Assembly (NCBI RefSeq): GCF_964033635.1
Contig: NZ_OZ035533.1
Coordinates: 4,526,001-4,590,000 of the forward strand
DNA: 64,000 nucleotides
From: Chitinophaga sp. MM2321
GTDB lineage: Bacteria; Bacteroidota; Bacteroidia; Chitinophagales; Chitinophagaceae
Direction: 5' to 3'
The notes under the pieces were generated by a model, which was not told the origin of the DNA, searched no databases, and saw nothing but the letters and a program-made list of their open reading frames with translations. Below are positions 1-64,000 of the stretch, piece after piece. How positions within the stretch are numbered: position 1 is the first letter of the stretch; each line of letters opens with the position of its first letter. A program made the position numbers and the translations under genes.

Positions 1-1784
1 TGTTGTGTAGCGTTGATGGTGGTATGCAGGTTGGCGCCGGTGAGCAGGCGGGTTTCCACGGCAAAGTCGCCTTCTTCCAGCTCCGGAATAAATTCACCTC
101 CCATGCGTCCCAGGATAAATAAGGCGATGGCAAATAACACCAACGTACCGGCAATCAGTCGTACCGGCATGGTTAACGCCCGCCGCAAAGCAGGCTGGTA
201 GCGTCTTTCCAACCAGATCATCATCCGGTCCGATACGGTTCGTTTATGACTTATCTTTTTATTTAAAAATAATGCGCTCATCATCGGCACATAAGTGATG
301 GACAACAGGAAAGCGCCCAGTATGGCAAATGCCACGGTAAATGCCATGGGCTTGAACATTTTGCCTTCAATACCCTGGAGCGACAAGATGGGAATGTATA
401 CAATGAGGATAATGATCTGGCTGAACACAGCAGATTTGATCATGTGTCCGGAAGCGGCATTTACTTCCGTATCCATTGTTTGCTGGCTTACCCTGCCTAC
501 ATTTCTGAAATGCCGGGAATGGGAAAACCGGTGCAGGATAGCTTCCACCACAATCACCGTTCCATCCACGATGAGGCCAAAGTCAATAGCACCAAGGCTC
601 ATGAGGTTACCACCCACCCCGAATTTATTCATGAGGATGATGGCAAACAGCATAGATAGCGGGATTACGGAGGATACGATCAGGCCCGCGCGGATATTCC
701 CTAAAAAGAATACCAATACAAACACCACGATCAGCGCGCCTTCTATCAGGTTTGTCTGTACCGTGTTAATGGCATTGTTCACCATTTTGGTGCGGTCCAG
801 GAAAGGTTCTATGACCACGCCTTCGGGTAGCGACTTTTGTATTTCGGCTACTTTTTCTTTTACCCTTTTGATAACAGCAGATGAATTTTCCCCTTTCAAC
901 ATCATTACTACAGCACCGGCTACCTCGCCTTTGTCGTTGTAGGTCATGGCGCCATAGCGGGTAGCCGCGCCCAACTGCACAGTGGCTACATCGCGGATCA
1001 GCAGGGGCATGCCGTTGGGCAGTGTTTTCACCACAATTTTTTCTATATCGGCGATGCTGCCGGTGAGTCCCTCACTACGTATATACAGTACCGTTGGGCC
1101 TTTTTCTATATAGGCACCGCCGGTGTTTTCGTTGTTCTGTTCCAATGCATCAAAAACGTCTGCAATGGTAACGTTGGCGGCTTTCAGTTGTCCGGGGATG
1201 ACGGCAATTTCATATTGCTTCAGTTCTCCGCCAAAGCTGCTCACATCCGCTACACCGGGGGTGCCCAGCAACTGTCGCCGCACAATCCAGTCCTGGATTG
1301 TGCGGAGTTCCATGGGGCCGTATTTGCCTTCATAACCGGCCAGGGGCCGCACCACATACTGGTAGATCTCTCCCAGTCCCGTGGTAACCGGCGCCATTGC
1401 CGGCGAACCAATACCGGTGGGAATTTCCTGTTGCACCTGTTGCAGGCGTTCCGCAATCTGTTGCCGCGCCCAGTAAATATCCGTTTCGTCATGAAATACA
1501 ATTGTCACCAGCGACAACCCAAACCGCGAAAAACTGCGGATCTGCTTCAGTCCGGGGATGTTGCTACAGGATTGTTCTATCGGGAAAGTGATGAGCCGTT
1601 CTACATCCGGCGCACCCAGGGAAGGTGAAACGGTGATCACCTGTACCTGGTTGTCGGTAATATCCGGTAGGGCATCAATGGGCAAACGTGTCACCTCAAA
1701 GGATCCCCAGCCAATGAGCGCCAGCACAAAAAGCCCAATGATCAGCTTATTCTTTACAGAAAAGCTAATGATCTTATTCAGCAT
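1..1784 (-). CDS. CzcA/CusA-family heavy-metal efflux RND pump, N-terminal part (cut by window edge)
   Basis: Inner-membrane proton-driven pump of a tripartite CusCBA/CzcCBA-type metal efflux system. About 594 residues are visible; the family is usually about 1,040 or longer, so the C-terminal part lies beyond the left edge. It opens MLNKIISFSVKNKL, followed by the first membrane helix and the porter-domain segment starting LPIDALPDITDNQVQV, typical of heavy-metal RND pumps. A later stretch, GAIDFGLIVDGTVIVVEA, carries the acidic residues placed in the transmembrane proton relay of this family. Metal specificity (Cu/Ag versus Co/Zn/Cd) cannot be read from this part. The start ATG is at 1784, preceded 90 bases away by a small secreted-protein gene on the same strand, which probably belongs to the same transcript. 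Confidence 0.93.
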   Translation of the reverse strand, partial: MLNKIISFSVKNKLIIGLFVLALIGWGSFEVTRLPIDALPDITDNQVQVITVSPSLGAPDVERLITFPIEQSCSNIPGLKQIRSFSRFGLSLVTIVFHDETDIYWARQQIAERLQQVQQEIPTGIGSPAMAPVTTGLGEIYQYVVRPLAGYEGKYGPMELRTIQDWIVRRQLLGTPGVADVSSFGGELKQYEIAVIPGQLKAANVTIADVFDALEQNNENTGGAYIEKGPTVLYIRSEGLTGSIADIEKIVVKTLPNGMPLLIRDVATVQLGAATRYGAMTYNDKGEVAGAVVMMLKGENSSAVIKRVKEKVAEIQKSLPEGVVIEPFLDRTKMVNNAINTVQTNLIEGALIVVFVLVFFLGNIRAGLIVSSVIPLSMLFAIILMNKFGVGGNLMSLGAIDFGLIVDGTVIVVEAILHRFSHSRHFRNVGRVSQQTMDTEVNAASGHMIKSAVFSQIIILIVYIPILSLQGIEGKMFKPMAFTVAFAILGAFLLSITYVPMMSALFLNKKISHKRTVSDRMMIWLERRYQPALRRALTMPVRLIAGTLVLFAIALFILGRMGGEFIPELEEGDFAVETRLLTGANLHTTINATQ

Positions 1785-1874
1785 AAATCTTTCGTTATTA
1801 CTAATAGAAATAATGAGTACGCCATTGCCGGTTGACAGCAATTAACGGACAATAAAGTAAACCTGGTAAGACTG

Positions 1875-2252
1875 TTAGGCTTTGGGAGGTCTGAAAAGCG
1901 CCCTCATAGCGGGCTCGGGGAAGTAATTATCTTTCAGTACAGGATAATGAATATCCAGGCTGCGATGTTCCTGCTGTCGGATGGTAATCACCTTGGCCAG
2001 TGGAATATAGGAAAGCTGGATGGTGCTGAAGTCTACATTTTTATAAGGCAATTGCCGGTCCTGCTCATCGTCATTGTCGTTATCTTCCCCCCAATAGTGC
2101 ATGCACAGGTAGTCCATCACACTAATATCACGATTCCTTTGCTGATGATCATGGTAATGTGTTACCAGGGCGGGCAACTTCAGCAGTTGATCAAATGTGG
2201 TATTATGTAAAATGAAAAGCAATAATAATATGTAGGCGCTTCCTTTTTTCAC
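1875..2252 (-). CDS. Small secreted protein of unknown function upstream of the metal pump
   Basis: About 125 residues from a GTG start at 2252 (KKGSAYILLLLFILHNTT reads as an N-terminal signal sequence). An in-frame TTG at 2270 would add six residues. After the hydrophobic start come LPALVTHYHDHQQRN and VMDYLCMHYW, rich in His, Cys and acidic residues (GEDNDNDDEQD). I recall small proteins of this kind upstream of Bacteroidota cusA-like genes, but I know no assigned role. The position just ahead of the RND pump and the His/Cys/Asp content suggest a periplasmic metal-related accessory, which is inference only. Confidence 0.7.
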   Translation of the reverse strand: MKKGSAYILLLLFILHNTTFDQLLKLPALVTHYHDHQQRNRDISVMDYLCMHYWGEDNDNDDEQDRQLPYKNVDFSTIQLSYIPLAKVITIRQQEHRSLDIHYPVLKDNYFPEPAMRALFRPPKA

Positions 2253-2266
2253 GGAGCAAATATAAA

Positions 2267-2300
2267 ACAAAAAGGCGGCGCTAGCAGCACCGCCTTTTTT
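2267..2300 (-). terminator. Hairpin terminator candidate downstream of katE
   Basis: AAAGGCGG/CCGCCTTT arms extended inward by GCT/AGC with one mismatch, flanked by T-rich runs on both strands, so it reads as an intrinsic terminator in either direction. It lies about 200 bases past the katE stop and right before the start of the small secreted-protein gene, separating the two transcripts. Nothing else recognisable was seen between 2300 and 2505 apart from a weak 6-base inverted repeat (TGTTAC/GTAACA) near 2347-2365. Confidence 0.6.
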
Positions 2301-2505
2301 ATTTGGACCCGGGATAGGATTATTCCAGTCATCAGATAACCTACAACTGTTACACTGTTAGTAACAAGCTTCAAAGGTAGGTCCCGCGGGCCAGATAAAG
2401 TATATTACTTTCCAAAAGGAAAGCAGCTTTCATTGATATATTTTTTTTACGCCCTTGTTAACAAGCCACAGTAAAGGCTTTTCAACACCGGGTCATTTAT
2501 CCTGT

Positions 2506-4635
2506 CTATGCCGGCACACCTCCTTTTGCTTCTCTTTCCCAGTACCGGTGCTGTGCAACCGCTTTTATAAAGGCAGCAGGTTTGCCGTTAATGATCACTG
2601 CGGGGTCTTTATCGTCAACGGGCACATAAGAGGCCTTCAGCACCTCCGCTCCTTCTCCATCGGCTGCAATGGCTTTACAATGCTTGTAGGCTTCATTTAT
2701 AAAGTGAATGGCTTCCGGCGATGCCTTCAGTGTAGCCGCACTGCCCGCTCCTTTGGGAATGTATACCGCATCAAAGAGTACGGAAGACGTTGCCGGTAAG
2801 CGTTCATCCGCTTCCAGAGCTTTGCCGGAAGTTTTAATGGCGCCGAGGCGGGGTGCTATCAACTGCACCTGCGCACCAGCTTTCAGCAAGGCGGACTTCA
2901 TATCATTCACATCATCAAATGAAACGCCGTCAGCTACCAGGAAAGCAATCATCCTGGATTTAACGGTATCTTTTACAGTATTGGCCATACTCAGTGCCGG
3001 GGATGTTTTCACCTGTTGTGGTACTACTTTCGGCTGAAACTTTGCAGGGTCGCCATCTGCGGGAATACTATGGTTAATGGGCTGTTCCGGTTTTGCAGGT
3101 ACCTTTAATCCCAGTCCTTCTGCTACCCTGGCCGCCAGCGATTTATCTACCTGTGATAAAAGTCCCAGCATACGTATACGTATATCCGTTACCGTTACCT
3201 TCCCCAATTCAAAACGGAGCGCATTCACCAGGTGTGTTTTTTCCGCTTCCGACTGGCTTTCATAAAACAGGGTTGCCTGGCTGAAATGATCGAAGAAGCT
3301 CCTGCTGCGCGCCCGTACCTTATGGCCATCCACCCGCTCTTCATAGGAAGAGAAACCGCCATCGGCTATTTTGGCCTGGAAAGGACAACCGCCGCCAATG
3401 GTATTGGGCTCGTAGGCTGTATTACCCCGGTTGATGGTTTGCCGCATATGTGCGTCCCGCTGGTTGTTATGCACCGGCGACACCGCCCGGTTGATCGGGA
3501 TTTCATGAAAGTTAGGACTCCCCAGGCGCGACAACTGCGTATCTGTATAAGAAAACAATCTTCCCTGCAACAGCGGATCATTGCTAAAATCTATTCCCGG
3601 CACCAGGTGTCCCGGATGGAAAGCCACCTGTTCTGTTTCTGCGAAAAAGTTATCCGGGTTACGGTTCAGCACCATTTTGCCGATACGCTGCACCGGCACT
3701 ACTTCTTCAGGAATAATTTTGGTAGGATCGAGCAGGTCAAAGGGAAACTTATGTTCATCGGCTTCCGGTACTATCTGCACACCCAGCTCATACTCCGGAT
3801 AATCACCATTTTCGATAGCGTTCCATAAATCGCGGCGATGGAAGTCGGGATCTTTCCCTGAAATGGCCTGCGCCTCGTCCCAGGCTACGGCATGCACGCC
3901 CAGCAATGGTTTCCAGTGAAACTTCACAAAGCAGCCTTTACCTGCTTCATTGATAAATCGGAATGTGTGAATACCAAATCCTTCCATCATGCGATAACTG
4001 CGGGGTATGGCGCGGTCGCTCATTACCCACATGATCATGTGCATGGATTCGGGCATTAATGAAATAAAATCCCAGAAAGTATCGTGTGCAGAGGCTGCCT
4101 GTGGCATTTCGTTATCAGGTTCAGGTTTTACCGCGTGTACAAAATCAGGAAATTTTACGGCATCCTGGATGAAAAACACCGGCATATTGTTGCCTACCAG
4201 GTCATAATTACCTTCATCAGTATAGAATTTTACTGCAAAGCCGCGTGCATCACGGGCCAGGTCAGTGGAGCCCCTGGAACCCGCCACTGTGGAGAAACGC
4301 ACAAACACGGGTGTTTGCCGGGCCGGATCTGTCAAAAAACCCGCCTTTGTAAATTTTGCCATCGACTTATACACCTGGAAGTAACCGTGCGCCGCAGAAC
4401 CCCGCGCATGCACAATCCTTTCCGGTATCCGTTCATGGTCAAAGTGTGTAATTTTCTCCCTTAAAATAAAATCTTCCAGTAGGGAGGGGCCTCTTTCTCC
4501 GGCCTTGAGTGAGTTCTGGTTATCATTAATACGCAATCCCTGGTTGGTGGTCAGGAACTGATCAGCTCCATCTTCTGTGTGAGGGGCGAGGTTTTCCTCT
4601 TTTTTATTAAGACTTTTCGGATTCTTTTTTGCCAT
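2506..4635 (-). CDS. katE: Catalase HPII (clade II, large subunit)
   Basis: Heme catalase that breaks down hydrogen peroxide in the cytoplasm; 709 residues, within the usual range for large-subunit clade II catalases. The distal heme histidine is H76 ([14 protein letters not shown]), the distal Asn lies in [17 protein letters not shown] (149-150), and the proximal heme tyrosine is Y363 in [14 protein letters not shown]. The catalase core runs to about residue 500. From about 555 ([16 protein letters not shown]) comes the flavodoxin/DJ-1-like C-terminal domain that distinguishes HPII-type enzymes. The N-terminal extension ([15 protein letters not shown]) is polar, with no signal peptide. Monocistronic: hairpins flank it on both sides. 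Confidence 0.97.
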
Positions 4636-4737
4636 AATCCCAACAATTTAATAGGTGAGAAAAGAAACAAAAAGCATCAGAAATCGTACCATCCGAAGAT
4701 ACGGGCAGCCAGCATGCCAGCCTCAGCAATACTTTAT

Positions 4738-4773
4738 ACAGGCTGTCAGTTGCAGGCGCAACAGACAGCCTGT
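4738..4773 (-). terminator. Strong hairpin after the ten-gene SusCD/phosphatase operon
   Basis: Two nested perfect stems: ACAGGCTGTC with GACAGCCTGT outside, and GTTGC with GCAAC inside, around a 4-base loop, separated by one unpaired base per side. It begins 13 bases beyond the stop codon of the last operon gene. There is no good U tract in the minus direction, so it may act as an mRNA 3' stabiliser or a factor-assisted terminator. Confidence 0.6.
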
Positions 4774-4785
4774 TTGTGAATTGTT

Positions 4786-6459
4786 TTACTCTGAAATCAC
4801 TGTTTTACCATCCAATGCCCACTCAGGTTTAATTTTCATCCCCATCCAGGCCATCACATTCACGGCCATATCCATGGAATGCGGCACCAGTTGCGTGGCA
4901 TCAATTTCGGACGGATTCAATACATCTTTTTTCACATCCCACTGTAAGCCGTTGGAGATCGTAAGATCGGCGGCTGTTTTACTAAAATCCTTGATGCTAT
5001 TACCCGTTGGCAGTTCATTCGCTTTCCAGTAACCGATCAGTGAAGCATAATCCGGGTGCTCTTTACTGATAGTTTTGAATGCCCATTTATTAATGGTAGC
5101 GGCAGACAAAACTGTTTTCCATACCCGGATATCAGCGATATAATTATCACCGGAGCCATCGTCGCCATTATAGCCATAATTCAGCGTACCATCTGTGCCT
5201 ACTACAAAAGGCAACCCGGCATCCAATGATCCCATGTCTTTAATATCAGGACCTGCCACAAAGAATTCACCATCGAGGTAAAAGCCGATCGTACCCTGTC
5301 GGTCAAATGTTACCGTAACATGATGCCAGATGCCATCAGCTACCGGCGGACCATTCCGCACATCAATCCTGGACTTGTCAGCACCTTTATAGTTAAGGCG
5401 GATGTTCCCATCGGTCTTATAGATAATCCACCCGGTATTTGAACCACTACCCCAGTTCTTATTTCCAATAACACCATGGTCATCACCACCATCATAAGTA
5501 GTCTGTATATTAAACTCAATCGTAAAATTCTGTGCCGCACCAAAATGAAATGCCGGGTTATCCGAATAAGCCGCGTGATCTCTTCCATCTTTGCGGTAAA
5601 AGAAAGGATAGGTGCCGTCATAAGGTACGTTTAACGGGGGAAGCTCCAGCGTACTGGATGTAAAGGCTTTGTTGTAGTACAACAGGAAGGTATTCCTTTC
5701 ATTAAAACTATCCCCTCCATAAGTACCTTCTTCCGTGCCACCATGATTGGAGGTGATCACGATCAACCAGTCTTCCTTTGCATATGCTTTCCTATTTTTC
5801 AGCGCCGCCAGGATCTCCCCGATATAAGTATCTACCTGGTGAATCGCAGCTGTATAAGCCGCAGCATTGGCAGAGAAGCCGCTGCTTTTACCGGCGGTAT
5901 TCACACTGCTGAAAGCAACCAGCAGCACATCGGGATCGGTATGTTGCAGGCGTCCGATAGCAGAGTCTTTTGCGGCGATATCATTGCCGGTGGTTTTCAC
6001 CAGCGTGTTGGTACCAGCCTGCAGCAGCAGGGTATCATTGAGCGAGGCGCTGCTGCTCACACCGGTTATTTGTAAGTTAGTACTGATAGCCATCCGCTGT
6101 GGAAAGGAAGGATAGCTTTCCAGTTTATTCCCCGTATATACGTTACCGTTAATGCCATTTTTATGGTTGATGGTACCGGTCAGCAAACTGGCCCAGGAAG
6201 CAGCATCCAGTGTAGCCGTGTCCGTTACTGCATCCCAGCTGGACACACTGGCGGATAACAGGGACTTTATATTGGGAATATCGGCATCCCGCACTACCTG
6301 TCCGCGTGCGCCTTCGATGGCAATGATCAGTACTTTCTTTTTCACTGCATCGGGTAGCGAATCAGTGACTACGTTATTCTCAAACAATACCGGCTTATTA
6401 CAGCTGCCTGCCAGCAACAGTAATAAGGAAAATGCAGGCGCTACTAAATTTCTTATCAT
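4786..6459 (-). CDS. Alkaline-phosphatase-fold lipoprotein with inserted LamG-like domain (paralogue 1)
   Basis: 557 residues, lipoprotein signal with Cys at 20 (LLLLLAGSCNK). Residues 40-280 resemble the type I phosphodiesterase/alkaline phosphatase superfamily: VLIIAIEGARG, then ASWASLLTG, then ITSNHGGTEEG. Residues about 300-495 read as a concanavalin A-like/LamG domain (FTIEFNIQTT, WHHVTVTFDRQG, IADIRVWKTVLS); together with the tail this may be what Pfam calls DUF4983. The last 50 residues (MDMAVNVMAWMGM...WALDG) resemble the end of the phosphatase fold, so the lectin-like domain appears nested. By-eye comparison suggests lost metal ligands: E49 for the usual Asp, N238 in SNHG for SDHG, and no His in the middle motif (K191). 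Last gene of the operon, 27 bases after its paralogue. Confidence 0.8.
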   Translation of the reverse strand: MIRNLVAPAFSLLLLLAGSCNKPVLFENNVVTDSLPDAVKKKVLIIAIEGARGQVVRDADIPNIKSLLSASVSSWDAVTDTATLDAASWASLLTGTINHKNGINGNVYTGNKLESYPSFPQRMAISTNLQITGVSSSASLNDTLLLQAGTNTLVKTTGNDIAAKDSAIGRLQHTDPDVLLVAFSSVNTAGKSSGFSANAAAYTAAIHQVDTYIGEILAALKNRKAYAKEDWLIVITSNHGGTEEGTYGGDSFNERNTFLLYYNKAFTSSTLELPPLNVPYDGTYPFFYRKDGRDHAAYSDNPAFHFGAAQNFTIEFNIQTTYDGGDDHGVIGNKNWGSGSNTGWIIYKTDGNIRLNYKGADKSRIDVRNGPPVADGIWHHVTVTFDRQGTIGFYLDGEFFVAGPDIKDMGSLDAGLPFVVGTDGTLNYGYNGDDGSGDNYIADIRVWKTVLSAATINKWAFKTISKEHPDYASLIGYWKANELPTGNSIKDFSKTAADLTISNGLQWDVKKDVLNPSEIDATQLVPHSMDMAVNVMAWMGMKIKPEWALDGKTVISE

Positions 6460-6486
6460 GGTAAATCTTTAAAAATCGCTGAATAA

Positions 6487-8157
6487 TTACGGTAGCCAGG
6501 AAATACCATCCAGGCCCCACGACGGGTCGGCAGTTATATGCAGCCAGGCAAATACGGTAGGTACCACATCTACACTTTGCGGCACTGGCGCCGGTAACTG
6601 GGTATTACAGAAATCTATTTCCTGGTTTACCCATTGCGGTGAACCATGCAACAGCAGGTCTTTTTTCAACGGTCCAACATCTGTCAGCACACTACCTGTA
6701 GGACTGGTTGCTTTCCACCAGCCAATTATCCGGCTGTAGTAAGGATTGTTTGTCTGAATGGTATCGCAATGGCTATATTTCTGCATATCTTCTTTGGTCC
6801 ATACGGTATCCCATATACGAATATTCGCCAGCTGGAAATCGGCATTCCCCCAGCTTCCACGATAATTCCCGGTGATATCATCGCCTACAGCTAATGTCAC
6901 CGCATCCTGTGGTGCAAACGACGACAGGTTATTCAGCGAGCTGCCGCCTGCCGGCAGGCCATCCTGGTACAGTGCCAATTCGCCTGCACCACTGCTACGG
7001 TCTACCGTAAAGGCCAGCGTATGCCATTTGTTATCGGTTATAGCCGCTCCGGTTGAATTTACATCCACCCTGCCGCCAGAACCGTCACCAGCCTGGAATT
7101 TCCAGCCAGCTGACCCCTTGGGACATAACAACCAGCCCTTATTACCACCACTATTCCAGTCCTTATTACCGATAAATGGCGGGTCACTATCAAATCCTCT
7201 TGAACGGATAGATAACTGAACCGTAAATTTTTTGATGCTATCGAAATTATACAGCGGATCATTTGAATAAGCATATTCACCGGTCGATGCAAAACGCACC
7301 GCTTTAAGAGAAGCCAGTGGGGGTACTACTTCTTTTCCCCCGAATTTTTTATTAAAGAAGATGGTGAAGATGTTCCGCTCTTCATGCGTGTTACTTCCTT
7401 CCGCATTATCAATACCACCATGATCAGAGCTGATAATGACCAGCCAGTCTTCCTTATCTTTGGTAGCACGGCTTTCTATCGCGGCCAACAGGTCGCCCAC
7501 ATAAGCATCCACGGTAGAAATGGCGCTCATATATTCCGGTACATCAGGGCCGTATCCGGCATCATGCGCTGCGGAAAGCACCCCACTGAAACCTACCACC
7601 ACCATGTCTGCATTGTCTGTTTTCAGCCTGCCTACCGCACTGTCACGCACCGCAGCATCCTGTCCGGCAAGGCTCACTTTCACGTCCGCAGAAGCAATCA
7701 GCTGGTCGTTGACAGCAGGCCATGACTGCACCGATACGGTACGCAGATGCGGCGCCAATGCTTTCACATATTTAAATGCCATCGGGAAGCGACTCAGGTT
7801 ACTGCCGGAAAAGCTATCATCCGTTACACCGTGCTTTTCACTCCACACACCGGTGAGGGTGCTGGTCCAGCCAGCTCCTGTGGTAGTAGGTGGTTGTGTT
7901 AAAGCATCAAAACTATACACAGCATGTGGCAACATGCCCGTCATATTAGGCGTTTGCGCCACCTTCATGGCATCACCGCGCACACCGGATATACCGATGT
8001 ACAATACCTTTCGCCTGATATTATTCACATCCGGTGCACTGGTGGTATCATTGGGATCTATGTCTGTTGGAGGTCCCACCACCAGCATCTTTTCTTTGAA
8101 ACAGGCTGCCAGCAAAAACAGCAAACCTATGAGCGCAGGAAGAAGTCTTTTCATCAT
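6487..8157 (-). CDS. Alkaline-phosphatase-fold lipoprotein with inserted LamG-like domain (paralogue 2)
   Basis: 556 residues with the same architecture as the following gene: lipoprotein Cys at 19 (LLFLLAACFKE), phosphatase-like part about 50-275, LamG-like part about 290-500 (FTVQLSIRSRG, WHTLAFTVDRSSG, LANIRIWDTVWT), then a tail SVDVVPTVFAWLHI...WGLDG matching the C-terminal end of phosphatase-fold proteins. It keeps SSDHGG (D245, H246) and an H198 in the AAHDAGYGP motif, but has S57 where the first metal-binding Asp of the superfamily is expected (YIGISGVRGD). Activity is therefore uncertain. It starts 5 bases after the delta-60 gene, so it is in the same operon. The substrate cannot be named; a surface-anchored phosphoester- or glycan-binding role is inference. 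Confidence 0.8.
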   Translation of the reverse strand: MMKRLLPALIGLLFLLAACFKEKMLVVGPPTDIDPNDTTSAPDVNNIRRKVLYIGISGVRGDAMKVAQTPNMTGMLPHAVYSFDALTQPPTTTGAGWTSTLTGVWSEKHGVTDDSFSGSNLSRFPMAFKYVKALAPHLRTVSVQSWPAVNDQLIASADVKVSLAGQDAAVRDSAVGRLKTDNADMVVVGFSGVLSAAHDAGYGPDVPEYMSAISTVDAYVGDLLAAIESRATKDKEDWLVIISSDHGGIDNAEGSNTHEERNIFTIFFNKKFGGKEVVPPLASLKAVRFASTGEYAYSNDPLYNFDSIKKFTVQLSIRSRGFDSDPPFIGNKDWNSGGNKGWLLCPKGSAGWKFQAGDGSGGRVDVNSTGAAITDNKWHTLAFTVDRSSGAGELALYQDGLPAGGSSLNNLSSFAPQDAVTLAVGDDITGNYRGSWGNADFQLANIRIWDTVWTKEDMQKYSHCDTIQTNNPYYSRIIGWWKATSPTGSVLTDVGPLKKDLLLHGSPQWVNQEIDFCNTQLPAPVPQSVDVVPTVFAWLHITADPSWGLDGISWLP

Positions 8158-8162
8158 ACTTT

Positions 8163-9770
8163 TTAATATCGTAGTAACATAATACTGTTCAGCGTCAGCA
8201 GGTCATATTGCGAGAAACTGCCCACCATGATAGTTGCATTGCTGTTGGGTACATTCAGCATACGGGTTATTGTACCACCCAGTGAGCCCATCGAATTATA
8301 CCCTTTGCTCAGCTTCCCGTCTTCATCAAGGATAACCGTTCCGCCACGTTTTACGCCGGAGAAGGCGTCAAAATATCCACTGAGGAAAATCTTTCCGTTC
8401 TTCAGTTGTATTGCGGTGTTGATAAATCCGGCAGGACCTGCATTCGCGCCGATGCCAACACTGAAGCCATTGTACAGGGAGCCATCTGCATTCAGTACGG
8501 CTACTTTGCGGGATTCAGTACCATTTATTTTTCCAAACATGCCTGTGATGAGATAACGCCCGCCAGTCACTGGTGATATGGTGAGCACCCGGTCATCCGG
8601 GCCGCTGCCGGTGTTAAAAGTATTATCCAGTTCACCATTAGCATTGAGTCTTACGATACCCCCTGTCTGCTGACCGTGATAGTTGGTGAAAGTTCCTACC
8701 AGCATAATCCTGCCATCATCCTGTATGAGCGCATTCGCAATGGATCCATTCGGCCCCGGATAGCTGCCGCGCCTGGCCGTGCTATAGTTAAATGTGGAAT
8801 CAAAGGAGCCATCTTCATTCAGCCGCATAATACCTTCCATGCGAATACTGTCTATGATAACAGAATCACGTTTACCATCGAAGCTGATACCTGCATAATT
8901 CTTGCGCATAAAATATTTAAAACCTCCTACCAATACCAGCTTACCGCTGTCGGGTGTTTGTAATACTACAGCCACCGCACCATCCAAATAAGCATTCAGT
9001 CCAGGGACGGTATCGCGGTTACCCAGCGGGGTTACTACTACGGTGCTGTCATACATACCATTGGCATGCAGGCGTACAATATTCCGCAGGTAGCCGTTTT
9101 TGAAGCGGTTGTCATAGTTGCTGATACTTCCTGCCACAATGTATTTACCGGAAGCCTGTACTACTGTACTAAATACCATACCCTCTATTCCTTTACCCAC
9201 TTTAAAATCATGGTCCAGCGTACCGTCACCGTTGATACGTGCCAATCCGCGGTAGCCATCTTTGGCACCGGAGTTGTCATAATCTTCAAAGGAGCCGCCG
9301 ATCAGGTATTTACCACCGGGAACATAAGTAATGGCATGTATAGTCCCCTTATCAGCACCGGGTACAGAAGCAAATGACAGGTCCGTAGTAACGGGTCCGG
9401 TTACACGAAATTTTGGTCCGGCAAAAACCTGCCGGTTTACCGTGAGCGTAATCAGGCCGCTACTACCCATTTCCGGCACTTTGGCCGTAATGGAACTTTC
9501 CGTCAGGGCGGTGATCTCTCCGGGTACATCATTAAATTTGATGACTATACCGCTATCCTTATACAAGGCAAATCCACTTCCTGTAATGGTAACGGTAGCG
9601 CCTACACTACCGGCCGCCGGTGTGGCCACCGTTTTATCTACTTTTATTTTTAATGGCTCCTTCGCATCAGCGTAAGGATCTTTTCCTACGTAATTATCTT
9701 TCTTACATGCTGACATCAAAATCAGCAGTACCATAGTCCAGGCCAGCGAAAACTTTTTCATATTCATCAT
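8163..9770 (-). CDS. Delta-60-repeat lipoprotein with IPT/TIG domain (DUF5008-like)
   Basis: About 535 residues. Three nearby ATGs (9770, 9767, 9761) are possible; all precede the lipoprotein signal KKFSLAWTMVLLILMSACKK. After the anchor comes an IPT/TIG-like beta-sandwich (KTVATPAAGSVGATVTITGSGF). The rest holds about seven repeats of the form GKY-L-GGSF...-GLARI-DG-LD, known as delta-60 repeats, with clear copies at GGKYLIGGSF, SGKYIVAGSI, SGKLVLVGGF, DGRIMLVGTF, GGRYLITGMF, NGKIFLSGYF and a last half copy NATIMVGSF. That count would suit a seven-bladed beta-propeller. The N-terminal part resembles what I recall as DUF5008. Probably a surface-exposed binding protein of the uptake complex. 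Confidence 0.8.
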   Translation of the reverse strand: MMNMKKFSLAWTMVLLILMSACKKDNYVGKDPYADAKEPLKIKVDKTVATPAAGSVGATVTITGSGFALYKDSGIVIKFNDVPGEITALTESSITAKVPEMGSSGLITLTVNRQVFAGPKFRVTGPVTTDLSFASVPGADKGTIHAITYVPGGKYLIGGSFEDYDNSGAKDGYRGLARINGDGTLDHDFKVGKGIEGMVFSTVVQASGKYIVAGSISNYDNRFKNGYLRNIVRLHANGMYDSTVVVTPLGNRDTVPGLNAYLDGAVAVVLQTPDSGKLVLVGGFKYFMRKNYAGISFDGKRDSVIIDSIRMEGIMRLNEDGSFDSTFNYSTARRGSYPGPNGSIANALIQDDGRIMLVGTFTNYHGQQTGGIVRLNANGELDNTFNTGSGPDDRVLTISPVTGGRYLITGMFGKINGTESRKVAVLNADGSLYNGFSVGIGANAGPAGFINTAIQLKNGKIFLSGYFDAFSGVKRGGTVILDEDGKLSKGYNSMGSLGGTITRMLNVPNSNATIMVGSFSQYDLLTLNSIMLLRY

Positions 9771-9780
9771 GATAAATGCG

Positions 9781-10491
9781 TTACTGTAAATATTCCCTGA
9801 CGGTGGCTGCAAAATCAAAGGGATTGAAGCCCAGCTGATGGTTAGCATCCAGTACATGAATGACCCCGTTCTTTGTTTGCAGATCAGAAGTTGCTACTAA
9901 TGAAATATTGTAAACAGGATTGTCCAGGCTACCCATATCCGCGATCATAACCTGCCGGGGACCTACATCCCTAGTGCCGTTATAATCGCTGAACAGCACC
10001 CCCAGGTTCATGATATATCCCTGCCAGGATTCCATATTCATACCGGGGTATACTTCCGGTTGTGAACTCATGAAACGGGGAATATCCTTCAACATAAATT
10101 TATCGCGGAAGATGTACCGGGAGAGGTATTTCCGCCACACTTCCGATGGTATATCAGCTAGTTGCAGGGAATCCTTAAAATTAGCGTGGCGGTCACTGTT
10201 CACTATAGCCATCGCCATCTGCACGGAATAATCAGTCGGTGCAAAAAAAGTAATGGTAGAATCGCGCAACACATTTTCCAGTCCTGCAAGCTGTATAACA
10301 GTAGCAACGGTATCAAAAAAATAAGGCTGTGATTGCAGGAACTCATAGCTGGACCCGGGGAATACCCCTTTCTGCAATCCTGTATCGTTGTAGTAGTCCT
10401 TTTTACAGGCGGTAAGCCATACTGCCAGCGCGAGCAGCAGCAGCAGTAGTATACGACCTGGTTTTCCGGATGAGTGCATAGCAGTGATCAT
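9781..10491 (-). CDS. Fasciclin (FAS1) domain lipoprotein, short form
   Basis: 236 residues. The signal peptide ends in LAVWLTACKKD (lipid Cys 29). One FAS1 domain spans about 45-230: SSYEFLQSQPYFFDTVATVI and ITFFAPTDYSV are the first conserved helix and strand, and NGVIHVLDANHQLGF is the C-terminal FAS1 box. FAS1 domains mediate adhesion or carbohydrate contact. The ATG overlaps the SusD stop by four bases (ATGA, 10488-10491), indicating translational coupling, so the product is probably part of the SusCD complex on the cell surface. A longer relative lies at 16172-17182, with matching words such as EYLQSQPGNF and VFAPTDQS. Confidence 0.87.
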   Translation of the reverse strand: MITAMHSSGKPGRILLLLLLALAVWLTACKKDYYNDTGLQKGVFPGSSYEFLQSQPYFFDTVATVIQLAGLENVLRDSTITFFAPTDYSVQMAMAIVNSDRHANFKDSLQLADIPSEVWRKYLSRYIFRDKFMLKDIPRFMSSQPEVYPGMNMESWQGYIMNLGVLFSDYNGTRDVGPRQVMIADMGSLDNPVYNISLVATSDLQTKNGVIHVLDANHQLGFNPFDFAATVREYLQ

Positions 10492-11951
10492 TTTGTCCAG
10501 TAGGTATTTAAAGTGATGTTAGGATTAAAATTCCTGGCGTCGGCTGAAATTGGCCATGTCCACCCACCGCGGTTAAACTGTTCGGGGGTGAGGAAATTTT
10601 TACATTGTACAGGATCGGTTACCCGGCCTGTGCGTACCAGGTCATACCAGCGTACGCCTTCGCCAATCAGTTCCCGTTGTCTCTCCATAAAAATAAATTG
10701 TTTCAGGTCTGTTCCACCGCTGTACTGCTGGGCGCCTGCGCGCTTTCTCACGAGGTTCAGTATTTCAATGGCTTCATCGTTTTTTCCCAGGTTAGCCATG
10801 GCTTCCGCTCCCAGCAGTAATTCGCCGCCATAACGGAAGATGATCAGGTTGTCATCCAGGAGCCAGGAAGCAGTGGTGATCATATTCACCACGTTACTAT
10901 ACTTCACGAACATGGCGCTTGTATTGTTGGCATAAGGCGCATAAAACCACAGGTCCAGCCGTTTGTCTGGTTTATCCTGCGGAAAGATCCGCTTCACATA
11001 ATCTGATTCAAAAAAGCAATCGCTGGTGGCATAGTTTAATACCAGTGGCGAATGTAACGTCCACTGGCCTACGCTTACATAACGGGTGGTTGTACCGTAG
11101 TTGGCATTTACAGAAAATTCAAACAGGCTTTCTTTGGTACGGCCGTCAAATACTTTACGGAAATCTTCTATCGGCAATAATTCAAATGTACCGGAAGCAC
11201 GGAGGGCACGGATAGCATCCGCAGCGCCGGTCCAATATTTTTGCTGGTTGGCTTTATCAAATCCTGCTGCCCACATATTTACATTTGCCATCAGGCCGTA
11301 TATCGCTCCCCTGGCGGCGCGTACGCCCCATTTGGAAGGATCATCATATTGCCAGGGCAGGTCGTCTTTAATTTCATCCAGCTCCTTCAAACAAAACTGT
11401 AATACTTCCACCATCGGTGTACGTGGCAGCGGATGCTGGTCGTAGGCTTCCACATATAAAGGCACGTCGCCATAAATGCGGGAGATAAAGAAATAGGTAA
11501 AAGCCCGTACAAAACGCAGTTCAGCCATGTATTGTTTTACTTCCTGTGGAGATAAGGCTTTTACATCCGGCACCCTTACCAGGTCAATATTACAGGCAGC
11601 GATAGATTGGTAAAAAGGATACCAGTCACTCAATGCATTCATATTATACCGGTCCAGCCGGCTGAAATTGGTCAGGTCATTCTGTCCTACAGCAGTGAAT
11701 ACATCAAAGCCGTTGGTAGCATTAAATTCACCGGCACGGATATCTCCATTGGCCGGTACATACGGCCCGTTGGTAAGGATATCAAACAGGAAACCATATG
11801 CGTTGGCGATGGCAGATTCCACATCCCCTTTTGTTTTCCAGAAGGCGGCATCGCTCATGCGATCCGGCGGCGCCACTTCCAGAAACTTACGGCAACTACC
11901 GGTGGTGAGCAGCACTGCGACCATGAGCCATGTATAAATAATACGCTTCAT
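10488..11951 (-). CDS. SusD/RagB-family outer-membrane nutrient-binding lipoprotein (first-pair partner nearer operon end)
   Basis: 487 residues; lipoprotein signal VLLTTGSCRKFLEVAPPDR, then TPR-like SusD fold. Family marks are FWKTKGDVESAIANAYGFL near the N-terminus, LRFVRAFTYFFISRIYGDVPLY (about 125-145) and the C-terminal ERQRELIGEGVRWYDLVRTG. SusD proteins lie over the SusC pore as a lid and bind the incoming ligand. The gene starts 11 bases after the SusC stop (11963) and its stop overlaps the FAS1 start, so both partners are co-expressed. Confidence 0.95.
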   Translation of the reverse strand: MKRIIYTWLMVAVLLTTGSCRKFLEVAPPDRMSDAAFWKTKGDVESAIANAYGFLFDILTNGPYVPANGDIRAGEFNATNGFDVFTAVGQNDLTNFSRLDRYNMNALSDWYPFYQSIAACNIDLVRVPDVKALSPQEVKQYMAELRFVRAFTYFFISRIYGDVPLYVEAYDQHPLPRTPMVEVLQFCLKELDEIKDDLPWQYDDPSKWGVRAARGAIYGLMANVNMWAAGFDKANQQKYWTGAADAIRALRASGTFELLPIEDFRKVFDGRTKESLFEFSVNANYGTTTRYVSVGQWTLHSPLVLNYATSDCFFESDYVKRIFPQDKPDKRLDLWFYAPYANNTSAMFVKYSNVVNMITTASWLLDDNLIIFRYGGELLLGAEAMANLGKNDEAIEILNLVRKRAGAQQYSGGTDLKQFIFMERQRELIGEGVRWYDLVRTGRVTDPVQCKNFLTPEQFNRGGWTWPISADARNFNPNITLNTYWTK

Positions 11952-11962
11952 ACCCTGATTTT

Positions 11963-14900
11963 TTAAAACTCAACATTTAAACCAAACGACAGTGTTTTTG
12001 ATACCGGATAAGTATCCAACCTGTCACGACCCAGCTCTGTTACTGATTCCGGATTAGGACCGGTATAACCGGTCACCATCAGCGGGTTGGTAACAGTGGT
12101 GTATACACGCAGTGCATTGATATGATATTTAGATGACCACTTACGGTCAACTGTATACCCTACCGTAACAGCATTTATTTTTATATAGCTTCCATCTTCC
12201 TCAAACAGTGTTTGTAGTCCGCGGTAGGAATTAGTATAGGCGTTATAGTTATATGGATTGGGATAACGCGACACATTTCCGGACTGCGACCAGTAATTCA
12301 TACCACTCAGATCCACCAATGTTTTCTCCTCATAAGGAGAACGCATGTTATCCATCCGCTCCGCCAGTGCATTATTGATCAGGTCCCTCTTAAACAACAC
12401 GGTTCCGTTGAAGCTCAGGCTGAAATTTTTATACGTGAGATAAGAGTTAAACCCGCCAGTTATCCTGGCAACGGGCGTACCAGCTACCTGCTTGTCTGCT
12501 TCATCTGTCACATAGTTGCCATCAATATCACCAAACTTCACATCCCCACCCTTGTAATAACCCAGGTCACCGGTACGGAAACGAAGCCCTGTGATAGGAT
12601 CTACCGGCACATCATCGTCTGTACGGTACACCCCTTGTGTTACGTACAGGTAGTTTGACAATGCACCATAACCCACCCGGTTAATGATAGTGTTATCTGT
12701 TGATAGCATCTGTGTGGCGCCTCCTGGAAGCGACAATAACACATCCCGGTTTACAGCACAGTTAAGATTCACTGTCCAGTTTATTTTTGAAGTAGATTTA
12801 AACGGACGCAGGGTAAGACTCACTTCATAACCATAGTTATACAGGGATGCATCATTCGTGAAAGTTGAGGAGAACCCCGTAGAAGTAGCCAGCGGACGGG
12901 AATACAGCATATTATATACTGTTTTCGTATAGGCATCAACGGTAAGACCGACCCGCCCATTGAATATACTCATATCAAAACCATAGTTCAGCTGCTCTAC
13001 TTTCTCCGGTTTCAGGAAAGGGTTCGGCATTTGTCCCAGATGTGGTGAAATCCTCGTCACATCATTATAATTCCCCTTTATATCATACCAGCCCAGTGAG
13101 GCATATACATCTGTAGTAGGGCGCAGGTTCACACCATAGCTGAAACGGAGGTCACCGAAGTCCAGCCATTTCTGATCTTCCAGCAATTTCTCTTTATTGA
13201 AATTCCAGCGCAAACCAATAGACGGACTTTTTGCCCAGCGTTCTTTTACACCTGCATAAGAGTTACCATCAGCGCGATAGTTCACGTTGATGATATATTT
13301 CTTCATATAATCATAACTCATATTGGCTGCCAGTGCTACAGAGTGTACTTCTGAAAATCCGCCTTTCAAAGGTGTTCCACTGATAGAGGAATAGTAAGTA
13401 TTAAAACCCAGCGGACCATGGTAGAAATCATTCGGTGCATTTGCCTGGTGGATCACTTTTGTTTGTGCCTGCGTGAGCGTGGTTTCCGTAAAAACAGATC
13501 CATAGATGGCATGTTTATCTTTAAAAACATTATTGTACATGATCATACTACGGTTGTAAAGATTTTCTTTCCGGCCGGAAAAGCCATATACCGCAGGCTG
13601 ATCACTATTGGCAAGTGCCGGGGTAAAAGTATCTTCCTGGTCGGCGGTATAATCAAAACTGGTGTTGGTAGAGAGTTGCACATGTGGCAATACTTCATAC
13701 ATGATATTCAGGTAAGTACGGATATCATAGGTACGGGTATCATTTTTACTCAGCATAGCACCTGTGAAATGCCCTACGTTATTGAAGTACGATGGACCCG
13801 GCAACAGGGAGGAAGAAACATCTTTACCCGCGCCCACATCAGTTAAACCATTACCACTACCCTTCAGCTTTTTACCCAGTCCGGCAGAGAGGTAGCCCGC
13901 TACCTGCAATTTTGAGTTGGGGTTAAAGTTGATATTCTGATTCAGGGAATATCTGTCAAAACCGGTGTTCTTAATAACCCCTTTCTCATTGTAGAAGTTC
14001 ACGTTTGTTTTATAGTTCAACTTCTGATCTCCACCACTCACTGACAGGTTATGTGTCTGGTTGTAGGTTACCTGGTAATAAATATCCTGCCAGTTGGTGG
14101 AGTTATTAAAAAACGGATTCAGACTGTCCGAAAGAAATGGTGTCAATGAAATCAGGTGGATCTGATCCAGGGCACGTGTATCCATGATCATGTTCACACG
14201 GTAATCTCTTTCCCCTTTTCCACCGATTGTTTTGCGCAGTGCTGGTGGAAAATTAATGAACATATTACCTGCATACCGCACGATTGGTACGGCAGATTGT
14301 CCACGGCGTGTAGTGATTACGATTACGCCATTGGCGCCACGGGAGCCGTACAGGGCGGTGGCCTCCGCATCTTTCATGACATCGATGGTTTCAATATCTT
14401 CCGGCGGGATGAGTGACAGCGGGCTGGTACCAGGACCATTAGACTGAAAGCCGTATTCGAAGCCGGCATTCGCATCCACCGGCACCCCATCAATTACATA
14501 CAGGGGTGATTGCGGTGTGAGATAGGAATCGTTACCGGAGCCATTTACCATTACCTGCGACAAACCGCGGATAGAAGCCGACCCCCGGAAACCAGGCGCA
14601 CCGGTTGTTTGCTGGATATTCAATCCAGGTACACGTCCCTGTAACAACTGTTCAACGTTCGAAACAGGTACGTCCTGGATATCTTTAGCCGTAATACGTG
14701 TAACCGCTCCCGTTACCGTTTCCTTGGTACGTTTCTGATAACCTACCACTACGGATTCTTTCAGGGAAGTAGCAGAAGGTTTTAACTGCATGTTGATGAT
14801 ATTTCGGTTGTTGACCGATACCATCAACGACTCATAGGAGATGAAACGCAGTTCCAGTTTTGCATCCGGCGCTACTTTAATAATGAATTCGCCTTTATCA

Positions 14901-15088
14901 TCCGACACGGCAATTGCTTTGGGCTTAGCTCCTGTTTGATGCAGCAATACAGATACTCCCGGCAGCGGCGTACGGTCTGTTGAAGCGGTGACCCTGCCCT
15001 TTACGGAAATTATTTTATCCTGCGCAAGTAATGTATCGGAGAATAGTAATAATAAGAGTAATGGTATATATAATTTCATAAATGGCAT
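11963..15088 (-). CDS. SusC/RagA-family TonB-dependent outer-membrane transporter (1041 aa)
   Basis: Signal peptide (MKLYIPLLLLLLFSDTLLAQ; the ATG at 15088 or the internal one at 15079 may be used), carboxypeptidase-regulatory-like domain about 28-115 (VKGRVTASTDRTPLPGVSVLL), plug domain about 130-260 (VEQLLQGRVPGLNI, PLYVIDGVPVDAN, IDVMKDAEATALYGSRGANG, VIVITTRRGQ), then the beta-barrel ending in SKTLSFGLNVEF with the terminal aromatic residue. There is no STN domain, so direct signalling to a FecR is not expected. The DUF5007-like gene ends three bases upstream. Confidence 0.96.
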   Translation of the reverse strand: MPFMKLYIPLLLLLLFSDTLLAQDKIISVKGRVTASTDRTPLPGVSVLLHQTGAKPKAIAVSDDKGEFIIKVAPDAKLELRFISYESLMVSVNNRNIINMQLKPSATSLKESVVVGYQKRTKETVTGAVTRITAKDIQDVPVSNVEQLLQGRVPGLNIQQTTGAPGFRGSASIRGLSQVMVNGSGNDSYLTPQSPLYVIDGVPVDANAGFEYGFQSNGPGTSPLSLIPPEDIETIDVMKDAEATALYGSRGANGVIVITTRRGQSAVPIVRYAGNMFINFPPALRKTIGGKGERDYRVNMIMDTRALDQIHLISLTPFLSDSLNPFFNNSTNWQDIYYQVTYNQTHNLSVSGGDQKLNYKTNVNFYNEKGVIKNTGFDRYSLNQNINFNPNSKLQVAGYLSAGLGKKLKGSGNGLTDVGAGKDVSSSLLPGPSYFNNVGHFTGAMLSKNDTRTYDIRTYLNIMYEVLPHVQLSTNTSFDYTADQEDTFTPALANSDQPAVYGFSGRKENLYNRSMIMYNNVFKDKHAIYGSVFTETTLTQAQTKVIHQANAPNDFYHGPLGFNTYYSSISGTPLKGGFSEVHSVALAANMSYDYMKKYIINVNYRADGNSYAGVKERWAKSPSIGLRWNFNKEKLLEDQKWLDFGDLRFSYGVNLRPTTDVYASLGWYDIKGNYNDVTRISPHLGQMPNPFLKPEKVEQLNYGFDMSIFNGRVGLTVDAYTKTVYNMLYSRPLATSTGFSSTFTNDASLYNYGYEVSLTLRPFKSTSKINWTVNLNCAVNRDVLLSLPGGATQMLSTDNTIINRVGYGALSNYLYVTQGVYRTDDDVPVDPITGLRFRTGDLGYYKGGDVKFGDIDGNYVTDEADKQVAGTPVARITGGFNSYLTYKNFSLSFNGTVLFKRDLINNALAERMDNMRSPYEEKTLVDLSGMNYWSQSGNVSRYPNPYNYNAYTNSYRGLQTLFEEDGSYIKINAVTVGYTVDRKWSSKYHINALRVYTTVTNPLMVTGYTGPNPESVTELGRDRLDTYPVSKTLSFGLNVEF

Positions 15089-15091
15089 GTA

Positions 15092-16144
15092 TTAATCGTC
15101 ATTGAAAAGCGGGTTCCTGCGGAAATAGAATATGATGGTCCAGTCACCCGGCTCATAAATAGCGAAGTTCAAACCGAAGTAAGCATCCACCCTTTCACCA
15201 CCAAAACCTTTACGGCTATATCCAAATGTGCAGGTAGCTTTACCGTTGGCTGCAAACTCCGTTTTAAGATTGGTCAGCGGCAATGGATAAGCAACATCGT
15301 AAGTCACAGAACTATCTGTTTGCCGGCGGTTGAAGCCATGCAACAGCTTATCCCATTTTGTATTATTAAATACTGCCGGATTGATAGCCTCCAGGTTTTC
15401 ATCCAGGAATTTAAAAGTGAGTGAATGCCCGGTTGGATTGGCTTTGTTGATATATACCGATACCAGTGTGTCTGTAAAGAGACTATCCTTATCGCTCGCG
15501 TAATACAGCTCTGTGAGCGTGCTGGGATGAATGGTATAGGGTACCTGGTATTGTCCGCCTCCTTGTATGGGTCGGCTCTCCATTTTACGCTCCCTTGTAT
15601 ACACATCATACTCATACGGTTCGTAAGGCACTTCTTTCAACGGGCGCAGGTTGAAATTTTGAATGGTGCGTTCATTGCCTTTGTTTTCCACCTTTATATC
15701 AAACACGTAACCTGAATCGGGATAAGTGGCGATCAAGGAGGAAGGGGCGCTGCGGAAAATAAAGTCGCCGGAGCCTTTGCGTATTTCCAGGAAAGGCGCT
15801 TCTACCCACACACGTTTGACTTCAATTTCTTCCAATGATTTTTCCAACCCGGTATAATCACGTAACCATTCCTGCACCTTTACGGGTTGAAAGAGTTCCG
15901 GTGCATCCTTTCCGCCTGATACGCGTCTCGCATTCTCAATGGTGAACAGTAACGGATAGCTGGACCCATCTGCGCTGAATTGCGTCAGCTCCAGCTGCGT
16001 ACGGCCCAGCACAGGTTCATACACCGATTTCTTGTTAAAGTTGGCATCCTGGCTGAGATAATCTTTTTTCTCAGGGAGCTTTCTGCATGCAGTGATGGCG
16101 AGAGAAAGTACCACGGTGCATTTTAAATAACCTTGCCATTTCAT
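15092..16144 (-). CDS. Lipoprotein of unknown function, DUF5007-like
   Basis: 350 residues. The signal LKCTVVLSLAITACRKLPEKKDYLSQ fits a lipoprotein. The protein is mostly predicted beta (YPLLFTIENARRVSGG, DFIFRSAPSSLI, YVFDIKVENKGNER) and ends DWTIIFYFRRNPLFNDD. The pattern KKDYLSQDANFNKKSVYEPVLGR is what I recall for DUF5007, found next to SusCD genes; that family name is from memory. It sits between the first FAS1 gene (27 bases upstream) and the second SusC gene (3 bases downstream). Likely a surface accessory protein, with no enzymatic motif visible. Confidence 0.75.
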   Translation of the reverse strand: MKWQGYLKCTVVLSLAITACRKLPEKKDYLSQDANFNKKSVYEPVLGRTQLELTQFSADGSSYPLLFTIENARRVSGGKDAPELFQPVKVQEWLRDYTGLEKSLEEIEVKRVWVEAPFLEIRKGSGDFIFRSAPSSLIATYPDSGYVFDIKVENKGNERTIQNFNLRPLKEVPYEPYEYDVYTRERKMESRPIQGGGQYQVPYTIHPSTLTELYYASDKDSLFTDTLVSVYINKANPTGHSLTFKFLDENLEAINPAVFNNTKWDKLLHGFNRRQTDSSVTYDVAYPLPLTNLKTEFAANGKATCTFGYSRKGFGGERVDAYFGLNFAIYEPGDWTIIFYFRRNPLFNDD

Positions 16145-16171
16145 CTGAAAAACATTTGTCGTTTATATGAT

Positions 16172-17182
16172 TTATTGCTCCCTGATAGCGATATACCTGA
16201 TCACTTCCGTAACGGTACAATCCTTATCATTACTGTCTTTGTAACTGTAGTTGAGTGTGTATGTCTGTCCGATAGGATCAAATAAACACAAGCCATTATT
16301 TTTAATCGTTGCATTGGCTGATCCGGGCGCGGAGGAAACGGTTATCTTATTATCTGCATGAATAGTAAGCAGCATGCGGTAGTCGTCTGCCAGTTTATTG
16401 GCCGCTTCTGTTTCCACAGTATTGGCATCGATGGCTTTTAATTTTTTTGGATAAAAGTTCCAGAGGTTTACGACACCATTGCCTAACGTAACGGCACCGT
16501 CAGCAAACGTTTTTTCTTCAGAATAGAGGTTCTGATAAGCGGCTGCTTTGGTAACGAAAGTATTGAAGCCTACCACATGCTTTGATTCCAGGATATAGAC
16601 CATCCCGTTAGTAGCATGAATGTCTGACGTTGTAGCAAACGTAGACAACCAGTATTTGATGAAGCGGGAGCCATTCATACTGGAAAGGCGCACTACCTCC
16701 GAGCCCAGTCCGGCAGCGCCGGCAGCAGGACGTTGTACGAGGCGGATATCCATGGCACGCAGTCCCATACTGGTGAGTGTGCGTCCATCCTGTCCGGCAA
16801 AGCTCTCCATTTCCCAATTACCTTTGAAGAGATAATTAGCGAGTACACAACGCCAGGTGGAGGAATCAATATCATTGAGTGTAACAGGCGGAGAGCTCAA
16901 TGTTTTCAGGTATACATTATATGCTTCCAGTGCAGCGTTCAGACTCTGATCGGTAGGGGCAAACACGGTCACCGTATCCTTTTTGAGTACCGTTGCCAGA
17001 CCGCCTTTCTCCAGCATCAACAATACATTTTTGAAATTACCCGGCTGCGATTGCAGGTATTCGTATACGGTACCCGCATACGTATCTTCCGGCACCGCAG
17101 CGCGGTAGGTATTATCTTTTTTACAGGATGCCACCACCACACAGCAGAGCAGCAACAAAACAGTGCTGATTTTTCCTTGCAT
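16172..17182 (-). CDS. Fasciclin (FAS1) domain lipoprotein with extra C-terminal domain
   Basis: 336 residues. Lipoprotein signal LLLLCCVVVASCKKD (Cys 20). The FAS1 domain spans about 35-210: TVYEYLQSQPGNFKNVLLML, TVTVFAPTDQSL, and ATNGMVYILESKHVVGF as the last FAS1 box. Residues about 225-336 form a further beta-rich domain whose end (LCLFDPIGQTYTLNYSY, then CTVTEVIRY) looks like the C-terminal domain of DUF1735/DUF4361-type surface glycan-binding proteins. This gives a FAS1 plus binding-domain fusion about 100 residues longer than the paralogue at 9781-10491. It starts 9 bases after the SusD stop. Confidence 0.85.
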   Translation of the reverse strand: MQGKISTVLLLLCCVVVASCKKDNTYRAAVPEDTYAGTVYEYLQSQPGNFKNVLLMLEKGGLATVLKKDTVTVFAPTDQSLNAALEAYNVYLKTLSSPPVTLNDIDSSTWRCVLANYLFKGNWEMESFAGQDGRTLTSMGLRAMDIRLVQRPAAGAAGLGSEVVRLSSMNGSRFIKYWLSTFATTSDIHATNGMVYILESKHVVGFNTFVTKAAAYQNLYSEEKTFADGAVTLGNGVVNLWNFYPKKLKAIDANTVETEAANKLADDYRMLLTIHADNKITVSSAPGSANATIKNNGLCLFDPIGQTYTLNYSYKDSNDKDCTVTEVIRYIAIREQ

Positions 17183-17191
17183 AATTTATAA

Positions 17192-18700
17192 TTATTGTTG
17201 CCAGAATTTATTTTGAATGATTTGTTTGCTGCCATCCAGCACATCTTTTGCAACCGGCCACCACTGGGCGCCTGCGGCGATGTCTGCTGATGTGAACCGG
17301 GAATAATCTGTGAGTTTATCAAATCTTACCAGGTCGTACCAACGCCATCCTTCTCCCAGCAATTCCCTTCTTCTTTCCTGCAGGATAGCCTGCGCGAGAT
17401 TGCCATCAGTAGCTTTAAAAGCCGGCAAGCCCCGCTGCGCGCGCACACTATTCAACAGCTGAATGGCATCCGGGTTTTTACTGAGAAACAGCATGGCTTC
17501 TGCTCTGAGCAGTACCAGCTCTTCGTAGCGGAAGATGATAATAGCAGATTGAAAACTGCGTAATGGATCTGCCCCTGTAATACTCAGCTGTTTTATTTTT
17601 GTGAACATGGGTAACGGATTTCCGAATCCGGTAAAATAGTTACCGCTGGCCGCGCCGCCATCCCCCACTTTAAAGCGTAGATCACCCGGCTCATTAAAAA
17701 TGCGCAGGATCGAATCATTGGATACATAAATATCAGGTGATACCCGGGAGATAAAAGGTTCTGCGAGTGCCCAGTCTTCTATATGACCACCGGCAGATGA
17801 CTCCTGGTAGGTTTTGTTGAAGGGCAATGCAAAAATAACATTGGGCGCCTGACCGGCGAAGGTGCCGTCAACACCTGTCAACGTAGCCACGTCTGCAAAT
17901 GTATAACCACCTGCTGCTTTGTTATCAATCGCCAGGCGTGTATACTTCTCCGTTACAAGATAGTCGCCGCTCCAGGCTGCAATATGCGCCAGTAAAGCAT
18001 AGGCAGCGCCCTTGCTGGCGATAACGCCTTTCCACAACGCGCCACCCTGTCCCCAGTATGGTGACTGCTGTTCGGGGTATTGCTGGTTATACTGCCAGGG
18101 AAGCCCCGCCGCCGCCGCTGTAGCATCCTGCCCGGCCATCGCCAGTATCTTTGCCTGGCTTTCCCGTTGTACCGGTGTAAAGCTGCCATCTGTGGTAGTG
18201 GTCACCATGGGAACATCTCCCCAGATACGGACGAGATAAAAATAGGTGAGTGCACGCAGGAACCGTATGTTGGCGATATCCAGCTTCATCTCTTCCACGG
18301 TATAGCGGAAATCGTTTTCGTGTACCAGCGACAATTTTTCCAGGCACAGGTTTGCCTGTGCTATCGCGGCATAAAAACGACGCCAGTTTTTCCAATTTTC
18401 CAAAGTAGTATAAGTGGCATTAAGCTGGTTGCCTGTTACCGCATCCAGGTCACTACGGGAGGCGCTGGAAAAATCGCCGCCACGTAATTCACCATAAGCG
18501 AGATAGGCATTGTTATCAGCAAGTGCGGCACGAAACATACCATAGGTAGCAAATACAGCAGAGCGGGCATCATTCTTTGTACGCCACATCTGTGCATCTG
18601 GTACCAGGTGCGTTGGGTCCAGCTCCAGCGTATGCTTGCAGGAAACCATCAGGATGGTGGCTGCCAGCAATATTTTTATATGTAAACGGATATTCGTCAT
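17192..18700 (-). CDS. SusD/RagB-family outer-membrane nutrient-binding lipoprotein (first in operon)
   Basis: 502 residues. Lipoprotein signal LLAATILMVSCKHTLELDPTH. Family marks are MWRTKNDARSAVFATYGMF, IRFLRALTYFYLVRIWGDVPMV and the C-terminal QERRRELLGEGWRWYDLVRFD. It should pair with the SusC encoded 12 bases upstream (18713-21607). It belongs to the same RagB-type branch as the SusD at 10488-11951, but the two are not near-identical, so this is not a recent duplication. Confidence 0.95.
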   Translation of the reverse strand: MTNIRLHIKILLAATILMVSCKHTLELDPTHLVPDAQMWRTKNDARSAVFATYGMFRAALADNNAYLAYGELRGGDFSSASRSDLDAVTGNQLNATYTTLENWKNWRRFYAAIAQANLCLEKLSLVHENDFRYTVEEMKLDIANIRFLRALTYFYLVRIWGDVPMVTTTTDGSFTPVQRESQAKILAMAGQDATAAAAGLPWQYNQQYPEQQSPYWGQGGALWKGVIASKGAAYALLAHIAAWSGDYLVTEKYTRLAIDNKAAGGYTFADVATLTGVDGTFAGQAPNVIFALPFNKTYQESSAGGHIEDWALAEPFISRVSPDIYVSNDSILRIFNEPGDLRFKVGDGGAASGNYFTGFGNPLPMFTKIKQLSITGADPLRSFQSAIIIFRYEELVLLRAEAMLFLSKNPDAIQLLNSVRAQRGLPAFKATDGNLAQAILQERRRELLGEGWRWYDLVRFDKLTDYSRFTSADIAAGAQWWPVAKDVLDGSKQIIQNKFWQQ

Positions 18701-18712
18701 GTAGCGGTGCGT

Positions 18713-21607
18713 TTAAAAATCTGCGTTGATACCAATCGTGAAAGTGCGGGGTAACGGTTGCGCATAACCGTTGCTGTACCCAAAATAATCTGATAGTGAA
18801 GGGTCGCCACCGGAATAAGGTGACAACGTGAATACATTGAGTGCAGACATATATACCTGCAGTTTCCTGATACCAGTTTGTTTTAGGAATGCGTAAGCAG
18901 CCAGGTCATGCCGCAGCGTAATTGCCTGCAATTTCAGCCAGGAAGCCTTTTCGTAGAACAAGGTCTGCTCCGCCTGATAAGGCTTTACCAGGCTCCATGG
19001 ATTGTAGCGGGGATATTTATCCAGGCCGGACTGCACCTGCCAGAAAGTAATTTCCTTTATACCATCCAGCCCTGCTGCTCCTTCTCTGTTGGCAAAATCA
19101 AAGCGGTTAGCCATTTCACCGTTGAGCAGGGAGTTACCCAATGCATAGGAGAAGGAAAGATCGAGTGTCCATTTTTTATATTGCAGCGTATTATTCCATC
19201 CGCCGCGGAAAGGCGGGTTAATATGTCCCTGCAACACACGGTCCTTATCATTAATAACGCCATCTCCGTTTACATCTTTCCAGCGCGGATCACCGGCGTG
19301 TAAAGCAATGCCATCATTCGTAAGCTGTTTGCCGTTTGTTACCGGGATCTCATTGTCGCTGTTGTAAATACCTTCATTCTGCAACAGCCAGAACTGGTCA
19401 GTTGCTTTGCCAACTTCCAGGCGCCGCTGTCCGTAGGTCATGGATTGCAAACCATCCGGCAGGCGTAACAGTTTCTGCTGGTTGTATTGCATCACTATAC
19501 TGCTGGACCAATTCAGCTGGGAGGATAAATGAAAATTCCCTTGCAGGCTCAGTTCTACGCCCCGGTTACTGACATCCATTCCATTCACCGTTTTTCCGGA
19601 GAAGCCGTAAGCTGCGTCCACCGGAGATTGCAGCAGGATGTCTTTGCTCGTGCGGGAATAAATATTCAGTGCAGCCGTAAAATGGTGGAAGGCTTGTAAA
19701 GAAATACCCAGTTCCAGGTGTTCATCATAAGGCCATTTAATACCACCGCCCGTATAGCCTCTGCTGTAAGGCATTCCAAGCGTAGGCATGGAAGCATAGG
19801 TGGCTACTTTGCTACTTCCGCTCCAGCCAATATCTACGGTATAATAAGGTCCGTAACTATAATAATCATCTACAGGCATGCGCGCGGTACGTCCACCACT
19901 GATATTCAGGTGCAGCGCATTGATAGCCGCCGCATCTTTCAGCCATGCTTCTTTCTTCAGATCCCAGTTCAGCGATGCAACCGGTGAAACAGCCCACCAG
20001 TAACCATTTCCAAACAACGATGATCCATCGCTGCGAAGGGAAAGTGTAGCGGTGTACTTATCTTTCATAGCATAGGAAAGATTACCGTAGAAAGATAAAG
20101 TGCGTTGCCGCATATAATCTTTATAGGTATACACCAGCGTTTTATCATGCGAAATCCACAGCGAGCTATCTGTATCCACCTGGATCACCTTTATAAAATC
20201 TGATGGTCCGCGGAAAGCGCGGATATAATCATATTTCAGCTGATCATCTTCCAGTGTTTGTCCTACCTGTATCCGCAATGCGCGTTTACTGTATTCCACA
20301 TAATTATTCCAGCGGATACGCCTGTTGACACCCGTGAAATAAGAGTTGTAGCTGTTGCCATCATTCAGGGAAGCAGGTACAAAAAGGTCGCGGTTATTAT
20401 CGTTGTAATCGATAGAGAACTGTGTATGGAGTGACAGTGTTTTCAACAGATCATATCTCACATCAATAGCTGCCTGTATGGAATTTCCCATATTCCTGTC
20501 TATGCCCGTTTCCAGCAGCTCATTATATTTTGCGAGATAATTTTTATTGGGAGATAACGGGTATTGCTGATTGGTATAATATTCTTCTTCCGCCAGGCGC
20601 TCGCGGATACTGTGGTTCCTGCTTCTGCGTGCGGTAAGCGCCTGTACATAAGTATTGATAAACAATTTTTCTATGGGTATAATGGTCATGTCATAGAACA
20701 CATTATACTTTTTAAGGTTTGTATTATCTGCTACACCATTTTCCGTACGCTCCCCTACACCAAAGCGGAAGTTAGCGCGATTACTGCCACCGGCAATACT
20801 CAGCCCCATGCCATGTTGAAAAGCATTGCGATAATAGGCATCATCCCAGTTGGCAGCGCCAAAATATACCGGCTGTGTGGAATCTGCGAGATAGGCAGGG
20901 AAGTTCATCCATTGTGCAGGCTTCGCATACTGCTGATAAAAAGGCATCAGGAAGTCGCGCTGAAAACTGCCGTTCATTGTTTTGATGGCAGGCTTCACCG
21001 CTACACCGCCATACATATTAAAACCGATATGATAGGCGCCCGGTTCGGGATCTTTTGTAGTAATGACAATGGCGCCACTGGCTGCACGCGGGCCATACAA
21101 TGCAACGGCTTCAGCGCCTTTCAGTACCGATACATTTTGCACGTTGTCCATATCCAGCAATGCATTTACATCGATACCACTGCCTATAGTAGTGAAGTCA
21201 GCATCCTTTATTGCCAGCGCATAGGGATGATTGTTACTCACCAGCGGCATACCATTTACAACATACAAGGGCTGGTTGCTGTAGAGATCTTTGTAACCGC
21301 CCAAAGGAACAGAGAACCCGCGAATAACCGGTACCGGCGCTACGCCGGGCTCACCGGAGGTTCGCAATAACGATACACCGGCCATCCTGCCTTCCAGTAG
21401 CTCCCCTGTATAGAGATAGGGTAATTCCTTTACAGTGTTGTAAGACAGTGAATCTTTTCTGTCTGAGAAAAAAGTGGAGTTCTTCCAAATGGTACGCCTA
21501 TACGAAGTATCCTTCGGCGCATCCTGGCAAAAGCCTTGCTGCGCCCAAAAGATGCCTGCCAACAGCGATAAAGTACCAAGCCGGGTAATGAGTAAAGGTG
21601 AAATCAT
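18713..21607 (-). CDS. SusC/RagA-family TonB-dependent transporter without N-terminal extension domains (964 aa)
   Basis: First gene of the ten-gene operon. The signal peptide ends near GIFWAQQGFCQD. Only about 35 residues separate it from the plug domain (ELLEGRMAGVSLLRTSGEPG, PLYVVNGMPLVSNN, VSVLKGAEAVALYGPRAASG, IVITTKDPEPG), so both the carboxypeptidase-regulatory-like and the STN domains found in most SusC proteins are missing. The barrel follows and ends PRTFTIGINADF. It may depend on the neighbouring SusC for something, or be a minimal form. An ECF-like promoter motif lies about 185 bases upstream (21792-21820). Confidence 0.94.
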   Translation of the reverse strand: MISPLLITRLGTLSLLAGIFWAQQGFCQDAPKDTSYRRTIWKNSTFFSDRKDSLSYNTVKELPYLYTGELLEGRMAGVSLLRTSGEPGVAPVPVIRGFSVPLGGYKDLYSNQPLYVVNGMPLVSNNHPYALAIKDADFTTIGSGIDVNALLDMDNVQNVSVLKGAEAVALYGPRAASGAIVITTKDPEPGAYHIGFNMYGGVAVKPAIKTMNGSFQRDFLMPFYQQYAKPAQWMNFPAYLADSTQPVYFGAANWDDAYYRNAFQHGMGLSIAGGSNRANFRFGVGERTENGVADNTNLKKYNVFYDMTIIPIEKLFINTYVQALTARRSRNHSIRERLAEEEYYTNQQYPLSPNKNYLAKYNELLETGIDRNMGNSIQAAIDVRYDLLKTLSLHTQFSIDYNDNNRDLFVPASLNDGNSYNSYFTGVNRRIRWNNYVEYSKRALRIQVGQTLEDDQLKYDYIRAFRGPSDFIKVIQVDTDSSLWISHDKTLVYTYKDYMRQRTLSFYGNLSYAMKDKYTATLSLRSDGSSLFGNGYWWAVSPVASLNWDLKKEAWLKDAAAINALHLNISGGRTARMPVDDYYSYGPYYTVDIGWSGSSKVATYASMPTLGMPYSRGYTGGGIKWPYDEHLELGISLQAFHHFTAALNIYSRTSKDILLQSPVDAAYGFSGKTVNGMDVSNRGVELSLQGNFHLSSQLNWSSSIVMQYNQQKLLRLPDGLQSMTYGQRRLEVGKATDQFWLLQNEGIYNSDNEIPVTNGKQLTNDGIALHAGDPRWKDVNGDGVINDKDRVLQGHINPPFRGGWNNTLQYKKWTLDLSFSYALGNSLLNGEMANRFDFANREGAAGLDGIKEITFWQVQSGLDKYPRYNPWSLVKPYQAEQTLFYEKASWLKLQAITLRHDLAAYAFLKQTGIRKLQVYMSALNVFTLSPYSGGDPSLSDYFGYSNGYAQPLPRTFTIGINADF

Positions 21608-21791
21608 CAGGTTGAATAATATTTAGCCAATGCAAAAAATCATCTTCCTGTAAACGCAATACAATATCATGCAAGCCTGCACTGCAAGCCTGTCCCGATC
21701 TTATTATGAAAGGTTGTGGACACTACATACCCATCATCGTTCACATGGTTGATAAAAATGTCGCGCCGTTTTTACAGGGGCGTTGTATAAG

Positions 21792-21820
21792 GGACACAGA
21801 AATTTCAGAATACCCCCAAA
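21792..21820 (-). promoter_or_regulatory. ECF-type promoter-like motif upstream of the ten-gene operon
   Basis: Read on the minus strand it is TTTGGGGGTAT, 12 bases, GTGTCC. The same two blocks with exactly the same spacing occur at 30365-30393 between the ECF sigma and FecR genes. The GTC in the second block resembles the -10 of ECF promoters. If used, it leaves a leader of about 175 bases before the SusC start at 21607. In the rest of 21608-21860 I saw no consensus TAnnTTTG promoter. Confidence 0.5.
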
Positions 21821-21860
21821 GGAATAAATATTTTTTTTCAGGAAGGCGAAAAGGGGTGCT

Positions 21861-24257
21861 TTATTCTGATCTTAAACTCTTTACGGGATTGGCAAAAGCG
21901 GCTTTTACAGATTGATAGCTTACGGTCAGGAAGGCAATGAGGATGGCAATAACGCCTGCAAATATAAATATCCACCAGCTGATACTGATACGATAGGCGA
22001 AGCCCTCCAGCCATTTGTTCATTACTAACCAGGCAATAGGAAAAGCAATGACGAGGGCCAGTAAAACCAGCTTTACAAAATCTTTCGACAGCAGTGCAAC
22101 AATACCCGCTTCACTGGCGCCGAGTACTTTTCGTACGCCTATCTCCTTAATACGCTTTTGTGTGGTAAAAGTGGCCAGGCCAAAAAGACCCAGGCAGGAA
22201 ACCAGGATAGACAGCACAGAAAAGACATTAAAAAGCCTGCCCATCTGCTGTTCGGCTTTATATAATTTAGTCAGGTCATCATTTATAAATCCATAGGAAA
22301 AAGGATAGTCAGGATACACCTGCTGCGAAACCTTCTTCAACTCGCTGATAGTATGTTCCAGGTTTCCACCGGTGGTCCTGATTACCATATAACCAGCATT
22401 ACCATTCATATTCCCGGAAACAGCATTCTTTAATATAAGGGGTTCTATCGATTTCTGTACAGGCTTAAAATTAAAATCTTTTATAACGCCTATTATTTGT
22501 CCTGTTTGCCCGTTATGTTCAACTGCCTGCCCTACTGCCGTTGCCGGATTCATCTTCATGATCTTCAAAGCAGTTTCATTCACCACAAAATTATTTTCAT
22601 CTCCTTTAAATTCTTTCGAAAAAAATCTGCCGGCAAGCATATGCATACCAAAGGTTTTGACAAAATTTTCATCTACCCATATCTGCGGAAAAATTATTTG
22701 TTGTTGCGGATCCTTGCCCGACCAGTTTACATTGGTGGTGCCGGTGGTCAGATAAGTAGGCAGATGGCTGACAGTGGTATAGTCAGCAACATCCGGATAC
22801 TGGCTCAGGGACGCCTTTATAGCCTGGTTGTTATGTTGCAGGTCACCCACCTGCGGCAGCTGCATATAAAGCAGGTTATCTTTATTGAAACCAATATCCC
22901 GGTGGCGGATAAATTGCAACTGCTGATAAACCACCAATGTGCTTACCATCAGGATCACCGAAATAGCAAACTGCATCACCACCAGTCCATTCCTGAAGAA
23001 TGTTTTTCCTCCATGCAGATTTTTTACGCCTTTCAATACTTTCACAGCACTGAACGATGACAGGTACAATGCCGGGTAACTACCGGCAATGAGGCCCACC
23101 AATACAGCAGTACCGATGAGGATGGCCATTAACTTTACGTTGAACAGATCGAATACAATCGTCTTGGCAGCCAGATCATTGAACAGCGGTAACAACATAA
23201 ATGCCACAACGATACCAATCACCATCGAAATAAAAGAGAGGAACAACGATTCATTGATAAACTGCATGATCAACTGGGAACGCATAGCTCCCGCGGCTTT
23301 ACGCATGCCCACTTCCTTGGCCCGCTGCGATGAAAGTGCGGTAGACAAATTCATAAAATTAATACAGGCTATCAGCAAAATAAAAATGGCCACCAGTGAA
23401 AACACCCGTACATACTGCCCGTTGCCCTGCCCTTCTACATCCAGCATCAGTTGGCCATCCAGGTGAATAGCCGTAAGCGGTTGCAGGAAGTACACACTTT
23501 TCGTTTTGGTGACATCAAATTTATCGTGGACTACATTTATCTGTTGCTCCAGTGACTTTAATGCGGCAGGCGTAGCATCAAAATGATCATCGAGCTGGAA
23601 ATAGGTAAACACATCAAAATTTCCCCACGCCTGCGTTTGATTGATTATTTTATCATAGAGCGATATAGGCAGCAAGAGATCGAACTGCAGGTGCGAATTA
23701 TGCGGAATATCCTTTAGGACACCGGTTACCACCAGGTCTTTCCCCTTAATATCATTATCAATATGCAACACCTTCCCCATCGCATTTTGTGTGTTGCCAA
23801 AATATTTCGCGGCTGTTTTTGCGGTGAGTACCACGCCATCTGCGCGTGAAAGCACAGTAGCTTTATTGCCTTCCAGCAGCGGGTAGCTGAACATCTGAAG
23901 GAAATTGGTATCGGCGTAAAAAATATTCTTTTCGTCATATTTAGTATTGCCTATCGTTACAATACTATGCAGGGTGGATAAACGGGTGGCATTCTTAATA
24001 ACAGGGATCTCTGCTTTCATCGTTACCGCCATAGGTATTGGTACTACCGCAGCATTAATGTCAGATAAACGGGTAGTGAGCCGGTAGATATTATTGGCAT
24101 GTACATTAAACTTATCATAGCTTAACTCGTCCTGTACCCATAAAAAAATCAAGATACTACTGGCCATCCCGATAGCCAACCCGAAAATATTCAGGCCGGT
24201 AAATAATTTATGACGAACAAGATTGCGAAAAGCTATTTTAAAGTAATTTTTAAACAT
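21861..24257 (-). CDS. ABC transporter permease, FtsX/MacB-like, with two FtsX domains
   Basis: 798 residues, the usual size of the Bacteroidota double-FtsX permease family. N-terminal MFKNYFKIAFRNLVRHKLFTGLNI leads into the first helix. A MacB-like periplasmic domain (about 50-250) is followed by three helices from about 285, a second periplasmic domain (about 450-650), and a C-terminal set of three helices with TQKRIKEIGVRKVLGAS before the second. These permeases usually work with a separate ATPase in exporting antibiotics, peptides or lipids; none is encoded nearby. Its stop lies 253 bases from the SusC gene, with a separate promoter region between, so it is probably not in the operon. Confidence 0.9.
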   Translation of the reverse strand: MFKNYFKIAFRNLVRHKLFTGLNIFGLAIGMASSILIFLWVQDELSYDKFNVHANNIYRLTTRLSDINAAVVPIPMAVTMKAEIPVIKNATRLSTLHSIVTIGNTKYDEKNIFYADTNFLQMFSYPLLEGNKATVLSRADGVVLTAKTAAKYFGNTQNAMGKVLHIDNDIKGKDLVVTGVLKDIPHNSHLQFDLLLPISLYDKIINQTQAWGNFDVFTYFQLDDHFDATPAALKSLEQQINVVHDKFDVTKTKSVYFLQPLTAIHLDGQLMLDVEGQGNGQYVRVFSLVAIFILLIACINFMNLSTALSSQRAKEVGMRKAAGAMRSQLIMQFINESLFLSFISMVIGIVVAFMLLPLFNDLAAKTIVFDLFNVKLMAILIGTAVLVGLIAGSYPALYLSSFSAVKVLKGVKNLHGGKTFFRNGLVVMQFAISVILMVSTLVVYQQLQFIRHRDIGFNKDNLLYMQLPQVGDLQHNNQAIKASLSQYPDVADYTTVSHLPTYLTTGTTNVNWSGKDPQQQIIFPQIWVDENFVKTFGMHMLAGRFFSKEFKGDENNFVVNETALKIMKMNPATAVGQAVEHNGQTGQIIGVIKDFNFKPVQKSIEPLILKNAVSGNMNGNAGYMVIRTTGGNLEHTISELKKVSQQVYPDYPFSYGFINDDLTKLYKAEQQMGRLFNVFSVLSILVSCLGLFGLATFTTQKRIKEIGVRKVLGASEAGIVALLSKDFVKLVLLALVIAFPIAWLVMNKWLEGFAYRISISWWIFIFAGVIAILIAFLTVSYQSVKAAFANPVKSLRSE

Positions 24258-24404
24258 ACTGATGAATGGTTAATAGTACAACACCTGTTCCTACCCGCGC
24301 CAAAAAAATGCCATCCTATCAAACATCTGAAAGTCAATCAATTACTTTTTTAAAAAAATCATAAATTGTCCGGTTTTGATAAGGAGGGTGTTCGTTTTAA
24401 GCCA

Positions 24405-25886
24405 TTATTTCAGCAACCACATCACCCCGTTCAGGTCATCGGCGCCACCATATTGCCTGTTAATCGCTTCTTTCAGGTGTACGCCATTGTCGAGATACTC
24501 CGATGCCGGGTACACCCAGCGCACCGGCAGCAAGCCCTGGTTTAAATTAGAGGGGCCTATTTCAAATACAGGCACACCCGTTCTGCGTTGGTTGTAGAAA
24601 GGTTCCCACCCGGAGTTCTGGAAAAAGGCCAGGTACTTCTGTTGCAGGATCTGTTCCAGGCCGGCACCATTATTCCCCTTGTAACGTATATCCGTTTGCG
24701 TGAGGTATGCATTAATGGTATCTGCCGGAATATTATATCCCTGCATGGAGGCGGTGATACCTGCCGTGTAATAGGACGCTGCACTACCGGTAATCCAGCC
24801 GCGGTTGATCGCTTCTGCAATGGTAAAATTCATTTCTGCATACCCCAGCAGAATGGTAGAAGGACCTGTTTTAGAAGAGAAAAAGTATTTGTAATCCGGC
24901 AGGGAGAAATAACCCTCGCTGGCGGAATCATTCAGCTCCGCCTGGGTAGTGCCGGTATGCGCACCCCTGTAAACATTGAAATCATGCACTTGCAACCCAC
25001 TGGAATCCGCGATAGTTGCCGGCAACGCTACTACAAATAAACGCGGATCACGCAGGGCAGTCAGCAAGTTGATATAAACGGCGCCCAAAGGATTACGTTT
25101 GGCATCCACTTCGGCGTTAGCGGAATAAGCAGGATTATAATTACTCACATCATCTGCGCCATACGTAACCTGGAGGTTGTCCACATTACCGGCAGGTAAA
25201 GGAAGCTGCATTATTTCCGCAAAGGTTTCTTTTATCCGCAGCTCCTGATCACCTGTTTTATTACTTAAACTGATCAGTGCGCGCAGGCGGAATGCATTAA
25301 CGAGCTGCTGCCATTGCTTCAGATTACCATTATAAAATACATCGCCGTTAACGGTATAGTTGCCGCTGCGGTTCAATGCAGCCAGCGTATCATGCGCCCG
25401 TTTTAACAACAGGAAAGATTGCCTGTACACATCCCTTTGCAGGTCATACGCAGGCCGGTCTATCCCTTTATCAGCCATCATAGCCTGACTCATAGGCACA
25501 TCCCCCATTTGCGCCGACATGTTAATATAAAAGTATGCCTTTATAAAATTGGCCAGTGCAAAATAAGGACGCATCTCATCCCCTCCTACACGCGTTGCCT
25601 CTTTTTCCAGCTGCGTTACATCACGCAGGTTGTAATAGTAAAAAGTACCGGATCCAAACCGGTAGCTTTGATCACCGTAATAAGTGTAGGTAAGACAATG
25701 ATACTGACTGCTACGCTGTGCATAACTCCAGGGAGCGGAAAACATCGCCTGCTCAATACCCGTAAGCACTGCCCCCGGCGGCGCCACGGTGGCCTTGTTG
25801 GGATTTACCTGCAAATCTGCCGGCTTCATACAACCTGCACAATATAACAACACGATCCCCGCTAAGATGCTCCTGCTACGGTTCAT
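24405..25886 (-). CDS. SusD-like lipoprotein (SusD-like_2 / RagB type)
   Basis: 493 residues. The lipoprotein signal is LAGIVLLYCAGCMKPADLQVNPNK. The opening NPNKATVAPPGAVLTGIEQAMF is typical of the SusD-like_2 branch, whose members often accompany STN-containing SusC proteins. NFIKAYFYINMSAQMGDVPMSQAM matches the conserved helix with GDVP, and the C-terminal end carries QKYLAFFQNSGWEPFYNQRRTG. It starts 3 bases after the SusC stop. This is the last gene of the sigma/FecR/SusCD module, and no degradative enzyme follows. Confidence 0.93.
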   Translation of the reverse strand: MNRSRSILAGIVLLYCAGCMKPADLQVNPNKATVAPPGAVLTGIEQAMFSAPWSYAQRSSQYHCLTYTYYGDQSYRFGSGTFYYYNLRDVTQLEKEATRVGGDEMRPYFALANFIKAYFYINMSAQMGDVPMSQAMMADKGIDRPAYDLQRDVYRQSFLLLKRAHDTLAALNRSGNYTVNGDVFYNGNLKQWQQLVNAFRLRALISLSNKTGDQELRIKETFAEIMQLPLPAGNVDNLQVTYGADDVSNYNPAYSANAEVDAKRNPLGAVYINLLTALRDPRLFVVALPATIADSSGLQVHDFNVYRGAHTGTTQAELNDSASEGYFSLPDYKYFFSSKTGPSTILLGYAEMNFTIAEAINRGWITGSAASYYTAGITASMQGYNIPADTINAYLTQTDIRYKGNNGAGLEQILQQKYLAFFQNSGWEPFYNQRRTGVPVFEIGPSNLNQGLLPVRWVYPASEYLDNGVHLKEAINRQYGGADDLNGVMWLLK

Positions 25887-25889
25887 GAC

Positions 25890-28800
25890 TCAGAATTTAA
25901 TATTCAGGTTAATACCTATGCTTCTCATAGACGGCTCTTCCAGTTCACTCTCCGAATTATATGCCCAATGATCCAGGTCAATCTCTTTCAACTGCGCAAA
26001 GTACATCACGTTGCGGGTGACCAGCGATACGCTGGCGGCATGCACTTCTTTCACCCTGCGTAATAGCTTTTCAGGGAAACGATAAGTCAGCGTGATACCT
26101 CTTAACTTAAAATAGGTTTTGCTCCGGTATTTCCGTTCATCTGCTGTTTCATAGCTGTTGGCCCAGTTCTCTTCCAGTACAGGCATGGTATTGGGGGCAA
26201 AGGTCCGGGTATCCGAAATGATCTTTCCCTGCTGATCATACTTCACTTCTCCGCTGGTTACTATATCGCCAACGCCTACACGCGTTCCTTTATATCCCGG
26301 ATCATCGCGGTGCAGCCAGTCCTGATAGCGGTATTCATTATCCGAAGCTGGGTTGGTACCCGATTGCCACATCTTGTAATTAAGGTAGTTGAAGATCTTT
26401 CCGCCAAAGCTGCCATCAAATTCCAGGGTAAGCGATATATCCTTATAGGCAATAGTTTGGGTGGTGCCCAGCATCCAGTCGGGATCAGCATAGCCCCAGA
26501 ACTTATACACCTGGTCATTTACGATTGGTGTTCCATTACTGTGATATAGCATCGCACCGGTGGTGGGGTTGCGTTCAAAAGGATTGATATAGATCTGGTC
26601 AAACCGCTCACCTATCTTCACCCGTTGATAGCTATCCATGGTGTCATATACTTCTTTGAGATAAGTGATATTACTGCTCCAGTTCATCACCATATCCCAG
26701 GTAAATGTTTTTGTTTTTACCAAAGCCCCTGCCAGGTTCAATTCCAGCCCGCGTCTTTCTGTTACCAGCCCGTTTACTTTCCGGTAGCCAAAACCCGATG
26801 CATTGGAAATGGAAAGACTGAAGATCTGCGGACCATCGACAGATCTGTAAGCCTGTGCACTTAATCCCAGCCGCTGATTAAAAAAACGTATATCCATGCC
26901 CGTTTCAAACGCTGTATGGAATTCCGGCCGGATATCTTTATTATACAGCACATTATCTATGGCATAGTTAACAGACCTGTTACCCAGCCAGGTATTCCCC
27001 TTGTCGTAAGTGGGCACCAGCGAATAATCTCTGTTAAGCGCGGTGGAACTGATGCCTTCTCCCACTTTCGCCACGGAGGCAGATAGTTTCAGAAAAGAAA
27101 TCGGCTTTGGTAAACTTACCATATCCGAGATCACGGCGCTCATGCTGGCCTGCGGATAGAAATAAGTATTGTGATCTATCGGCATGCTGGAATTCCGGTC
27201 TGCCCTACCGGTAATATCCAGGAACAACACATTTTTATAACTGAAATCAGCATAGCCGAATACACTGGCCACCTGCTTCACAGCGCGGTAGCTGGTAGCA
27301 TTATCAATCTGTTTGGCAGAGTTCTGCAAGGTATATACACCGGGTATTAACAGGCCCCCGGAAGTATGCGCATCACTACTCTGAAAACGAATCGTTTGTA
27401 TATTACCGCCCATACTCAGTTTCATGGCAAAGCCAGCAGGCAACTGCCGGTGAAAGTTCAGCAGCACAGAATTATTCTGCTGGCTATACCTGTTGGAACT
27501 TTCTGCATAAGCGCCGTTTTTATAAAAATCCACCCCGTAATAAAGACCTGACACCGGGTAGTTCGTATTTTGATTCGTAAAATAAATATTGAAGGCAGAT
27601 TTTACCTGTACGTCCAGGTATTTATTCAAATTATACGACAACGATGCATACCCCGTCAATACATCTTTATAAAAAGCTTTCTTATACTCGTTGGCATTAA
27701 ACCAGGGATTGTTATAACGGGTATATTCCACCCAGCGTTGTTGTAGCCCTTCCATACCGGGATACCAGTAATTTTTCAGCTCAGGGTCATTGATATCAAA
27801 ATTGCTTCCACTCCAGATCAATAAGCCATAGATAGGACTTTCAGGCCCATACGCGATACTGGGATAGTTGGGAGCGTATTGTTTATTGTAGGTAAACTGT
27901 GCATCCACCCTTGCTTTCTTACCCAGTTTATACCCACCGGACATTTGCATGGTGGTAATCCCCAGCCTGGTATTAGGTAAAGTGCCGCGTTGATTCAGCT
28001 GTGTAACAGACAACCGGAAATCGCCCTGCTCATTCCTACCGGAAACGGCTATATTATTTGTAGCCAGCATTCCTGTTTGTAAAAAGTCGCCGAGGTTGTC
28101 TTTGTTTTTGACTTCCCAGGGCAGCGGTACCAGGTTGCCGTTTGCATCCCGCGGGCTATTCCACTGGGTGATGAGTTGTCCTTCCAGCCGTGGGCCCCAG
28201 ATGTTATAGTCGTAATCAAATATGCCACCGCCTTTTCCGTCTACAAAGGCATATTTAAAATAATCTCCCGGTCCGTAGTTATACTGGGCATGCGGGATAG
28301 CGATAGCGCCTTTCTGTAATTCTGTTGTTGAATTGATTTCCACTTCGAAGCCGCGCTTATTATTACTACCCCGTTTGCTGATGATCTGCACAGCGCCCAT
28401 AGCACCTGCCTGTCCGTACAAAGCAGCGGCGGCAGCGCCTTTCAGCACTACAATGGATTCCACATCATCAATATTCAGATCCCAGGAATCGGAATTGACA
28501 GGTACGCCGTCCACCACGATCAGGGGTACTTTTCCACGCAGATATAATTGGGGATTATTGTAGAGATAGCGGGAGTTCTGCACCGCCAGGCCGGCAACTT
28601 TACCATATAAGGCGCTGTATGCATTCGGTTCTCTGGCTTTAACCATCTCTGTTCCGGATACCTTTACTTCCTGAACAGCATATCCGATGGAACGGGCTTC
28701 TTTTTGTATGCCCAATGCCGTTACCATCACTTCCTGCAACTCTTTGTATTGCTCTTCCAGCACGATATGCAGCTGCTGCTTTCCTTCTATTAATATGGTT

Positions 28801-29279
28801 TTATGGTTATAACCCACATGGCTGATCCCCAGCGCACCATTGGCAGTGACCAGCAGATTGAACATGCCTTTTTCATCTGTTATCACCCCTGTTTCTGCGC
28901 CCTGTTCATGTACCGTAGCACCTACTACAGGTTGTTCCTCTTCATTCACTACTGTTCCCGAAACAGACTGCATAACGGACCTGGAGCCTACTGCTGCTAT
29001 TACGATTAACTTATTATCGAGGATCCTGTAAGCGAGAGAATCGCCCAGGAGCATATCAAGTGCATGGGGAAGAGATACTTTACGAGCCCGCAGTGTTACC
29101 GGGCCTGTAGGCAACAAGCGGGGATTATACAGGAATTTGCAACCGCTTTTTTCTTCCATAGCTGTCAGGATCTTCTCCATACTGGTGTTGGTATAGGAAA
29201 AGGTAAATTTTTGCTGCGCCCGTGCATACGTGTTCCCTAACACAGCTATCAGCATGCATAACACTACTCGAAACATCAT
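25890..29279 (-). CDS. SusC-family TonB-dependent transporter with STN signalling domain (1129 aa)
   Basis: Signal peptide MMFRVVLCMLIAVLGNTYARAQ. An STN (secretin/TonB N-terminal) domain lies about 22-95 (ILTAMEEKSGCKFLYNPRLL), a carboxypeptidase-regulatory-like domain about 105-180 (VSGTVVNEEEQPVVGATV), the plug about 185-310 (MVTALGIQKEARSIGYAVQEV, PLIVVDGVPVNSDS, IVVLKGAAAAALYGQAGAMG), and the barrel to MRSIGINLNIKF. The STN domain is what contacts FecR in cell-surface signalling, and the FecR gene lies 16 bases upstream, so the transporter should regulate its own synthesis. The ligand is unknown. Confidence 0.95.
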   Translation of the reverse strand: MMFRVVLCMLIAVLGNTYARAQQKFTFSYTNTSMEKILTAMEEKSGCKFLYNPRLLPTGPVTLRARKVSLPHALDMLLGDSLAYRILDNKLIVIAAVGSRSVMQSVSGTVVNEEEQPVVGATVHEQGAETGVITDEKGMFNLLVTANGALGISHVGYNHKTILIEGKQQLHIVLEEQYKELQEVMVTALGIQKEARSIGYAVQEVKVSGTEMVKAREPNAYSALYGKVAGLAVQNSRYLYNNPQLYLRGKVPLIVVDGVPVNSDSWDLNIDDVESIVVLKGAAAAALYGQAGAMGAVQIISKRGSNNKRGFEVEINSTTELQKGAIAIPHAQYNYGPGDYFKYAFVDGKGGGIFDYDYNIWGPRLEGQLITQWNSPRDANGNLVPLPWEVKNKDNLGDFLQTGMLATNNIAVSGRNEQGDFRLSVTQLNQRGTLPNTRLGITTMQMSGGYKLGKKARVDAQFTYNKQYAPNYPSIAYGPESPIYGLLIWSGSNFDINDPELKNYWYPGMEGLQQRWVEYTRYNNPWFNANEYKKAFYKDVLTGYASLSYNLNKYLDVQVKSAFNIYFTNQNTNYPVSGLYYGVDFYKNGAYAESSNRYSQQNNSVLLNFHRQLPAGFAMKLSMGGNIQTIRFQSSDAHTSGGLLIPGVYTLQNSAKQIDNATSYRAVKQVASVFGYADFSYKNVLFLDITGRADRNSSMPIDHNTYFYPQASMSAVISDMVSLPKPISFLKLSASVAKVGEGISSTALNRDYSLVPTYDKGNTWLGNRSVNYAIDNVLYNKDIRPEFHTAFETGMDIRFFNQRLGLSAQAYRSVDGPQIFSLSISNASGFGYRKVNGLVTERRGLELNLAGALVKTKTFTWDMVMNWSSNITYLKEVYDTMDSYQRVKIGERFDQIYINPFERNPTTGAMLYHSNGTPIVNDQVYKFWGYADPDWMLGTTQTIAYKDISLTLEFDGSFGGKIFNYLNYKMWQSGTNPASDNEYRYQDWLHRDDPGYKGTRVGVGDIVTSGEVKYDQQGKIISDTRTFAPNTMPVLEENWANSYETADERKYRSKTYFKLRGITLTYRFPEKLLRRVKEVHAASVSLVTRNVMYFAQLKEIDLDHWAYNSESELEEPSMRSIGINLNIKF

Positions 29280-29295
29280 AATGGTCTACAGTTGG

Positions 29296-30336
29296 TTAGT
29301 TCTGTGTCTGCCTCTTTATATAAATATCAGATCCTGATTGAGAGAAGGAAAAGGGAGTGGCAATCTGTAATGCCTTTAATGCCTCCGCAATATTTTCCTT
29401 TTCAAATACGCCATTAAATAACTCATTGCCTAAAGTGGAGTCCTGTAAATGAATATCTACATTATACCATCGTTCCATCTCCCTGGCCAGTAGCCGGAAG
29501 GGTTTATTCTTAAAGATCAGTTGGTTGTTTATCCAGGCTGTTTCATCGCAAAAATTATCGCCTTTTTTCAGGTTTATCGGGACTATCTGTAAACTATCAG
29601 GAGAGCCTTTGCTCCATGCCAGCAGCTTTTGTCCGGGAGTGACCTCCACTTTTCGTTCCCCGCCATGCATGGTTACGGCTACTTTGCCGTTCAGTACCGC
29701 CGTCTCTGAATGATCATCTTCCGGATATGCTTTTACATTAAAAACGGTTCCCAGCACAAGGATATCGATATGTCCGGTATGTACAATAAAGGGATGGCTT
29801 TCGTGTTGCACCACATCAAAATAGGCTTCCCCTTCCAGGAATACTTCCCGGTTGCCATGGGCAAAGCCATCGCCATAGGTAAGCTGACTGCTGCTATTCA
29901 TCCATACGGTGGTGCCATCCGGCAGTTGTATGCTGGATCTGGCGCCTTTGCGCATAACGATCTTATTCTTCTCCTGACTGATATGTGTATCTACCAGTGG
30001 CCGGGTACGGAACAAAAAGGCCGCACTCACCACTACCAGGATCAGCACCGCTGCGGCCATTGCCCGTATGGGGATACGGCGCACCTTTTTTTCGCTGATA
30101 ACCACCGGTGTCTCTTCTTCCGGTGCGTTCATAGCCGCTTCCAGGTTTGCCCAGCCACTTTCCGCCCACTGCCGGGTATCGGTAGTAGTACTGGGTTGTG
30201 TTGAATCCACTACCTCCATCACAAACGCGGTATCAGGATGCTCCTTCATCCACTGCTGCAATTCTTCCAGCTCGGTTTCTGTAGCTTCACCCGACATGCG
30301 TCTTGCCAATAATAAGCTGATTCTGTCTTCCTTCAT
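29296..30336 (-). CDS. FecR-family anti-sigma factor
   Basis: 346 residues. A cytoplasmic sigma-binding part spans 1-85 (ISLLLARRMSGEATETELEEL), a single membrane helix about 91-109 (RAMAAAVLILVVVSAAFLF), a periplasmic FecR domain about 125-240 (GARSSIQLPDGTTVWMNSSS, EGEAYFDVVQHESHPF, VLGTVFNVKAY), and a C-terminal DUF4974-like part (LIFKNKPFRLLAREMERWYNV) that should meet the STN domain of SusC. It follows the sigma gene by 62 bases; that gap contains the ECF-like motif at 30365-30393. Confidence 0.95.
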   Translation of the reverse strand: MKEDRISLLLARRMSGEATETELEELQQWMKEHPDTAFVMEVVDSTQPSTTTDTRQWAESGWANLEAAMNAPEEETPVVISEKKVRRIPIRAMAAAVLILVVVSAAFLFRTRPLVDTHISQEKNKIVMRKGARSSIQLPDGTTVWMNSSSQLTYGDGFAHGNREVFLEGEAYFDVVQHESHPFIVHTGHIDILVLGTVFNVKAYPEDDHSETAVLNGKVAVTMHGGERKVEVTPGQKLLAWSKGSPDSLQIVPINLKKGDNFCDETAWINNQLIFKNKPFRLLAREMERWYNVDIHLQDSTLGNELFNGVFEKENIAEALKALQIATPFSFSQSGSDIYIKRQTQN

Positions 30337-30364
30337 TAAATTAAAAATACTATAATTACCACTA

Positions 30365-30393
30365 GGACACTCTTTTGTTCAGATACCCCCAAA
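30365..30393 (-). promoter_or_regulatory. ECF-type promoter-like motif between sigma and FecR genes
   Basis: Minus-strand TTTGGGGGTAT, 12 bases, GTGTCC. A transcript starting just after the GTGTCC block would have a leader of about 20 bases before the FecR ATG at 30336. This would let the sigma factor drive fecR-susC-susD without its own gene. The same motif with the same spacing occurs at 21792-21820. The assignment to a particular sigma factor is inference. Confidence 0.5.
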
Positions 30394-30398
30394 TGGCG

Positions 30399-30971
30399 CT
30401 ATAATTTTGAGTATTCATTCACCAGCTGCTCATCACCGGTAACCAGGTAAATCTCTGCACTGATCTTCCGGATAGCGATTGTCATCTGGTTTTCAACCGT
30501 TTTAACCGACAGGTGCAGGATTTCTGCTACCTCCCGGTATTTAAGCCCATCTTCCTTGATCATCTTAAAAATGACCCTGCATTTAGGCGGAAGACTATTG
30601 ACAGCAGTCTCTATCCTTTTCCGTAGCTCCGCTGTGATAAGCAGTTGCTCCGGATCGGTGGTAAATTCCAGCGAAACCTCAGAGATAGTATCAATATCCA
30701 CATGCTGCCACTCCTTATTTCTGCTGAAATAACTGGAGATGCCGTTCTTTACACCTACATACAGATAAACGCGGGGGTTTGCTATTTCATGAAGCCGTTG
30801 ACGCGAACGCCAAAGATTCATAAATACGTCGTTCACCACCTCTTCTGCAATAAATTTGCTTTTAATGTATACAAAGGCGAAGTTGAGCAGTTGCGGAGCC
30901 TGGGATAAATAAAACTCACGGAATGCAGCCTGATCACTATCGTATTGAATACGGCGCAACAAATCCTCCAT
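30399..30971 (-). CDS. RNA polymerase ECF sigma factor (FecI-like)
   Basis: 190 residues. Region 2 is around 20-65 (YIKSKFIAEEVVNDVFMNLWRS), region 4 around 125-180 (LPPKCRVIFKMIKEDGLKYREVAEILHLSVKTVENQ), a helix-turn-helix for the -35 element. It is held by the FecR encoded next to it and released when the SusC protein binds its ligand. Divergent from the pirin gene; in the 168-base gap I found only an imperfect -7 element (TATATTGT) for this gene. Confidence 0.95.
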   Translation of the reverse strand: MEDLLRRIQYDSDQAAFREFYLSQAPQLLNFAFVYIKSKFIAEEVVNDVFMNLWRSRQRLHEIANPRVYLYVGVKNGISSYFSRNKEWQHVDIDTISEVSLEFTTDPEQLLITAELRKRIETAVNSLPPKCRVIFKMIKEDGLKYREVAEILHLSVKTVENQMTIAIRKISAEIYLVTGDEQLVNEYSKL

Positions 30972-31139
30972 AGCAATTTATAGATTCTGGTATGCACAAT
31001 ATAAGAAAGGCGATAACAACTTTTTATATTTTTTTTAACAGCATACTTTCTCCCCAACAAAGCGGGTGTTTAAGGTATCCAGCCGGAGATAGGGCATGGG
31101 GGTTTTGAACAATTTCAACCTTGCGCTGTTCCTTAAAAT

Positions 31140-31853
31140 ATGAAAACACAACACTTCCCTGCAAGTGAGAGAGGACTCAAAGACATCGGCTGGCTGAAAA
31201 GTAATTTCTCCTTCAGCTTCAGCGATTATTACAACCCGATGCGCAGCGCCTTCGGTACACTGATCGCCTTTAATGACGATTATGTTCAGGCTGGCAAAGG
31301 ATTTGGTATCCATCCTCATGTAAATATGGAAATTATATCAGTACTGCTGGCTGGTAAAATGAACCACAAGGATACTTTAGGCTACAGTACAAAAATTGAA
31401 GCCGGTGCCGTACAGATCATGAGTGCCGGCGAAGGATTAAGACATGAAGAATATAATATCGGTGAGGGAGATGTCAACTTCCTCCAGATCTGGATTGCAC
31501 CCAAACTGCAAAATATCAGTCCCCGTTATCAACAGCGCAGCTTCCCCCGTGAGAAAAGAAAAAACAAGCTCGTAACCATCGTATCCAGCGAAGAAGGCCC
31601 CGAACATTGCTGGATCAATCAGAACAGCAAATTATCCCTGGGATATTACGAACAACCGGGTTCTATTCAATACAACCTGCACCCGGTCAACAAATGCCTG
31701 TTTATCTTCCTCATCGCCGGTTCCTTAAAAACACATAACCAGGTATTACAGGAGCGGGATGCCATCGGTATCTGGGAGGCCAGTGAAATAAGTTTGCAGT
31801 ATGGCGAAAACACGGAATTCCTCGTAATTGAAACCCCGGTGAACCAAAAATAA
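31140..31853 (+). CDS. Pirin-family bicupin protein (YhaK-like)
   Basis: 237 residues. The N-terminal cupin contains the pirin metal-ligand set: H58 and H60 in GFGIHPHVNMEI, then H102 and E104 in GEGLRHEEYNI. NFLQIWIAPKLQNISPRYQQ marks the link to the second, shorter cupin. Pirins are cytoplasmic iron-binding proteins, some with quercetin dioxygenase activity; the actual role here is not known. The gene stands alone, 68 bases ahead of the kinase gene. Confidence 0.92.
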   Translation: MKTQHFPASERGLKDIGWLKSNFSFSFSDYYNPMRSAFGTLIAFNDDYVQAGKGFGIHPHVNMEIISVLLAGKMNHKDTLGYSTKIEAGAVQIMSAGEGLRHEEYNIGEGDVNFLQIWIAPKLQNISPRYQQRSFPREKRKNKLVTIVSSEEGPEHCWINQNSKLSLGYYEQPGSIQYNLHPVNKCLFIFLIAGSLKTHNQVLQERDAIGIWEASEISLQYGENTEFLVIETPVNQK

Positions 31854-31921
31854 AATGCTTAAATTTAGTATCATCAAAATACAGGACCATCCATAGTATC
31901 CAACACCATACAGATTTTGAA

Positions 31922-33475
31922 GTGCTTTTCAACCATACCCCAATGGGAATACTGCTGGCAGAAAGCGCAGGCAGTAGTATCCTGATGGCCAACTCCTTCC
32001 TGCTCAACCAGTTTGGCTATACCAGCGAAGAGGTAACCGGAAAATGCGTAACATGGCTGATTCCCTTACTCCGGCATATCACAGATACTGCGGCCATGGA
32101 ATACTATGGCATCCGGAAAAATGGTACCAGGTTTCCCGTATCCGTTAGCCTCAAATCCGATGAAGGATCTGTGATCATATTTGTGACAGACATCTCCGAT
32201 CAACATATCGCAAAAGAAACATTACGGGCCCTCGAAACAGCCATTGAAAAAAAAGAAGTCCCTGTAACGCTGTCGCTCCCCGAAGCTGCTGCTGAACTAA
32301 CGCAGAACATAAAGGATCTCCGGATCAAAAATGATGTTCTCCGCCAGCTAAACAAAACACTGAACAATATATGGTTGAATATAAATACCCCCCTCACCTT
32401 CATCAGACCTGACGGGCTCCTGATGGGAATTAATCCCGCAGGGGAAAAAATTCTGGGTTATGACAAAGCAGATTTACTGGAAAAACAGTCTGTCCTTATC
32501 TTTCATGATCCGGAAGAGATAGCCCTTCGGGCAGATGAATTTTCCCAACAATTACAGGAAGTCGTTGAACCCGGCATAAACACGCTTACCATCAAGGCGC
32601 AAAAGAGCCTGCTGAACGAGTCTGAATGGGTGTATATCCGGAAAGACGGCAGCCGCCTGCCGGTATCTATCTCTGTTTCCCCCATCTACCGGGAAGGCAA
32701 CATTGATAGCTATATAATTATTGCTATAGACATTACTGACCGGAAAAAGGCCGAAGAGGAAATACTAAAAACCCTGGAAAATGAACGGGAACTCAATATG
32801 TTGAAGTCGCGGTTTATTGCGCTCACCTCCCACGAATTCCGCACGCCACTCAGTACCATCCTGTCTTCTAATTATCTGCTTTCAAAATATCAAACAACAG
32901 CAGATCAGCCTAAACGGGATAAACATATCCTGCGCATCGCCCGCACCGTAACGATGCTGAGAGAAACCCTGAACGTTTTCCTGTCTGTGGAAAAAATAGA
33001 GGAAAAGAAAATACATGTACGCAACAGCACCGAAGAAACGCACAAATTCGTTGCTGTAATCGTCCGGGAACTGGAGGGACTGAGAAGAGGATCACAACAG
33101 CTGCGGTATTCACACGACGGTTTACCGGATGCTTACCTGGATCACAACCTCCTCAAACATATTTTAATGAACCTCATTTCAAATGCTATTAAATTTTCTC
33201 CGGAAACAGGTATTATCCGTATTCACACCATATCACATCCGGAGAAATTTATCCTCTCTGTAAAAGATGAAGGTATTGGTATTGCGGAAGAAGACCGGCA
33301 ACATCTTTTTGAAAGATTTTTCCGGGGCAGCAATGCAGAGGCTATCCAGGGCACCGGCCTGGGACTCCACATTGTAGCCAAATATGCCGAACTGATGAAA
33401 GGCGATGTTATTTGCAACAGCGAAAAGGATAAAGGCACAGAATTTATCGTCACTATTCCATCCCCTCAAAATTAA
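31922..33475 (+). CDS. Cytoplasmic PAS-PAS sensor histidine kinase
   Basis: 517 residues from a GTG start. The frame stays open upstream (SIQHHTDFEV reads like the true PAS beginning) but contains no ATG, GTG or TTG before a stop, so GTG 31922 is the best choice. The first PAS spans about 1-95 and the second about 150-275 (GINPAGEKILGYDKADLL, with VYIRKDGSRLPVSIS). HisKA has H304 in ALTSHEFRTPLSTIL; HATPase follows with DEGIGIAEEDRQ and GTGLGLHIVAKY. There is no membrane helix, so it senses something inside the cell. It is coupled to the response regulator 5 bases downstream. Redox or a diffusible ligand is a guess. Confidence 0.93.
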   Translation: MLFNHTPMGILLAESAGSSILMANSFLLNQFGYTSEEVTGKCVTWLIPLLRHITDTAAMEYYGIRKNGTRFPVSVSLKSDEGSVIIFVTDISDQHIAKETLRALETAIEKKEVPVTLSLPEAAAELTQNIKDLRIKNDVLRQLNKTLNNIWLNINTPLTFIRPDGLLMGINPAGEKILGYDKADLLEKQSVLIFHDPEEIALRADEFSQQLQEVVEPGINTLTIKAQKSLLNESEWVYIRKDGSRLPVSISVSPIYREGNIDSYIIIAIDITDRKKAEEEILKTLENERELNMLKSRFIALTSHEFRTPLSTILSSNYLLSKYQTTADQPKRDKHILRIARTVTMLRETLNVFLSVEKIEEKKIHVRNSTEETHKFVAVIVRELEGLRRGSQQLRYSHDGLPDAYLDHNLLKHILMNLISNAIKFSPETGIIRIHTISHPEKFILSVKDEGIGIAEEDRQHLFERFFRGSNAEAIQGTGLGLHIVAKYAELMKGDVICNSEKDKGTEFIVTIPSPQN

Positions 33476-33480
33476 AGCCC

Positions 33481-34533
33481 TTGGAAAAGATACTGTTAAT
33501 AGAAGATAATGAAGACATTCTCGATAACCTGTCCGAAATCCTCGAACTGGCCGATTACGAAGTGCTGACAGCGGTGAATGGTATTGAAGGCGTGACAATG
33601 GCGCTGGAACACCACCCCGACCTCATCATATGCGATATTATGATGCCTGCACTGGATGGCTTTGGCGTATTGCATATGTTGCATAAAAACCAGACCCTCC
33701 GTCCTATTCCATTCATCTTCCTCACGGCTAAAGCAGAACGCACGGATATACGAAAAGGAATGGAAATGGGCGCCGATGATTACATCACAAAACCTTTTGA
33801 AGGAACAGAACTACTAAAGGCCATTGAAAGCCGCCTGAAAAGATGTGCTGAAATAAAACAAACCATGACCGGTGGGCTGAACGGATTGCATGCACTACTG
33901 GCGGTTACTACCGGCAAGGATTTGCTGTCATCCCTGAAAGAAGACCGCAACACCAATCACTACAAAAAGAAACAACAGGTATACACAGCCGGCAACCGCC
34001 CCGAATGCCTGTATTATATCCTGCAGGGAAAAGTAAAAACCTATCACCGGAATGATGAAGGGAAAGAACTGATTACGGGGTTGTATAATGAAGGCGATTT
34101 TCTCGGCTACACAGCCCTCCTGGAAAGCAGCTCCTACAAAGAAAGTGCGGAGGCGATGGAAGAAACTTCGCTCGCAGCGATCCCGCACGAAGACTTTCAG
34201 CAACTGGTCAACAACAACCCTGAAGTGTTGCATAAATTTGTACAATTGCTCGCAAAAAATATTACGGAAAAAGAACAGCAGCTGATAGGACTTGCTTATA
34301 ATTCACTGCGCAAAAAAGTAGCGGCAGCGTTGCTTACGCTTGACAAAAAATACAATAGCAGCGGGAATAAAAATTTCTCTATAGATATCAGCCGCGAAAA
34401 CCTGGCGGCAATAGCTGGTGTGGCAAAAGAATCGCTGATCCGCACCCTGGGCGACTTCCGTGACGAAGAACTGATAGGGCTGAAAGAAGGACAGATTATA
34501 TTGAAGGGACGGGAAAAACTGGATATGCATTAA
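33481..34533 (+). CDS. Response regulator fused to a Crp/Fnr-type cyclic-nucleotide-binding and HTH module
   Basis: 350 residues from a TTG start 5 bases after the kinase stop. The receiver domain spans 1-120, with acidic pocket E8-D9, phospho-acceptor D52 (IICDIMMPALDG) and K104 (YITKPFEG). A cNMP-binding-like jelly roll lies about 150-255 (NRPECLYYILQGKVKTYHRN, GDFLGYTALLE), then a Crp-type winged helix-turn-helix about 270-345 (FSIDISRENLAAIAGVAKESLIRTLGDF). There are no Fnr-type cysteine clusters. The output is DNA binding, perhaps combining phosphorylation with a small-molecule signal. Confidence 0.93.
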   Translation: MEKILLIEDNEDILDNLSEILELADYEVLTAVNGIEGVTMALEHHPDLIICDIMMPALDGFGVLHMLHKNQTLRPIPFIFLTAKAERTDIRKGMEMGADDYITKPFEGTELLKAIESRLKRCAEIKQTMTGGLNGLHALLAVTTGKDLLSSLKEDRNTNHYKKKQQVYTAGNRPECLYYILQGKVKTYHRNDEGKELITGLYNEGDFLGYTALLESSSYKESAEAMEETSLAAIPHEDFQQLVNNNPEVLHKFVQLLAKNITEKEQQLIGLAYNSLRKKVAAALLTLDKKYNSSGNKNFSIDISRENLAAIAGVAKESLIRTLGDFRDEELIGLKEGQIILKGREKLDMH

Positions 34534-34547
34534 TACCGGAATACAGA

Positions 34548-34928
34548 TTACCAGGCCATAATAAACCGGGCAAACGCATCTTTCATCTGGTTAAAGTCCA
34601 GCACCATTTTCTGTACATCACTATCCAGCACCGTATATTGATGTGGTGATTCGGGTAGCGGTTGCGGCAGAATATCCAGGAAGTCCAGTTGCTCCAGCAC
34701 TTCATGCCGTAACAGTACCAGGGCTTCTTCCTTCTCCAGCATCCTCGTTTGAAATTCTTCTGCTTGCACCAGGAATGCAGGATCATCCACATCACGCAGA
34801 GCTTCCGCCAACCTGTTCAACAGCAGTCCGTTTTCCTTCCTTAACCCTTCCAGTGTTTTGATCCATGACCTGCACAGCTGTTGATCATCCAGGTACGTTC
34901 TCTTCCTGTTTTCCGGATTCTCCATCAT
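34548..34928 (-). CDS. Unknown protein, 126 aa, likely coiled coil
   Basis: Not recognised. MMENPENRKRTYLDDQQLCRSW is polar with no signal peptide, then long charged helices (WIKTLEGLRKENGLLLNRLAEAL, EFQTRMLEKEEALVLLRHEVLEQLDFL) suggest a cytoplasmic helical or coiled-coil protein. It starts 8 bases after the 229-residue unknown gene, so the two are probably one transcript. It is convergent with the response regulator gene, 14 bases apart. An alternative start at 34925 removes one residue. Confidence 0.75.
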   Translation of the reverse strand: MMENPENRKRTYLDDQQLCRSWIKTLEGLRKENGLLLNRLAEALRDVDDPAFLVQAEEFQTRMLEKEEALVLLRHEVLEQLDFLDILPQPLPESPHQYTVLDSDVQKMVLDFNQMKDAFARFIMAW

Positions 34929-34936
34929 AATACATA

Positions 34937-35626
34937 CTAGTTATAATAAATCTGTCGCCCATTCAATAGCTGCTGTCCTTTCCAGTGTTGCAAAAGCCCC
35001 ACCAGGTGCTCCTGTGTCAATGTCAGTTCCTTGATAGCAGCTATCAGTTTGTCCATGATTCCATCCACACAAATATCAGTATAAATACTATCATCTAACA
35101 TACATATTTGTATATATTTGACAGTTTTATTACTCTCCTTAATTAACCCTTTCAAGAGCTTCTGCACATTATGGTGATGGTCTGCATTGAAATAAACGGT
35201 TACCCGTTCATCCATATTGCGATTGAGTGCCATCCTTACTTCCACTTCCAGGTTGGCCAGTACTACCGACTGAAAAGTATTCAGCTCACCATAGAAGTGT
35301 ATGATCCGTTCGTTAAACTCCGGTAATATAATCAGGCCATGGTGTTTGTCCTCCCGGCTCACCACATACAGGCTTTCCAGCTGCTTCATCACTTTTTCCA
35401 CCTGGGGGTGCGCCATCTTCTGTATAGTGCGGGCCACTTCACCGGCATAATAACTACTGAAGTCAAATATATCCCGCTGTACATCCAGCAAAATTTTTAT
35501 ACCTGATTTATTGTTGTACTGCTTATAGATGGCATTACCATACCGCCGCAATTGTTTAAATGGATAAAAGAGAAACCCTTCGCAAAATTTCCGTTGTAGA
35601 GAGGAAGAAAAAATACCGGCAAACAT
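34937..35626 (-). CDS. Unknown protein, 229 aa
   Basis: Not recognised. Starts MFAGIFSSSLQRKFCEGFLFYPFKQL with no clear signal peptide or membrane helix. There is an alternation of strands and helices (KTVKYIQICMLDDSIYTDICVDGIMDKLIAAI), and a HHH at VYFNADHHHNVQKLL. First gene of a two-gene unit with the 126-residue gene. A near-perfect Bacteroidota promoter (35671-35701) lies 45 bases upstream, which supports it being a real, independently transcribed gene. Confidence 0.75.
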   Translation of the reverse strand: MFAGIFSSSLQRKFCEGFLFYPFKQLRRYGNAIYKQYNNKSGIKILLDVQRDIFDFSSYYAGEVARTIQKMAHPQVEKVMKQLESLYVVSREDKHHGLIILPEFNERIIHFYGELNTFQSVVLANLEVEVRMALNRNMDERVTVYFNADHHHNVQKLLKGLIKESNKTVKYIQICMLDDSIYTDICVDGIMDKLIAAIKELTLTQEHLVGLLQHWKGQQLLNGRQIYYN

Positions 35627-35670
35627 ATCAAAAACATATTATTAATAAGTATAAATCATTTCCGTCACTA

Positions 35671-35701
35671 CAAAAGTAGCACTGCTCTTTTTCCTGAACA
35701 A
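35671..35701 (-). promoter_or_regulatory. Bacteroidota primary-sigma promoter for the unknown two-gene unit
   Basis: On the minus strand TTG (35701-35699), 20 bases, then TACTTTTG (35678-35671), an exact match to the TTG...TAnnTTTG consensus known for Bacteroidota vegetative promoters. Transcription should start near 35664, leaving a leader of about 38 bases before the ATG at 35626. Confidence 0.7.
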
Positions 35702-35757
35702 TGACGATGATCAGGATGGGAGATGATACTCGTCAACGGGATGATTGATATCTGTAA

Positions 35758-37257
35758 TTATGGCAACATTACCGGCGGATGATAATCCCGGCAACGGAAT
35801 ACCAGGAACTTGCGTACTACGCGACCATGCTGTTTTACCACAATTGGTGGCAAAGGTTCCACAGTATCGAAGAAAGGCCGGACTTGTTTTACAAAGGCTT
35901 CTTCATCGATATCGTCATTTACATCTGTCAGAGAATTGATAAAGATCGCATTCCTGCCTTTGAGCGCCTGTACATCCGTGCCTATATAATCAAACTGCAA
36001 AGCATTCTCCCCGATGATATTCCGCGAATACACCATCTCTCCCAGGTAAAAATTCAGCATGGCGCTCGTCTTATAATCATCGGCGGCAAAAATAAAATCA
36101 TCCGGATATTCGGCACGTAATGCTTTGACGCCTGTTCCCAATCCACTCCAGCCGATCATCGTATCGTCAGAGTGAATAGGCACCGGATAAAAAATAATCT
36201 CCACTGCCAGCGCCAGGTGAATCACCAGAGAAACAATCCATTGCCAGCGGATGTATTTCATCCCTAACCAGGTACTTACCCAGATGATCCCGGTTATATA
36301 AGCCGGCATCATCCAGTTGAGCTTTACCCAATACACAGGTGACAACAGCAGAAAGCCCAGGAATACCGGTAAAAAAAAGCTCAACAGAAATAATTTATCC
36401 GCCGGGATCTGCATGATCCGCCAGCCATATTTACGCGCTGCTTTATAGAGATAATAAAACAATGCCACTAACAATACCGGCATCAGGATAGCCGCCTGGT
36501 GCCCTAAAACACCGAAGAAGTCCAACGGATGCAGCTCCGCACCACTCACCCTGCCGGATGACTGAAAACGGAAAGACGCAAACTGGTTATCCGCATTCCA
36601 GATCACGACCGGCGAAATTGTCAGGAAGAAAAACACGACGCTCAACCCGAACCACGGCGACAACAAATATTTCCGGTGTGTACCGGACAACAATAAAAAC
36701 AGTACCGTACCAACCGGTAAAAAGATACCCGTGTACTTGCTGTCGAATGCCAGCCCCATGGCTATACCTGTCCATATCCACGCGGCTTTACTACCTTCAA
36801 ATACCGCCTTGTACAAAGCAATCAGCGATAAGCTCCAGAACAACAGCAACGGCACATCCGGTGTGGATACCAAGGACAATAACGTCACCATCAGCGTGGA
36901 ATACAGCAATAGCAAAGCATTCCAGGCGCGGCGCCTGGAAAGGAAATACCCGGACAGCCGGTAAAAAGCAAAAACAGTACACAGCGTTACCAGTGTATCC
37001 GCCATTTTAATGACGAAGGCATGCCTGCCGAATAGATCCGTAAATGCACGCAGGATCCACGCTATAGCCGGTGGATGATCAAAATAAGAAAGTGCAAAGT
37101 GTTGCCCGTAAAAATAATAATAGGCATCCTGTGGCATCAACCCCATTATGCCTATAAATGAAAATCTCAATACGGCGATGATGCAAATGGCCGCAAGCAG
37201 CTGCTTATTTGCGGTGATATATCCAATAAAGCTAACCCCCCGGGCAGTTTTCCCCAT
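35758..37257 (-). CDS. GT39/PMT-like membrane glycosyltransferase
   Basis: 499 residues, about ten or more membrane helices. The N-terminal loop after the first helix has MPQDAYYYFYGQHFALSYFDHPPAIAW, with the acidic residue and DHPP typical of the GT-C, ArnT/PMT_2 family that moves sugars from polyprenyl phosphate donors on the outer face of the inner membrane. A soluble C-terminal domain begins near 400 (FIFAADDYKTSAML). The acceptor could be lipid A, a glycolipid or protein; the sequence does not say. It stands alone, divergent from the P-type ATPase gene. Confidence 0.9.
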   Translation of the reverse strand: MGKTARGVSFIGYITANKQLLAAICIIAVLRFSFIGIMGLMPQDAYYYFYGQHFALSYFDHPPAIAWILRAFTDLFGRHAFVIKMADTLVTLCTVFAFYRLSGYFLSRRRAWNALLLLYSTLMVTLLSLVSTPDVPLLLFWSLSLIALYKAVFEGSKAAWIWTGIAMGLAFDSKYTGIFLPVGTVLFLLLSGTHRKYLLSPWFGLSVVFFFLTISPVVIWNADNQFASFRFQSSGRVSGAELHPLDFFGVLGHQAAILMPVLLVALFYYLYKAARKYGWRIMQIPADKLFLLSFFLPVFLGFLLLSPVYWVKLNWMMPAYITGIIWVSTWLGMKYIRWQWIVSLVIHLALAVEIIFYPVPIHSDDTMIGWSGLGTGVKALRAEYPDDFIFAADDYKTSAMLNFYLGEMVYSRNIIGENALQFDYIGTDVQALKGRNAIFINSLTDVNDDIDEEAFVKQVRPFFDTVEPLPPIVVKQHGRVVRKFLVFRCRDYHPPVMLP

Positions 37258-37430
37258 GATTAAGTGCGACAGTTATAATGCAATATACGCACCTTAGCAA
37301 TACCCATGCCGAATGAGTTACGGTGGCAAGCCGGCTAAATCTGCCTATCAGTCAGATCTTCTCAAATATCTACTTACAACTTACCTAATTTTCTATCTTT
37401 ATCAGATCATCCTGCTAAAAACCTCCTTGC

Positions 37431-39935
37431 ATGACCGGTAAACTTAATCTCCCAGAAAATATAAAAGGACTGAATGACGCTGAAGTAGCGGACTCCCGGC
37501 AGCAGTATGGCCGAAATGTTCCTCCTTTACCGGATGGCAATCCCCTCCTCGGGTTGCTGAAAGAGCTGCTGGCAGAACCGATGCTGTTACTACTGATAGC
37601 CGTTACCGTTATATACTTCATCATGGGGGAATGGGGAGAAGCCTACTTCATGCTGGCAGCCATTGTAGTGGTATCCGGCATCTCTGTTTACCAGGACAGC
37701 CGCAGCAGGAAAGCACTGGAGGCGCTGGAGAAAATGAATGAACCACTCAGTAAAGTAATCCGCAACGGTGTATTGCAGTCCGTTCCTACTGCTGATATCG
37801 TCACCGGCGATATGCTCCTGATCGAGGAAGGCAGCACCATCAATGCAGATGGCGTGATTATACACAGCAACGATTTTTCTGTGAATGAATCCACCCTTAC
37901 CGGTGAAGCCTATACGGTGTTTAAGCAGGCGGATAGTGAAGATAACCAGGTGTATAGCGGCACTGTGGTAGTGTCTGGCCTGGCTATCTGCCGGGTGGAA
38001 AAAACAGGCAGCCACACTAAAATAGGACAACTGGGCACCGCCATTCTCAACATCCGGGAAGAAGCCACCCCTCTACAACTACAGATCCGGAACTTCGTGA
38101 AATGGATGGCCTTCATAGGTATTGCCGTTTTCCTGGCCGTATGGCTGGTCAATTATATCCGCAGCGGCAGTATTATGGACAGCCTGTTGAAAGGACTCAC
38201 CCTGGCAATGTCTATCCTTCCGGAAGAAATCCCCGTAGCCTTCACCACCTTTATGGCGCTGGGTTCCAGGCGGCTCATGCAACTAGGTATCATCGTAAAA
38301 AAGATCCGGACCGTAGAAGCACTGGGTAGCGCAACGGTTATCTGTACCGATAAAACAGGCACCATCACAGAAAACAAGATGAGCCTGCAAGCCGTCTACA
38401 ACGCAGCAGATCATACTTTATACGAAACAGATAACTGGCCGCAGGAAGTGATTAACGTGGCGATGTGGGCAAGTGAACCCGTGCCGTTTGATCCGATGGA
38501 GAAAACCCTGCACAACCTGTACACAGCCATCACACAAGCGGACGAGCGCCCGCAGTACAGCATGATCCACGAATATCCACTGGAAGGCAAGCCGCCTATG
38601 ATGACCCATATCTTTGAAAATAAGGAAGGGCATCGTATCATTGCCGCCAAAGGTGCGCCGGAAGCCATTTTAGCAGTATGCGCACTGACCGGCGAAGCTG
38701 CAGCACAAATAAACGGACAAATAAAATCACTGGCAGAAAAAGGCTACCGGATATTGGGTGTTGCTTCCTCTTCCTTTACCGGCAACGATTTCCCGGCTGC
38801 GCAACAGGAATTACCATTTACCTTCATCGGGCTGGTTGCTTTTTACGATCCGCCCAAAGCCAATATCAACGAGGTGTTCCAACACTTTTACAACGCAGGT
38901 ATTGCTATAAAAATTATTACGGGAGATAACAGCACCACCACCAAAGCCATTGCCAGGCAGGCAGGACTACGGCAACCCGATCAGGCAACAGACGGCGCAG
39001 CACTGATGCAGCTGGATATGCCGGAGATGCAGCAACAACTGCGGGACGTAAATATTTTCACCCGTATGTTTCCCGAAGCAAAACTGGCCGCCATCAATGC
39101 ATTAAAGGCAGACAACGAAGTGGTAGCCATGACCGGCGATGGTGTAAATGACGGACCGGCATTGAAAGCAGCACATATAGGCATCGCCATGGGCAAAAAA
39201 GGTACGGAAATAGCCAAACAGGCCGCGGCGCTGATCCTCGTAAATGATGATCTCTCCGGTATGGTGGATGCCGTAGCCATGGGAAGACGAATCTATACCA
39301 ACATCAAAAAGGCGATACAATATATCATCTCTATTCACATTCCTATTATACTGACGGTGTCATTGCCTTTATTCCTGGGATGGGTTTACCCCGATATCTT
39401 CAGCCCCGTGCATGTTATCTTCCTGGAGCTGATCATGGGGCCTACCTGCTCCATCGTGTATGAAAATGAACCCATGGAAAAAAACGCGATGCTGGTACCA
39501 CCCCGCCCTATTACACAAACATTCCTCTCCTTCCGGGAAATGAATATCAGTATCCTCCAGGGATTGATGATCACCGCAGGCGTATTATCCGCCTATCAGT
39601 GGAGTGTAGCGCAGGGATATGCCGAAGTAAATACCCGCAGTATGGTATTTACTACGCTGATTATGGCAAACATATTGCTTACGCTGGTGAACCGTTCTTT
39701 CTATTATTCTTTCATCAGTAGTATGCGTAATAATAATAACAAATTACTGGTCGGTATTATCTGCATTACACTCTTCCTGTTGGCAGTAATGTTGTATGTA
39801 CCGCCGGTATCAGATTTCTTCAGTATTGCCCCGCTCAACGTCCGCGAACTATTGCTTTGTGCCGGAATTGGCGCGGTATCTGTGCTGTGGTTCGAAATCT
39901 GGAAATTGATTGCAGTCAGAAAAATATCAAAATAA
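37431..39935 (+). CDS. Cation-transporting P-type ATPase, Ca2+ type
   Basis: 834 residues. Phosphorylation site D307 in ICTDKTGTITENK, actuator motif LTGEA at about 157, hinge TGDGVNDGPALKAA, and PEEIP (264-268) in the fourth helix, which corresponds to the PEGLP/PE-type ion site of Ca2+ and related P2 pumps. The N-terminal cation-ATPase domain (LPENIKGLNDAEVADSRQQYG) is present and there are no CXXC metal domains, so it is not a heavy-metal P1B pump. At the short end for PMCA/SERCA-like bacterial pumps. Ca2+ is likely, with Mn2+ or other ions possible. The dehydrogenase gene follows 18 bases later. Confidence 0.93.
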   Translation: MTGKLNLPENIKGLNDAEVADSRQQYGRNVPPLPDGNPLLGLLKELLAEPMLLLLIAVTVIYFIMGEWGEAYFMLAAIVVVSGISVYQDSRSRKALEALEKMNEPLSKVIRNGVLQSVPTADIVTGDMLLIEEGSTINADGVIIHSNDFSVNESTLTGEAYTVFKQADSEDNQVYSGTVVVSGLAICRVEKTGSHTKIGQLGTAILNIREEATPLQLQIRNFVKWMAFIGIAVFLAVWLVNYIRSGSIMDSLLKGLTLAMSILPEEIPVAFTTFMALGSRRLMQLGIIVKKIRTVEALGSATVICTDKTGTITENKMSLQAVYNAADHTLYETDNWPQEVINVAMWASEPVPFDPMEKTLHNLYTAITQADERPQYSMIHEYPLEGKPPMMTHIFENKEGHRIIAAKGAPEAILAVCALTGEAAAQINGQIKSLAEKGYRILGVASSSFTGNDFPAAQQELPFTFIGLVAFYDPPKANINEVFQHFYNAGIAIKIITGDNSTTTKAIARQAGLRQPDQATDGAALMQLDMPEMQQQLRDVNIFTRMFPEAKLAAINALKADNEVVAMTGDGVNDGPALKAAHIGIAMGKKGTEIAKQAAALILVNDDLSGMVDAVAMGRRIYTNIKKAIQYIISIHIPIILTVSLPLFLGWVYPDIFSPVHVIFLELIMGPTCSIVYENEPMEKNAMLVPPRPITQTFLSFREMNISILQGLMITAGVLSAYQWSVAQGYAEVNTRSMVFTTLIMANILLTLVNRSFYYSFISSMRNNNNKLLVGIICITLFLLAVMLYVPPVSDFFSIAPLNVRELLLCAGIGAVSVLWFEIWKLIAVRKISK

Positions 39936-39953
39936 TAAAATATCAAAATTACT

Positions 39954-40919
39954 ATGCGGGTTTTTACAACACGGATAATACCGGAAAATGGCATGACATT
40001 ACTGCAACGTGCAGGCGTAAGCGTTACCCAATGGACAGAAAAGCGTAACCTTACACAGGAAGAGCTGGTGGCGCATTGCCAGCAATACGACGCCTTGCTG
40101 CTGGCAAGTGATAATAAAATAGACCGCCCCTTCCTGGAGCAATGCCGCCACCTGAAAGTGGTGAGTTTATTATCTGTAGGATACGACAAGGTAGATGTTG
40201 CTGCTGCCAACGAACTGGGCGTACCCATCACCAACACACCGGGTGTAGTGAGCGCGGCTACTGCTGATACTGCATTCCTGCTGATGCTGTCTGTTTCCCG
40301 CAAAGCTTTTTATCAACATAAAAGAATTATAAAAGGAGACTGGGGCTTTACAGAACCCACTGCCAACCTCGGTATGGAAGTACAAGGGAAAACCCTTGGT
40401 ATCTGGGGACTGGGCAACATCGGTTATGTAATGGCGCAAAGGTGTATCAGCGCCTTCAATATGAAAGTGATTTATTGTAACCGGGGCCGCAATGAAGCAG
40501 CAGAAAAAGAACTGGGCGCCATACGGGTATCTTTTGAAGAGCTGCTGGCGCAAAGTGATGTACTTTCTGTACATACTGCATTAACCGTTGAAACAACCGG
40601 CAAATTTGATCATGCCGCCTTCGGAAAAATGAAGCCGTCGGCTATCTTTATCAACACAGCCAGAGGAGGTATTCACAAAGAAAAAGACCTTATAGCCGCA
40701 TTAGAGGCGGGCACTATCTGGGGCGCCGGACTGGACGTTACTAACCCCGAACCAATGGCTCCCGGCAATCCATTGCTGGAAATGCCCACGGTAGCCGTAT
40801 TACCGCATATTGGCTCGGCTACTATAGAAACGAGAAATGCCATGTCAGTGATAGCAGCAAAGAATATTGTTGCCGCTATGAATGACATGGCATTACCGAA
40901 TCAGGTTACTTCTTTATAG
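39954..40919 (+). CDS. D-isomer-specific 2-hydroxyacid dehydrogenase (glyoxylate/hydroxypyruvate reductase-like)
   Basis: 321 residues. Rossmann NAD(P) motif GLGNIG at 152-157; catalytic R237 (NTARGG), E266 (NPEPM) and H285 (LPHIGSAT) are all present in the expected order. PGVVSAATADTAFLLML is the GyaR/GhrB-type signature at 97-111. It reduces a 2-keto acid such as glyoxylate or hydroxypyruvate, and the exact substrate is open. It probably shares a transcript with the P-type ATPase, for which I see no metabolic link. Confidence 0.92.
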   Translation: MRVFTTRIIPENGMTLLQRAGVSVTQWTEKRNLTQEELVAHCQQYDALLLASDNKIDRPFLEQCRHLKVVSLLSVGYDKVDVAAANELGVPITNTPGVVSAATADTAFLLMLSVSRKAFYQHKRIIKGDWGFTEPTANLGMEVQGKTLGIWGLGNIGYVMAQRCISAFNMKVIYCNRGRNEAAEKELGAIRVSFEELLAQSDVLSVHTALTVETTGKFDHAAFGKMKPSAIFINTARGGIHKEKDLIAALEAGTIWGAGLDVTNPEPMAPGNPLLEMPTVAVLPHIGSATIETRNAMSVIAAKNIVAAMNDMALPNQVTSL

Positions 40920-40930
40920 TAGCCTGATAA

Positions 40931-43900
40931 TTATTTTGCTTTCTTTAAGGAAGATAAATATGTTATCAGATCCACCAGTTCCTGTTGCTGCATTGCTGTA
41001 GCCAGCCCTGTTGGCATCAGCGAATGTTCATATGGTTTGCGGGATACGATGGTGTTCTTTTTCAACTTTGCGCCGGCACCACCGGCCATCTTTACTTCCA
41101 CTTCGTCTTTGGTTTCCCCGGCGATGTAGCCAAGCAGCTGCGAGCCGTCTTTCAGGTTAAACAGGTATCCTTCAAAGCCAAAGCTGATACCGGCATCAGG
41201 ATGGATGACAGCATCATACAACGCGCCCGGTGTGAGTTTGCCACCTATTTCAGATAAGGCAGGTCCGAAATTCACTCCCTCATTACCTGCCACATGGCAG
41301 GTGGCGCAATAGCTCATAAATACTTTCTTACCGTTGCCGGCTTCTCCTTTCATGGCCACCAGTTTGTCGATGGAAGGCAGGTCTTTGTTCACAGCCGCCG
41401 GCTCGTAATATGCGATGGCCTTCGTTTTCACATCCTGACGCCAGGAATGCATCACGATGCTTTTAGCGACTGTATCCAGGTCTGCCGGCAGTTTTTTATG
41501 CTCAATCATGTCCCAAAGAGCGCCATAGCCATCCCAGCTGCCGCCCATTTTACGGGTAGCGGCCATGCGTAACGGTAAGGAATATACGTTGTTCTGAATA
41601 GTAGCGATCAACACCTGGCGGCCTGCCTGATCCTGCGCACGGCCAACGGCATTCAGCAATGTAAAAGCCGTTGCAGTATCCTTCTTCATCTCGCTTTCCA
41701 CCATCGCGCGGCCACCGAAGCCCAGCAATGTTTTCATGGCATAGCCTTTCAGCTCATCATTGGTGCCTTGCAATACCATTTGCAGCAGCACTTTATTCTG
41801 ATCGTTGAGTTTGTATTTAAGCGCCAGGTCTACAAATTCCATGCTTCCTTTCATGGTGTCCAGGCTGCTGTGCAGCAGGGATTTCATGCCGGGAGTCTGG
41901 GGCAATGACACCGGGTCCAGTTCTATAAAGGTGAGTGCATTGATCATTTTCTGCGCCGGATGCTGACCGTTTAATAAGCCCAGTAACACAGGCGTGCTTT
42001 GTGATTTCGGGAAGAAGTCGAATGCACGGAAGTAACGCAGGTTATGCAGCGGATCATTTTTCGGTTCCAGGATCAGCTGTGCCAGCAGTGGCAATGCGGC
42101 AGCAGCCCTGGAGCGCCATACAATATCGCGGCCGGCCGGGGTGTTCCAGTTGTTACCGTTTAGTTGCATCCAGGCATCGAAGCAGGCGTCCCAGTTGCCA
42201 TCGGCGGCAATGCCCAGGGCTTCGAGGTACCAGCGATCTTTGCCATCATATTGATTGGCCAGTGCTGCCCAGTTAGTGGCCATATCTGCCGCTTTGCTAT
42301 GACGCATGCCTATCAGCGCCTGCCGCCGCACCTGTGGCGAAGGATCTGCTGAAAACTGGCCGCCATAGGCCAGCTTCAATTCGTTGGCCGCACGGATACC
42401 GGTGATCCTGATATCTTCGTCCTTGTCTTTCATCGCCTGCTCTACGTAGGTAGCACCGTTAGGTAAGGCGCTGAGCAGCCACAAAGCACGGGCGCGATAG
42501 CGCGGGTTTTTATCGGCATACATTTCCTGCAATTGCTTTTCTGCCGCTGCTCCCAGCTGATGCAGTTTCGTCCAGGCAAGGTAACGGGTGCTGAGGTTCG
42601 GATTTTTTAACGCTGCAATAGCATCTTCCGTCGTATTCAATGCCGGCGCTTTAATTTTATAGGTACTCCCGGTGGGGGCTATACGAAAAACACGGCCACG
42701 GTTCAGGTCACCTACCTGGTGACCACCAACGCCGGGGTCGTACCAGTCGGCCACAAACAGGGAGCCATCCGGCGCCACACATACATCTGAAGGCCGGAAC
42801 CACTGGTCCTGATCACCTTCCAGGATATTTTCAATTGTAGCCGTATAGCCGGCACCGTGCTTTTTTACCGGGTAAGATCTTACTACATTATGTCCCGGTT
42901 CACTGTGGATCATCTGATTCCGGAATATCTCCGGCAGCAGATCGCCTTCATATACCACCATGCCGGTAGGAGAACCCGATCCTGTTTGCAACAGGTTGGG
43001 TACCACTCCCGGATCGTTGAGATGCCAGTGCCGGTAAGGAATAGAGTCTTCCATGTTCATACGCCGCGATGGCCAGCCGGCGCCGGTCATCTCATCAGTA
43101 TAGCCATAGTTACCATGTTCCAGGATATAGTTAATACGCACACCACGATTGCCATCATCATCATTATCACTCTGCCACATACTGCCAAAGGCATCTACCG
43201 CCACTTCATAGTTATTACGGAAATTATGTCCCATCACTTCCAGCTCACTGCCATCCATATTACAACGGAAGATCATGCCCTGCCGGTAAGGCTTGCCTTT
43301 GTTGGCAATCACATTCCCGTCCACATCTTTGATCACCTTTCCATTCTTATCGAGAATGCTGTCGCCTGCATTACCAAAGTTAAAGTAGAGCTTACCATCA
43401 GGGCCAAACGTAAATGCGTGGATGGCGTGATCATGCTGTTCACCACCAATACCGCGGAACAACAGCTCTTTCTTATCTGCCTTATCATCTCCATCGGTAT
43501 CTGTAAAAATAAATACATTAGGGCTACATGATACGATTACCTTATTTCCCAGTACACAAATGCCCAGTGCTGCGTTGATCGTAGTATCCTGGTAAAAAAC
43601 TTTGGCTGTATCTGCTTTGCCGTCACCGTCCAGGTCCTCCAGGATCATGATCCGGTCGCCCTCCTTTTTATAAGGATGGCTTGGATTGATCTGGTTGCGG
43701 TAATTATAGGCTTCTGTGATCCACACCCTTCCTTTCTCATCTATATCCATGTTGGTGGGATTGGTGATAGTAGGCTCGCTGGCAAACAGGGAAGTGGTCA
43801 GGCCCTCCCTTGTTTTCAGTCCTTTCACAGCATTCTCCGGCATACGCAACTCCGCCTCTGTGAGCGGTTGAGGCTTTTCGGCGGGCTTCGTAGGCGACTG

Positions 43901-43954
43901 GCATGCACTGATTATCAAAGGCAAAAGCGCCCAAATAAAAGGGAAGTGTTTCAT
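40931..43954 (-). CDS. Large lipoprotein: PVC-type dehydrogenase-like beta-propeller, HEAT repeats and cytochrome c domain
   Basis: 1007 residues. Lipoprotein signal WALLPLIISACQSPTKPAEK. Residues about 40-430 resemble the membrane-bound dehydrogenase domain seen first in Planctomycetes (LTTSLFASEPTITNPTNMDI, DGDGKADTAKVF, DHAIHAFTFGPDGKLYF), with calcium-like DxDGDGxAD loops. About 450-860 is helical HEAT-like repeat. The C-terminal part is a single c-type heme domain, CATCH at 883-887 with a likely distal Met at 980 (HSLMPTG). It probably oxidises a sugar or alcohol in the periplasm and passes electrons on. Monocistronic. Confidence 0.87.
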   Translation of the reverse strand: MKHFPFIWALLPLIISACQSPTKPAEKPQPLTEAELRMPENAVKGLKTREGLTTSLFASEPTITNPTNMDIDEKGRVWITEAYNYRNQINPSHPYKKEGDRIMILEDLDGDGKADTAKVFYQDTTINAALGICVLGNKVIVSCSPNVFIFTDTDGDDKADKKELLFRGIGGEQHDHAIHAFTFGPDGKLYFNFGNAGDSILDKNGKVIKDVDGNVIANKGKPYRQGMIFRCNMDGSELEVMGHNFRNNYEVAVDAFGSMWQSDNDDDGNRGVRINYILEHGNYGYTDEMTGAGWPSRRMNMEDSIPYRHWHLNDPGVVPNLLQTGSGSPTGMVVYEGDLLPEIFRNQMIHSEPGHNVVRSYPVKKHGAGYTATIENILEGDQDQWFRPSDVCVAPDGSLFVADWYDPGVGGHQVGDLNRGRVFRIAPTGSTYKIKAPALNTTEDAIAALKNPNLSTRYLAWTKLHQLGAAAEKQLQEMYADKNPRYRARALWLLSALPNGATYVEQAMKDKDEDIRITGIRAANELKLAYGGQFSADPSPQVRRQALIGMRHSKAADMATNWAALANQYDGKDRWYLEALGIAADGNWDACFDAWMQLNGNNWNTPAGRDIVWRSRAAAALPLLAQLILEPKNDPLHNLRYFRAFDFFPKSQSTPVLLGLLNGQHPAQKMINALTFIELDPVSLPQTPGMKSLLHSSLDTMKGSMEFVDLALKYKLNDQNKVLLQMVLQGTNDELKGYAMKTLLGFGGRAMVESEMKKDTATAFTLLNAVGRAQDQAGRQVLIATIQNNVYSLPLRMAATRKMGGSWDGYGALWDMIEHKKLPADLDTVAKSIVMHSWRQDVKTKAIAYYEPAAVNKDLPSIDKLVAMKGEAGNGKKVFMSYCATCHVAGNEGVNFGPALSEIGGKLTPGALYDAVIHPDAGISFGFEGYLFNLKDGSQLLGYIAGETKDEVEVKMAGGAGAKLKKNTIVSRKPYEHSLMPTGLATAMQQQELVDLITYLSSLKKAK

Positions 43955-44257
43955 ACGTGGAATTAATAATTGTTAGTTTAACACGTATAAAAATAGAAAA
44001 AAATACCACAAATTAAAATCTCTCTGAAAGAAACAGCCATCCGGGGTATCTCCTTATTTCCTTTCAACGGAACGTTTAGTAAATCACATAATAGAAGAAT
44101 AACAGGCATTTTTCCCGTTGCGTTCCACAAATTCACCACCTGGTTGTGTATTTATTTTCGCAGCTTTCCCCTATTTCGTTGTAAATGAATACCTCCTGAC
44201 ATGGCTTAGTCTTTGCGCCTCCTTCTATAGACACATCACTAAACTAAATCTTATTTT
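43955..44257. other. Intergenic region between divergent genes, 303 bases
   Basis: Should hold promoters for the leftward cytochrome lipoprotein gene and the rightward small acidic gene. I found only an imperfect -7 box for the latter (TATTTTCG near 44151-44158). No hairpin of note, RNA gene or repeat was seen. Confidence 0.5.
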
Positions 44258-44467
44258 ATGGAAAAACGTAATCAGGCAACCCAACCCGATCCTAAAGGAC
44301 GCCCTACTACCAGCAAGCGGGAAGAAACCGGCGAATTCCAGCAGACAGAAAGCGACAACACCTTCCAGGGGACAGAAAATATAGATGAGGAAGACCAGGA
44401 AGAACTGGAATATGATGAAGAGCTAGATGAAAATTCCGAAGCAGAAGAAGACGAAGACAACCCGTGA
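44258..44467 (+). CDS. Small, very acidic disordered protein, 69 aa
   Basis: MEKRNQATQPDPKGRP is basic and polar; the second half is almost only E, D, S and Y (NIDEEDQEELEYDEELDENS...). There is no signal peptide or fold that I recognise. Low complexity makes it disordered. Short acidic proteins of this sort recur in Bacteroidota genomes, without known function. Its stop codon touches the long palindrome that follows (44467-44602). Confidence 0.65.
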   Translation: MEKRNQATQPDPKGRPTTSKREETGEFQQTESDNTFQGTENIDEEDQEELEYDEELDENSEAEEDEDNP

Positions 44468-44602
44468 AAGGATTTACGAATTTACGAATTTTTTGATTTA
44501 TGAATTTTGGGATTTAACATGCAAGAGATTTAAGCATATACTTTGGTCTTCGCTGCATGTTAAATCCCAAAATTCATAAATCAAAAAATTCGTAAATCCT
44601 TT
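44467..44602. repeat. Long palindrome 1 between convergent genes
   Basis: Left arm 44467-44522 and right arm 44555-44602 are exact reverse complements except for an 8-base direct duplication (TTTACGAA) present only in the left arm. The loop is 32 bases. It fills the whole space between the stop of the acidic gene and the stop of the GH30 gene, so it would work as a terminator for both. It is related in sequence to the palindrome at 50772-50895. Confidence 0.9.
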
Positions 44603-44603
44603 T

Positions 44604-46052
44604 CTACCAAACATACGTTCCTACTGCACCGCTATTCAGAGAGGTGCCTACCAGTTTACCATCCACCCTGATTTGAAACTGTTGCGGCTGATTATTATTA
44701 TTCACCACAATCAACACCTTTTTGCCGGCGGGCGTTTTAAAGGCTACATTATCCAGCTGGTTGGTGATATTGGAAGCAATCCTTACAGAACCGTCAGGAA
44801 CAAATTTAGATGCATGTCCTATGACGTAGTAAGAGGAATTGCGGGTGATGGTGGTACCATCTATAGTAACACCTCCCAGGCATTGTGTGCAGCCACCTTT
44901 ATCGGTATGCGGGTTCCATTGGGCATCAGCAGCCAGGTTCCATTGCAATACGTTGCGGCTCCAGTTGCGGGTAGCGCCGATGGTCAGGTTAGTGGTATTA
45001 TTCTTCAGCTCATTTGAAAAGCTACCTTTTCCATCAGACCATTGTTCTGTGAAGTAAACATTTTTATCAGGAAACATATCATGTACGGTAGTCAGTGCAG
45101 TGATCGCGCCGCCATACAGATGAAAGGCCGACCCGTCTACAAATGCATAAGCAGCAGGGTCCTGCAAAATGGAAATCGGGTATTCGGGCTTGTCACAGTT
45201 ATGATCATACAGGATAATCTTTGTGGAGATACCGGCTGCTTTGAAAGCTGGTCCCAGGTTATTTTTCACGAAGCTACCCTGGTCAGGCGCCAGCATCAGC
45301 ATACTGGGATTATTGCCGGGGTGCAGGGGTTCATTCTGTGGCGTGATGGCATCTATCGTAATCCCCTCCGCTTTCATCGCCTGTATATATTTCACGAAAT
45401 AATTGGCATAGGTCTGAAAATAAGAGGGCTTTAAACTACCACCGATAAAGGATTCATTGTCTTTCATCCAGGCGGGGGCGGTCCACGGAGAGCCTAATAT
45501 TTTAATTGCCGGATTCAATACCAGGATCTTTTTCAACACCGGTATCAGGTCTTCTTTTTCTTTATCAATACTGAAAGATTTCAGGTCCGGATCTGTTTGT
45601 CCGGTCGGCATATCATCATATGTGAATACGGAGGCGCTCAGATCAGATGCGCCGATGCTAAGGCGCAGGTAGTTGATGCCGATACCATTATCAGCTGTTA
45701 AAAACAATTCTTTCAACAACGCATCCTGTGCTGCTGCGGGTAGTTTATTGATCAGTGTTGCACTGCCACCGGTGAGTGTAAACCCGAAGCCGTCGATGGT
45801 TTGAAAAGTTTTGGTAGCATCCACATCAATGGTAGGAGAACCATTATCGTTGTTTGTAAACAGGAGGCTGACATTCTGTTTTTGCAGCGCCGCTGATTTA
45901 TCAGGTGTTGTTAACCAAAAGCTCACATCTGTTTTTGCAACGGTTGTATCAGGTGTAACGGGCGTCTGCTGGTCAGGCGCTTTGTTTCCATTGCAACTAA
46001 CTACGTTTGCGGAGCCTAATAGGAGGGCTGCGATATATAAGAGTTGTTTCAT
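44604..46052 (-). CDS. GH30-family glucosidase (glucosylceramidase-like), lipoprotein
   Basis: 482 residues. Lipoprotein-type signal ALLLGSANVVSCNGNK (Cys 20). A (beta/alpha)8 barrel with FGFTLTGGSATLIN near 89-102, acid/base E241 in ITPQNEPLHPGN and nucleophile E336 in VYFTEQWSDGKG, then the GH30 beta side domain ending LNSGAVGTYVW. Subfamily marks point to the glucosylceramidase/beta-1,6-glucanase branch; the true linkage cannot be set from sequence. A promoter-like TAACTTTG lies at 46112-46105. It is the only glycoside hydrolase in the window and is not inside any SusCD unit. Confidence 0.93.
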   Translation of the reverse strand: MKQLLYIAALLLGSANVVSCNGNKAPDQQTPVTPDTTVAKTDVSFWLTTPDKSAALQKQNVSLLFTNNDNGSPTIDVDATKTFQTIDGFGFTLTGGSATLINKLPAAAQDALLKELFLTADNGIGINYLRLSIGASDLSASVFTYDDMPTGQTDPDLKSFSIDKEKEDLIPVLKKILVLNPAIKILGSPWTAPAWMKDNESFIGGSLKPSYFQTYANYFVKYIQAMKAEGITIDAITPQNEPLHPGNNPSMLMLAPDQGSFVKNNLGPAFKAAGISTKIILYDHNCDKPEYPISILQDPAAYAFVDGSAFHLYGGAITALTTVHDMFPDKNVYFTEQWSDGKGSFSNELKNNTTNLTIGATRNWSRNVLQWNLAADAQWNPHTDKGGCTQCLGGVTIDGTTITRNSSYYVIGHASKFVPDGSVRIASNITNQLDNVAFKTPAGKKVLIVVNNNNQPQQFQIRVDGKLVGTSLNSGAVGTYVW

Positions 46053-46104
46053 GATACATGTTTTTAAGAAAAATCAGCTCAATGATGGTGTCCTGTTCCT
46101 TCTC

Positions 46105-46112
46105 CAAAGTTA
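46105..46112 (-). promoter_or_regulatory. -7 promoter element for the GH30 gene
   Basis: Minus-strand TAACTTTG matches TAnnTTTG exactly and lies about 53 bases ahead of the GH30 ATG, within the 65-base gap behind the YheT-like gene. The best TTG is 26 bases further upstream, slightly beyond the usual distance, so confidence is moderate. Confidence 0.45.
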
Positions 46113-46117
46113 AGCCA

Positions 46118-47080
46118 TTATACTGTCTGAATAAACCCCAACGCCCGTTGTTCCGACCAGTAATAATCTTCTCCAAATCTTACAAAACCCACATGACCAC
46201 CATAATGCGGTGTTTCCAGGTAGAAGTATTCGCTGCCACTGGCGATTTCATATGGAAAACAACCAGCACCCAGGAACGGATCATCTTTGGCATTGATCAG
46301 TAAGGTAGGGATATTTACCTGGTGCAGGTATTTCCGGGAGCTGCATTGCTCCCAGTATTCCAGGGCATCCTTGAAACCATGCATGGGCGCGGTGTACCTG
46401 TCATCAAACTGCCGGAAGCTTTTTATCTTATCATAATCATCCAGGTTCACATCCTCGGGAAATTGTGCTTTCTTCAGTACCAGTTTATGTCCCAGGCTGC
46501 GCACAAAACGTTGCATATAAATGATATTGTGCTTTTTTTCCAGCTCCGCTGAACTGCTCTTCAGATCACAAGGCACAGAGATAGCTACTGCCGACTTAAT
46601 CATCTCATTAATATCTCTCCCCCTTTCCCCTATATATTTCAACGTAACATTTCCCCCCAGCGAAAAGCCTACCAGGTGTATTGCTTTATATTTTTTTTGT
46701 GAGATAAGATAATTCACGACCGTATCCAGGTCGCCGGTTTCACCACTATGATAAAAGCGGAGGTTTTTATTGGATTCTCCACTGCAACCACGGAAATTCA
46801 TCGATACCGTATCAAACCCTGCTTCATTAAAAATACGCACCATACCCAGCACATATTTCCGGGTAGAATTCCCTTCCAGTCCGTGCAGGATCACTACAAT
46901 ACGGTCACTGCCTGTTTCACTGAAATCAAGATCCAGGAAGTCCTCATCCGGTGTGGTAATGCGCGTTCGCTGATAATCTACCGGCTTTATACTACGGAAT
47001 AAAGAAGGATAGATCGTGAGCATATGACGATTCTGCAATAGAAAAGGCGCTTGATAGTCTGAATGGTTTAATACCGGCAT
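46118..47080 (-). CDS. YheT-family alpha/beta hydrolase
   Basis: 320 residues. MNFRGCSGESN and the long N-terminal strand region are typical of the YheT/ABHD1-3 family. Catalytic triad: nucleophile S140 (VGFSLGGN), an Asp at 266-267 (INAKDDPFLG) and H296 (HYGGHVGFV). The oxyanion motif is HGLEGNS. Probably an esterase or lipase on a lipid-like substrate, cytoplasmic. It starts 12 bases after the signal peptidase gene, so both are in one transcript. Confidence 0.92.
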   Translation of the reverse strand: MPVLNHSDYQAPFLLQNRHMLTIYPSLFRSIKPVDYQRTRITTPDEDFLDLDFSETGSDRIVVILHGLEGNSTRKYVLGMVRIFNEAGFDTVSMNFRGCSGESNKNLRFYHSGETGDLDTVVNYLISQKKYKAIHLVGFSLGGNVTLKYIGERGRDINEMIKSAVAISVPCDLKSSSAELEKKHNIIYMQRFVRSLGHKLVLKKAQFPEDVNLDDYDKIKSFRQFDDRYTAPMHGFKDALEYWEQCSSRKYLHQVNIPTLLINAKDDPFLGAGCFPYEIASGSEYFYLETPHYGGHVGFVRFGEDYYWSEQRALGFIQTV

Positions 47081-47092
47081 AATGAGGCGAAA

Positions 47093-48283
47093 TTACTTAA
47101 TCGCCGTAAACAACCGGCTCCACCGGATCTTATTTTTATGATAGCTCAGCCAGATAAGCCAGGCTTTACCCACAATATGATCTTCCGGAACATAGCCCCA
47201 GAAGCGGGAATCGGTGGACTGATGCCGGTTATCACCCATCATCCAGTAGTAGTTCATTTTAAAAGTATAGGCAGAAGTTTCCCGTTTGTTGATGTAAATT
47301 TTTCCATCCACTACTTCGAGTGTATTGTTTTCATAGGTGGTGATGATCCGTTTATAAAAAGGCAGTACGAGCGTATCCAGGTGTATGGTAGCGCCTTTTG
47401 CAGGAATATATACCGGGCCGTAATTATCTTCATTCCAGGGATACTTCTCCAGATCATAAGGAAACACCCGGTCATCGCATGCTTCCTTCAGCCTGGGCGT
47501 TACCTTTGTTCCTTCCAGCGTCAATGTTTTAACATTATCCGGGCTGAGATCATAAATAAATTCTGTAGAGTCGGCTCCCGGCCGGTGGCCATCATTTTTA
47601 TTGAGTGCCAGCTCCTCCAGGCGATGATCATTAAATGCGTGGCCTTCTTTTGGCACTACCCGGTAGGAGGTCATCGAATAAGGGGGTACCAGTGCCGGTT
47701 CACCATTCACATAGAGTACGCCCCTGATCAGCTGCAAAGTATCGCCACTCACGCCTACGCAGCGTTTGATCCAGTTCTCCCTTTTATCTACCGGGCGTAT
47801 CACCGGTTGGCCGTATACTTTTTCGGCATCTTTATAACCCAATGTGCGTACCATGCTGTAGTAGTCCACATCAGCGCCGTTTTCTTCCTTCAGTACAGTA
47901 TCTCCGCAGGGGTAATTAAACACCACTACATCATTGCGTGCAATAGCAGAAAATCCCGGGAGCCGGGTGTACTTCCATTTTACAATAGTAGAAAACGCAT
48001 TTGTTCTTTTAGTGAAGGGCAGGGTATGTTGTGTAAAAGGCCAGGCGACCGGTGTCATGGGAATACGCGGGCCGTAGCTGATCTTACTTACAAACAGGTA
48101 GTCGTGTACCAGCAGGGTTTTCTCCATAGAGCCGCTGGGGATCACAAAGGCTTCAAAAAGAAAAGTACGGATAAGGGTGGCAGCAATAACAGCAAAAATC
48201 GCTGCCTCTATCCATTCTCTGAGCCTGGATTTTTTCTTTTGCTCCCCACCATCGTTCCTTTTCTTCCTATATGTAAACCTCAT
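47093..48283 (-). CDS. lepB: Signal peptidase I
   Basis: 396 residues, longer than E. coli LepB because of insertions between conserved boxes, as is usual in Bacteroidota. A membrane anchor lies about 27-45 (AAIFAVIAATLIRTFLFEA). The catalytic Ser is S52 (IPSGSMEKTL) and the catalytic Lys K173 (WIKRCVGVSGD). Box E is YYWMMGDNRHQSTDSRFWG near 350. It cleaves signal peptides of exported proteins at the outer face of the inner membrane. Upstream gene of a two-gene unit with the YheT-like hydrolase. Confidence 0.95.
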   Translation of the reverse strand: MRFTYRKKRNDGGEQKKKSRLREWIEAAIFAVIAATLIRTFLFEAFVIPSGSMEKTLLVHDYLFVSKISYGPRIPMTPVAWPFTQHTLPFTKRTNAFSTIVKWKYTRLPGFSAIARNDVVVFNYPCGDTVLKEENGADVDYYSMVRTLGYKDAEKVYGQPVIRPVDKRENWIKRCVGVSGDTLQLIRGVLYVNGEPALVPPYSMTSYRVVPKEGHAFNDHRLEELALNKNDGHRPGADSTEFIYDLSPDNVKTLTLEGTKVTPRLKEACDDRVFPYDLEKYPWNEDNYGPVYIPAKGATIHLDTLVLPFYKRIITTYENNTLEVVDGKIYINKRETSAYTFKMNYYWMMGDNRHQSTDSRFWGYVPEDHIVGKAWLIWLSYHKNKIRWSRLFTAIK

Positions 48284-48503
48284 GGAATATGCTTTAGGAT
48301 AAATAAGTGTTGAACAATTTAACTAAATAAAATTAAATCATTAAAAAAATTATATAAGCGTAAAGTGCTGCATAATAAGCGCAGTAAAGTTTCTTTATAT
48401 AAAAAAGCGTTACAAGATAAAATGGTTTCTGTAAATTCATAACTGATGACATCCTTATACAGGATTCCCTTTTAATTTTCCGCGTTATAAATTTTATTAC
48501 AAC

Positions 48504-49481
48504 ATGCAGACTTCCAGACGTTCATTTATTCAACATGCCGGGCTGATAGCCGCCGGCATGATGTTACCCGGCTGCGCTTTTACCACATCAAAAAACGGAG
48601 CATTGCCCAAAAAGATAGGGCTCCAGTTATACACACTCCGTGATCAGCTGGACAAAGATGTGAAAGGCACCATCGCCAAAGTAGCAGAGATCGGGTATGA
48701 TGAGGTAGAAACATTTTATGGCTACAAAGGCGCGGCAGATGAAGGCGCATTCTGGGGATTAAAACCCGATGCCCTCAAAGCATTACTACAGGAGCATCAC
48801 CTCAGCACTCCCAGCGGCCATTATCAGCTCAATGACTACCTGACCCGGGGCAACGGCAATGCAGACGCCCTGCAACCGCAAATAGACCTCGCAACAGCAT
48901 TAGGGCAGCAATACTTCATCGTTCCCGTACTCCCCCTCTCCCTGTGGGATAAAAAACTAGTGGCCGATGATTACAAATTCATGGCGGACCAGCTGAATAA
49001 AGCCGGCGAGCTGTGCAAAAAATCAAATCTTCATATAGGCTATCATAACCACTACTGGGAATTCAAACAACTGTCAGATACCGGCGGAACAGGGTACGAC
49101 GTATTACTGAAAGAAACCGACCCGGCATTGGTATCCTTTGAACTCGACCTCTTCTGGGCCGTAAAATCAGGTGTGGACCCGATAAAATTATTCGCAGAAG
49201 CACCCGGCAGGTTCGTCGCCTGGCACGTGAAAGACATGGACAAAAACAATACGGCCAGTCTTACCGCCGCAGGTACAGAAAACAAAACCTCCATGGACCT
49301 GCTCTCCGGTGTAACCTTTGCTGAAGTGGGAACCGGTAGTATCGATTTCAAAAAGATCTTTACCAAAGCCAAAGAAGCCGGTGTAAAACACCTGTTTGTA
49401 GAACAGGATAAAATCACCATCGACCCCTTTGAAAGCGTGAAGGAAAGCTATGACTACCTGAAGAATGTATTACTGAAATAA
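48504..49481 (+). CDS. Sugar phosphate isomerase/epimerase-like TIM-barrel protein with Tat-type signal
   Basis: 325 residues. SRRSFIQHAGLIAAGMMLPGC gives a twin-arginine motif followed by a possible lipobox Cys 24, so the protein is exported. The rest is an AP-endonuclease-2/xylose-isomerase-like barrel: IGLQLYTLRDQL at the start, GYHNHYWEF, FELDLFWAV, VAWHVKDMDK and VEQDK carry the usual His, Asp and Glu metal ligands. It acts on a sugar-type substrate in the periplasm; the exact reaction is unknown. A terminator follows at 49489-49540. Confidence 0.9.
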   Translation: MQTSRRSFIQHAGLIAAGMMLPGCAFTTSKNGALPKKIGLQLYTLRDQLDKDVKGTIAKVAEIGYDEVETFYGYKGAADEGAFWGLKPDALKALLQEHHLSTPSGHYQLNDYLTRGNGNADALQPQIDLATALGQQYFIVPVLPLSLWDKKLVADDYKFMADQLNKAGELCKKSNLHIGYHNHYWEFKQLSDTGGTGYDVLLKETDPALVSFELDLFWAVKSGVDPIKLFAEAPGRFVAWHVKDMDKNNTASLTAAGTENKTSMDLLSGVTFAEVGTGSIDFKKIFTKAKEAGVKHLFVEQDKITIDPFESVKESYDYLKNVLLK

Positions 49482-49488
49482 TTTGTCC

Positions 49489-49540
49489 AGCCACCCCGTT
49501 TCAGTTTAACCGGCACGGGGTGGCTAAATTATTTTATTTT
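49489..49540 (+). terminator. Intrinsic terminator after the isomerase gene
   Basis: Perfect 11-base stem AGCCACCCCGT / ACGGGGTGGCT with a 15-base loop, followed by an A/T-rich tail with several T runs (ATTATTTTATTTT). It lies 7 bases after the stop codon. Confidence 0.85.
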
Positions 49541-49567
49541 CGCACTTCAAACTAAAGTGCCGATAAT

Positions 49568-50782
49568 ATGGGAATGCATGAAATAGAATCACTGGTGGAG
49601 TTATCCATTAATTGCCTGGACAATAGCCCAAACGAAGAAATCGATCGCAGGAGCCTCTTCTATAATTTATACAAACTACAAGGTCAGTTTGATACCGGGT
49701 TCACTCATTTCAGGGTGATGGACACACTGATCAAACATCATTTCGTATATACGTTCCCGATAGCTGCCCATCCGGCCTATCTTTTACATAAAGCTTTTTT
49801 TGATGCGCTGGAAACCAGTAAAAAATTCAGCTTCATCTACATAAAACCCGAAGAGCAATGGGATGCAGAAAGCAATCCTGTAGCAGGTTACGCCAATTTC
49901 GACTTTCCCACCCAAAAATATATTTTATACTGTGATGCCGGTTCTCCGCTTTGGCAGGAACTGGTAAACAACCACACCCTGCAAGGCAGCGATGCCGAAG
50001 CACCGGAACCAACAGACACCTTCTCTCTCGCACATGAAGTAGCAGAAGAAGCAGGCCGGCAAAAAGATAAAGACCTGCTGGGCAGCTGGTACCAGCTCAT
50101 TCCGTATATGGTTATGCAGGCCGAACAGGAAGGGGAAGCCATCAACTACAAAGCACTGGAAGCCATCCTGGACCTGGTGCTGGCAAATGATGCCATCAAA
50201 GAAGAAGGGCTACCGCCGGCAGATGAACTACCCGAAGGTGGGGAACTGGGCAAATTCTGCGCATGGTGGTACGCACCTGCCGCAGATAAAATGAAGCCTA
50301 CAGCCGACGAAACACCCGAAGAAGAAATTGACCTGGAAGCCATTCCATTTACAGAAAAAGTGGAGAAAAGCGCCGCCTGGTACGACCAGGAAGTGGTAAA
50401 GATCCTGCAGGAAGCCAATGATGCCATCACCTACATGGAAGATCATGGTCCGGATGCCGACAAACAGCGTAGCGTTGAAATACGGCTCATCCAGGGATTG
50501 GAATATGCCGGTAAAGGACTGGAACTTTCTCCCGGAGAAACCAGCCTGCTGATGAACCAGGGCTCTTTATATATGCTGCTGCAACAATACGAAAATGCGC
50601 TGGCCAGTTATGATATCGCCCTCACCATTGCACCTGAAAACCCCTACATACATCTTAACCGCGCCATCCTCTTTTATCATATGGACCAGCTACCCGCTGC
50701 CATCGCCTCCTTTGAACGGTTGCTGGAACTGGAACCGGAAAATGAATTTGCACAACAATGGTTAGCCCATTTAAAGATGTAG
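49568..50782 (+). CDS. TPR-repeat protein, 404 aa
   Basis: N-terminal 280 residues are not recognised. They include several acidic segments (DETPEEEIDLEAIPF) and no signal peptide, so the protein is probably cytoplasmic. The C-terminal part, about 300-400, holds tetratricopeptide repeats (GLEYAGKGLELSPGETSLLMN, YENALASYDIALTIAPENPYI, DQLPAAIASFERLLELEPENEF). A protein-protein adaptor role is likely, with no hint of the partner. Its last codons and stop lie inside the left arm of palindrome 2. Confidence 0.85.
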   Translation: MGMHEIESLVELSINCLDNSPNEEIDRRSLFYNLYKLQGQFDTGFTHFRVMDTLIKHHFVYTFPIAAHPAYLLHKAFFDALETSKKFSFIYIKPEEQWDAESNPVAGYANFDFPTQKYILYCDAGSPLWQELVNNHTLQGSDAEAPEPTDTFSLAHEVAEEAGRQKDKDLLGSWYQLIPYMVMQAEQEGEAINYKALEAILDLVLANDAIKEEGLPPADELPEGGELGKFCAWWYAPAADKMKPTADETPEEEIDLEAIPFTEKVEKSAAWYDQEVVKILQEANDAITYMEDHGPDADKQRSVEIRLIQGLEYAGKGLELSPGETSLLMNQGSLYMLLQQYENALASYDIALTIAPENPYIHLNRAILFYHMDQLPAAIASFERLLELEPENEFAQQWLAHLKM

Positions 50783-50895
50783 GGATTTTTTGATTTACGA
50801 ATTTAGGGATTTGAAATGCAGCGGAGATGATCAATTAGATCTCCACTGCATTTCAAATCCCTAAATTCGTAAATCAAAAAATCCCTACATCTTTA
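50772..50895. repeat. Long palindrome 2 between convergent genes
   Basis: Arms 50772-50828 and 50839-50895 (57 bases each) are reverse complements with one mismatch around a 10-base loop. The left arm covers the last codons and stop of the TPR gene, and the right arm ends on the base next to the SusD stop. A transcript from either side would form a hairpin of up to 57 base pairs. It shares words and layout with palindrome 1 (for example GATTTACGAATTT and CAAAAAATYC). Confidence 0.92.
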
Positions 50896-52497
50896 TTATT
50901 TCATCCACCATACTTTCACATTCGTTGAATTGCCGCCCATGGCATCTGATTGGGCTTTATAGTTATTGGCATTATCCAATGCTTCGCGCTGTGGATATTG
51001 CAGGCGGTAGAAGGTAGCGTAGGTGGTAGGGTTGCCATCACGGGGAGTACGGTTGGTCCTTCTCCACAAATTATAGGCAAGCCATGGCTGCCGGAAAAAT
51101 GATAACCATTCCTGCGCATAAATTTTGTCCAGCTTCTGATCATTGGTACCGGTGAAAGCTACCTTGGGATTGGTGAGCAGGGCATTCATCTGCATTGCTG
51201 TAGGATTTGCCGGTGCTACCGCCGACCAGTTGTCGTTGGTTACATTGGTATTGTGCGCAATGAAATACCAGAAGTTCACCGCCGATGTGATGCCTGCAAG
51301 ATAGGCCGTTTCTGCGCTGGCCATATTCTGCCCTACGCCGATGCCGCGGGCGTACGCTTCTGCTTTGAGGAAGTCTACTTCAGCAGCCGTCATAAATAAT
51401 TCAGGCTGATAATAAATATCACGCACCAACCGGTAGTTGAATGGAGAAAACGCTGCATTATCTTTATTATTAAAATCATTATCCCTTTTATCCTGGTAAG
51501 GATTGTTATTATCTACCTGGTTGCTGCCGATTTTTAAAGGCGCCCACTTACCGGCCTGGTTGGTTTCAAAGAAAAGATATACGCGTGGATCAAAGATGCT
51601 GGCATTGCTGGTATCATCGGCCATCAGGTTCCAGCAGGTGGTGCTCAGCCTTACAAACCGGTGCGAAGTGAAAGACCAGAAACGGCTGTCATTCAGTACA
51701 TAGCCGTTCAGTTTCTGTGGCCACATACCTACATCTTCTCCTTCGCCAATCAATGGTACACCGCCCATCGCATACTGGATGTAGGGTTCTGCACTGGTTC
51801 TGTCCTTTTCAACCATCTGCATCCCATAACGCAATAATAGTGAGTTGGCGAATTTCTGCCACATCGTTAGGTCGCTGTTAAAAAGTGTTTCGGATGCACC
51901 GATGGTTTCATAAGGCTTTCCACCGGGTGTATTCGTCGCCGTGGTAAGATGCTGCGATGCCCATTTTAACTTCTCCAGCAAATCTACGTATATGCTTTGC
52001 TGTGAGTCGTATTTTGGCCGGTACTGTGCAACATCATTGGTATACGCCGTACCTCCCTGGGAATAAGGAATATCGCCAAACTGATCTGTTATCCGCAGTG
52101 TTTTATATGCACGCAGTATATAGGTGACGGCCTGCACATTGTCCATCTCAGTTTTATCTCCCGTATAACTATTAATCTTGTCCTGGATGATATTTAAATT
52201 CTGCAGGGTAGCATAGTAATCTGTCCATATATCCAATGCGCCGTTCTGTACCAGGTAACCGGAATTACCGCTGATAGCACCCAGTTGTGTAACCGGGTAA
52301 TAATATTCATTATGAATGGCTGCCTGTTCCTGTCCTTTCAGGAACAAGGTGCTGATCACACCATTTACCAACGGACCGATACCGGTGGTAACAGGAAGTC
52401 CAGGCGTAGTATTGATCTCCTGAAAATCCTTTGTACAGGCGACCGCCAGCAAAGACAACCCCGATATATACAAGCATACTTTTTTTGCGTAGTTCAT
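50896..52497 (-). CDS. SusD-like lipoprotein (SusD-like_2 type)
   Basis: 533 residues. Lipoprotein signal LSLLAVACTKDFQEINTTPG. The N-terminus and the helix YILRAYKTLRITDQFGDIPYSQ (with GDIP) mark the SusD-like_2 branch. YAQEWLSFFRQPWLAYNLWRRTNRT is the conserved C-terminal stretch. It partners the SusC 45 bases upstream (52543). Last gene of the second sigma/FecR/SusCD module, closed off by palindrome 2. No enzyme gene follows. Confidence 0.93.
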   Translation of the reverse strand: MNYAKKVCLYISGLSLLAVACTKDFQEINTTPGLPVTTGIGPLVNGVISTLFLKGQEQAAIHNEYYYPVTQLGAISGNSGYLVQNGALDIWTDYYATLQNLNIIQDKINSYTGDKTEMDNVQAVTYILRAYKTLRITDQFGDIPYSQGGTAYTNDVAQYRPKYDSQQSIYVDLLEKLKWASQHLTTATNTPGGKPYETIGASETLFNSDLTMWQKFANSLLLRYGMQMVEKDRTSAEPYIQYAMGGVPLIGEGEDVGMWPQKLNGYVLNDSRFWSFTSHRFVRLSTTCWNLMADDTSNASIFDPRVYLFFETNQAGKWAPLKIGSNQVDNNNPYQDKRDNDFNNKDNAAFSPFNYRLVRDIYYQPELFMTAAEVDFLKAEAYARGIGVGQNMASAETAYLAGITSAVNFWYFIAHNTNVTNDNWSAVAPANPTAMQMNALLTNPKVAFTGTNDQKLDKIYAQEWLSFFRQPWLAYNLWRRTNRTPRDGNPTTYATFYRLQYPQREALDNANNYKAQSDAMGGNSTNVKVWWMK

Positions 52498-52542
52498 GTT
52501 AACACATTTTAAACAGTGAGTATAGATGTTTCACCGGTTTCA

Positions 52543-55500
52543 TTAAAACGAAACCCTTACCTGGAACCCGAGAGAACGGAAACTTGGGAGCGACATAAAC
52601 TCCAGCCCCTGTGCATTGCCCGCACCATTCACCCCTTCCGGGTTAATGTGATCCGGTAAAGTTGTGTAGATATAAAACAGATCCCTTCCAACAAGTGTAA
52701 GCGACGCCGCCTGGAATATTTTTGCTTTCCGTACAATCCTTTCCGGCACCTGGTAATTGACAGAAATTTCTCTCATTTTTACCCAGGTATTTGTGAAGAT
52801 GGAACTTTTATCGATCCAGTCACTTCCCTTGATACCACCGCCAAGATCTGTACTGCTCCATACACCATAAGCCATGTATTTATAGTAGTAATGTACTACG
52901 TTGTCATTCACTTTTCCATCAGGGAATACACCCGGCAATACTACGCCCCAGTTGGTTTTGGTGCCATCAGGTGTAGTGTAGGCCAGGCCGCCGCCATCTC
53001 TTTCTTTCAGCGTTTCAGGCGCCTGTCCCTGTTGCATAATGGTAGCATAGGTACCTGACCAAATATCGCCACCTATTTTACAATCCACCAGGGCGCTTAC
53101 TGATATCCCGTTTTTGAAAGTAAAGGTGTTGGTGATACCGCCGGTTAGTTTTGGCGTAGCATTACCAATAGGTACCAGCCCGTCTGTAGCCCTGTACAAC
53201 GTACCGTTCATTTCCGGTTTGTCGTAAGGGTCCTGTACCATCAGTGGCAGGTGTGTAACCGGATCATACACATGATCATATCCGTAAATAGTGCCGAACT
53301 GGTCGCCTACTTTAGCGGAAACAACGGGTCCGTGACCACCGCCATCATTCCATGCACTGCCCATATCCACACGGTCAGTACCTTCAGACAAGGAGATCAA
53401 CTTGTTATTACTATGCGCCAGGTTCAGGGCTATATCCCATTTCAAAGCATCACGGTTAACTACTTTAGCATGCAGGATCATTTCTATTCCTGAGTTTTCC
53501 AGTACGCCGCTGTTGACCACTACGTTATCCACACCGGAACTGAGCGGCAATGGCGACCGCAGGATCTGGTTCCTTGATTTTCCACTGTAGTAGCGAAGAT
53601 CCAGGTTCAGGTTATTATTAAGAAACCCTAATACCAATCCGAAATCGGCCGTTGTATTAATAGCCGGTTTGAAATTAAATGCAGGCAGGGAAGTAGGTAA
53701 CTGAATAGCTGCCTGGCCGGCAAAAGTGGAAGCTGTGTAATTATAATTCACCTGGTAAGGCGCCGGATCTACTGCCGCCTGTGCCCAGGCTACTCTTATC
53801 TTACCAAAACTCAGTATCGAAGGATCTATATGCAACAGATCATTAAATACAAAACTACCCGCAAAAGAAGGGAAGAAATAAGACCATTGTCCTTTTGGTA
53901 ATGCGGAAGACCAATCATTACGACCTGTTACATCGAGGTATAAAAAATCTTTGTAAGATAAATTCAGAAAACTGTAAACAGAATTCATTCTTTTACGCAA
54001 TTCACTTTCCACTACGGGATGGGGATTACCCAAAAAAGTACCGTTATTAAGTGAATAGATATAGGGTATCGACCAGTTATCGTTATAGTTAAACTGTCCA
54101 TACATATCGCGCTGGTAAATGGTTCCCCCCACAGAGAATTTCGCCGCCAATGCGCCGTCAAACATTTTCTCTTTATGCAGGGTGCCGATAAAATCCATGT
54201 TGGAAGCATTGTCGCGCTCTGTACCATGGCCATAATATCCTTTCAGTCCCAATACATCTGTAGGGGTATTTTTTGTGATCAGCTCATTGGTATTATTATC
54301 CAATCCACCGCGGAATACGAAGTCCAGGAAATCCGTGGCTTCATAATTCAGTTGGATACCTGCCAGTAATTTACGCCTGTTCTGATCCGTATTGTTTTCA
54401 TACAGGTTCCATACAATGGCGCCGCCATTGCCCACCCAGGGAAATCCGGAAAGGGTGTTCTGTGTGCCGTCAGGATTCTTGTAGATAGGAATATCTTCGC
54501 CCCGGTAGTTACGACCGGCATTATATACCAGGCGTTTCTGCCAGGAATTGCCATCGTCGTTGCCCAGCTGCGGCGGGTTATGATACTGGTTCACGATATA
54601 GGAAGAGGTAAGCTGTACATTCACTCTTTTCGTGATCTTCATATTGGCACCCAGGTTGAAAGTATTGCGATAGTAATCGCTGTTGGGTAAAACGGCCGAG
54701 TTATCCAGGCGGGAAAAAGATGCGCGGATAGAACCCCACTCGTTGCCACCGGAAAGGGAAACATTGTGTGAAGACTGCAACCCGTTGCGGTACAACAGCT
54801 TGATATTATCCGGTTGCGGTACATCGGCCTGTTGGGAACCATCCCACCAGGTGATCATTTTGCCATCCATTTTCGGACCCCATGACAAGCCTGAACCAGG
54901 CCATCCTACCTGGTTGTAGGTATTTACGCCGTATGGACCTGAACCGGTTTTCGGATCTACAAACATCCCATCCCAGTTGGTGGTCAGTGAAGGTTTGCCA
55001 TTGACATCGAGATAGGTAGGTGTATTGAGCGATATCATACCACCGGCGCCATATTCATTCTGCAATTGCAGGTAACGGTAAGGCTCAATGGATTTAAAAC
55101 CATAAGTATAGTCAACGCCAAGACCGCTGCGTTTAACGCCTTTCTTGGTAGTGATCAGGATCACACCATTCGCGCCTTTACCACCGTACAATGCAGCAGC
55201 AGTGGGGCCTTTCAGCACACTGATAGATTCAATATCTTCCGGGTTGATCATATTGATGGGGCTACCAAAATCTTTAGGGGCGCTGGTATTGGAAGCATCT
55301 GCTTTCGTGCCGGCATACAGGGCGCTGCCGGTAGGCGAATTACGCACATCATAAGGGGTAGCCAGGTCATTGGCCATCGGCATACCATCCACTATGATCA
55401 ACGGCTGGTTATCGCCTTGTATAGCGTTATTACCGCCAATCACAATGCGGGTACTACCACCGTCCACACCATTCGGGTTTGTTACATTTACACCGGCCAT

Positions 55501-56274
55501 TTTGCCGCCCAGTGCATTAATAATATTGGGTGCATTGGAGCGTGCTACTTCAGCGCCTTTCACTTCTTCCTGTGAATAGCCCAGGGTCCGTACACTTCTT
55601 TTGATACCCAGTGCTGTTACTGCAACAGCATCCAGGGAAGTAGCCGAAGCGGTGAGCACAATAGCCAGCGGTGTAGTGGCGCCCACAGTAACGCGCTTTT
55701 GCAGGAAACCGATGGAAGAAAAGATGAGTACATCGCCATCCTGTGCTTCCAGTTCAAAATGACCGTTCGCATCTGTGGCGGTGCCTTTAGTGGTACCTGC
55801 CAGCATAACGCCTACGCCGGGTAAAGGCGTACCGTCAGTAGAGGTTACCGTACCGCTGATCTTTTTAAACAGGATCTTCAGGGTTTCTATATTCATTCCG
55901 CCTTCGCTGCTTTTCTCCTTTTTCAATACTACCTGCTCATTGATCACCTCAAAGGTGATATGCAGCGGAGAGAGGAGGCGCTGCAACACTTCTCCCAGTT
56001 GCTCATCGCGGGCAACAAGGTTAACACGGTATTTTGCCGGCAGTGTACTGTTGCTGTAGGTAAAATTAACCGCTGTTTTTTCCGTAATAGCTTTCAGGAT
56101 GTTCCGTAAGTCACTGGGAGGCATGTCCAGTGAAATCTTTTTGCTTAAAACTTCCTGTGCGCGTACATTTTTTGCGAACACACAGGTAAGAAAGCAGAAC
56201 AACAGGCATATTTGTATCAGCGCAACCCTCATAAAAAATATGACAGTACGGTTGGAGTTTGCAAATTTGTGCAT
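52543..56274 (-). CDS. SusC-family TonB-dependent transporter with STN signalling domain (about 1243 aa)
   Basis: The ATG at 56274 (MHKFANSNRTVIFFMRVAL) is preferred over an upstream TTG at 56319, because the signal sequence follows (ALIQICLLFCFLTCVFAKNVRAQ). The STN domain lies about 45-115 (LRNILKAITEKTAVNFTYSN), the carboxypeptidase-regulatory-like domain about 135-220 (ISGTVTSTDGTPLPGVGVML), the plug about 220-360 (IINALGGKMAGVNV, PLIIVDGMPMANDL, ISVLKGPTAAALYGGKGANG), and the barrel ends MSLPSFRSLGFQVRVSF. The STN domain fits regulation through the FecR gene upstream. The 185-base gap has two hairpins. Confidence 0.95.
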   Translation of the reverse strand: MHKFANSNRTVIFFMRVALIQICLLFCFLTCVFAKNVRAQEVLSKKISLDMPPSDLRNILKAITEKTAVNFTYSNSTLPAKYRVNLVARDEQLGEVLQRLLSPLHITFEVINEQVVLKKEKSSEGGMNIETLKILFKKISGTVTSTDGTPLPGVGVMLAGTTKGTATDANGHFELEAQDGDVLIFSSIGFLQKRVTVGATTPLAIVLTASATSLDAVAVTALGIKRSVRTLGYSQEEVKGAEVARSNAPNIINALGGKMAGVNVTNPNGVDGGSTRIVIGGNNAIQGDNQPLIIVDGMPMANDLATPYDVRNSPTGSALYAGTKADASNTSAPKDFGSPINMINPEDIESISVLKGPTAAALYGGKGANGVILITTKKGVKRSGLGVDYTYGFKSIEPYRYLQLQNEYGAGGMISLNTPTYLDVNGKPSLTTNWDGMFVDPKTGSGPYGVNTYNQVGWPGSGLSWGPKMDGKMITWWDGSQQADVPQPDNIKLLYRNGLQSSHNVSLSGGNEWGSIRASFSRLDNSAVLPNSDYYRNTFNLGANMKITKRVNVQLTSSYIVNQYHNPPQLGNDDGNSWQKRLVYNAGRNYRGEDIPIYKNPDGTQNTLSGFPWVGNGGAIVWNLYENNTDQNRRKLLAGIQLNYEATDFLDFVFRGGLDNNTNELITKNTPTDVLGLKGYYGHGTERDNASNMDFIGTLHKEKMFDGALAAKFSVGGTIYQRDMYGQFNYNDNWSIPYIYSLNNGTFLGNPHPVVESELRKRMNSVYSFLNLSYKDFLYLDVTGRNDWSSALPKGQWSYFFPSFAGSFVFNDLLHIDPSILSFGKIRVAWAQAAVDPAPYQVNYNYTASTFAGQAAIQLPTSLPAFNFKPAINTTADFGLVLGFLNNNLNLDLRYYSGKSRNQILRSPLPLSSGVDNVVVNSGVLENSGIEMILHAKVVNRDALKWDIALNLAHSNNKLISLSEGTDRVDMGSAWNDGGGHGPVVSAKVGDQFGTIYGYDHVYDPVTHLPLMVQDPYDKPEMNGTLYRATDGLVPIGNATPKLTGGITNTFTFKNGISVSALVDCKIGGDIWSGTYATIMQQGQAPETLKERDGGGLAYTTPDGTKTNWGVVLPGVFPDGKVNDNVVHYYYKYMAYGVWSSTDLGGGIKGSDWIDKSSIFTNTWVKMREISVNYQVPERIVRKAKIFQAASLTLVGRDLFYIYTTLPDHINPEGVNGAGNAQGLEFMSLPSFRSLGFQVRVSF

Positions 56275-56324
56275 AACTTCAATTGTTTTGTTGTGAAGAA
56301 TAAAAAGTAAGTACGACAAAGCAT

Positions 56325-56387
56325 TTCCTGCAACAGTGGTCCAGACTTTGCAGGAAGGAATTACAGGGTGGCGGTGTTAGTACACCG
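56325..56387. repeat. Two inverted repeats in the FecR-SusC gap
   Basis: Inverted repeat one: TTCCTGCAA (56325-56333) with TTGCAGGAA (56348-56356), perfect 9-base arms and a 14-base loop. Inverted repeat two: CGGTGT (56372-56377) with ACACCG (56382-56387) around TAGT. They lie in the leader of the SusC gene. They could be regulator binding sites or RNA hairpins that reduce or stop readthrough from fecR. Confidence 0.6.
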
Positions 56388-56459
56388 TTACCTTTTTTGG
56401 TTGATTTTTTCAGGTAAACATAAACGTGATTTTAACAGCATAACAAGTGAAACATTCTC

Positions 56460-57545
56460 TCAACTGCAAGGCTTACCGGAAATATATACCCGGTTGCCAC
56501 TGATCTTATAAGTGGCATTAACTGCCGCACAGATGATCTTTAGTTTATCTTCAAATGATTCGTGGGTGATAGTAGTGGTAACCAGGCATTTCCCGAAAGT
56601 AGCTTCATCGGCAATAATCTTAACACTATAGGCCATCTCCAGGGACTTAAAAATCTCCTTCACAGGCGTATCTTCAAAAGCAAAATCCATGATCTGTGCC
56701 GGGGGCTGCACATGTTGCTCTTCTTCTACATTCATGGAATCAGTTACAAAAACCGCTGTATGCGGGTTAAAACGGATCTTGTGATTGGGCGTCACCACAT
56801 ATCCGTGATGACCGGCGTCTGCCAGGTTATACACGGAGATTTTACCTGTTTTCACCATCACAGTAAGGTTACCATCTTTATCTTCTTTTACGTTAAAACT
56901 GGTACCCAGCACACGGATGGCAACCTTCGGGGTATATACAAAGAAAGGCCGCTGTGCATCTTTGGCAATATTAAAAAAAGCGTCTCCCTTCAGATATACT
57001 TCTCTTTGGGGACGCTGTAAAAACGTTTCATGATGAATGGAAGCACCTGACTGCAACACCACGGTTGATCCATCCGTTAAATAGGCCACCTGGTTATCCG
57101 TTGTTTTATTCGTGCGGATTACCTCACCATTTATCTCCTGGCTGTCTATCTGTACAACAGCAGGTTTATTTTTGTTATTATTATTAATGAAGACAGATAC
57201 CAGCACGATACCCCCTGCTATAGCAGCAGCAACGCTCATCCATCTGTAAGGAATCCTCCTTCTTACCGGTGTCAGTAATACATGGGAGGTTGATTGTTCC
57301 GTTGCTATTCCCTGATCAATGGCCGCATAAATTTCTTCCGGTAAAGCAGGATCTATACCCGGTTGCGGCAGGTCCCGCATGGATATAACGATCTCCCTGG
57401 CTTTCATCAGGGAATCTATGTGATGCGGATGTTCTGCCATCCAATGCTCCCAGTAAGCGATATTGGTGGTATCAGGGTCTAGTACCCATTGAATAAAACG
57501 GTCGTCCCGGATAAATTCCCAGGTCTCTTCGTTCAGATGCTCCAT
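56460..57545 (-). CDS. FecR-family anti-sigma factor
   Basis: 361 residues. The cytoplasmic part spans 1-100 (EEIYAAIDQGIATEQ), a membrane helix about 102-120 (WMSVAAAIAGGIVLVSVFI), the FecR domain about 145-260 (VAYLTDGSTVVLQSGASI, KGDAFFNIAKDAQRPF, RVLGTSFNVKED) and a DUF4974-like C-terminal part (FEDTPVKEIFKSLEMAYSVK) that would meet the STN domain of the neighbouring SusC. It follows the sigma gene by 93 bases. Confidence 0.94.
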   Translation of the reverse strand: MEHLNEETWEFIRDDRFIQWVLDPDTTNIAYWEHWMAEHPHHIDSLMKAREIVISMRDLPQPGIDPALPEEIYAAIDQGIATEQSTSHVLLTPVRRRIPYRWMSVAAAIAGGIVLVSVFINNNNKNKPAVVQIDSQEINGEVIRTNKTTDNQVAYLTDGSTVVLQSGASIHHETFLQRPQREVYLKGDAFFNIAKDAQRPFFVYTPKVAIRVLGTSFNVKEDKDGNLTVMVKTGKISVYNLADAGHHGYVVTPNHKIRFNPHTAVFVTDSMNVEEEQHVQPPAQIMDFAFEDTPVKEIFKSLEMAYSVKIIADEATFGKCLVTTTITHESFEDKLKIICAAVNATYKISGNRVYISGKPCS

Positions 57546-57589
57546 GCGATGAATTTAAACAGACAATAACATGTCCTTCATTCATATGT

Positions 57590-57616
57590 GACAGCATCTT
57601 CCATTTTATACTCAAA
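57590..57616 (-). promoter_or_regulatory. Weak copy of the ECF-type motif in the second sigma-FecR gap
   Basis: Minus strand TTTGAGTAT, 14 bases, TGTC. Compared with the two strong copies it has A for one G, one extra spacer base and no C after TGTC. Its position between sigma and FecR genes is the same as at 30365-30393, which favours a family of ECF promoters with different specificities. Confidence 0.3.
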
Positions 57617-57638
57617 AAAAAGAAAGTTTTTTCCCGGC

Positions 57639-58298
57639 CTATAAAAAAATGTGGAAAGTTTCCAGCAGGCGCACGGCAAAAGAAGAACTTTGCAGGGTTT
57701 CTTTAATACGTCCCAGCGCGCTGTAGAGGAGGTTGCTGACAGACTGGTATTTCATATGCATCAACTCAGCAATCTGGGCATTGGTAAAGCCCATATAAAA
57801 ACGAAGGGTAATAATTTCCTGTTGACGACGGGATAATTTTTTGATGGCCTGATCCAGCAGTATGCTGCGGGAGGTATTGATTTCCGCGTCGATCATATGT
57901 TCTTCAACAGTACGCTCCTGTTCCCCGGGGTAACTGTCATGCAGGTATTTATTCTTTTTGTCGGTGGCAGCGCGGTACTGATAGTTGGCGCGGATTAGTT
58001 TGTACTTCAGGCTTTTGCACAGATAGAACCGGATACATACTTCGTCTGCAATGGTAGTACGGCTATTCCATAACTCCACAAACAGGTCCTGTATAATATC
58101 TTTTAACTTCCCGCGATCATCACAAAAGCGGAAACCATATTGAAGCAGGTATAGCGTATATTCCCGGTAAATAAGCGAAAATGCTGCCTTATCTCCCGTT
58201 TTGAATCGCTTCCATAAAGCATCTTCATCGAAAATATCGTCCTTTACTGTGCGCATTCGTAGATCATTTACGGCACTTCTGACTTTGGCTGATTGCAT
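57639..58298 (-). CDS. RNA polymerase ECF sigma factor (FecI-like)
   Basis: 219 residues. Region 2 is around 45-95 (YGFRFCDDRGKLKDIIQDLFVELWNSR), region 4 around 150-205 (LSRRQQEIITLRFYMGFTNAQIAELMHMKYQSVSNLLYSAL). The spacing and length fit the FecR-linked Bacteroidota ECF group. It controls, by inference, the FecR/SusC/SusD genes downstream. Divergent from the molybdenum enzyme operon, with 151 bases between. Confidence 0.94.
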   Translation of the reverse strand: MQSAKVRSAVNDLRMRTVKDDIFDEDALWKRFKTGDKAAFSLIYREYTLYLLQYGFRFCDDRGKLKDIIQDLFVELWNSRTTIADEVCIRFYLCKSLKYKLIRANYQYRAATDKKNKYLHDSYPGEQERTVEEHMIDAEINTSRSILLDQAIKKLSRRQQEIITLRFYMGFTNAQIAELMHMKYQSVSNLLYSALGRIKETLQSSSFAVRLLETFHIFL

Positions 58299-58449
58299 TT
58301 AACTAAAACGTTAAACCACAGGAAAAGTAGATATTTTTTCGAAACCTGACAAATATGATTGTTGAAATGACGGATCACCCCGCCCATAAAGACAATTTGC
58401 AGTTCTCTCAAAAAAATGATACCTTTTTAATGAATTAAATCTTGTGTAA

Positions 58450-59076
58450 ATGCCACATGCACAAAATGACCAACACCCAAAGGGCAAACACGCAGCCAGG
58501 CGTGATTTCCTCAAGCAGTCATCCGCTATAATGGCGTTGGCGCTTGCTCCTCCACTGGTAATGAAAGCCGCTGAAAATGACGAAGCCATCGCTGGTATTT
58601 TTGAAAAGATACCGGTAAGCATGGACATCAACGGCAAAGCCTATCATTTATCATTGGAGCCAAGAGTTACCCTGCTGGATCTGCTACGTGAACAACTGGC
58701 GCTTACCGGCACTAAAAAAGGCTGTGATCACGGGCAGTGTGGCGCCTGTACCGTACATGTAAACGGACAACGTATCAATGCCTGTCTTACCCTGGCGGTG
58801 ATGCAGGAAGGCAAAAAAATCACCACAATAGAAGGGCTTGCCAATGGTAACACCCTCCATCCGGTGCAGGAAGCATTCATTAAACACGATGGCTTTCAGT
58901 GCGGTTACTGCACGCCCGGACAAATCATGTCTGCCGTAGCCTGTCTGCGCGAAGGCCATGCCGGCTCACCCGGCGAAATCCGCGAATTCATGAGCGGCAA
59001 CATCTGCCGCTGCGGTGCATACGATAATATTGTAGCTGCCATCACAGCAATAAAACAGGGGGGACAAAAAGTATGA
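58450..59076 (+). CDS. 2Fe-2S subunit of periplasmic aldehyde oxidoreductase (PaoA/YagT-like)
   Basis: 208 residues. The N-terminus has a twin-arginine signal (ARRDFLKQSSAIMALALAPP), so the folded complex is exported. The ferredoxin-like 2Fe-2S cluster is held by C92, C97, C100 and C112; the second, helical-domain cluster by C151, C154, C186 and C188 (CGYCTPGQ, CRCGAY). These are the two clusters of xanthine oxidase-family enzymes. It passes electrons between the molybdenum and FAD subunits. First gene of the operon; its stop overlaps the next ATG by four bases. Confidence 0.95.
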   Translation: MPHAQNDQHPKGKHAARRDFLKQSSAIMALALAPPLVMKAAENDEAIAGIFEKIPVSMDINGKAYHLSLEPRVTLLDLLREQLALTGTKKGCDHGQCGACTVHVNGQRINACLTLAVMQEGKKITTIEGLANGNTLHPVQEAFIKHDGFQCGYCTPGQIMSAVACLREGHAGSPGEIREFMSGNICRCGAYDNIVAAITAIKQGGQKV

Positions 59077-60053
59077 ACCAGTTTACCTACACGCGGCCTG
59101 CCACCCTGAAAGCCGCCATAGACGCCGTGGCAAAAAACAAGGATGCCCGCTTCATCGCAGGCGGCACCAACCTGCTGGACCTCATGAAAAACGGGGTGAT
59201 GACACCGGAAAAACTGGTGGACATCAACCGGTTACCACTCAGGGAACTGCAATTCAGTAATAACATCCTGCATATAGGCGCCCTGGCGCTCAACAGCGAC
59301 GTAGCAGCGCATGAAGTAGTGAAAGCAAAGTTCCCACTGCTCTCTCAGGCATTACTGGCAGGCGCTTCACAGCAACTGCGCAATATGGCTACGGTAGGCG
59401 GCAATATGATGCAGCGCACCCGCTGCACCTATTTCTATGATACCACCATGCCCTGCAACAAACGTAAGCCAGGTAGCGGCTGCGGTGCTCTCGGCGGCAT
59501 CAACCGTATGCATGCCATCTTCGGCGCCAGCGATCAATGCATTGCTGTACATCCCAGCGATATGTGCGTAGCACTCACCGCACTGGATGCTACGGTACTG
59601 GTAGCCAGTCCAAAAGGCAACCGCCGTATCCCTGCTGCCGATTTCCACCGGCTGCCGGGCAATACGCCTGAAAAAGATAACAACCTGGTTAAAGGCGATC
59701 TGATCACCGGCGTGGAAATTCCGGCCAGCCCCTTTACCAGTAATGTATACTACCTGAAAGTACGTGACCGCGCTTCCTATGCGTTTGCACTGGTATCCGT
59801 AGCCGCTGCCCTGGACATTAGTAACAACACTATCCGGGATATCAGGCTCGTGATGGGCGGCGTAGCGGCAAAACCGTGGCGGCTCGCCGAAGCAGAAAAA
59901 GCACTCATAGGCAAAGCGCCTACCGAAGAAAATTTTCGTTCAGCCGCCAACGTTGCATTGCAATCTGCAAAAACATATCAGTACAATGCCTTCAAAATAC
60001 CATTGGCGCAAAACAGCATTGTTACCGCATTACAAAAAGCAGCCGCCATATGA
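59073..60053 (+). CDS. FAD-binding subunit of aldehyde oxidoreductase (PaoB/YagS-like)
   Basis: 326 residues. FAD-binding motifs ARFIAGGTNLLDLM and QLRNMATVGGNMMQ. A loop with C118, C128, C137 and C156 (RCTYFYDTTMPCNKRKPGSGC) matches the extra cluster-binding loop of PaoB/YagS, which holds a 4Fe-4S cluster; most other members of this FAD family lack it. It has no signal of its own and would travel with the Tat-bearing subunit. Four-base overlaps on both sides show translational coupling. Confidence 0.94.
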   Translation: MNQFTYTRPATLKAAIDAVAKNKDARFIAGGTNLLDLMKNGVMTPEKLVDINRLPLRELQFSNNILHIGALALNSDVAAHEVVKAKFPLLSQALLAGASQQLRNMATVGGNMMQRTRCTYFYDTTMPCNKRKPGSGCGALGGINRMHAIFGASDQCIAVHPSDMCVALTALDATVLVASPKGNRRIPAADFHRLPGNTPEKDNNLVKGDLITGVEIPASPFTSNVYYLKVRDRASYAFALVSVAAALDISNNTIRDIRLVMGGVAAKPWRLAEAEKALIGKAPTEENFRSAANVALQSAKTYQYNAFKIPLAQNSIVTALQKAAAI

Positions 60054-62290
60054 AAAAGCCATCAGTAGGACAATCCATGGACCGGGTAGACGGCCGCCTG
60101 AAAGTAACCGGCGGCGCCAGGTACTTTGCCGACCACCAGCTGGAAGGCATGTTGTACGCGGCGCTCGTGTGCAGCCCTGTTAGTTGTGGCCGCATTAAAA
60201 GCATAGATGCACAGAAAGCCCTGCGCGCACCCGGTGTGGTAGACGTGGTATCCCACCTCAATGCACCGCCGGTACCAGGTTATAAAGAAGAAAATAAAAA
60301 CCCTAAACAAGGGCTCAAAATATTCAGCGATGACCGCATCTATTCAAATGGCCAGCCTGTCGCCGTTGTAGTGGCCGACACCCTGGAACGCGCCGTATAT
60401 GCAGCCTCGCTGGTAGATGTGTTATACAGCCAGGAAGTACATCATACAGAAATGTCCGCTAACATGGACAAGGCCTTCCAGAACAATGGTATGAAAGATT
60501 ATCTCCGTGGCGAAGCGGATGCCTGGAAAAAAGCGGCAGTAACTGTAGATGAAACCTACACCATTCCTCTGGAGGTACATAATCCCATGGAACTTGCCGG
60601 TATCATCGCACACTGGGAAACACCGGATAAACTTACGCTCTACGCAAAAACACAAGGCGTAAAAAGTGTACAGCAAACCATAAAAAGTCTCTTCCACATA
60701 CCCGAACAAAATATCACCGTGCATTCACAATTTGTGGGAGGCGCCTTTGGTATGGGGCTGCGGGTATGGCCCCTGGAAGTAGCCACCATACTGGCTGCGA
60801 AGAAGATACGCAAACCGGTGAAACTGGTGATTACCCGGGAGGAAATGTTTACACTCGTAGGCTACAGACCCAATGCTGTACAGCAGGTAAGTATCGGCGC
60901 TACCGCAGATGGTAAGCTTACCGGCATCGCACACGAAGCAGTAGCCATCACGTCTCCTTACGAAGATTTTACAGAAGGCATTGTGGCCATGAGTAAATTC
61001 ATGTACGCCTGTCCCAACGTATATACAAAATACCAGCTGGTACCGCTCAACATGAGCACACCGGTATGGATGCGCGGCCCCGGTGAAGCCACCGGCGCTT
61101 TCGCACTGGAATCGGCGATAGACGAACTCGCCTACAAGCTAAAACTGGATCCATTGGCATTCCGTATCCTCAATCATGCGGATACCGATCCGGAAAAAGA
61201 TCTTCCTTTCTCCAGTAAATACCTGAAAGAGGCTTACCAGATGGGCGCTGAAAAGATTGGCTGGTTTCAACGCAATCCCGAACCGCGTTCTATGAAGGAA
61301 GATGATATGCTGGTAGGCTATGGTATGAGCAGCGGTACTTTCGGCGCCTATCGCGGCAAAGCCACTGCTGCCGGTACGCTCAAAGCAGACGGCACATTCG
61401 TGTTACAAAGTGCGGCCAGCGATATTGGTCCGGGTACCGCCACCGCGATGGTGCAGATTGCCGCTGATGCTACCGGTATCGACCCTACGAAAATAACATT
61501 CATGCTCGGTGAATCATCCTACCCGGATGCTCCCAAACAAGGCGGCTCCTCTACCGTGTCTACAGTTGGCAGTGCTGTCAACGATGTATGTAAAGCATTG
61601 CAGCAACAACTGGGTGAACTGGCTATCGCAAAGCTGCCTGCATTTAAAAATGCAACAGCAGCAGATCTTGTTTATGAAGATGGACAACTTTCCCTGGCTG
61701 CAGACCGCTCCGTAAAAATTGCCTATCACGAAATATTGCAACAGCAGCAACTGCCCGAATTGCGGGTCACCGCTACTTCACAGAGTGGCGAGGAAAGAAA
61801 GAAATACTCCATGTATTCTTTCTCTGTGCATTTTGCCAAAGTACATGTGCATCCTGCTACGGGTGTAGTCCGGATAGTACACGTAGTGAGCGTAGCAGAT
61901 TCTGGCACCATCGTCAACAGCAAAACCGCTGCCAGTCAGATGATAGGCGGCGTAGTAGGCGGCATTGGTATGGCACTTACGGAAGAGGCTATCATAGATC
62001 ATCGTTTCGGCCGTTTTGTGAATCATAATTATGCCGACTATCATGTACCCGTAAACGCGGATACACCACCTACTGATGTGCTTTTCATCAATAAAAAAGA
62101 TCCGTATATCAACCCTATGGGCGCCAAAGGCATGGGGGAAATAGCACTGATCGGCTTTGCAGCCGCCGTTGCCAATGCAGTATACCATGCTACCGGTAAA
62201 CGCGTACGCGACCTGCCCATTACACCGGATAAAGTAATGGAAGTAAAGAATGATATACAATCGAAGTTAGAAAATAAGCTGTCGGTATGA
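60050..62290 (+). CDS. Molybdopterin-binding subunit of aldehyde oxidoreductase (PaoC/YagR-like)
   Basis: 746 residues from the ATG at 60050, which overlaps the previous stop; the longer open frame upstream is not part of the protein. Molybdenum cofactor motifs: QFVGGAFGMGLR, MRGPGEATGAFALES, GGSSTVSTVGSAV. The catalytic Glu is E697 in MGAKGMGEIAL. It hydroxylates aldehydes, or possibly N-heterocycles, at the molybdenum centre. Length and subunit order fit the PaoABC type rather than three-domain xanthine dehydrogenase. Confidence 0.95.
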   Translation: MKKPSVGQSMDRVDGRLKVTGGARYFADHQLEGMLYAALVCSPVSCGRIKSIDAQKALRAPGVVDVVSHLNAPPVPGYKEENKNPKQGLKIFSDDRIYSNGQPVAVVVADTLERAVYAASLVDVLYSQEVHHTEMSANMDKAFQNNGMKDYLRGEADAWKKAAVTVDETYTIPLEVHNPMELAGIIAHWETPDKLTLYAKTQGVKSVQQTIKSLFHIPEQNITVHSQFVGGAFGMGLRVWPLEVATILAAKKIRKPVKLVITREEMFTLVGYRPNAVQQVSIGATADGKLTGIAHEAVAITSPYEDFTEGIVAMSKFMYACPNVYTKYQLVPLNMSTPVWMRGPGEATGAFALESAIDELAYKLKLDPLAFRILNHADTDPEKDLPFSSKYLKEAYQMGAEKIGWFQRNPEPRSMKEDDMLVGYGMSSGTFGAYRGKATAAGTLKADGTFVLQSAASDIGPGTATAMVQIAADATGIDPTKITFMLGESSYPDAPKQGGSSTVSTVGSAVNDVCKALQQQLGELAIAKLPAFKNATAADLVYEDGQLSLAADRSVKIAYHEILQQQQLPELRVTATSQSGEERKKYSMYSFSVHFAKVHVHPATGVVRIVHVVSVADSGTIVNSKTAASQMIGGVVGGIGMALTEEAIIDHRFGRFVNHNYADYHVPVNADTPPTDVLFINKKDPYINPMGAKGMGEIALIGFAAAVANAVYHATGKRVRDLPITPDKVMEVKNDIQSKLENKLSV

Positions 62291-63450
62291 ACGAACCTGG
62301 AGATATTGTGAAAGCATATCATGCTGCCTGCCGCGAAGGACTAAGAACCGCACTGGCAACAGTGGTACATGTGGAAGGTTCCGCCTATCGCCAACCCGGT
62401 GCGCGCATGCTCGTAACAGAAAACGGCGCACTCACCGGCGCTATCAGCGGCGGCTGTCTTGAAGGAGATGCCCTCCGTAAAGCACAACTGGTTATATTGC
62501 AACAGCAACCCATGCTGGTCACCTACGATACTACCGATGAAGATGACGCCAAACTGGGCGTAGGACTGGGTTGCAACGGTGTCATACACATCCTGCTGGA
62601 GCCACTGCCAGGCAATGATGATAACCAGCTACTGCACCCTGTTGCGCTGCTGGAACAAGTTGTCACTTCCCGGCAAAGCGCCGTACTGGTCACCTTGTTT
62701 TCATTGCACAACAGGAAAGCCCCCCAACCAGGCACCTGCCTGTTACTGACAGGTGACGGACAACTCCGGCACAGCATAACAAATGATGCGCTGCAAACGG
62801 CCGTCATTACCCATGCACAGCAGGCGATGCAAACACAAAGATCACTCGTCACCACTTATGTTTCCGCACAGGAAAATATAACAGCCCTCGCTGCCTGGTT
62901 ACCACCTGTTCCTCACCTGTTGATTGCAGGCGCCGGCAACGATGCGATGCCATTGGTAAAGATGGCATACCTCCTCGGATGGCATACCACCGTGGTAGAC
63001 GGTCGTCCCGCCTACGCCACCAAAGCCCGCTTCCCGGAAGCGACCCATATTGTAGTAGCCAAACCGGAACAGGTGCTTTCCCGCGTAACGGTAGATGCAC
63101 ACACCGCTGTGATACTGATGACGCACAACTACAACTACGACCTCGCTTTATTAATAGCACTGCTGCCGCTTTCCCTGCCTTACACCGGTATGCTGGGCCC
63201 TGCTAAAAAACGCCGGCGCATGCTGGAAGAATTAAATGAGAAAGGTGTCCAGTTATCAGACATACAACGGGAACGACTATACGGTCCTGCGGGGCTTGAC
63301 ATAGGCGCGGAAACCACTGCAGAAATTGCGTTGTCTATCATCAGTGAAATTAAAGCTGTTTTGTCGGCTGCCGCCGGCATCTCCCTCCGGGAGAAGAAAA
63401 CCGCGATCCACTCCCGTGCGCAACAGATCATCACCCAACAACAAATCTGA
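62287..63450 (+). CDS. XdhC/CoxI-family molybdenum cofactor insertion protein
   Basis: 387 residues. The N-terminal XdhC_CoxI domain (LATVVHVEGSAYRQPGARMLV, GAISGGCLEGDAL) is followed by a Rossmann-like XdhC_C domain from about 215 (HLLIAGAGNDAMPLVKMAYLLGW, AVILMTHNYNYDLALL). These proteins receive the cofactor, arrange its sulfuration and protect it until transfer to the apoenzyme (PaoD or XdhC role). Starts within the last codon of the molybdenum subunit gene (4-base overlap). Confidence 0.93.
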   Translation: MNEPGDIVKAYHAACREGLRTALATVVHVEGSAYRQPGARMLVTENGALTGAISGGCLEGDALRKAQLVILQQQPMLVTYDTTDEDDAKLGVGLGCNGVIHILLEPLPGNDDNQLLHPVALLEQVVTSRQSAVLVTLFSLHNRKAPQPGTCLLLTGDGQLRHSITNDALQTAVITHAQQAMQTQRSLVTTYVSAQENITALAAWLPPVPHLLIAGAGNDAMPLVKMAYLLGWHTTVVDGRPAYATKARFPEATHIVVAKPEQVLSRVTVDAHTAVILMTHNYNYDLALLIALLPLSLPYTGMLGPAKKRRRMLEELNEKGVQLSDIQRERLYGPAGLDIGAETTAEIALSIISEIKAVLSAAAGISLREKKTAIHSRAQQIITQQQI

Positions 63451-64000
63451 TGAAAAATAACACCGGCGCCATCATCCTTGCAGCTGGCGCATCACAGCGC
63501 ATGGGCACTCCCAAACAGCAGCTTGTATTTGAAAATAAAACGCTGCTTCAACGGGTAGTGCATACCGCGCTGGAAACAGGCTGCTCCCCTGTTATAGTGG
63601 TATTAGGCGCCTTCGCCACAGACATCCGGTCAGACCTGCCCACCACCGGTGTCACCATCGTCATCAATGATCATTGGGAAACAGGGATGGCAGGTTCTAT
63701 TCATACCGGCATACAGGCAATGCTTCGTATATCCCACACCGTTAATAACACATTCCTCCTGCTTTGCGATCAACCTTTTATCAGTTCCACCCTCTTACAT
63801 GAAATGATGACTACTCAAACCGCCACCGGCAAAAAAATAATCGCCTGTGCTTACAATAACACCATCGGCACCCCTGTATTATTCGATTCATCCTTCTTCC
63901 CACAGCTACTCCAGTTAACCGGTCAGGAAGGCGCAAAAAAAATATTGCTGCAACATCCCGCTGATGTAGTCACAATCCCTTTCGCACAGGGCGCCCTGGA
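63450..64000 (+). CDS. mocA: MocA-like molybdenum cofactor cytidylyltransferase (cut by window edge)
   Basis: About 183 residues visible. Starts in the last base of the XdhC stop (TGATG). MKNNTGAIILAAGASQRMG and PKQQLVFENKTLLQRV are the NTP-transferase nucleotide-binding motif, and LLLCDQPFISSTLL holds the metal-binding Asp. The usual length is about 195-200 residues, so only a short C-terminal part is missing. It adds CMP to the molybdopterin cofactor, which fits a PaoABC enzyme using the cytosine dinucleotide form. A MobA-like GTP enzyme is the less likely alternative. Confidence 0.9.
   Translation, partial: MKNNTGAIILAAGASQRMGTPKQQLVFENKTLLQRVVHTALETGCSPVIVVLGAFATDIRSDLPTTGVTIVINDHWETGMAGSIHTGIQAMLRISHTVNNTFLLLCDQPFISSTLLHEMMTTQTATGKKIIACAYNNTIGTPVLFDSSFFPQLLQLTGQEGAKKILLQHPADVVTIPFAQGAL

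What the first reader, a model, noticed from the sequence alone, without database searches (positions are those of the whole stretch)
4786..21607. Ten-gene surface operon with two SusCD pairs, two FAS1 proteins and no glycoside hydrolase
All ten genes point the same way with gaps of at most about 30 bases and one 4-base overlap. The set includes two SusC, two SusD, two FAS1 lipoproteins, a DUF5007-like and a delta-60 lipoprotein, and two phosphatase-fold/LamG lipoproteins. Classical polysaccharide utilisation loci carry carbohydrate-active enzymes; this one has none. Nearly every product has an outer-surface lipoprotein or outer-membrane signature, which suggests one large uptake or adhesion complex for a phosphorylated or protein-linked ligand. 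Family roles are known; the complex and ligand are inference.
Basis: partly seen in the sequence, partly recalled or inferred. Interest (0 to 1): 0.7.

Follow-up and report, generated by a model that had tools for sequence, protein, structure and literature searches.

The report
Enzyme-free double SusCD uptake cassette
This is a ten-gene set for a surface uptake machine that keeps nearly the same gene order in many soil Bacteroidota, carries no recognisable sugar-cutting enzyme of its own here, and is probably switched on by a neighbouring sensor through a DNA switch found only twice in the genome.

Summary
Observation confirmed: ten co-directional ORFs at 4786-21607 (-), gaps 3-27 nt, one 4-nt overlap, no CAZyme domain. 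The host is a Chitinophaga by nearest relatives.

It is a conserved cassette. SusC1-SusD1-FAS1-DUF5007-SusC2-SusD2-FAS1-delta60-PDE runs without interruption in 77 of the 80 best DUF5007 loci, all Chitinophagaceae/Sphingobacteriaceae or near kin. Published gene names make B. theta BT0268-BT0279 (arabinogalactan-induced PUL5) a likely relative.

Two results change the reading. (1) TTTGGGGGK-N14-GTSTCY occurs exactly twice in each of four genomes with the neighbouring ECF sigma gene, at the ECF/FecR junction and before SusC1, and in none of six other cassette genomes. So the cassette is probably driven by the adjacent ECF/FecR/SusC3/SusD3 module. (2) Both phosphatase-fold proteins lack catalytic residues; the full set is in 0 of 42 cassette-type rows but 88 of 120 homologues. 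A phosphorylated ligand is unsupported here.

In 28 of 80 loci an M60 peptidase directly follows PDE, hinting at a glycoprotein ligand; this genome has none. Ligand, single transcript and complex remain inference.

The parts
18713..21607 (-). SusC1, TonB-dependent transporter; Pfam finds a plug but no N-terminal carboxypeptidase-like domain
17192..18700 (-). SusD1 lipoprotein
16172..17182 (-). FAS1a lipoprotein (fasciclin + BT_3044-like C-terminal domain)
15092..16144 (-). DUF5007 lipoprotein; confident beta-rich model (pLDDT 92) without a convincing PDB match
11963..15088 (-). SusC2, TonB-dependent transporter with N-terminal carboxypeptidase-regulatory-like domain
10488..11951 (-). SusD2 lipoprotein
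9781..10491 (-). FAS1b lipoprotein
8163..9767 (-). TIG/DUF5008 + delta-60 (DUF5122) propeller lipoprotein; start at about 9767 rather than 9857
6487..8157 (-). PDE2, phosphodiesterase-fold + LamG + DUF4983 lipoprotein; catalytic positions read S-T-L-H-D-H instead of D-S-D-H-D-H
4786..6459 (-). PDE1, same architecture; catalytic positions read E-D-N-K-N-H
21792..21820 (-). promoter-like element upstream of SusC1
   Evidence: conserved in three relatives
30365..30393 (-). the same element at the ECF/FecR junction
30399..30971 (-). ECF sigma factor
   Evidence: 72-85% identical orthologues in three relatives
29296..30336 (-). FecR-type anti-sigma factor
25890..29279 (-). SusC3, proposed sensor-transporter; N-terminal segment aligns to the STN-matching segment of the C. 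arvensicola orthologue, but has no STN match itself
24405..25886 (-). SusD3 lipoprotein (SusD-like_2)
21861..24257 (-). MacB/FtsX-type permease between SusD3 and SusC1, absent there in three relatives; not counted as part of the system
4738..4773 (-). hairpin after PDE1, terminator-like but without a T run
   Evidence: -28.7 kcal/mol for 71 nt, z -3.37, 2 of 200 shuffles as good

Best explanation
The ten genes encode one outer-membrane capture-and-import cassette: two SusCD transporters plus six surface lipoproteins (two FAS1, DUF5007, TIG/propeller, two pseudo-phosphodiesterase-LamG proteins) that hold a large ligand without cutting it. In this Chitinophaga the cassette belongs to a cell-surface-signalling regulon: SusC3/SusD3 bind the ligand, the N-terminal STN-like segment of SusC3 signals through FecR, and the ECF sigma factor transcribes fecR-susC3-susD3 and the cassette from two near-identical promoters. 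Shown by computation: gene content, conserved order, two unique and conserved elements, missing catalytic residues. Inferred: sigma binding, single transcript, complex formation, import. The ligand is best guessed as a glycoprotein or its glycopeptides, arabinogalactan-protein-like (about 0.3, weaker than the rest).
For: Order uninterrupted in 77 of 80 loci. The element is found twice in each of 4 genomes with the ECF orthologue, 8 of 8 hits at the two orthologous sites, none in 6 other cassette genomes, backwards control 0 in 10. In three relatives SusC3-SusD3 lie directly before SusC1. STN match in the C. arvensicola SusC3, aligned to the window's SusC3. Catalytic set in 0 of 42 cassette-type rows against 88 of 120 homologues. 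M60 directly after PDE in 28 of 28 cases where it was found in the 80 loci.
Against: The strict pattern was derived from the two sites and the wide one fitted to relatives, so presence is not independent; uniqueness is the informative part. A one-mismatch match lies elsewhere in the genome and at two mismatches the signal equals background, 28 against 28. The STN match is under Pfam's cut-off and the window's own SusC3 has none at E up to 5. A MacB gene now separates SusD3 from SusC1. Most cassettes elsewhere lack this ECF module, so the regulation is local. Four of 13 database PDEs that probably share a contig with DUF5007 keep the six catalytic residues, and phosphatase-type genes lie near the cassette in L022, L150 and L152. 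No ligand evidence from this genome itself; one table lists PUL5 of B. theta as substrate 'Unknown' (PMC13088901).
Confidence: 0.55

Rival explanations
1. An ordinary glycan PUL whose enzymes sit elsewhere: the cassette imports polysaccharide fragments (for example arabinogalactan) cut by unlinked enzymes or by other species.
For: B. theta BT0268 is a SusC gene of an arabinogalactan PUL (PMC5061871 and PMC6874557, passages) and nearby gene names fit the cassette (PMC10434189). Some relatives have glycosidases downstream: GH95 and GH92 (L152), GH95 and GH38 (L153), GH2 (L139, L144).
Against: No CAZyme in the ten genes. Enzymes downstream in relatives differ from locus to locus, and none is in the conserved part. 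The genome as a whole was not searched for arabinogalactan enzymes.
Confidence: 0.25
2. A phosphate-scavenging (Pus-like) system for phosphorylated ligands.
For: Phosphodiesterase fold in two products. Pus SusCD loci with phosphatases exist in Flavobacterium (PMC8115612, passages). Metallophos genes (L022, L150) and PhoX (L152) lie near the cassette in relatives, and 4 of 13 probable cassette PDEs from the database are complete.
Against: Both window PDEs lack metal ligands, and 0 of 42 cassette-type rows are complete.
Confidence: 0.07
3. A decaying PUL that has lost its enzymes.
For: M60 is absent from the genome and the PDE catalytic residues are gone.
Against: All ten ORFs are intact and the same genes and two promoter elements persist in three other Chitinophaga species.
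Confidence: 0.06
4. An adhesion complex rather than an importer.
For: Fasciclin and LamG domains are often adhesive (family knowledge, recalled); both are present.
Against: Two SusCD pairs, and a SusCD-linked sensor module sharing a promoter element, point to nutrient import.
Confidence: 0.07

Closest known systems
Bacteroides thetaiotaomicron PUL5 (BT0267 regulator, BT0268 SusC onward), arabinogalactan-responsive
   Same: By published gene names: SusC (BT0268), then in BT0269-BT0275 SusD, hypothetical, DUF5007, SusD, DUF5124; in BT0277-BT0279 carbohydrate-binding, alkaline phosphatase family, hypothetical.
   Different: Regulated by a hybrid two-component system, not ECF/FecR. FAS1 and delta-60 are not named there, and the sequence could not be fetched, so synteny is not shown.
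B. thetaiotaomicron BT3013-BT3015 locus (PUL with M60-like peptidase and no CAZymes)
   Same: CAZyme-free SusD locus, induced by mucosal glycans; M60-like peptidase as in 28 of 80 related cassettes.
   Different: The window has no M60; no double SusCD, FAS1 or DUF5007 is mentioned in the passage that I saw.
Fec-type cell-surface signalling (ECF sigma, FecR, TonB receptor with STN)
   Same: ECF-FecR-SusC3 in order, element at the ECF/FecR junction, STN match in an orthologue.
   Different: The receptor is a SusC with a SusD, and a second target is a separate two-SusCD cassette.
Phosphate utilisation systems (PusCD) of Flavobacterium
   Same: SusCD with phosphatase-fold partners and no CAZymes (PMC8115612, passages).
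   Different: The phosphatase-fold partners here are surface lipoproteins lacking catalytic residues.

Membership tests
Polysaccharide utilisation locus (PUL) | at least one adjacent SusC-SusD pair | tested here: met
   two pairs in the operon, a third upstream
Polysaccharide utilisation locus (PUL) | linked carbohydrate-active enzymes | tested here: not met
   none in the ten genes; flanks scanned in part
Polysaccharide utilisation locus (PUL) | induction by a glycan | not testable with these tools
   only known for the B. theta locus
Fec-type cell-surface signalling | adjacent ECF sigma and FecR anti-sigma genes | tested here: met
Fec-type cell-surface signalling | receptor with STN signalling domain | tested here: inconclusive
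   sub-threshold STN in the orthologue, none called in the window's SusC3; the segments align
Fec-type cell-surface signalling | sigma-specific promoter at target genes | tested here: inconclusive
   shared, unique, conserved element at two targets; binding not tested
Active NPP/alkaline phosphatase superfamily enzyme | complete set of metal ligands and nucleophile | tested here: not met
   PDE2 S-T-L-H-D-H, PDE1 E-D-N-K-N-H against D-S-D-H-D-H
Pus phosphate-scavenging system | functional phosphatase or phosphodiesterase partner | tested here: not met
Pus phosphate-scavenging system | induction by phosphate starvation | not testable with these tools
   no expression data
B. theta PUL5-type cassette | homologous genes in the same order | tested here: inconclusive

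The most novel reading that the evidence does not exclude
A nearly order-invariant Bacteroidota cassette imports glycoproteins or large glycopeptides through two linked SusCD channels, with FAS1 proteins and catalytically dead phosphodiesterase-LamG proteins as ligand-holding scaffold and with cutting left to optional partners (M60 peptidase or varied glycosidases); in one Chitinophaga clade it is wired to a sensor SusCD by a two-site ECF promoter code.
Probability: 0.25. Interest if true: 0.78.

Novelty: new variant of a known kind. Interest (0 to 1): 0.55.

Why it matters
PUL prediction leans on CAZymes to name a substrate; a conserved cassette with none of its own suggests that a binding-and-import core is kept while cutting enzymes change. 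The two-site regulon gives a direct handle on the inducer: a SusC1-promoter reporter. The degenerate phosphodiesterase domains warn against reading 'alkaline phosphatase family protein' in such loci as phosphate scavenging.

Tried and rejected
Phosphorylated ligand: judged unlikely after the active-site census. M60 as an essential part: rejected, none in this genome. A hydrolase co-transcribed from outside: none seen in the flanking ORFs that were scanned (gaps named in the observation check). DUF5007 by fold: best E 6.9e-4, TMq 0.19, rmsd about 20, so no assignment. PDB by sequence: PDE1 no hit, PDE2 weak hits to NPPs and a pentraxin. Rfam over 4500-31200: none at gathering scores. Looser promoter searches drown in background. 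Three other ECF-FecR gaps that I printed (two in L015, one in L153) show no such element; L137 shows its first half only. Evenly drawn genomes: DUF5007 in 4 of 296 (phylum) and 6 of 395 (class), own genome counted in both and samples overlapping. Paper searches by domain or gene names found no description of the cassette; open-licence papers only, and the 2018 arabinogalactan paper is not held. Papers were seen as passages only: PMC10434189, PMC5061871, PMC6874557, PMC13088901, PMC3267712, PMC11992087, PMC8115612, PMC8406133; PMC7533333 gave no match; all others as search listings.

Full report
OBSERVATION. Ten ORFs lie on the minus strand at 4786-21607. Pfam and NCBIfam support two SusC, two SusD, two fasciclin-domain lipoproteins, DUF5007, a TIG/DUF5008 + delta-60 propeller protein and two phosphodiesterase-fold + LamG + DUF4983 proteins. 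Gaps are 3-27 nt with one 4-nt overlap. Eight products have a lipobox, the two SusC none. A hairpin without a T run follows PDE1 at 4738-4773; the next gene, a catalase on the same strand, starts 150 nt after PDE1. No CAZyme domain is in the ten genes.

ORGANISM. DUF5007 is 76% identical to that of Chitinophaga arvensicola; the genome is one contig of 6,778,472 bases. The genus is inferred from such hits.

CONSERVATION. A genome-contig scan with a 19-sequence DUF5007 alignment confirmed 183 places and kept the best 80. ORFs in these 80 loci were labelled by best BLAST hit to the window proteins. The order SusC1-SusD1-FAS1-DUF5007-SusC2-SusD2-FAS1-delta60-PDE is present in 78 of 80 if unlabelled ORFs are passed over and uninterrupted in 77 of 80. 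The exceptions are L022 (another ORF before a last gene whose N-terminal part does not align as a PDE), L023 (no PDE at the end) and L098 (labels end at the second FAS1 near the locus end). Neighbouring ORFs with one label were merged. Record titles name Chitinophaga, Pedobacter, Niabella, Flavisolibacter, Flavitalea, Mucilaginibacter, Sphingobacterium, Arachidicoccus, Olivibacter, Parapedobacter, one [Flexibacter] and one Sphingobacteriaceae MAG. The loci were chosen by DUF5007 similarity, so this shows that this DUF5007 travels with the cassette, not how common the cassette is: DUF5007 was in 4 of 296 and 6 of 395 evenly drawn genomes, own genome included. The own genome has a second cassette without PDE (L008) and a half-unit SusC-SusD-FAS1-DUF5007-like (L009); half-units are also in L013 and L014, where a DUF5007 match follows. 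That the cassette arose from such a half-unit plus a second SusC-SusD-FAS1 unit is inference.

REGULATION. Upstream lie ECF sigma, FecR, SusC3 and SusD3 (24405-30971). In L019, L020 and L021 (three Chitinophaga) SusC3-SusD3 directly precede SusC1, so the MacB/FtsX gene between them in the window is most simply an insertion; MacB-like genes are also near SusC1 in L056 and L066. The gap before SusC1 and the ECF-FecR gap share GGGGGTAT-N12-GTGTCC, found exactly twice in the genome, with 0 for the pattern read backwards. One further site matches with one mismatch, and at two mismatches hits equal the control, 28 against 28. The pattern was drawn from these two sites, so relatives are the fairer test: both places carry the element there. 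A wider pattern fitted to all of them, TTTGGGGGK-N14-GTSTCY, gives two hits in each of the four genomes with the ECF orthologue, 8 of 8 at the two orthologous sites, and none in six other cassette genomes; the control is 0 in all ten. Of those six, five were searched for the ECF and had best hits of 27-47% identity against 72-85% for the orthologues; the sixth (G310) was not. An STN domain is matched in the C. arvensicola SusC3 (E 5.2e-5, under Pfam's cut-off) but not in the window's SusC3; the two align over that segment. The simplest reading is Fec-type signalling with SusC3 as sensor and the cassette as target. Other cassettes differ: the divergent neighbour in L038 is a hybrid two-component regulator, the kind that controls B. 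theta PUL5.

PSEUDO-PHOSPHODIESTERASES. The PDE2 model (pLDDT 86.2, pTM 0.59) resembles NPP enzymes (best E 1.4e-11). Six catalytic positions were placed from an alignment to Xanthomonas NPP (which NPP residues bind metal is recalled). They were read in 42 rows: the two window proteins, 33 of the 77 PDE-labelled ORFs of 520-640 aa in the 80 loci (one of the 33, from L023, lies outside the cassette position), L012, and six second copies. The set D-S-D-H-D-H is complete in 0 of 42 rows and in 88 of 120 database homologues, which include the window's own PDE2 and close kin. A further histidine, 88 of 88 in the complete ones, is missing in both window proteins. PDE2 reads S-T-L-H-D-H and PDE1 E-D-N-K-N-H. 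Against a blanket rule: by equal contig length PDEs besides the window's probably share a contig with DUF5007, and 4 of them (P0089, P0095, P0100, P0111) are complete at the six positions. Repeated loss of catalysis is therefore likely, but not universal.

NEIGHBOURS AND LIGAND. In 28 of 80 loci an M60 peptidase is the gene directly after PDE. In the 20 downstream stretches fetched, 7 show M60 after PDE and in 7 of 7 a PDE follows it. The window's two adjacent PDE genes thus look like that arrangement without M60, and the genome has none. Of 10 other next genes scanned, four match BT_3987-like_N (two of them over its cut-off clearly, one barely, one just under), three match nothing, and three are a phosphodiesterase-like, an AraC-type and an unmatched opposite-strand ORF (L024, L088, L021). 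Further downstream I found GH95 and GH92 (L152), GH95 and GH38 (L153), GH2 (L139, L144), but also PhoX (L152), calcineurin-type phosphoesterases (L022, L150), a glutaminase-type protein (L143) and unrelated genes; co-transcription is unknown. M60-like proteins cleave glycoproteins (PMC3267712, passages), and a B. theta locus with M60 and no CAZymes is induced by mucosal glycans (PMC11992087, passage). B. theta BT0268 is a SusC gene of an arabinogalactan PUL (PMC5061871; PMC6874557), and the names of BT0269-75 and BT0277-79 are compatible with the cassette (PMC10434189), though FAS1 and delta-60 are not named; PMC13088901 lists PUL5 as 'Unknown'. This favours a glycoprotein-type ligand such as an arabinogalactan protein by association only, about 0.3.

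VERDICT. One uptake system is well supported; a phosphorylated ligand is not; the ligand is open. It is a new variant of a known kind: a CAZyme-free double-SusCD cassette that in one Chitinophaga clade is probably wired to a third SusCD by ECF signalling.

Noticed in passing
window 44604-56319: A separate SusCD pair (50896-56319) with a GH30 and an alpha/beta hydrolase further along the same strand; looks like an ordinary PUL.
   Followed up: no
window 21861-24257: MacB/FtsX-type permease gene between SusD3 and SusC1, absent there in three relatives.
   Followed up: partly
L008 (G000:C1:4346000-4365999): A second, divergent cassette in the same genome without PDE genes; a PepSY-like gene lies upstream.
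   Followed up: partly
L022:18187-20834 (Chitinophaga niastensis): A calcineurin-type phosphoesterase follows delta-60, then a LamG protein with an unrelated C-terminal part; a complete PDE (P0089) lies on a contig of the same length and species.
   Followed up: partly
P0123-P0150: Chryseobacterium and similar proteins with the PDE-LamG-DUF4983 architecture, the complete catalytic set and a C-terminal PF18962 domain.
   Followed up: no
L137:8455-8575 (Pedobacter steynii): An unrelated ECF-FecR gap carries TTTGGGGGG followed by a different second half, a hint of a shared upstream box; one example.
   Followed up: no
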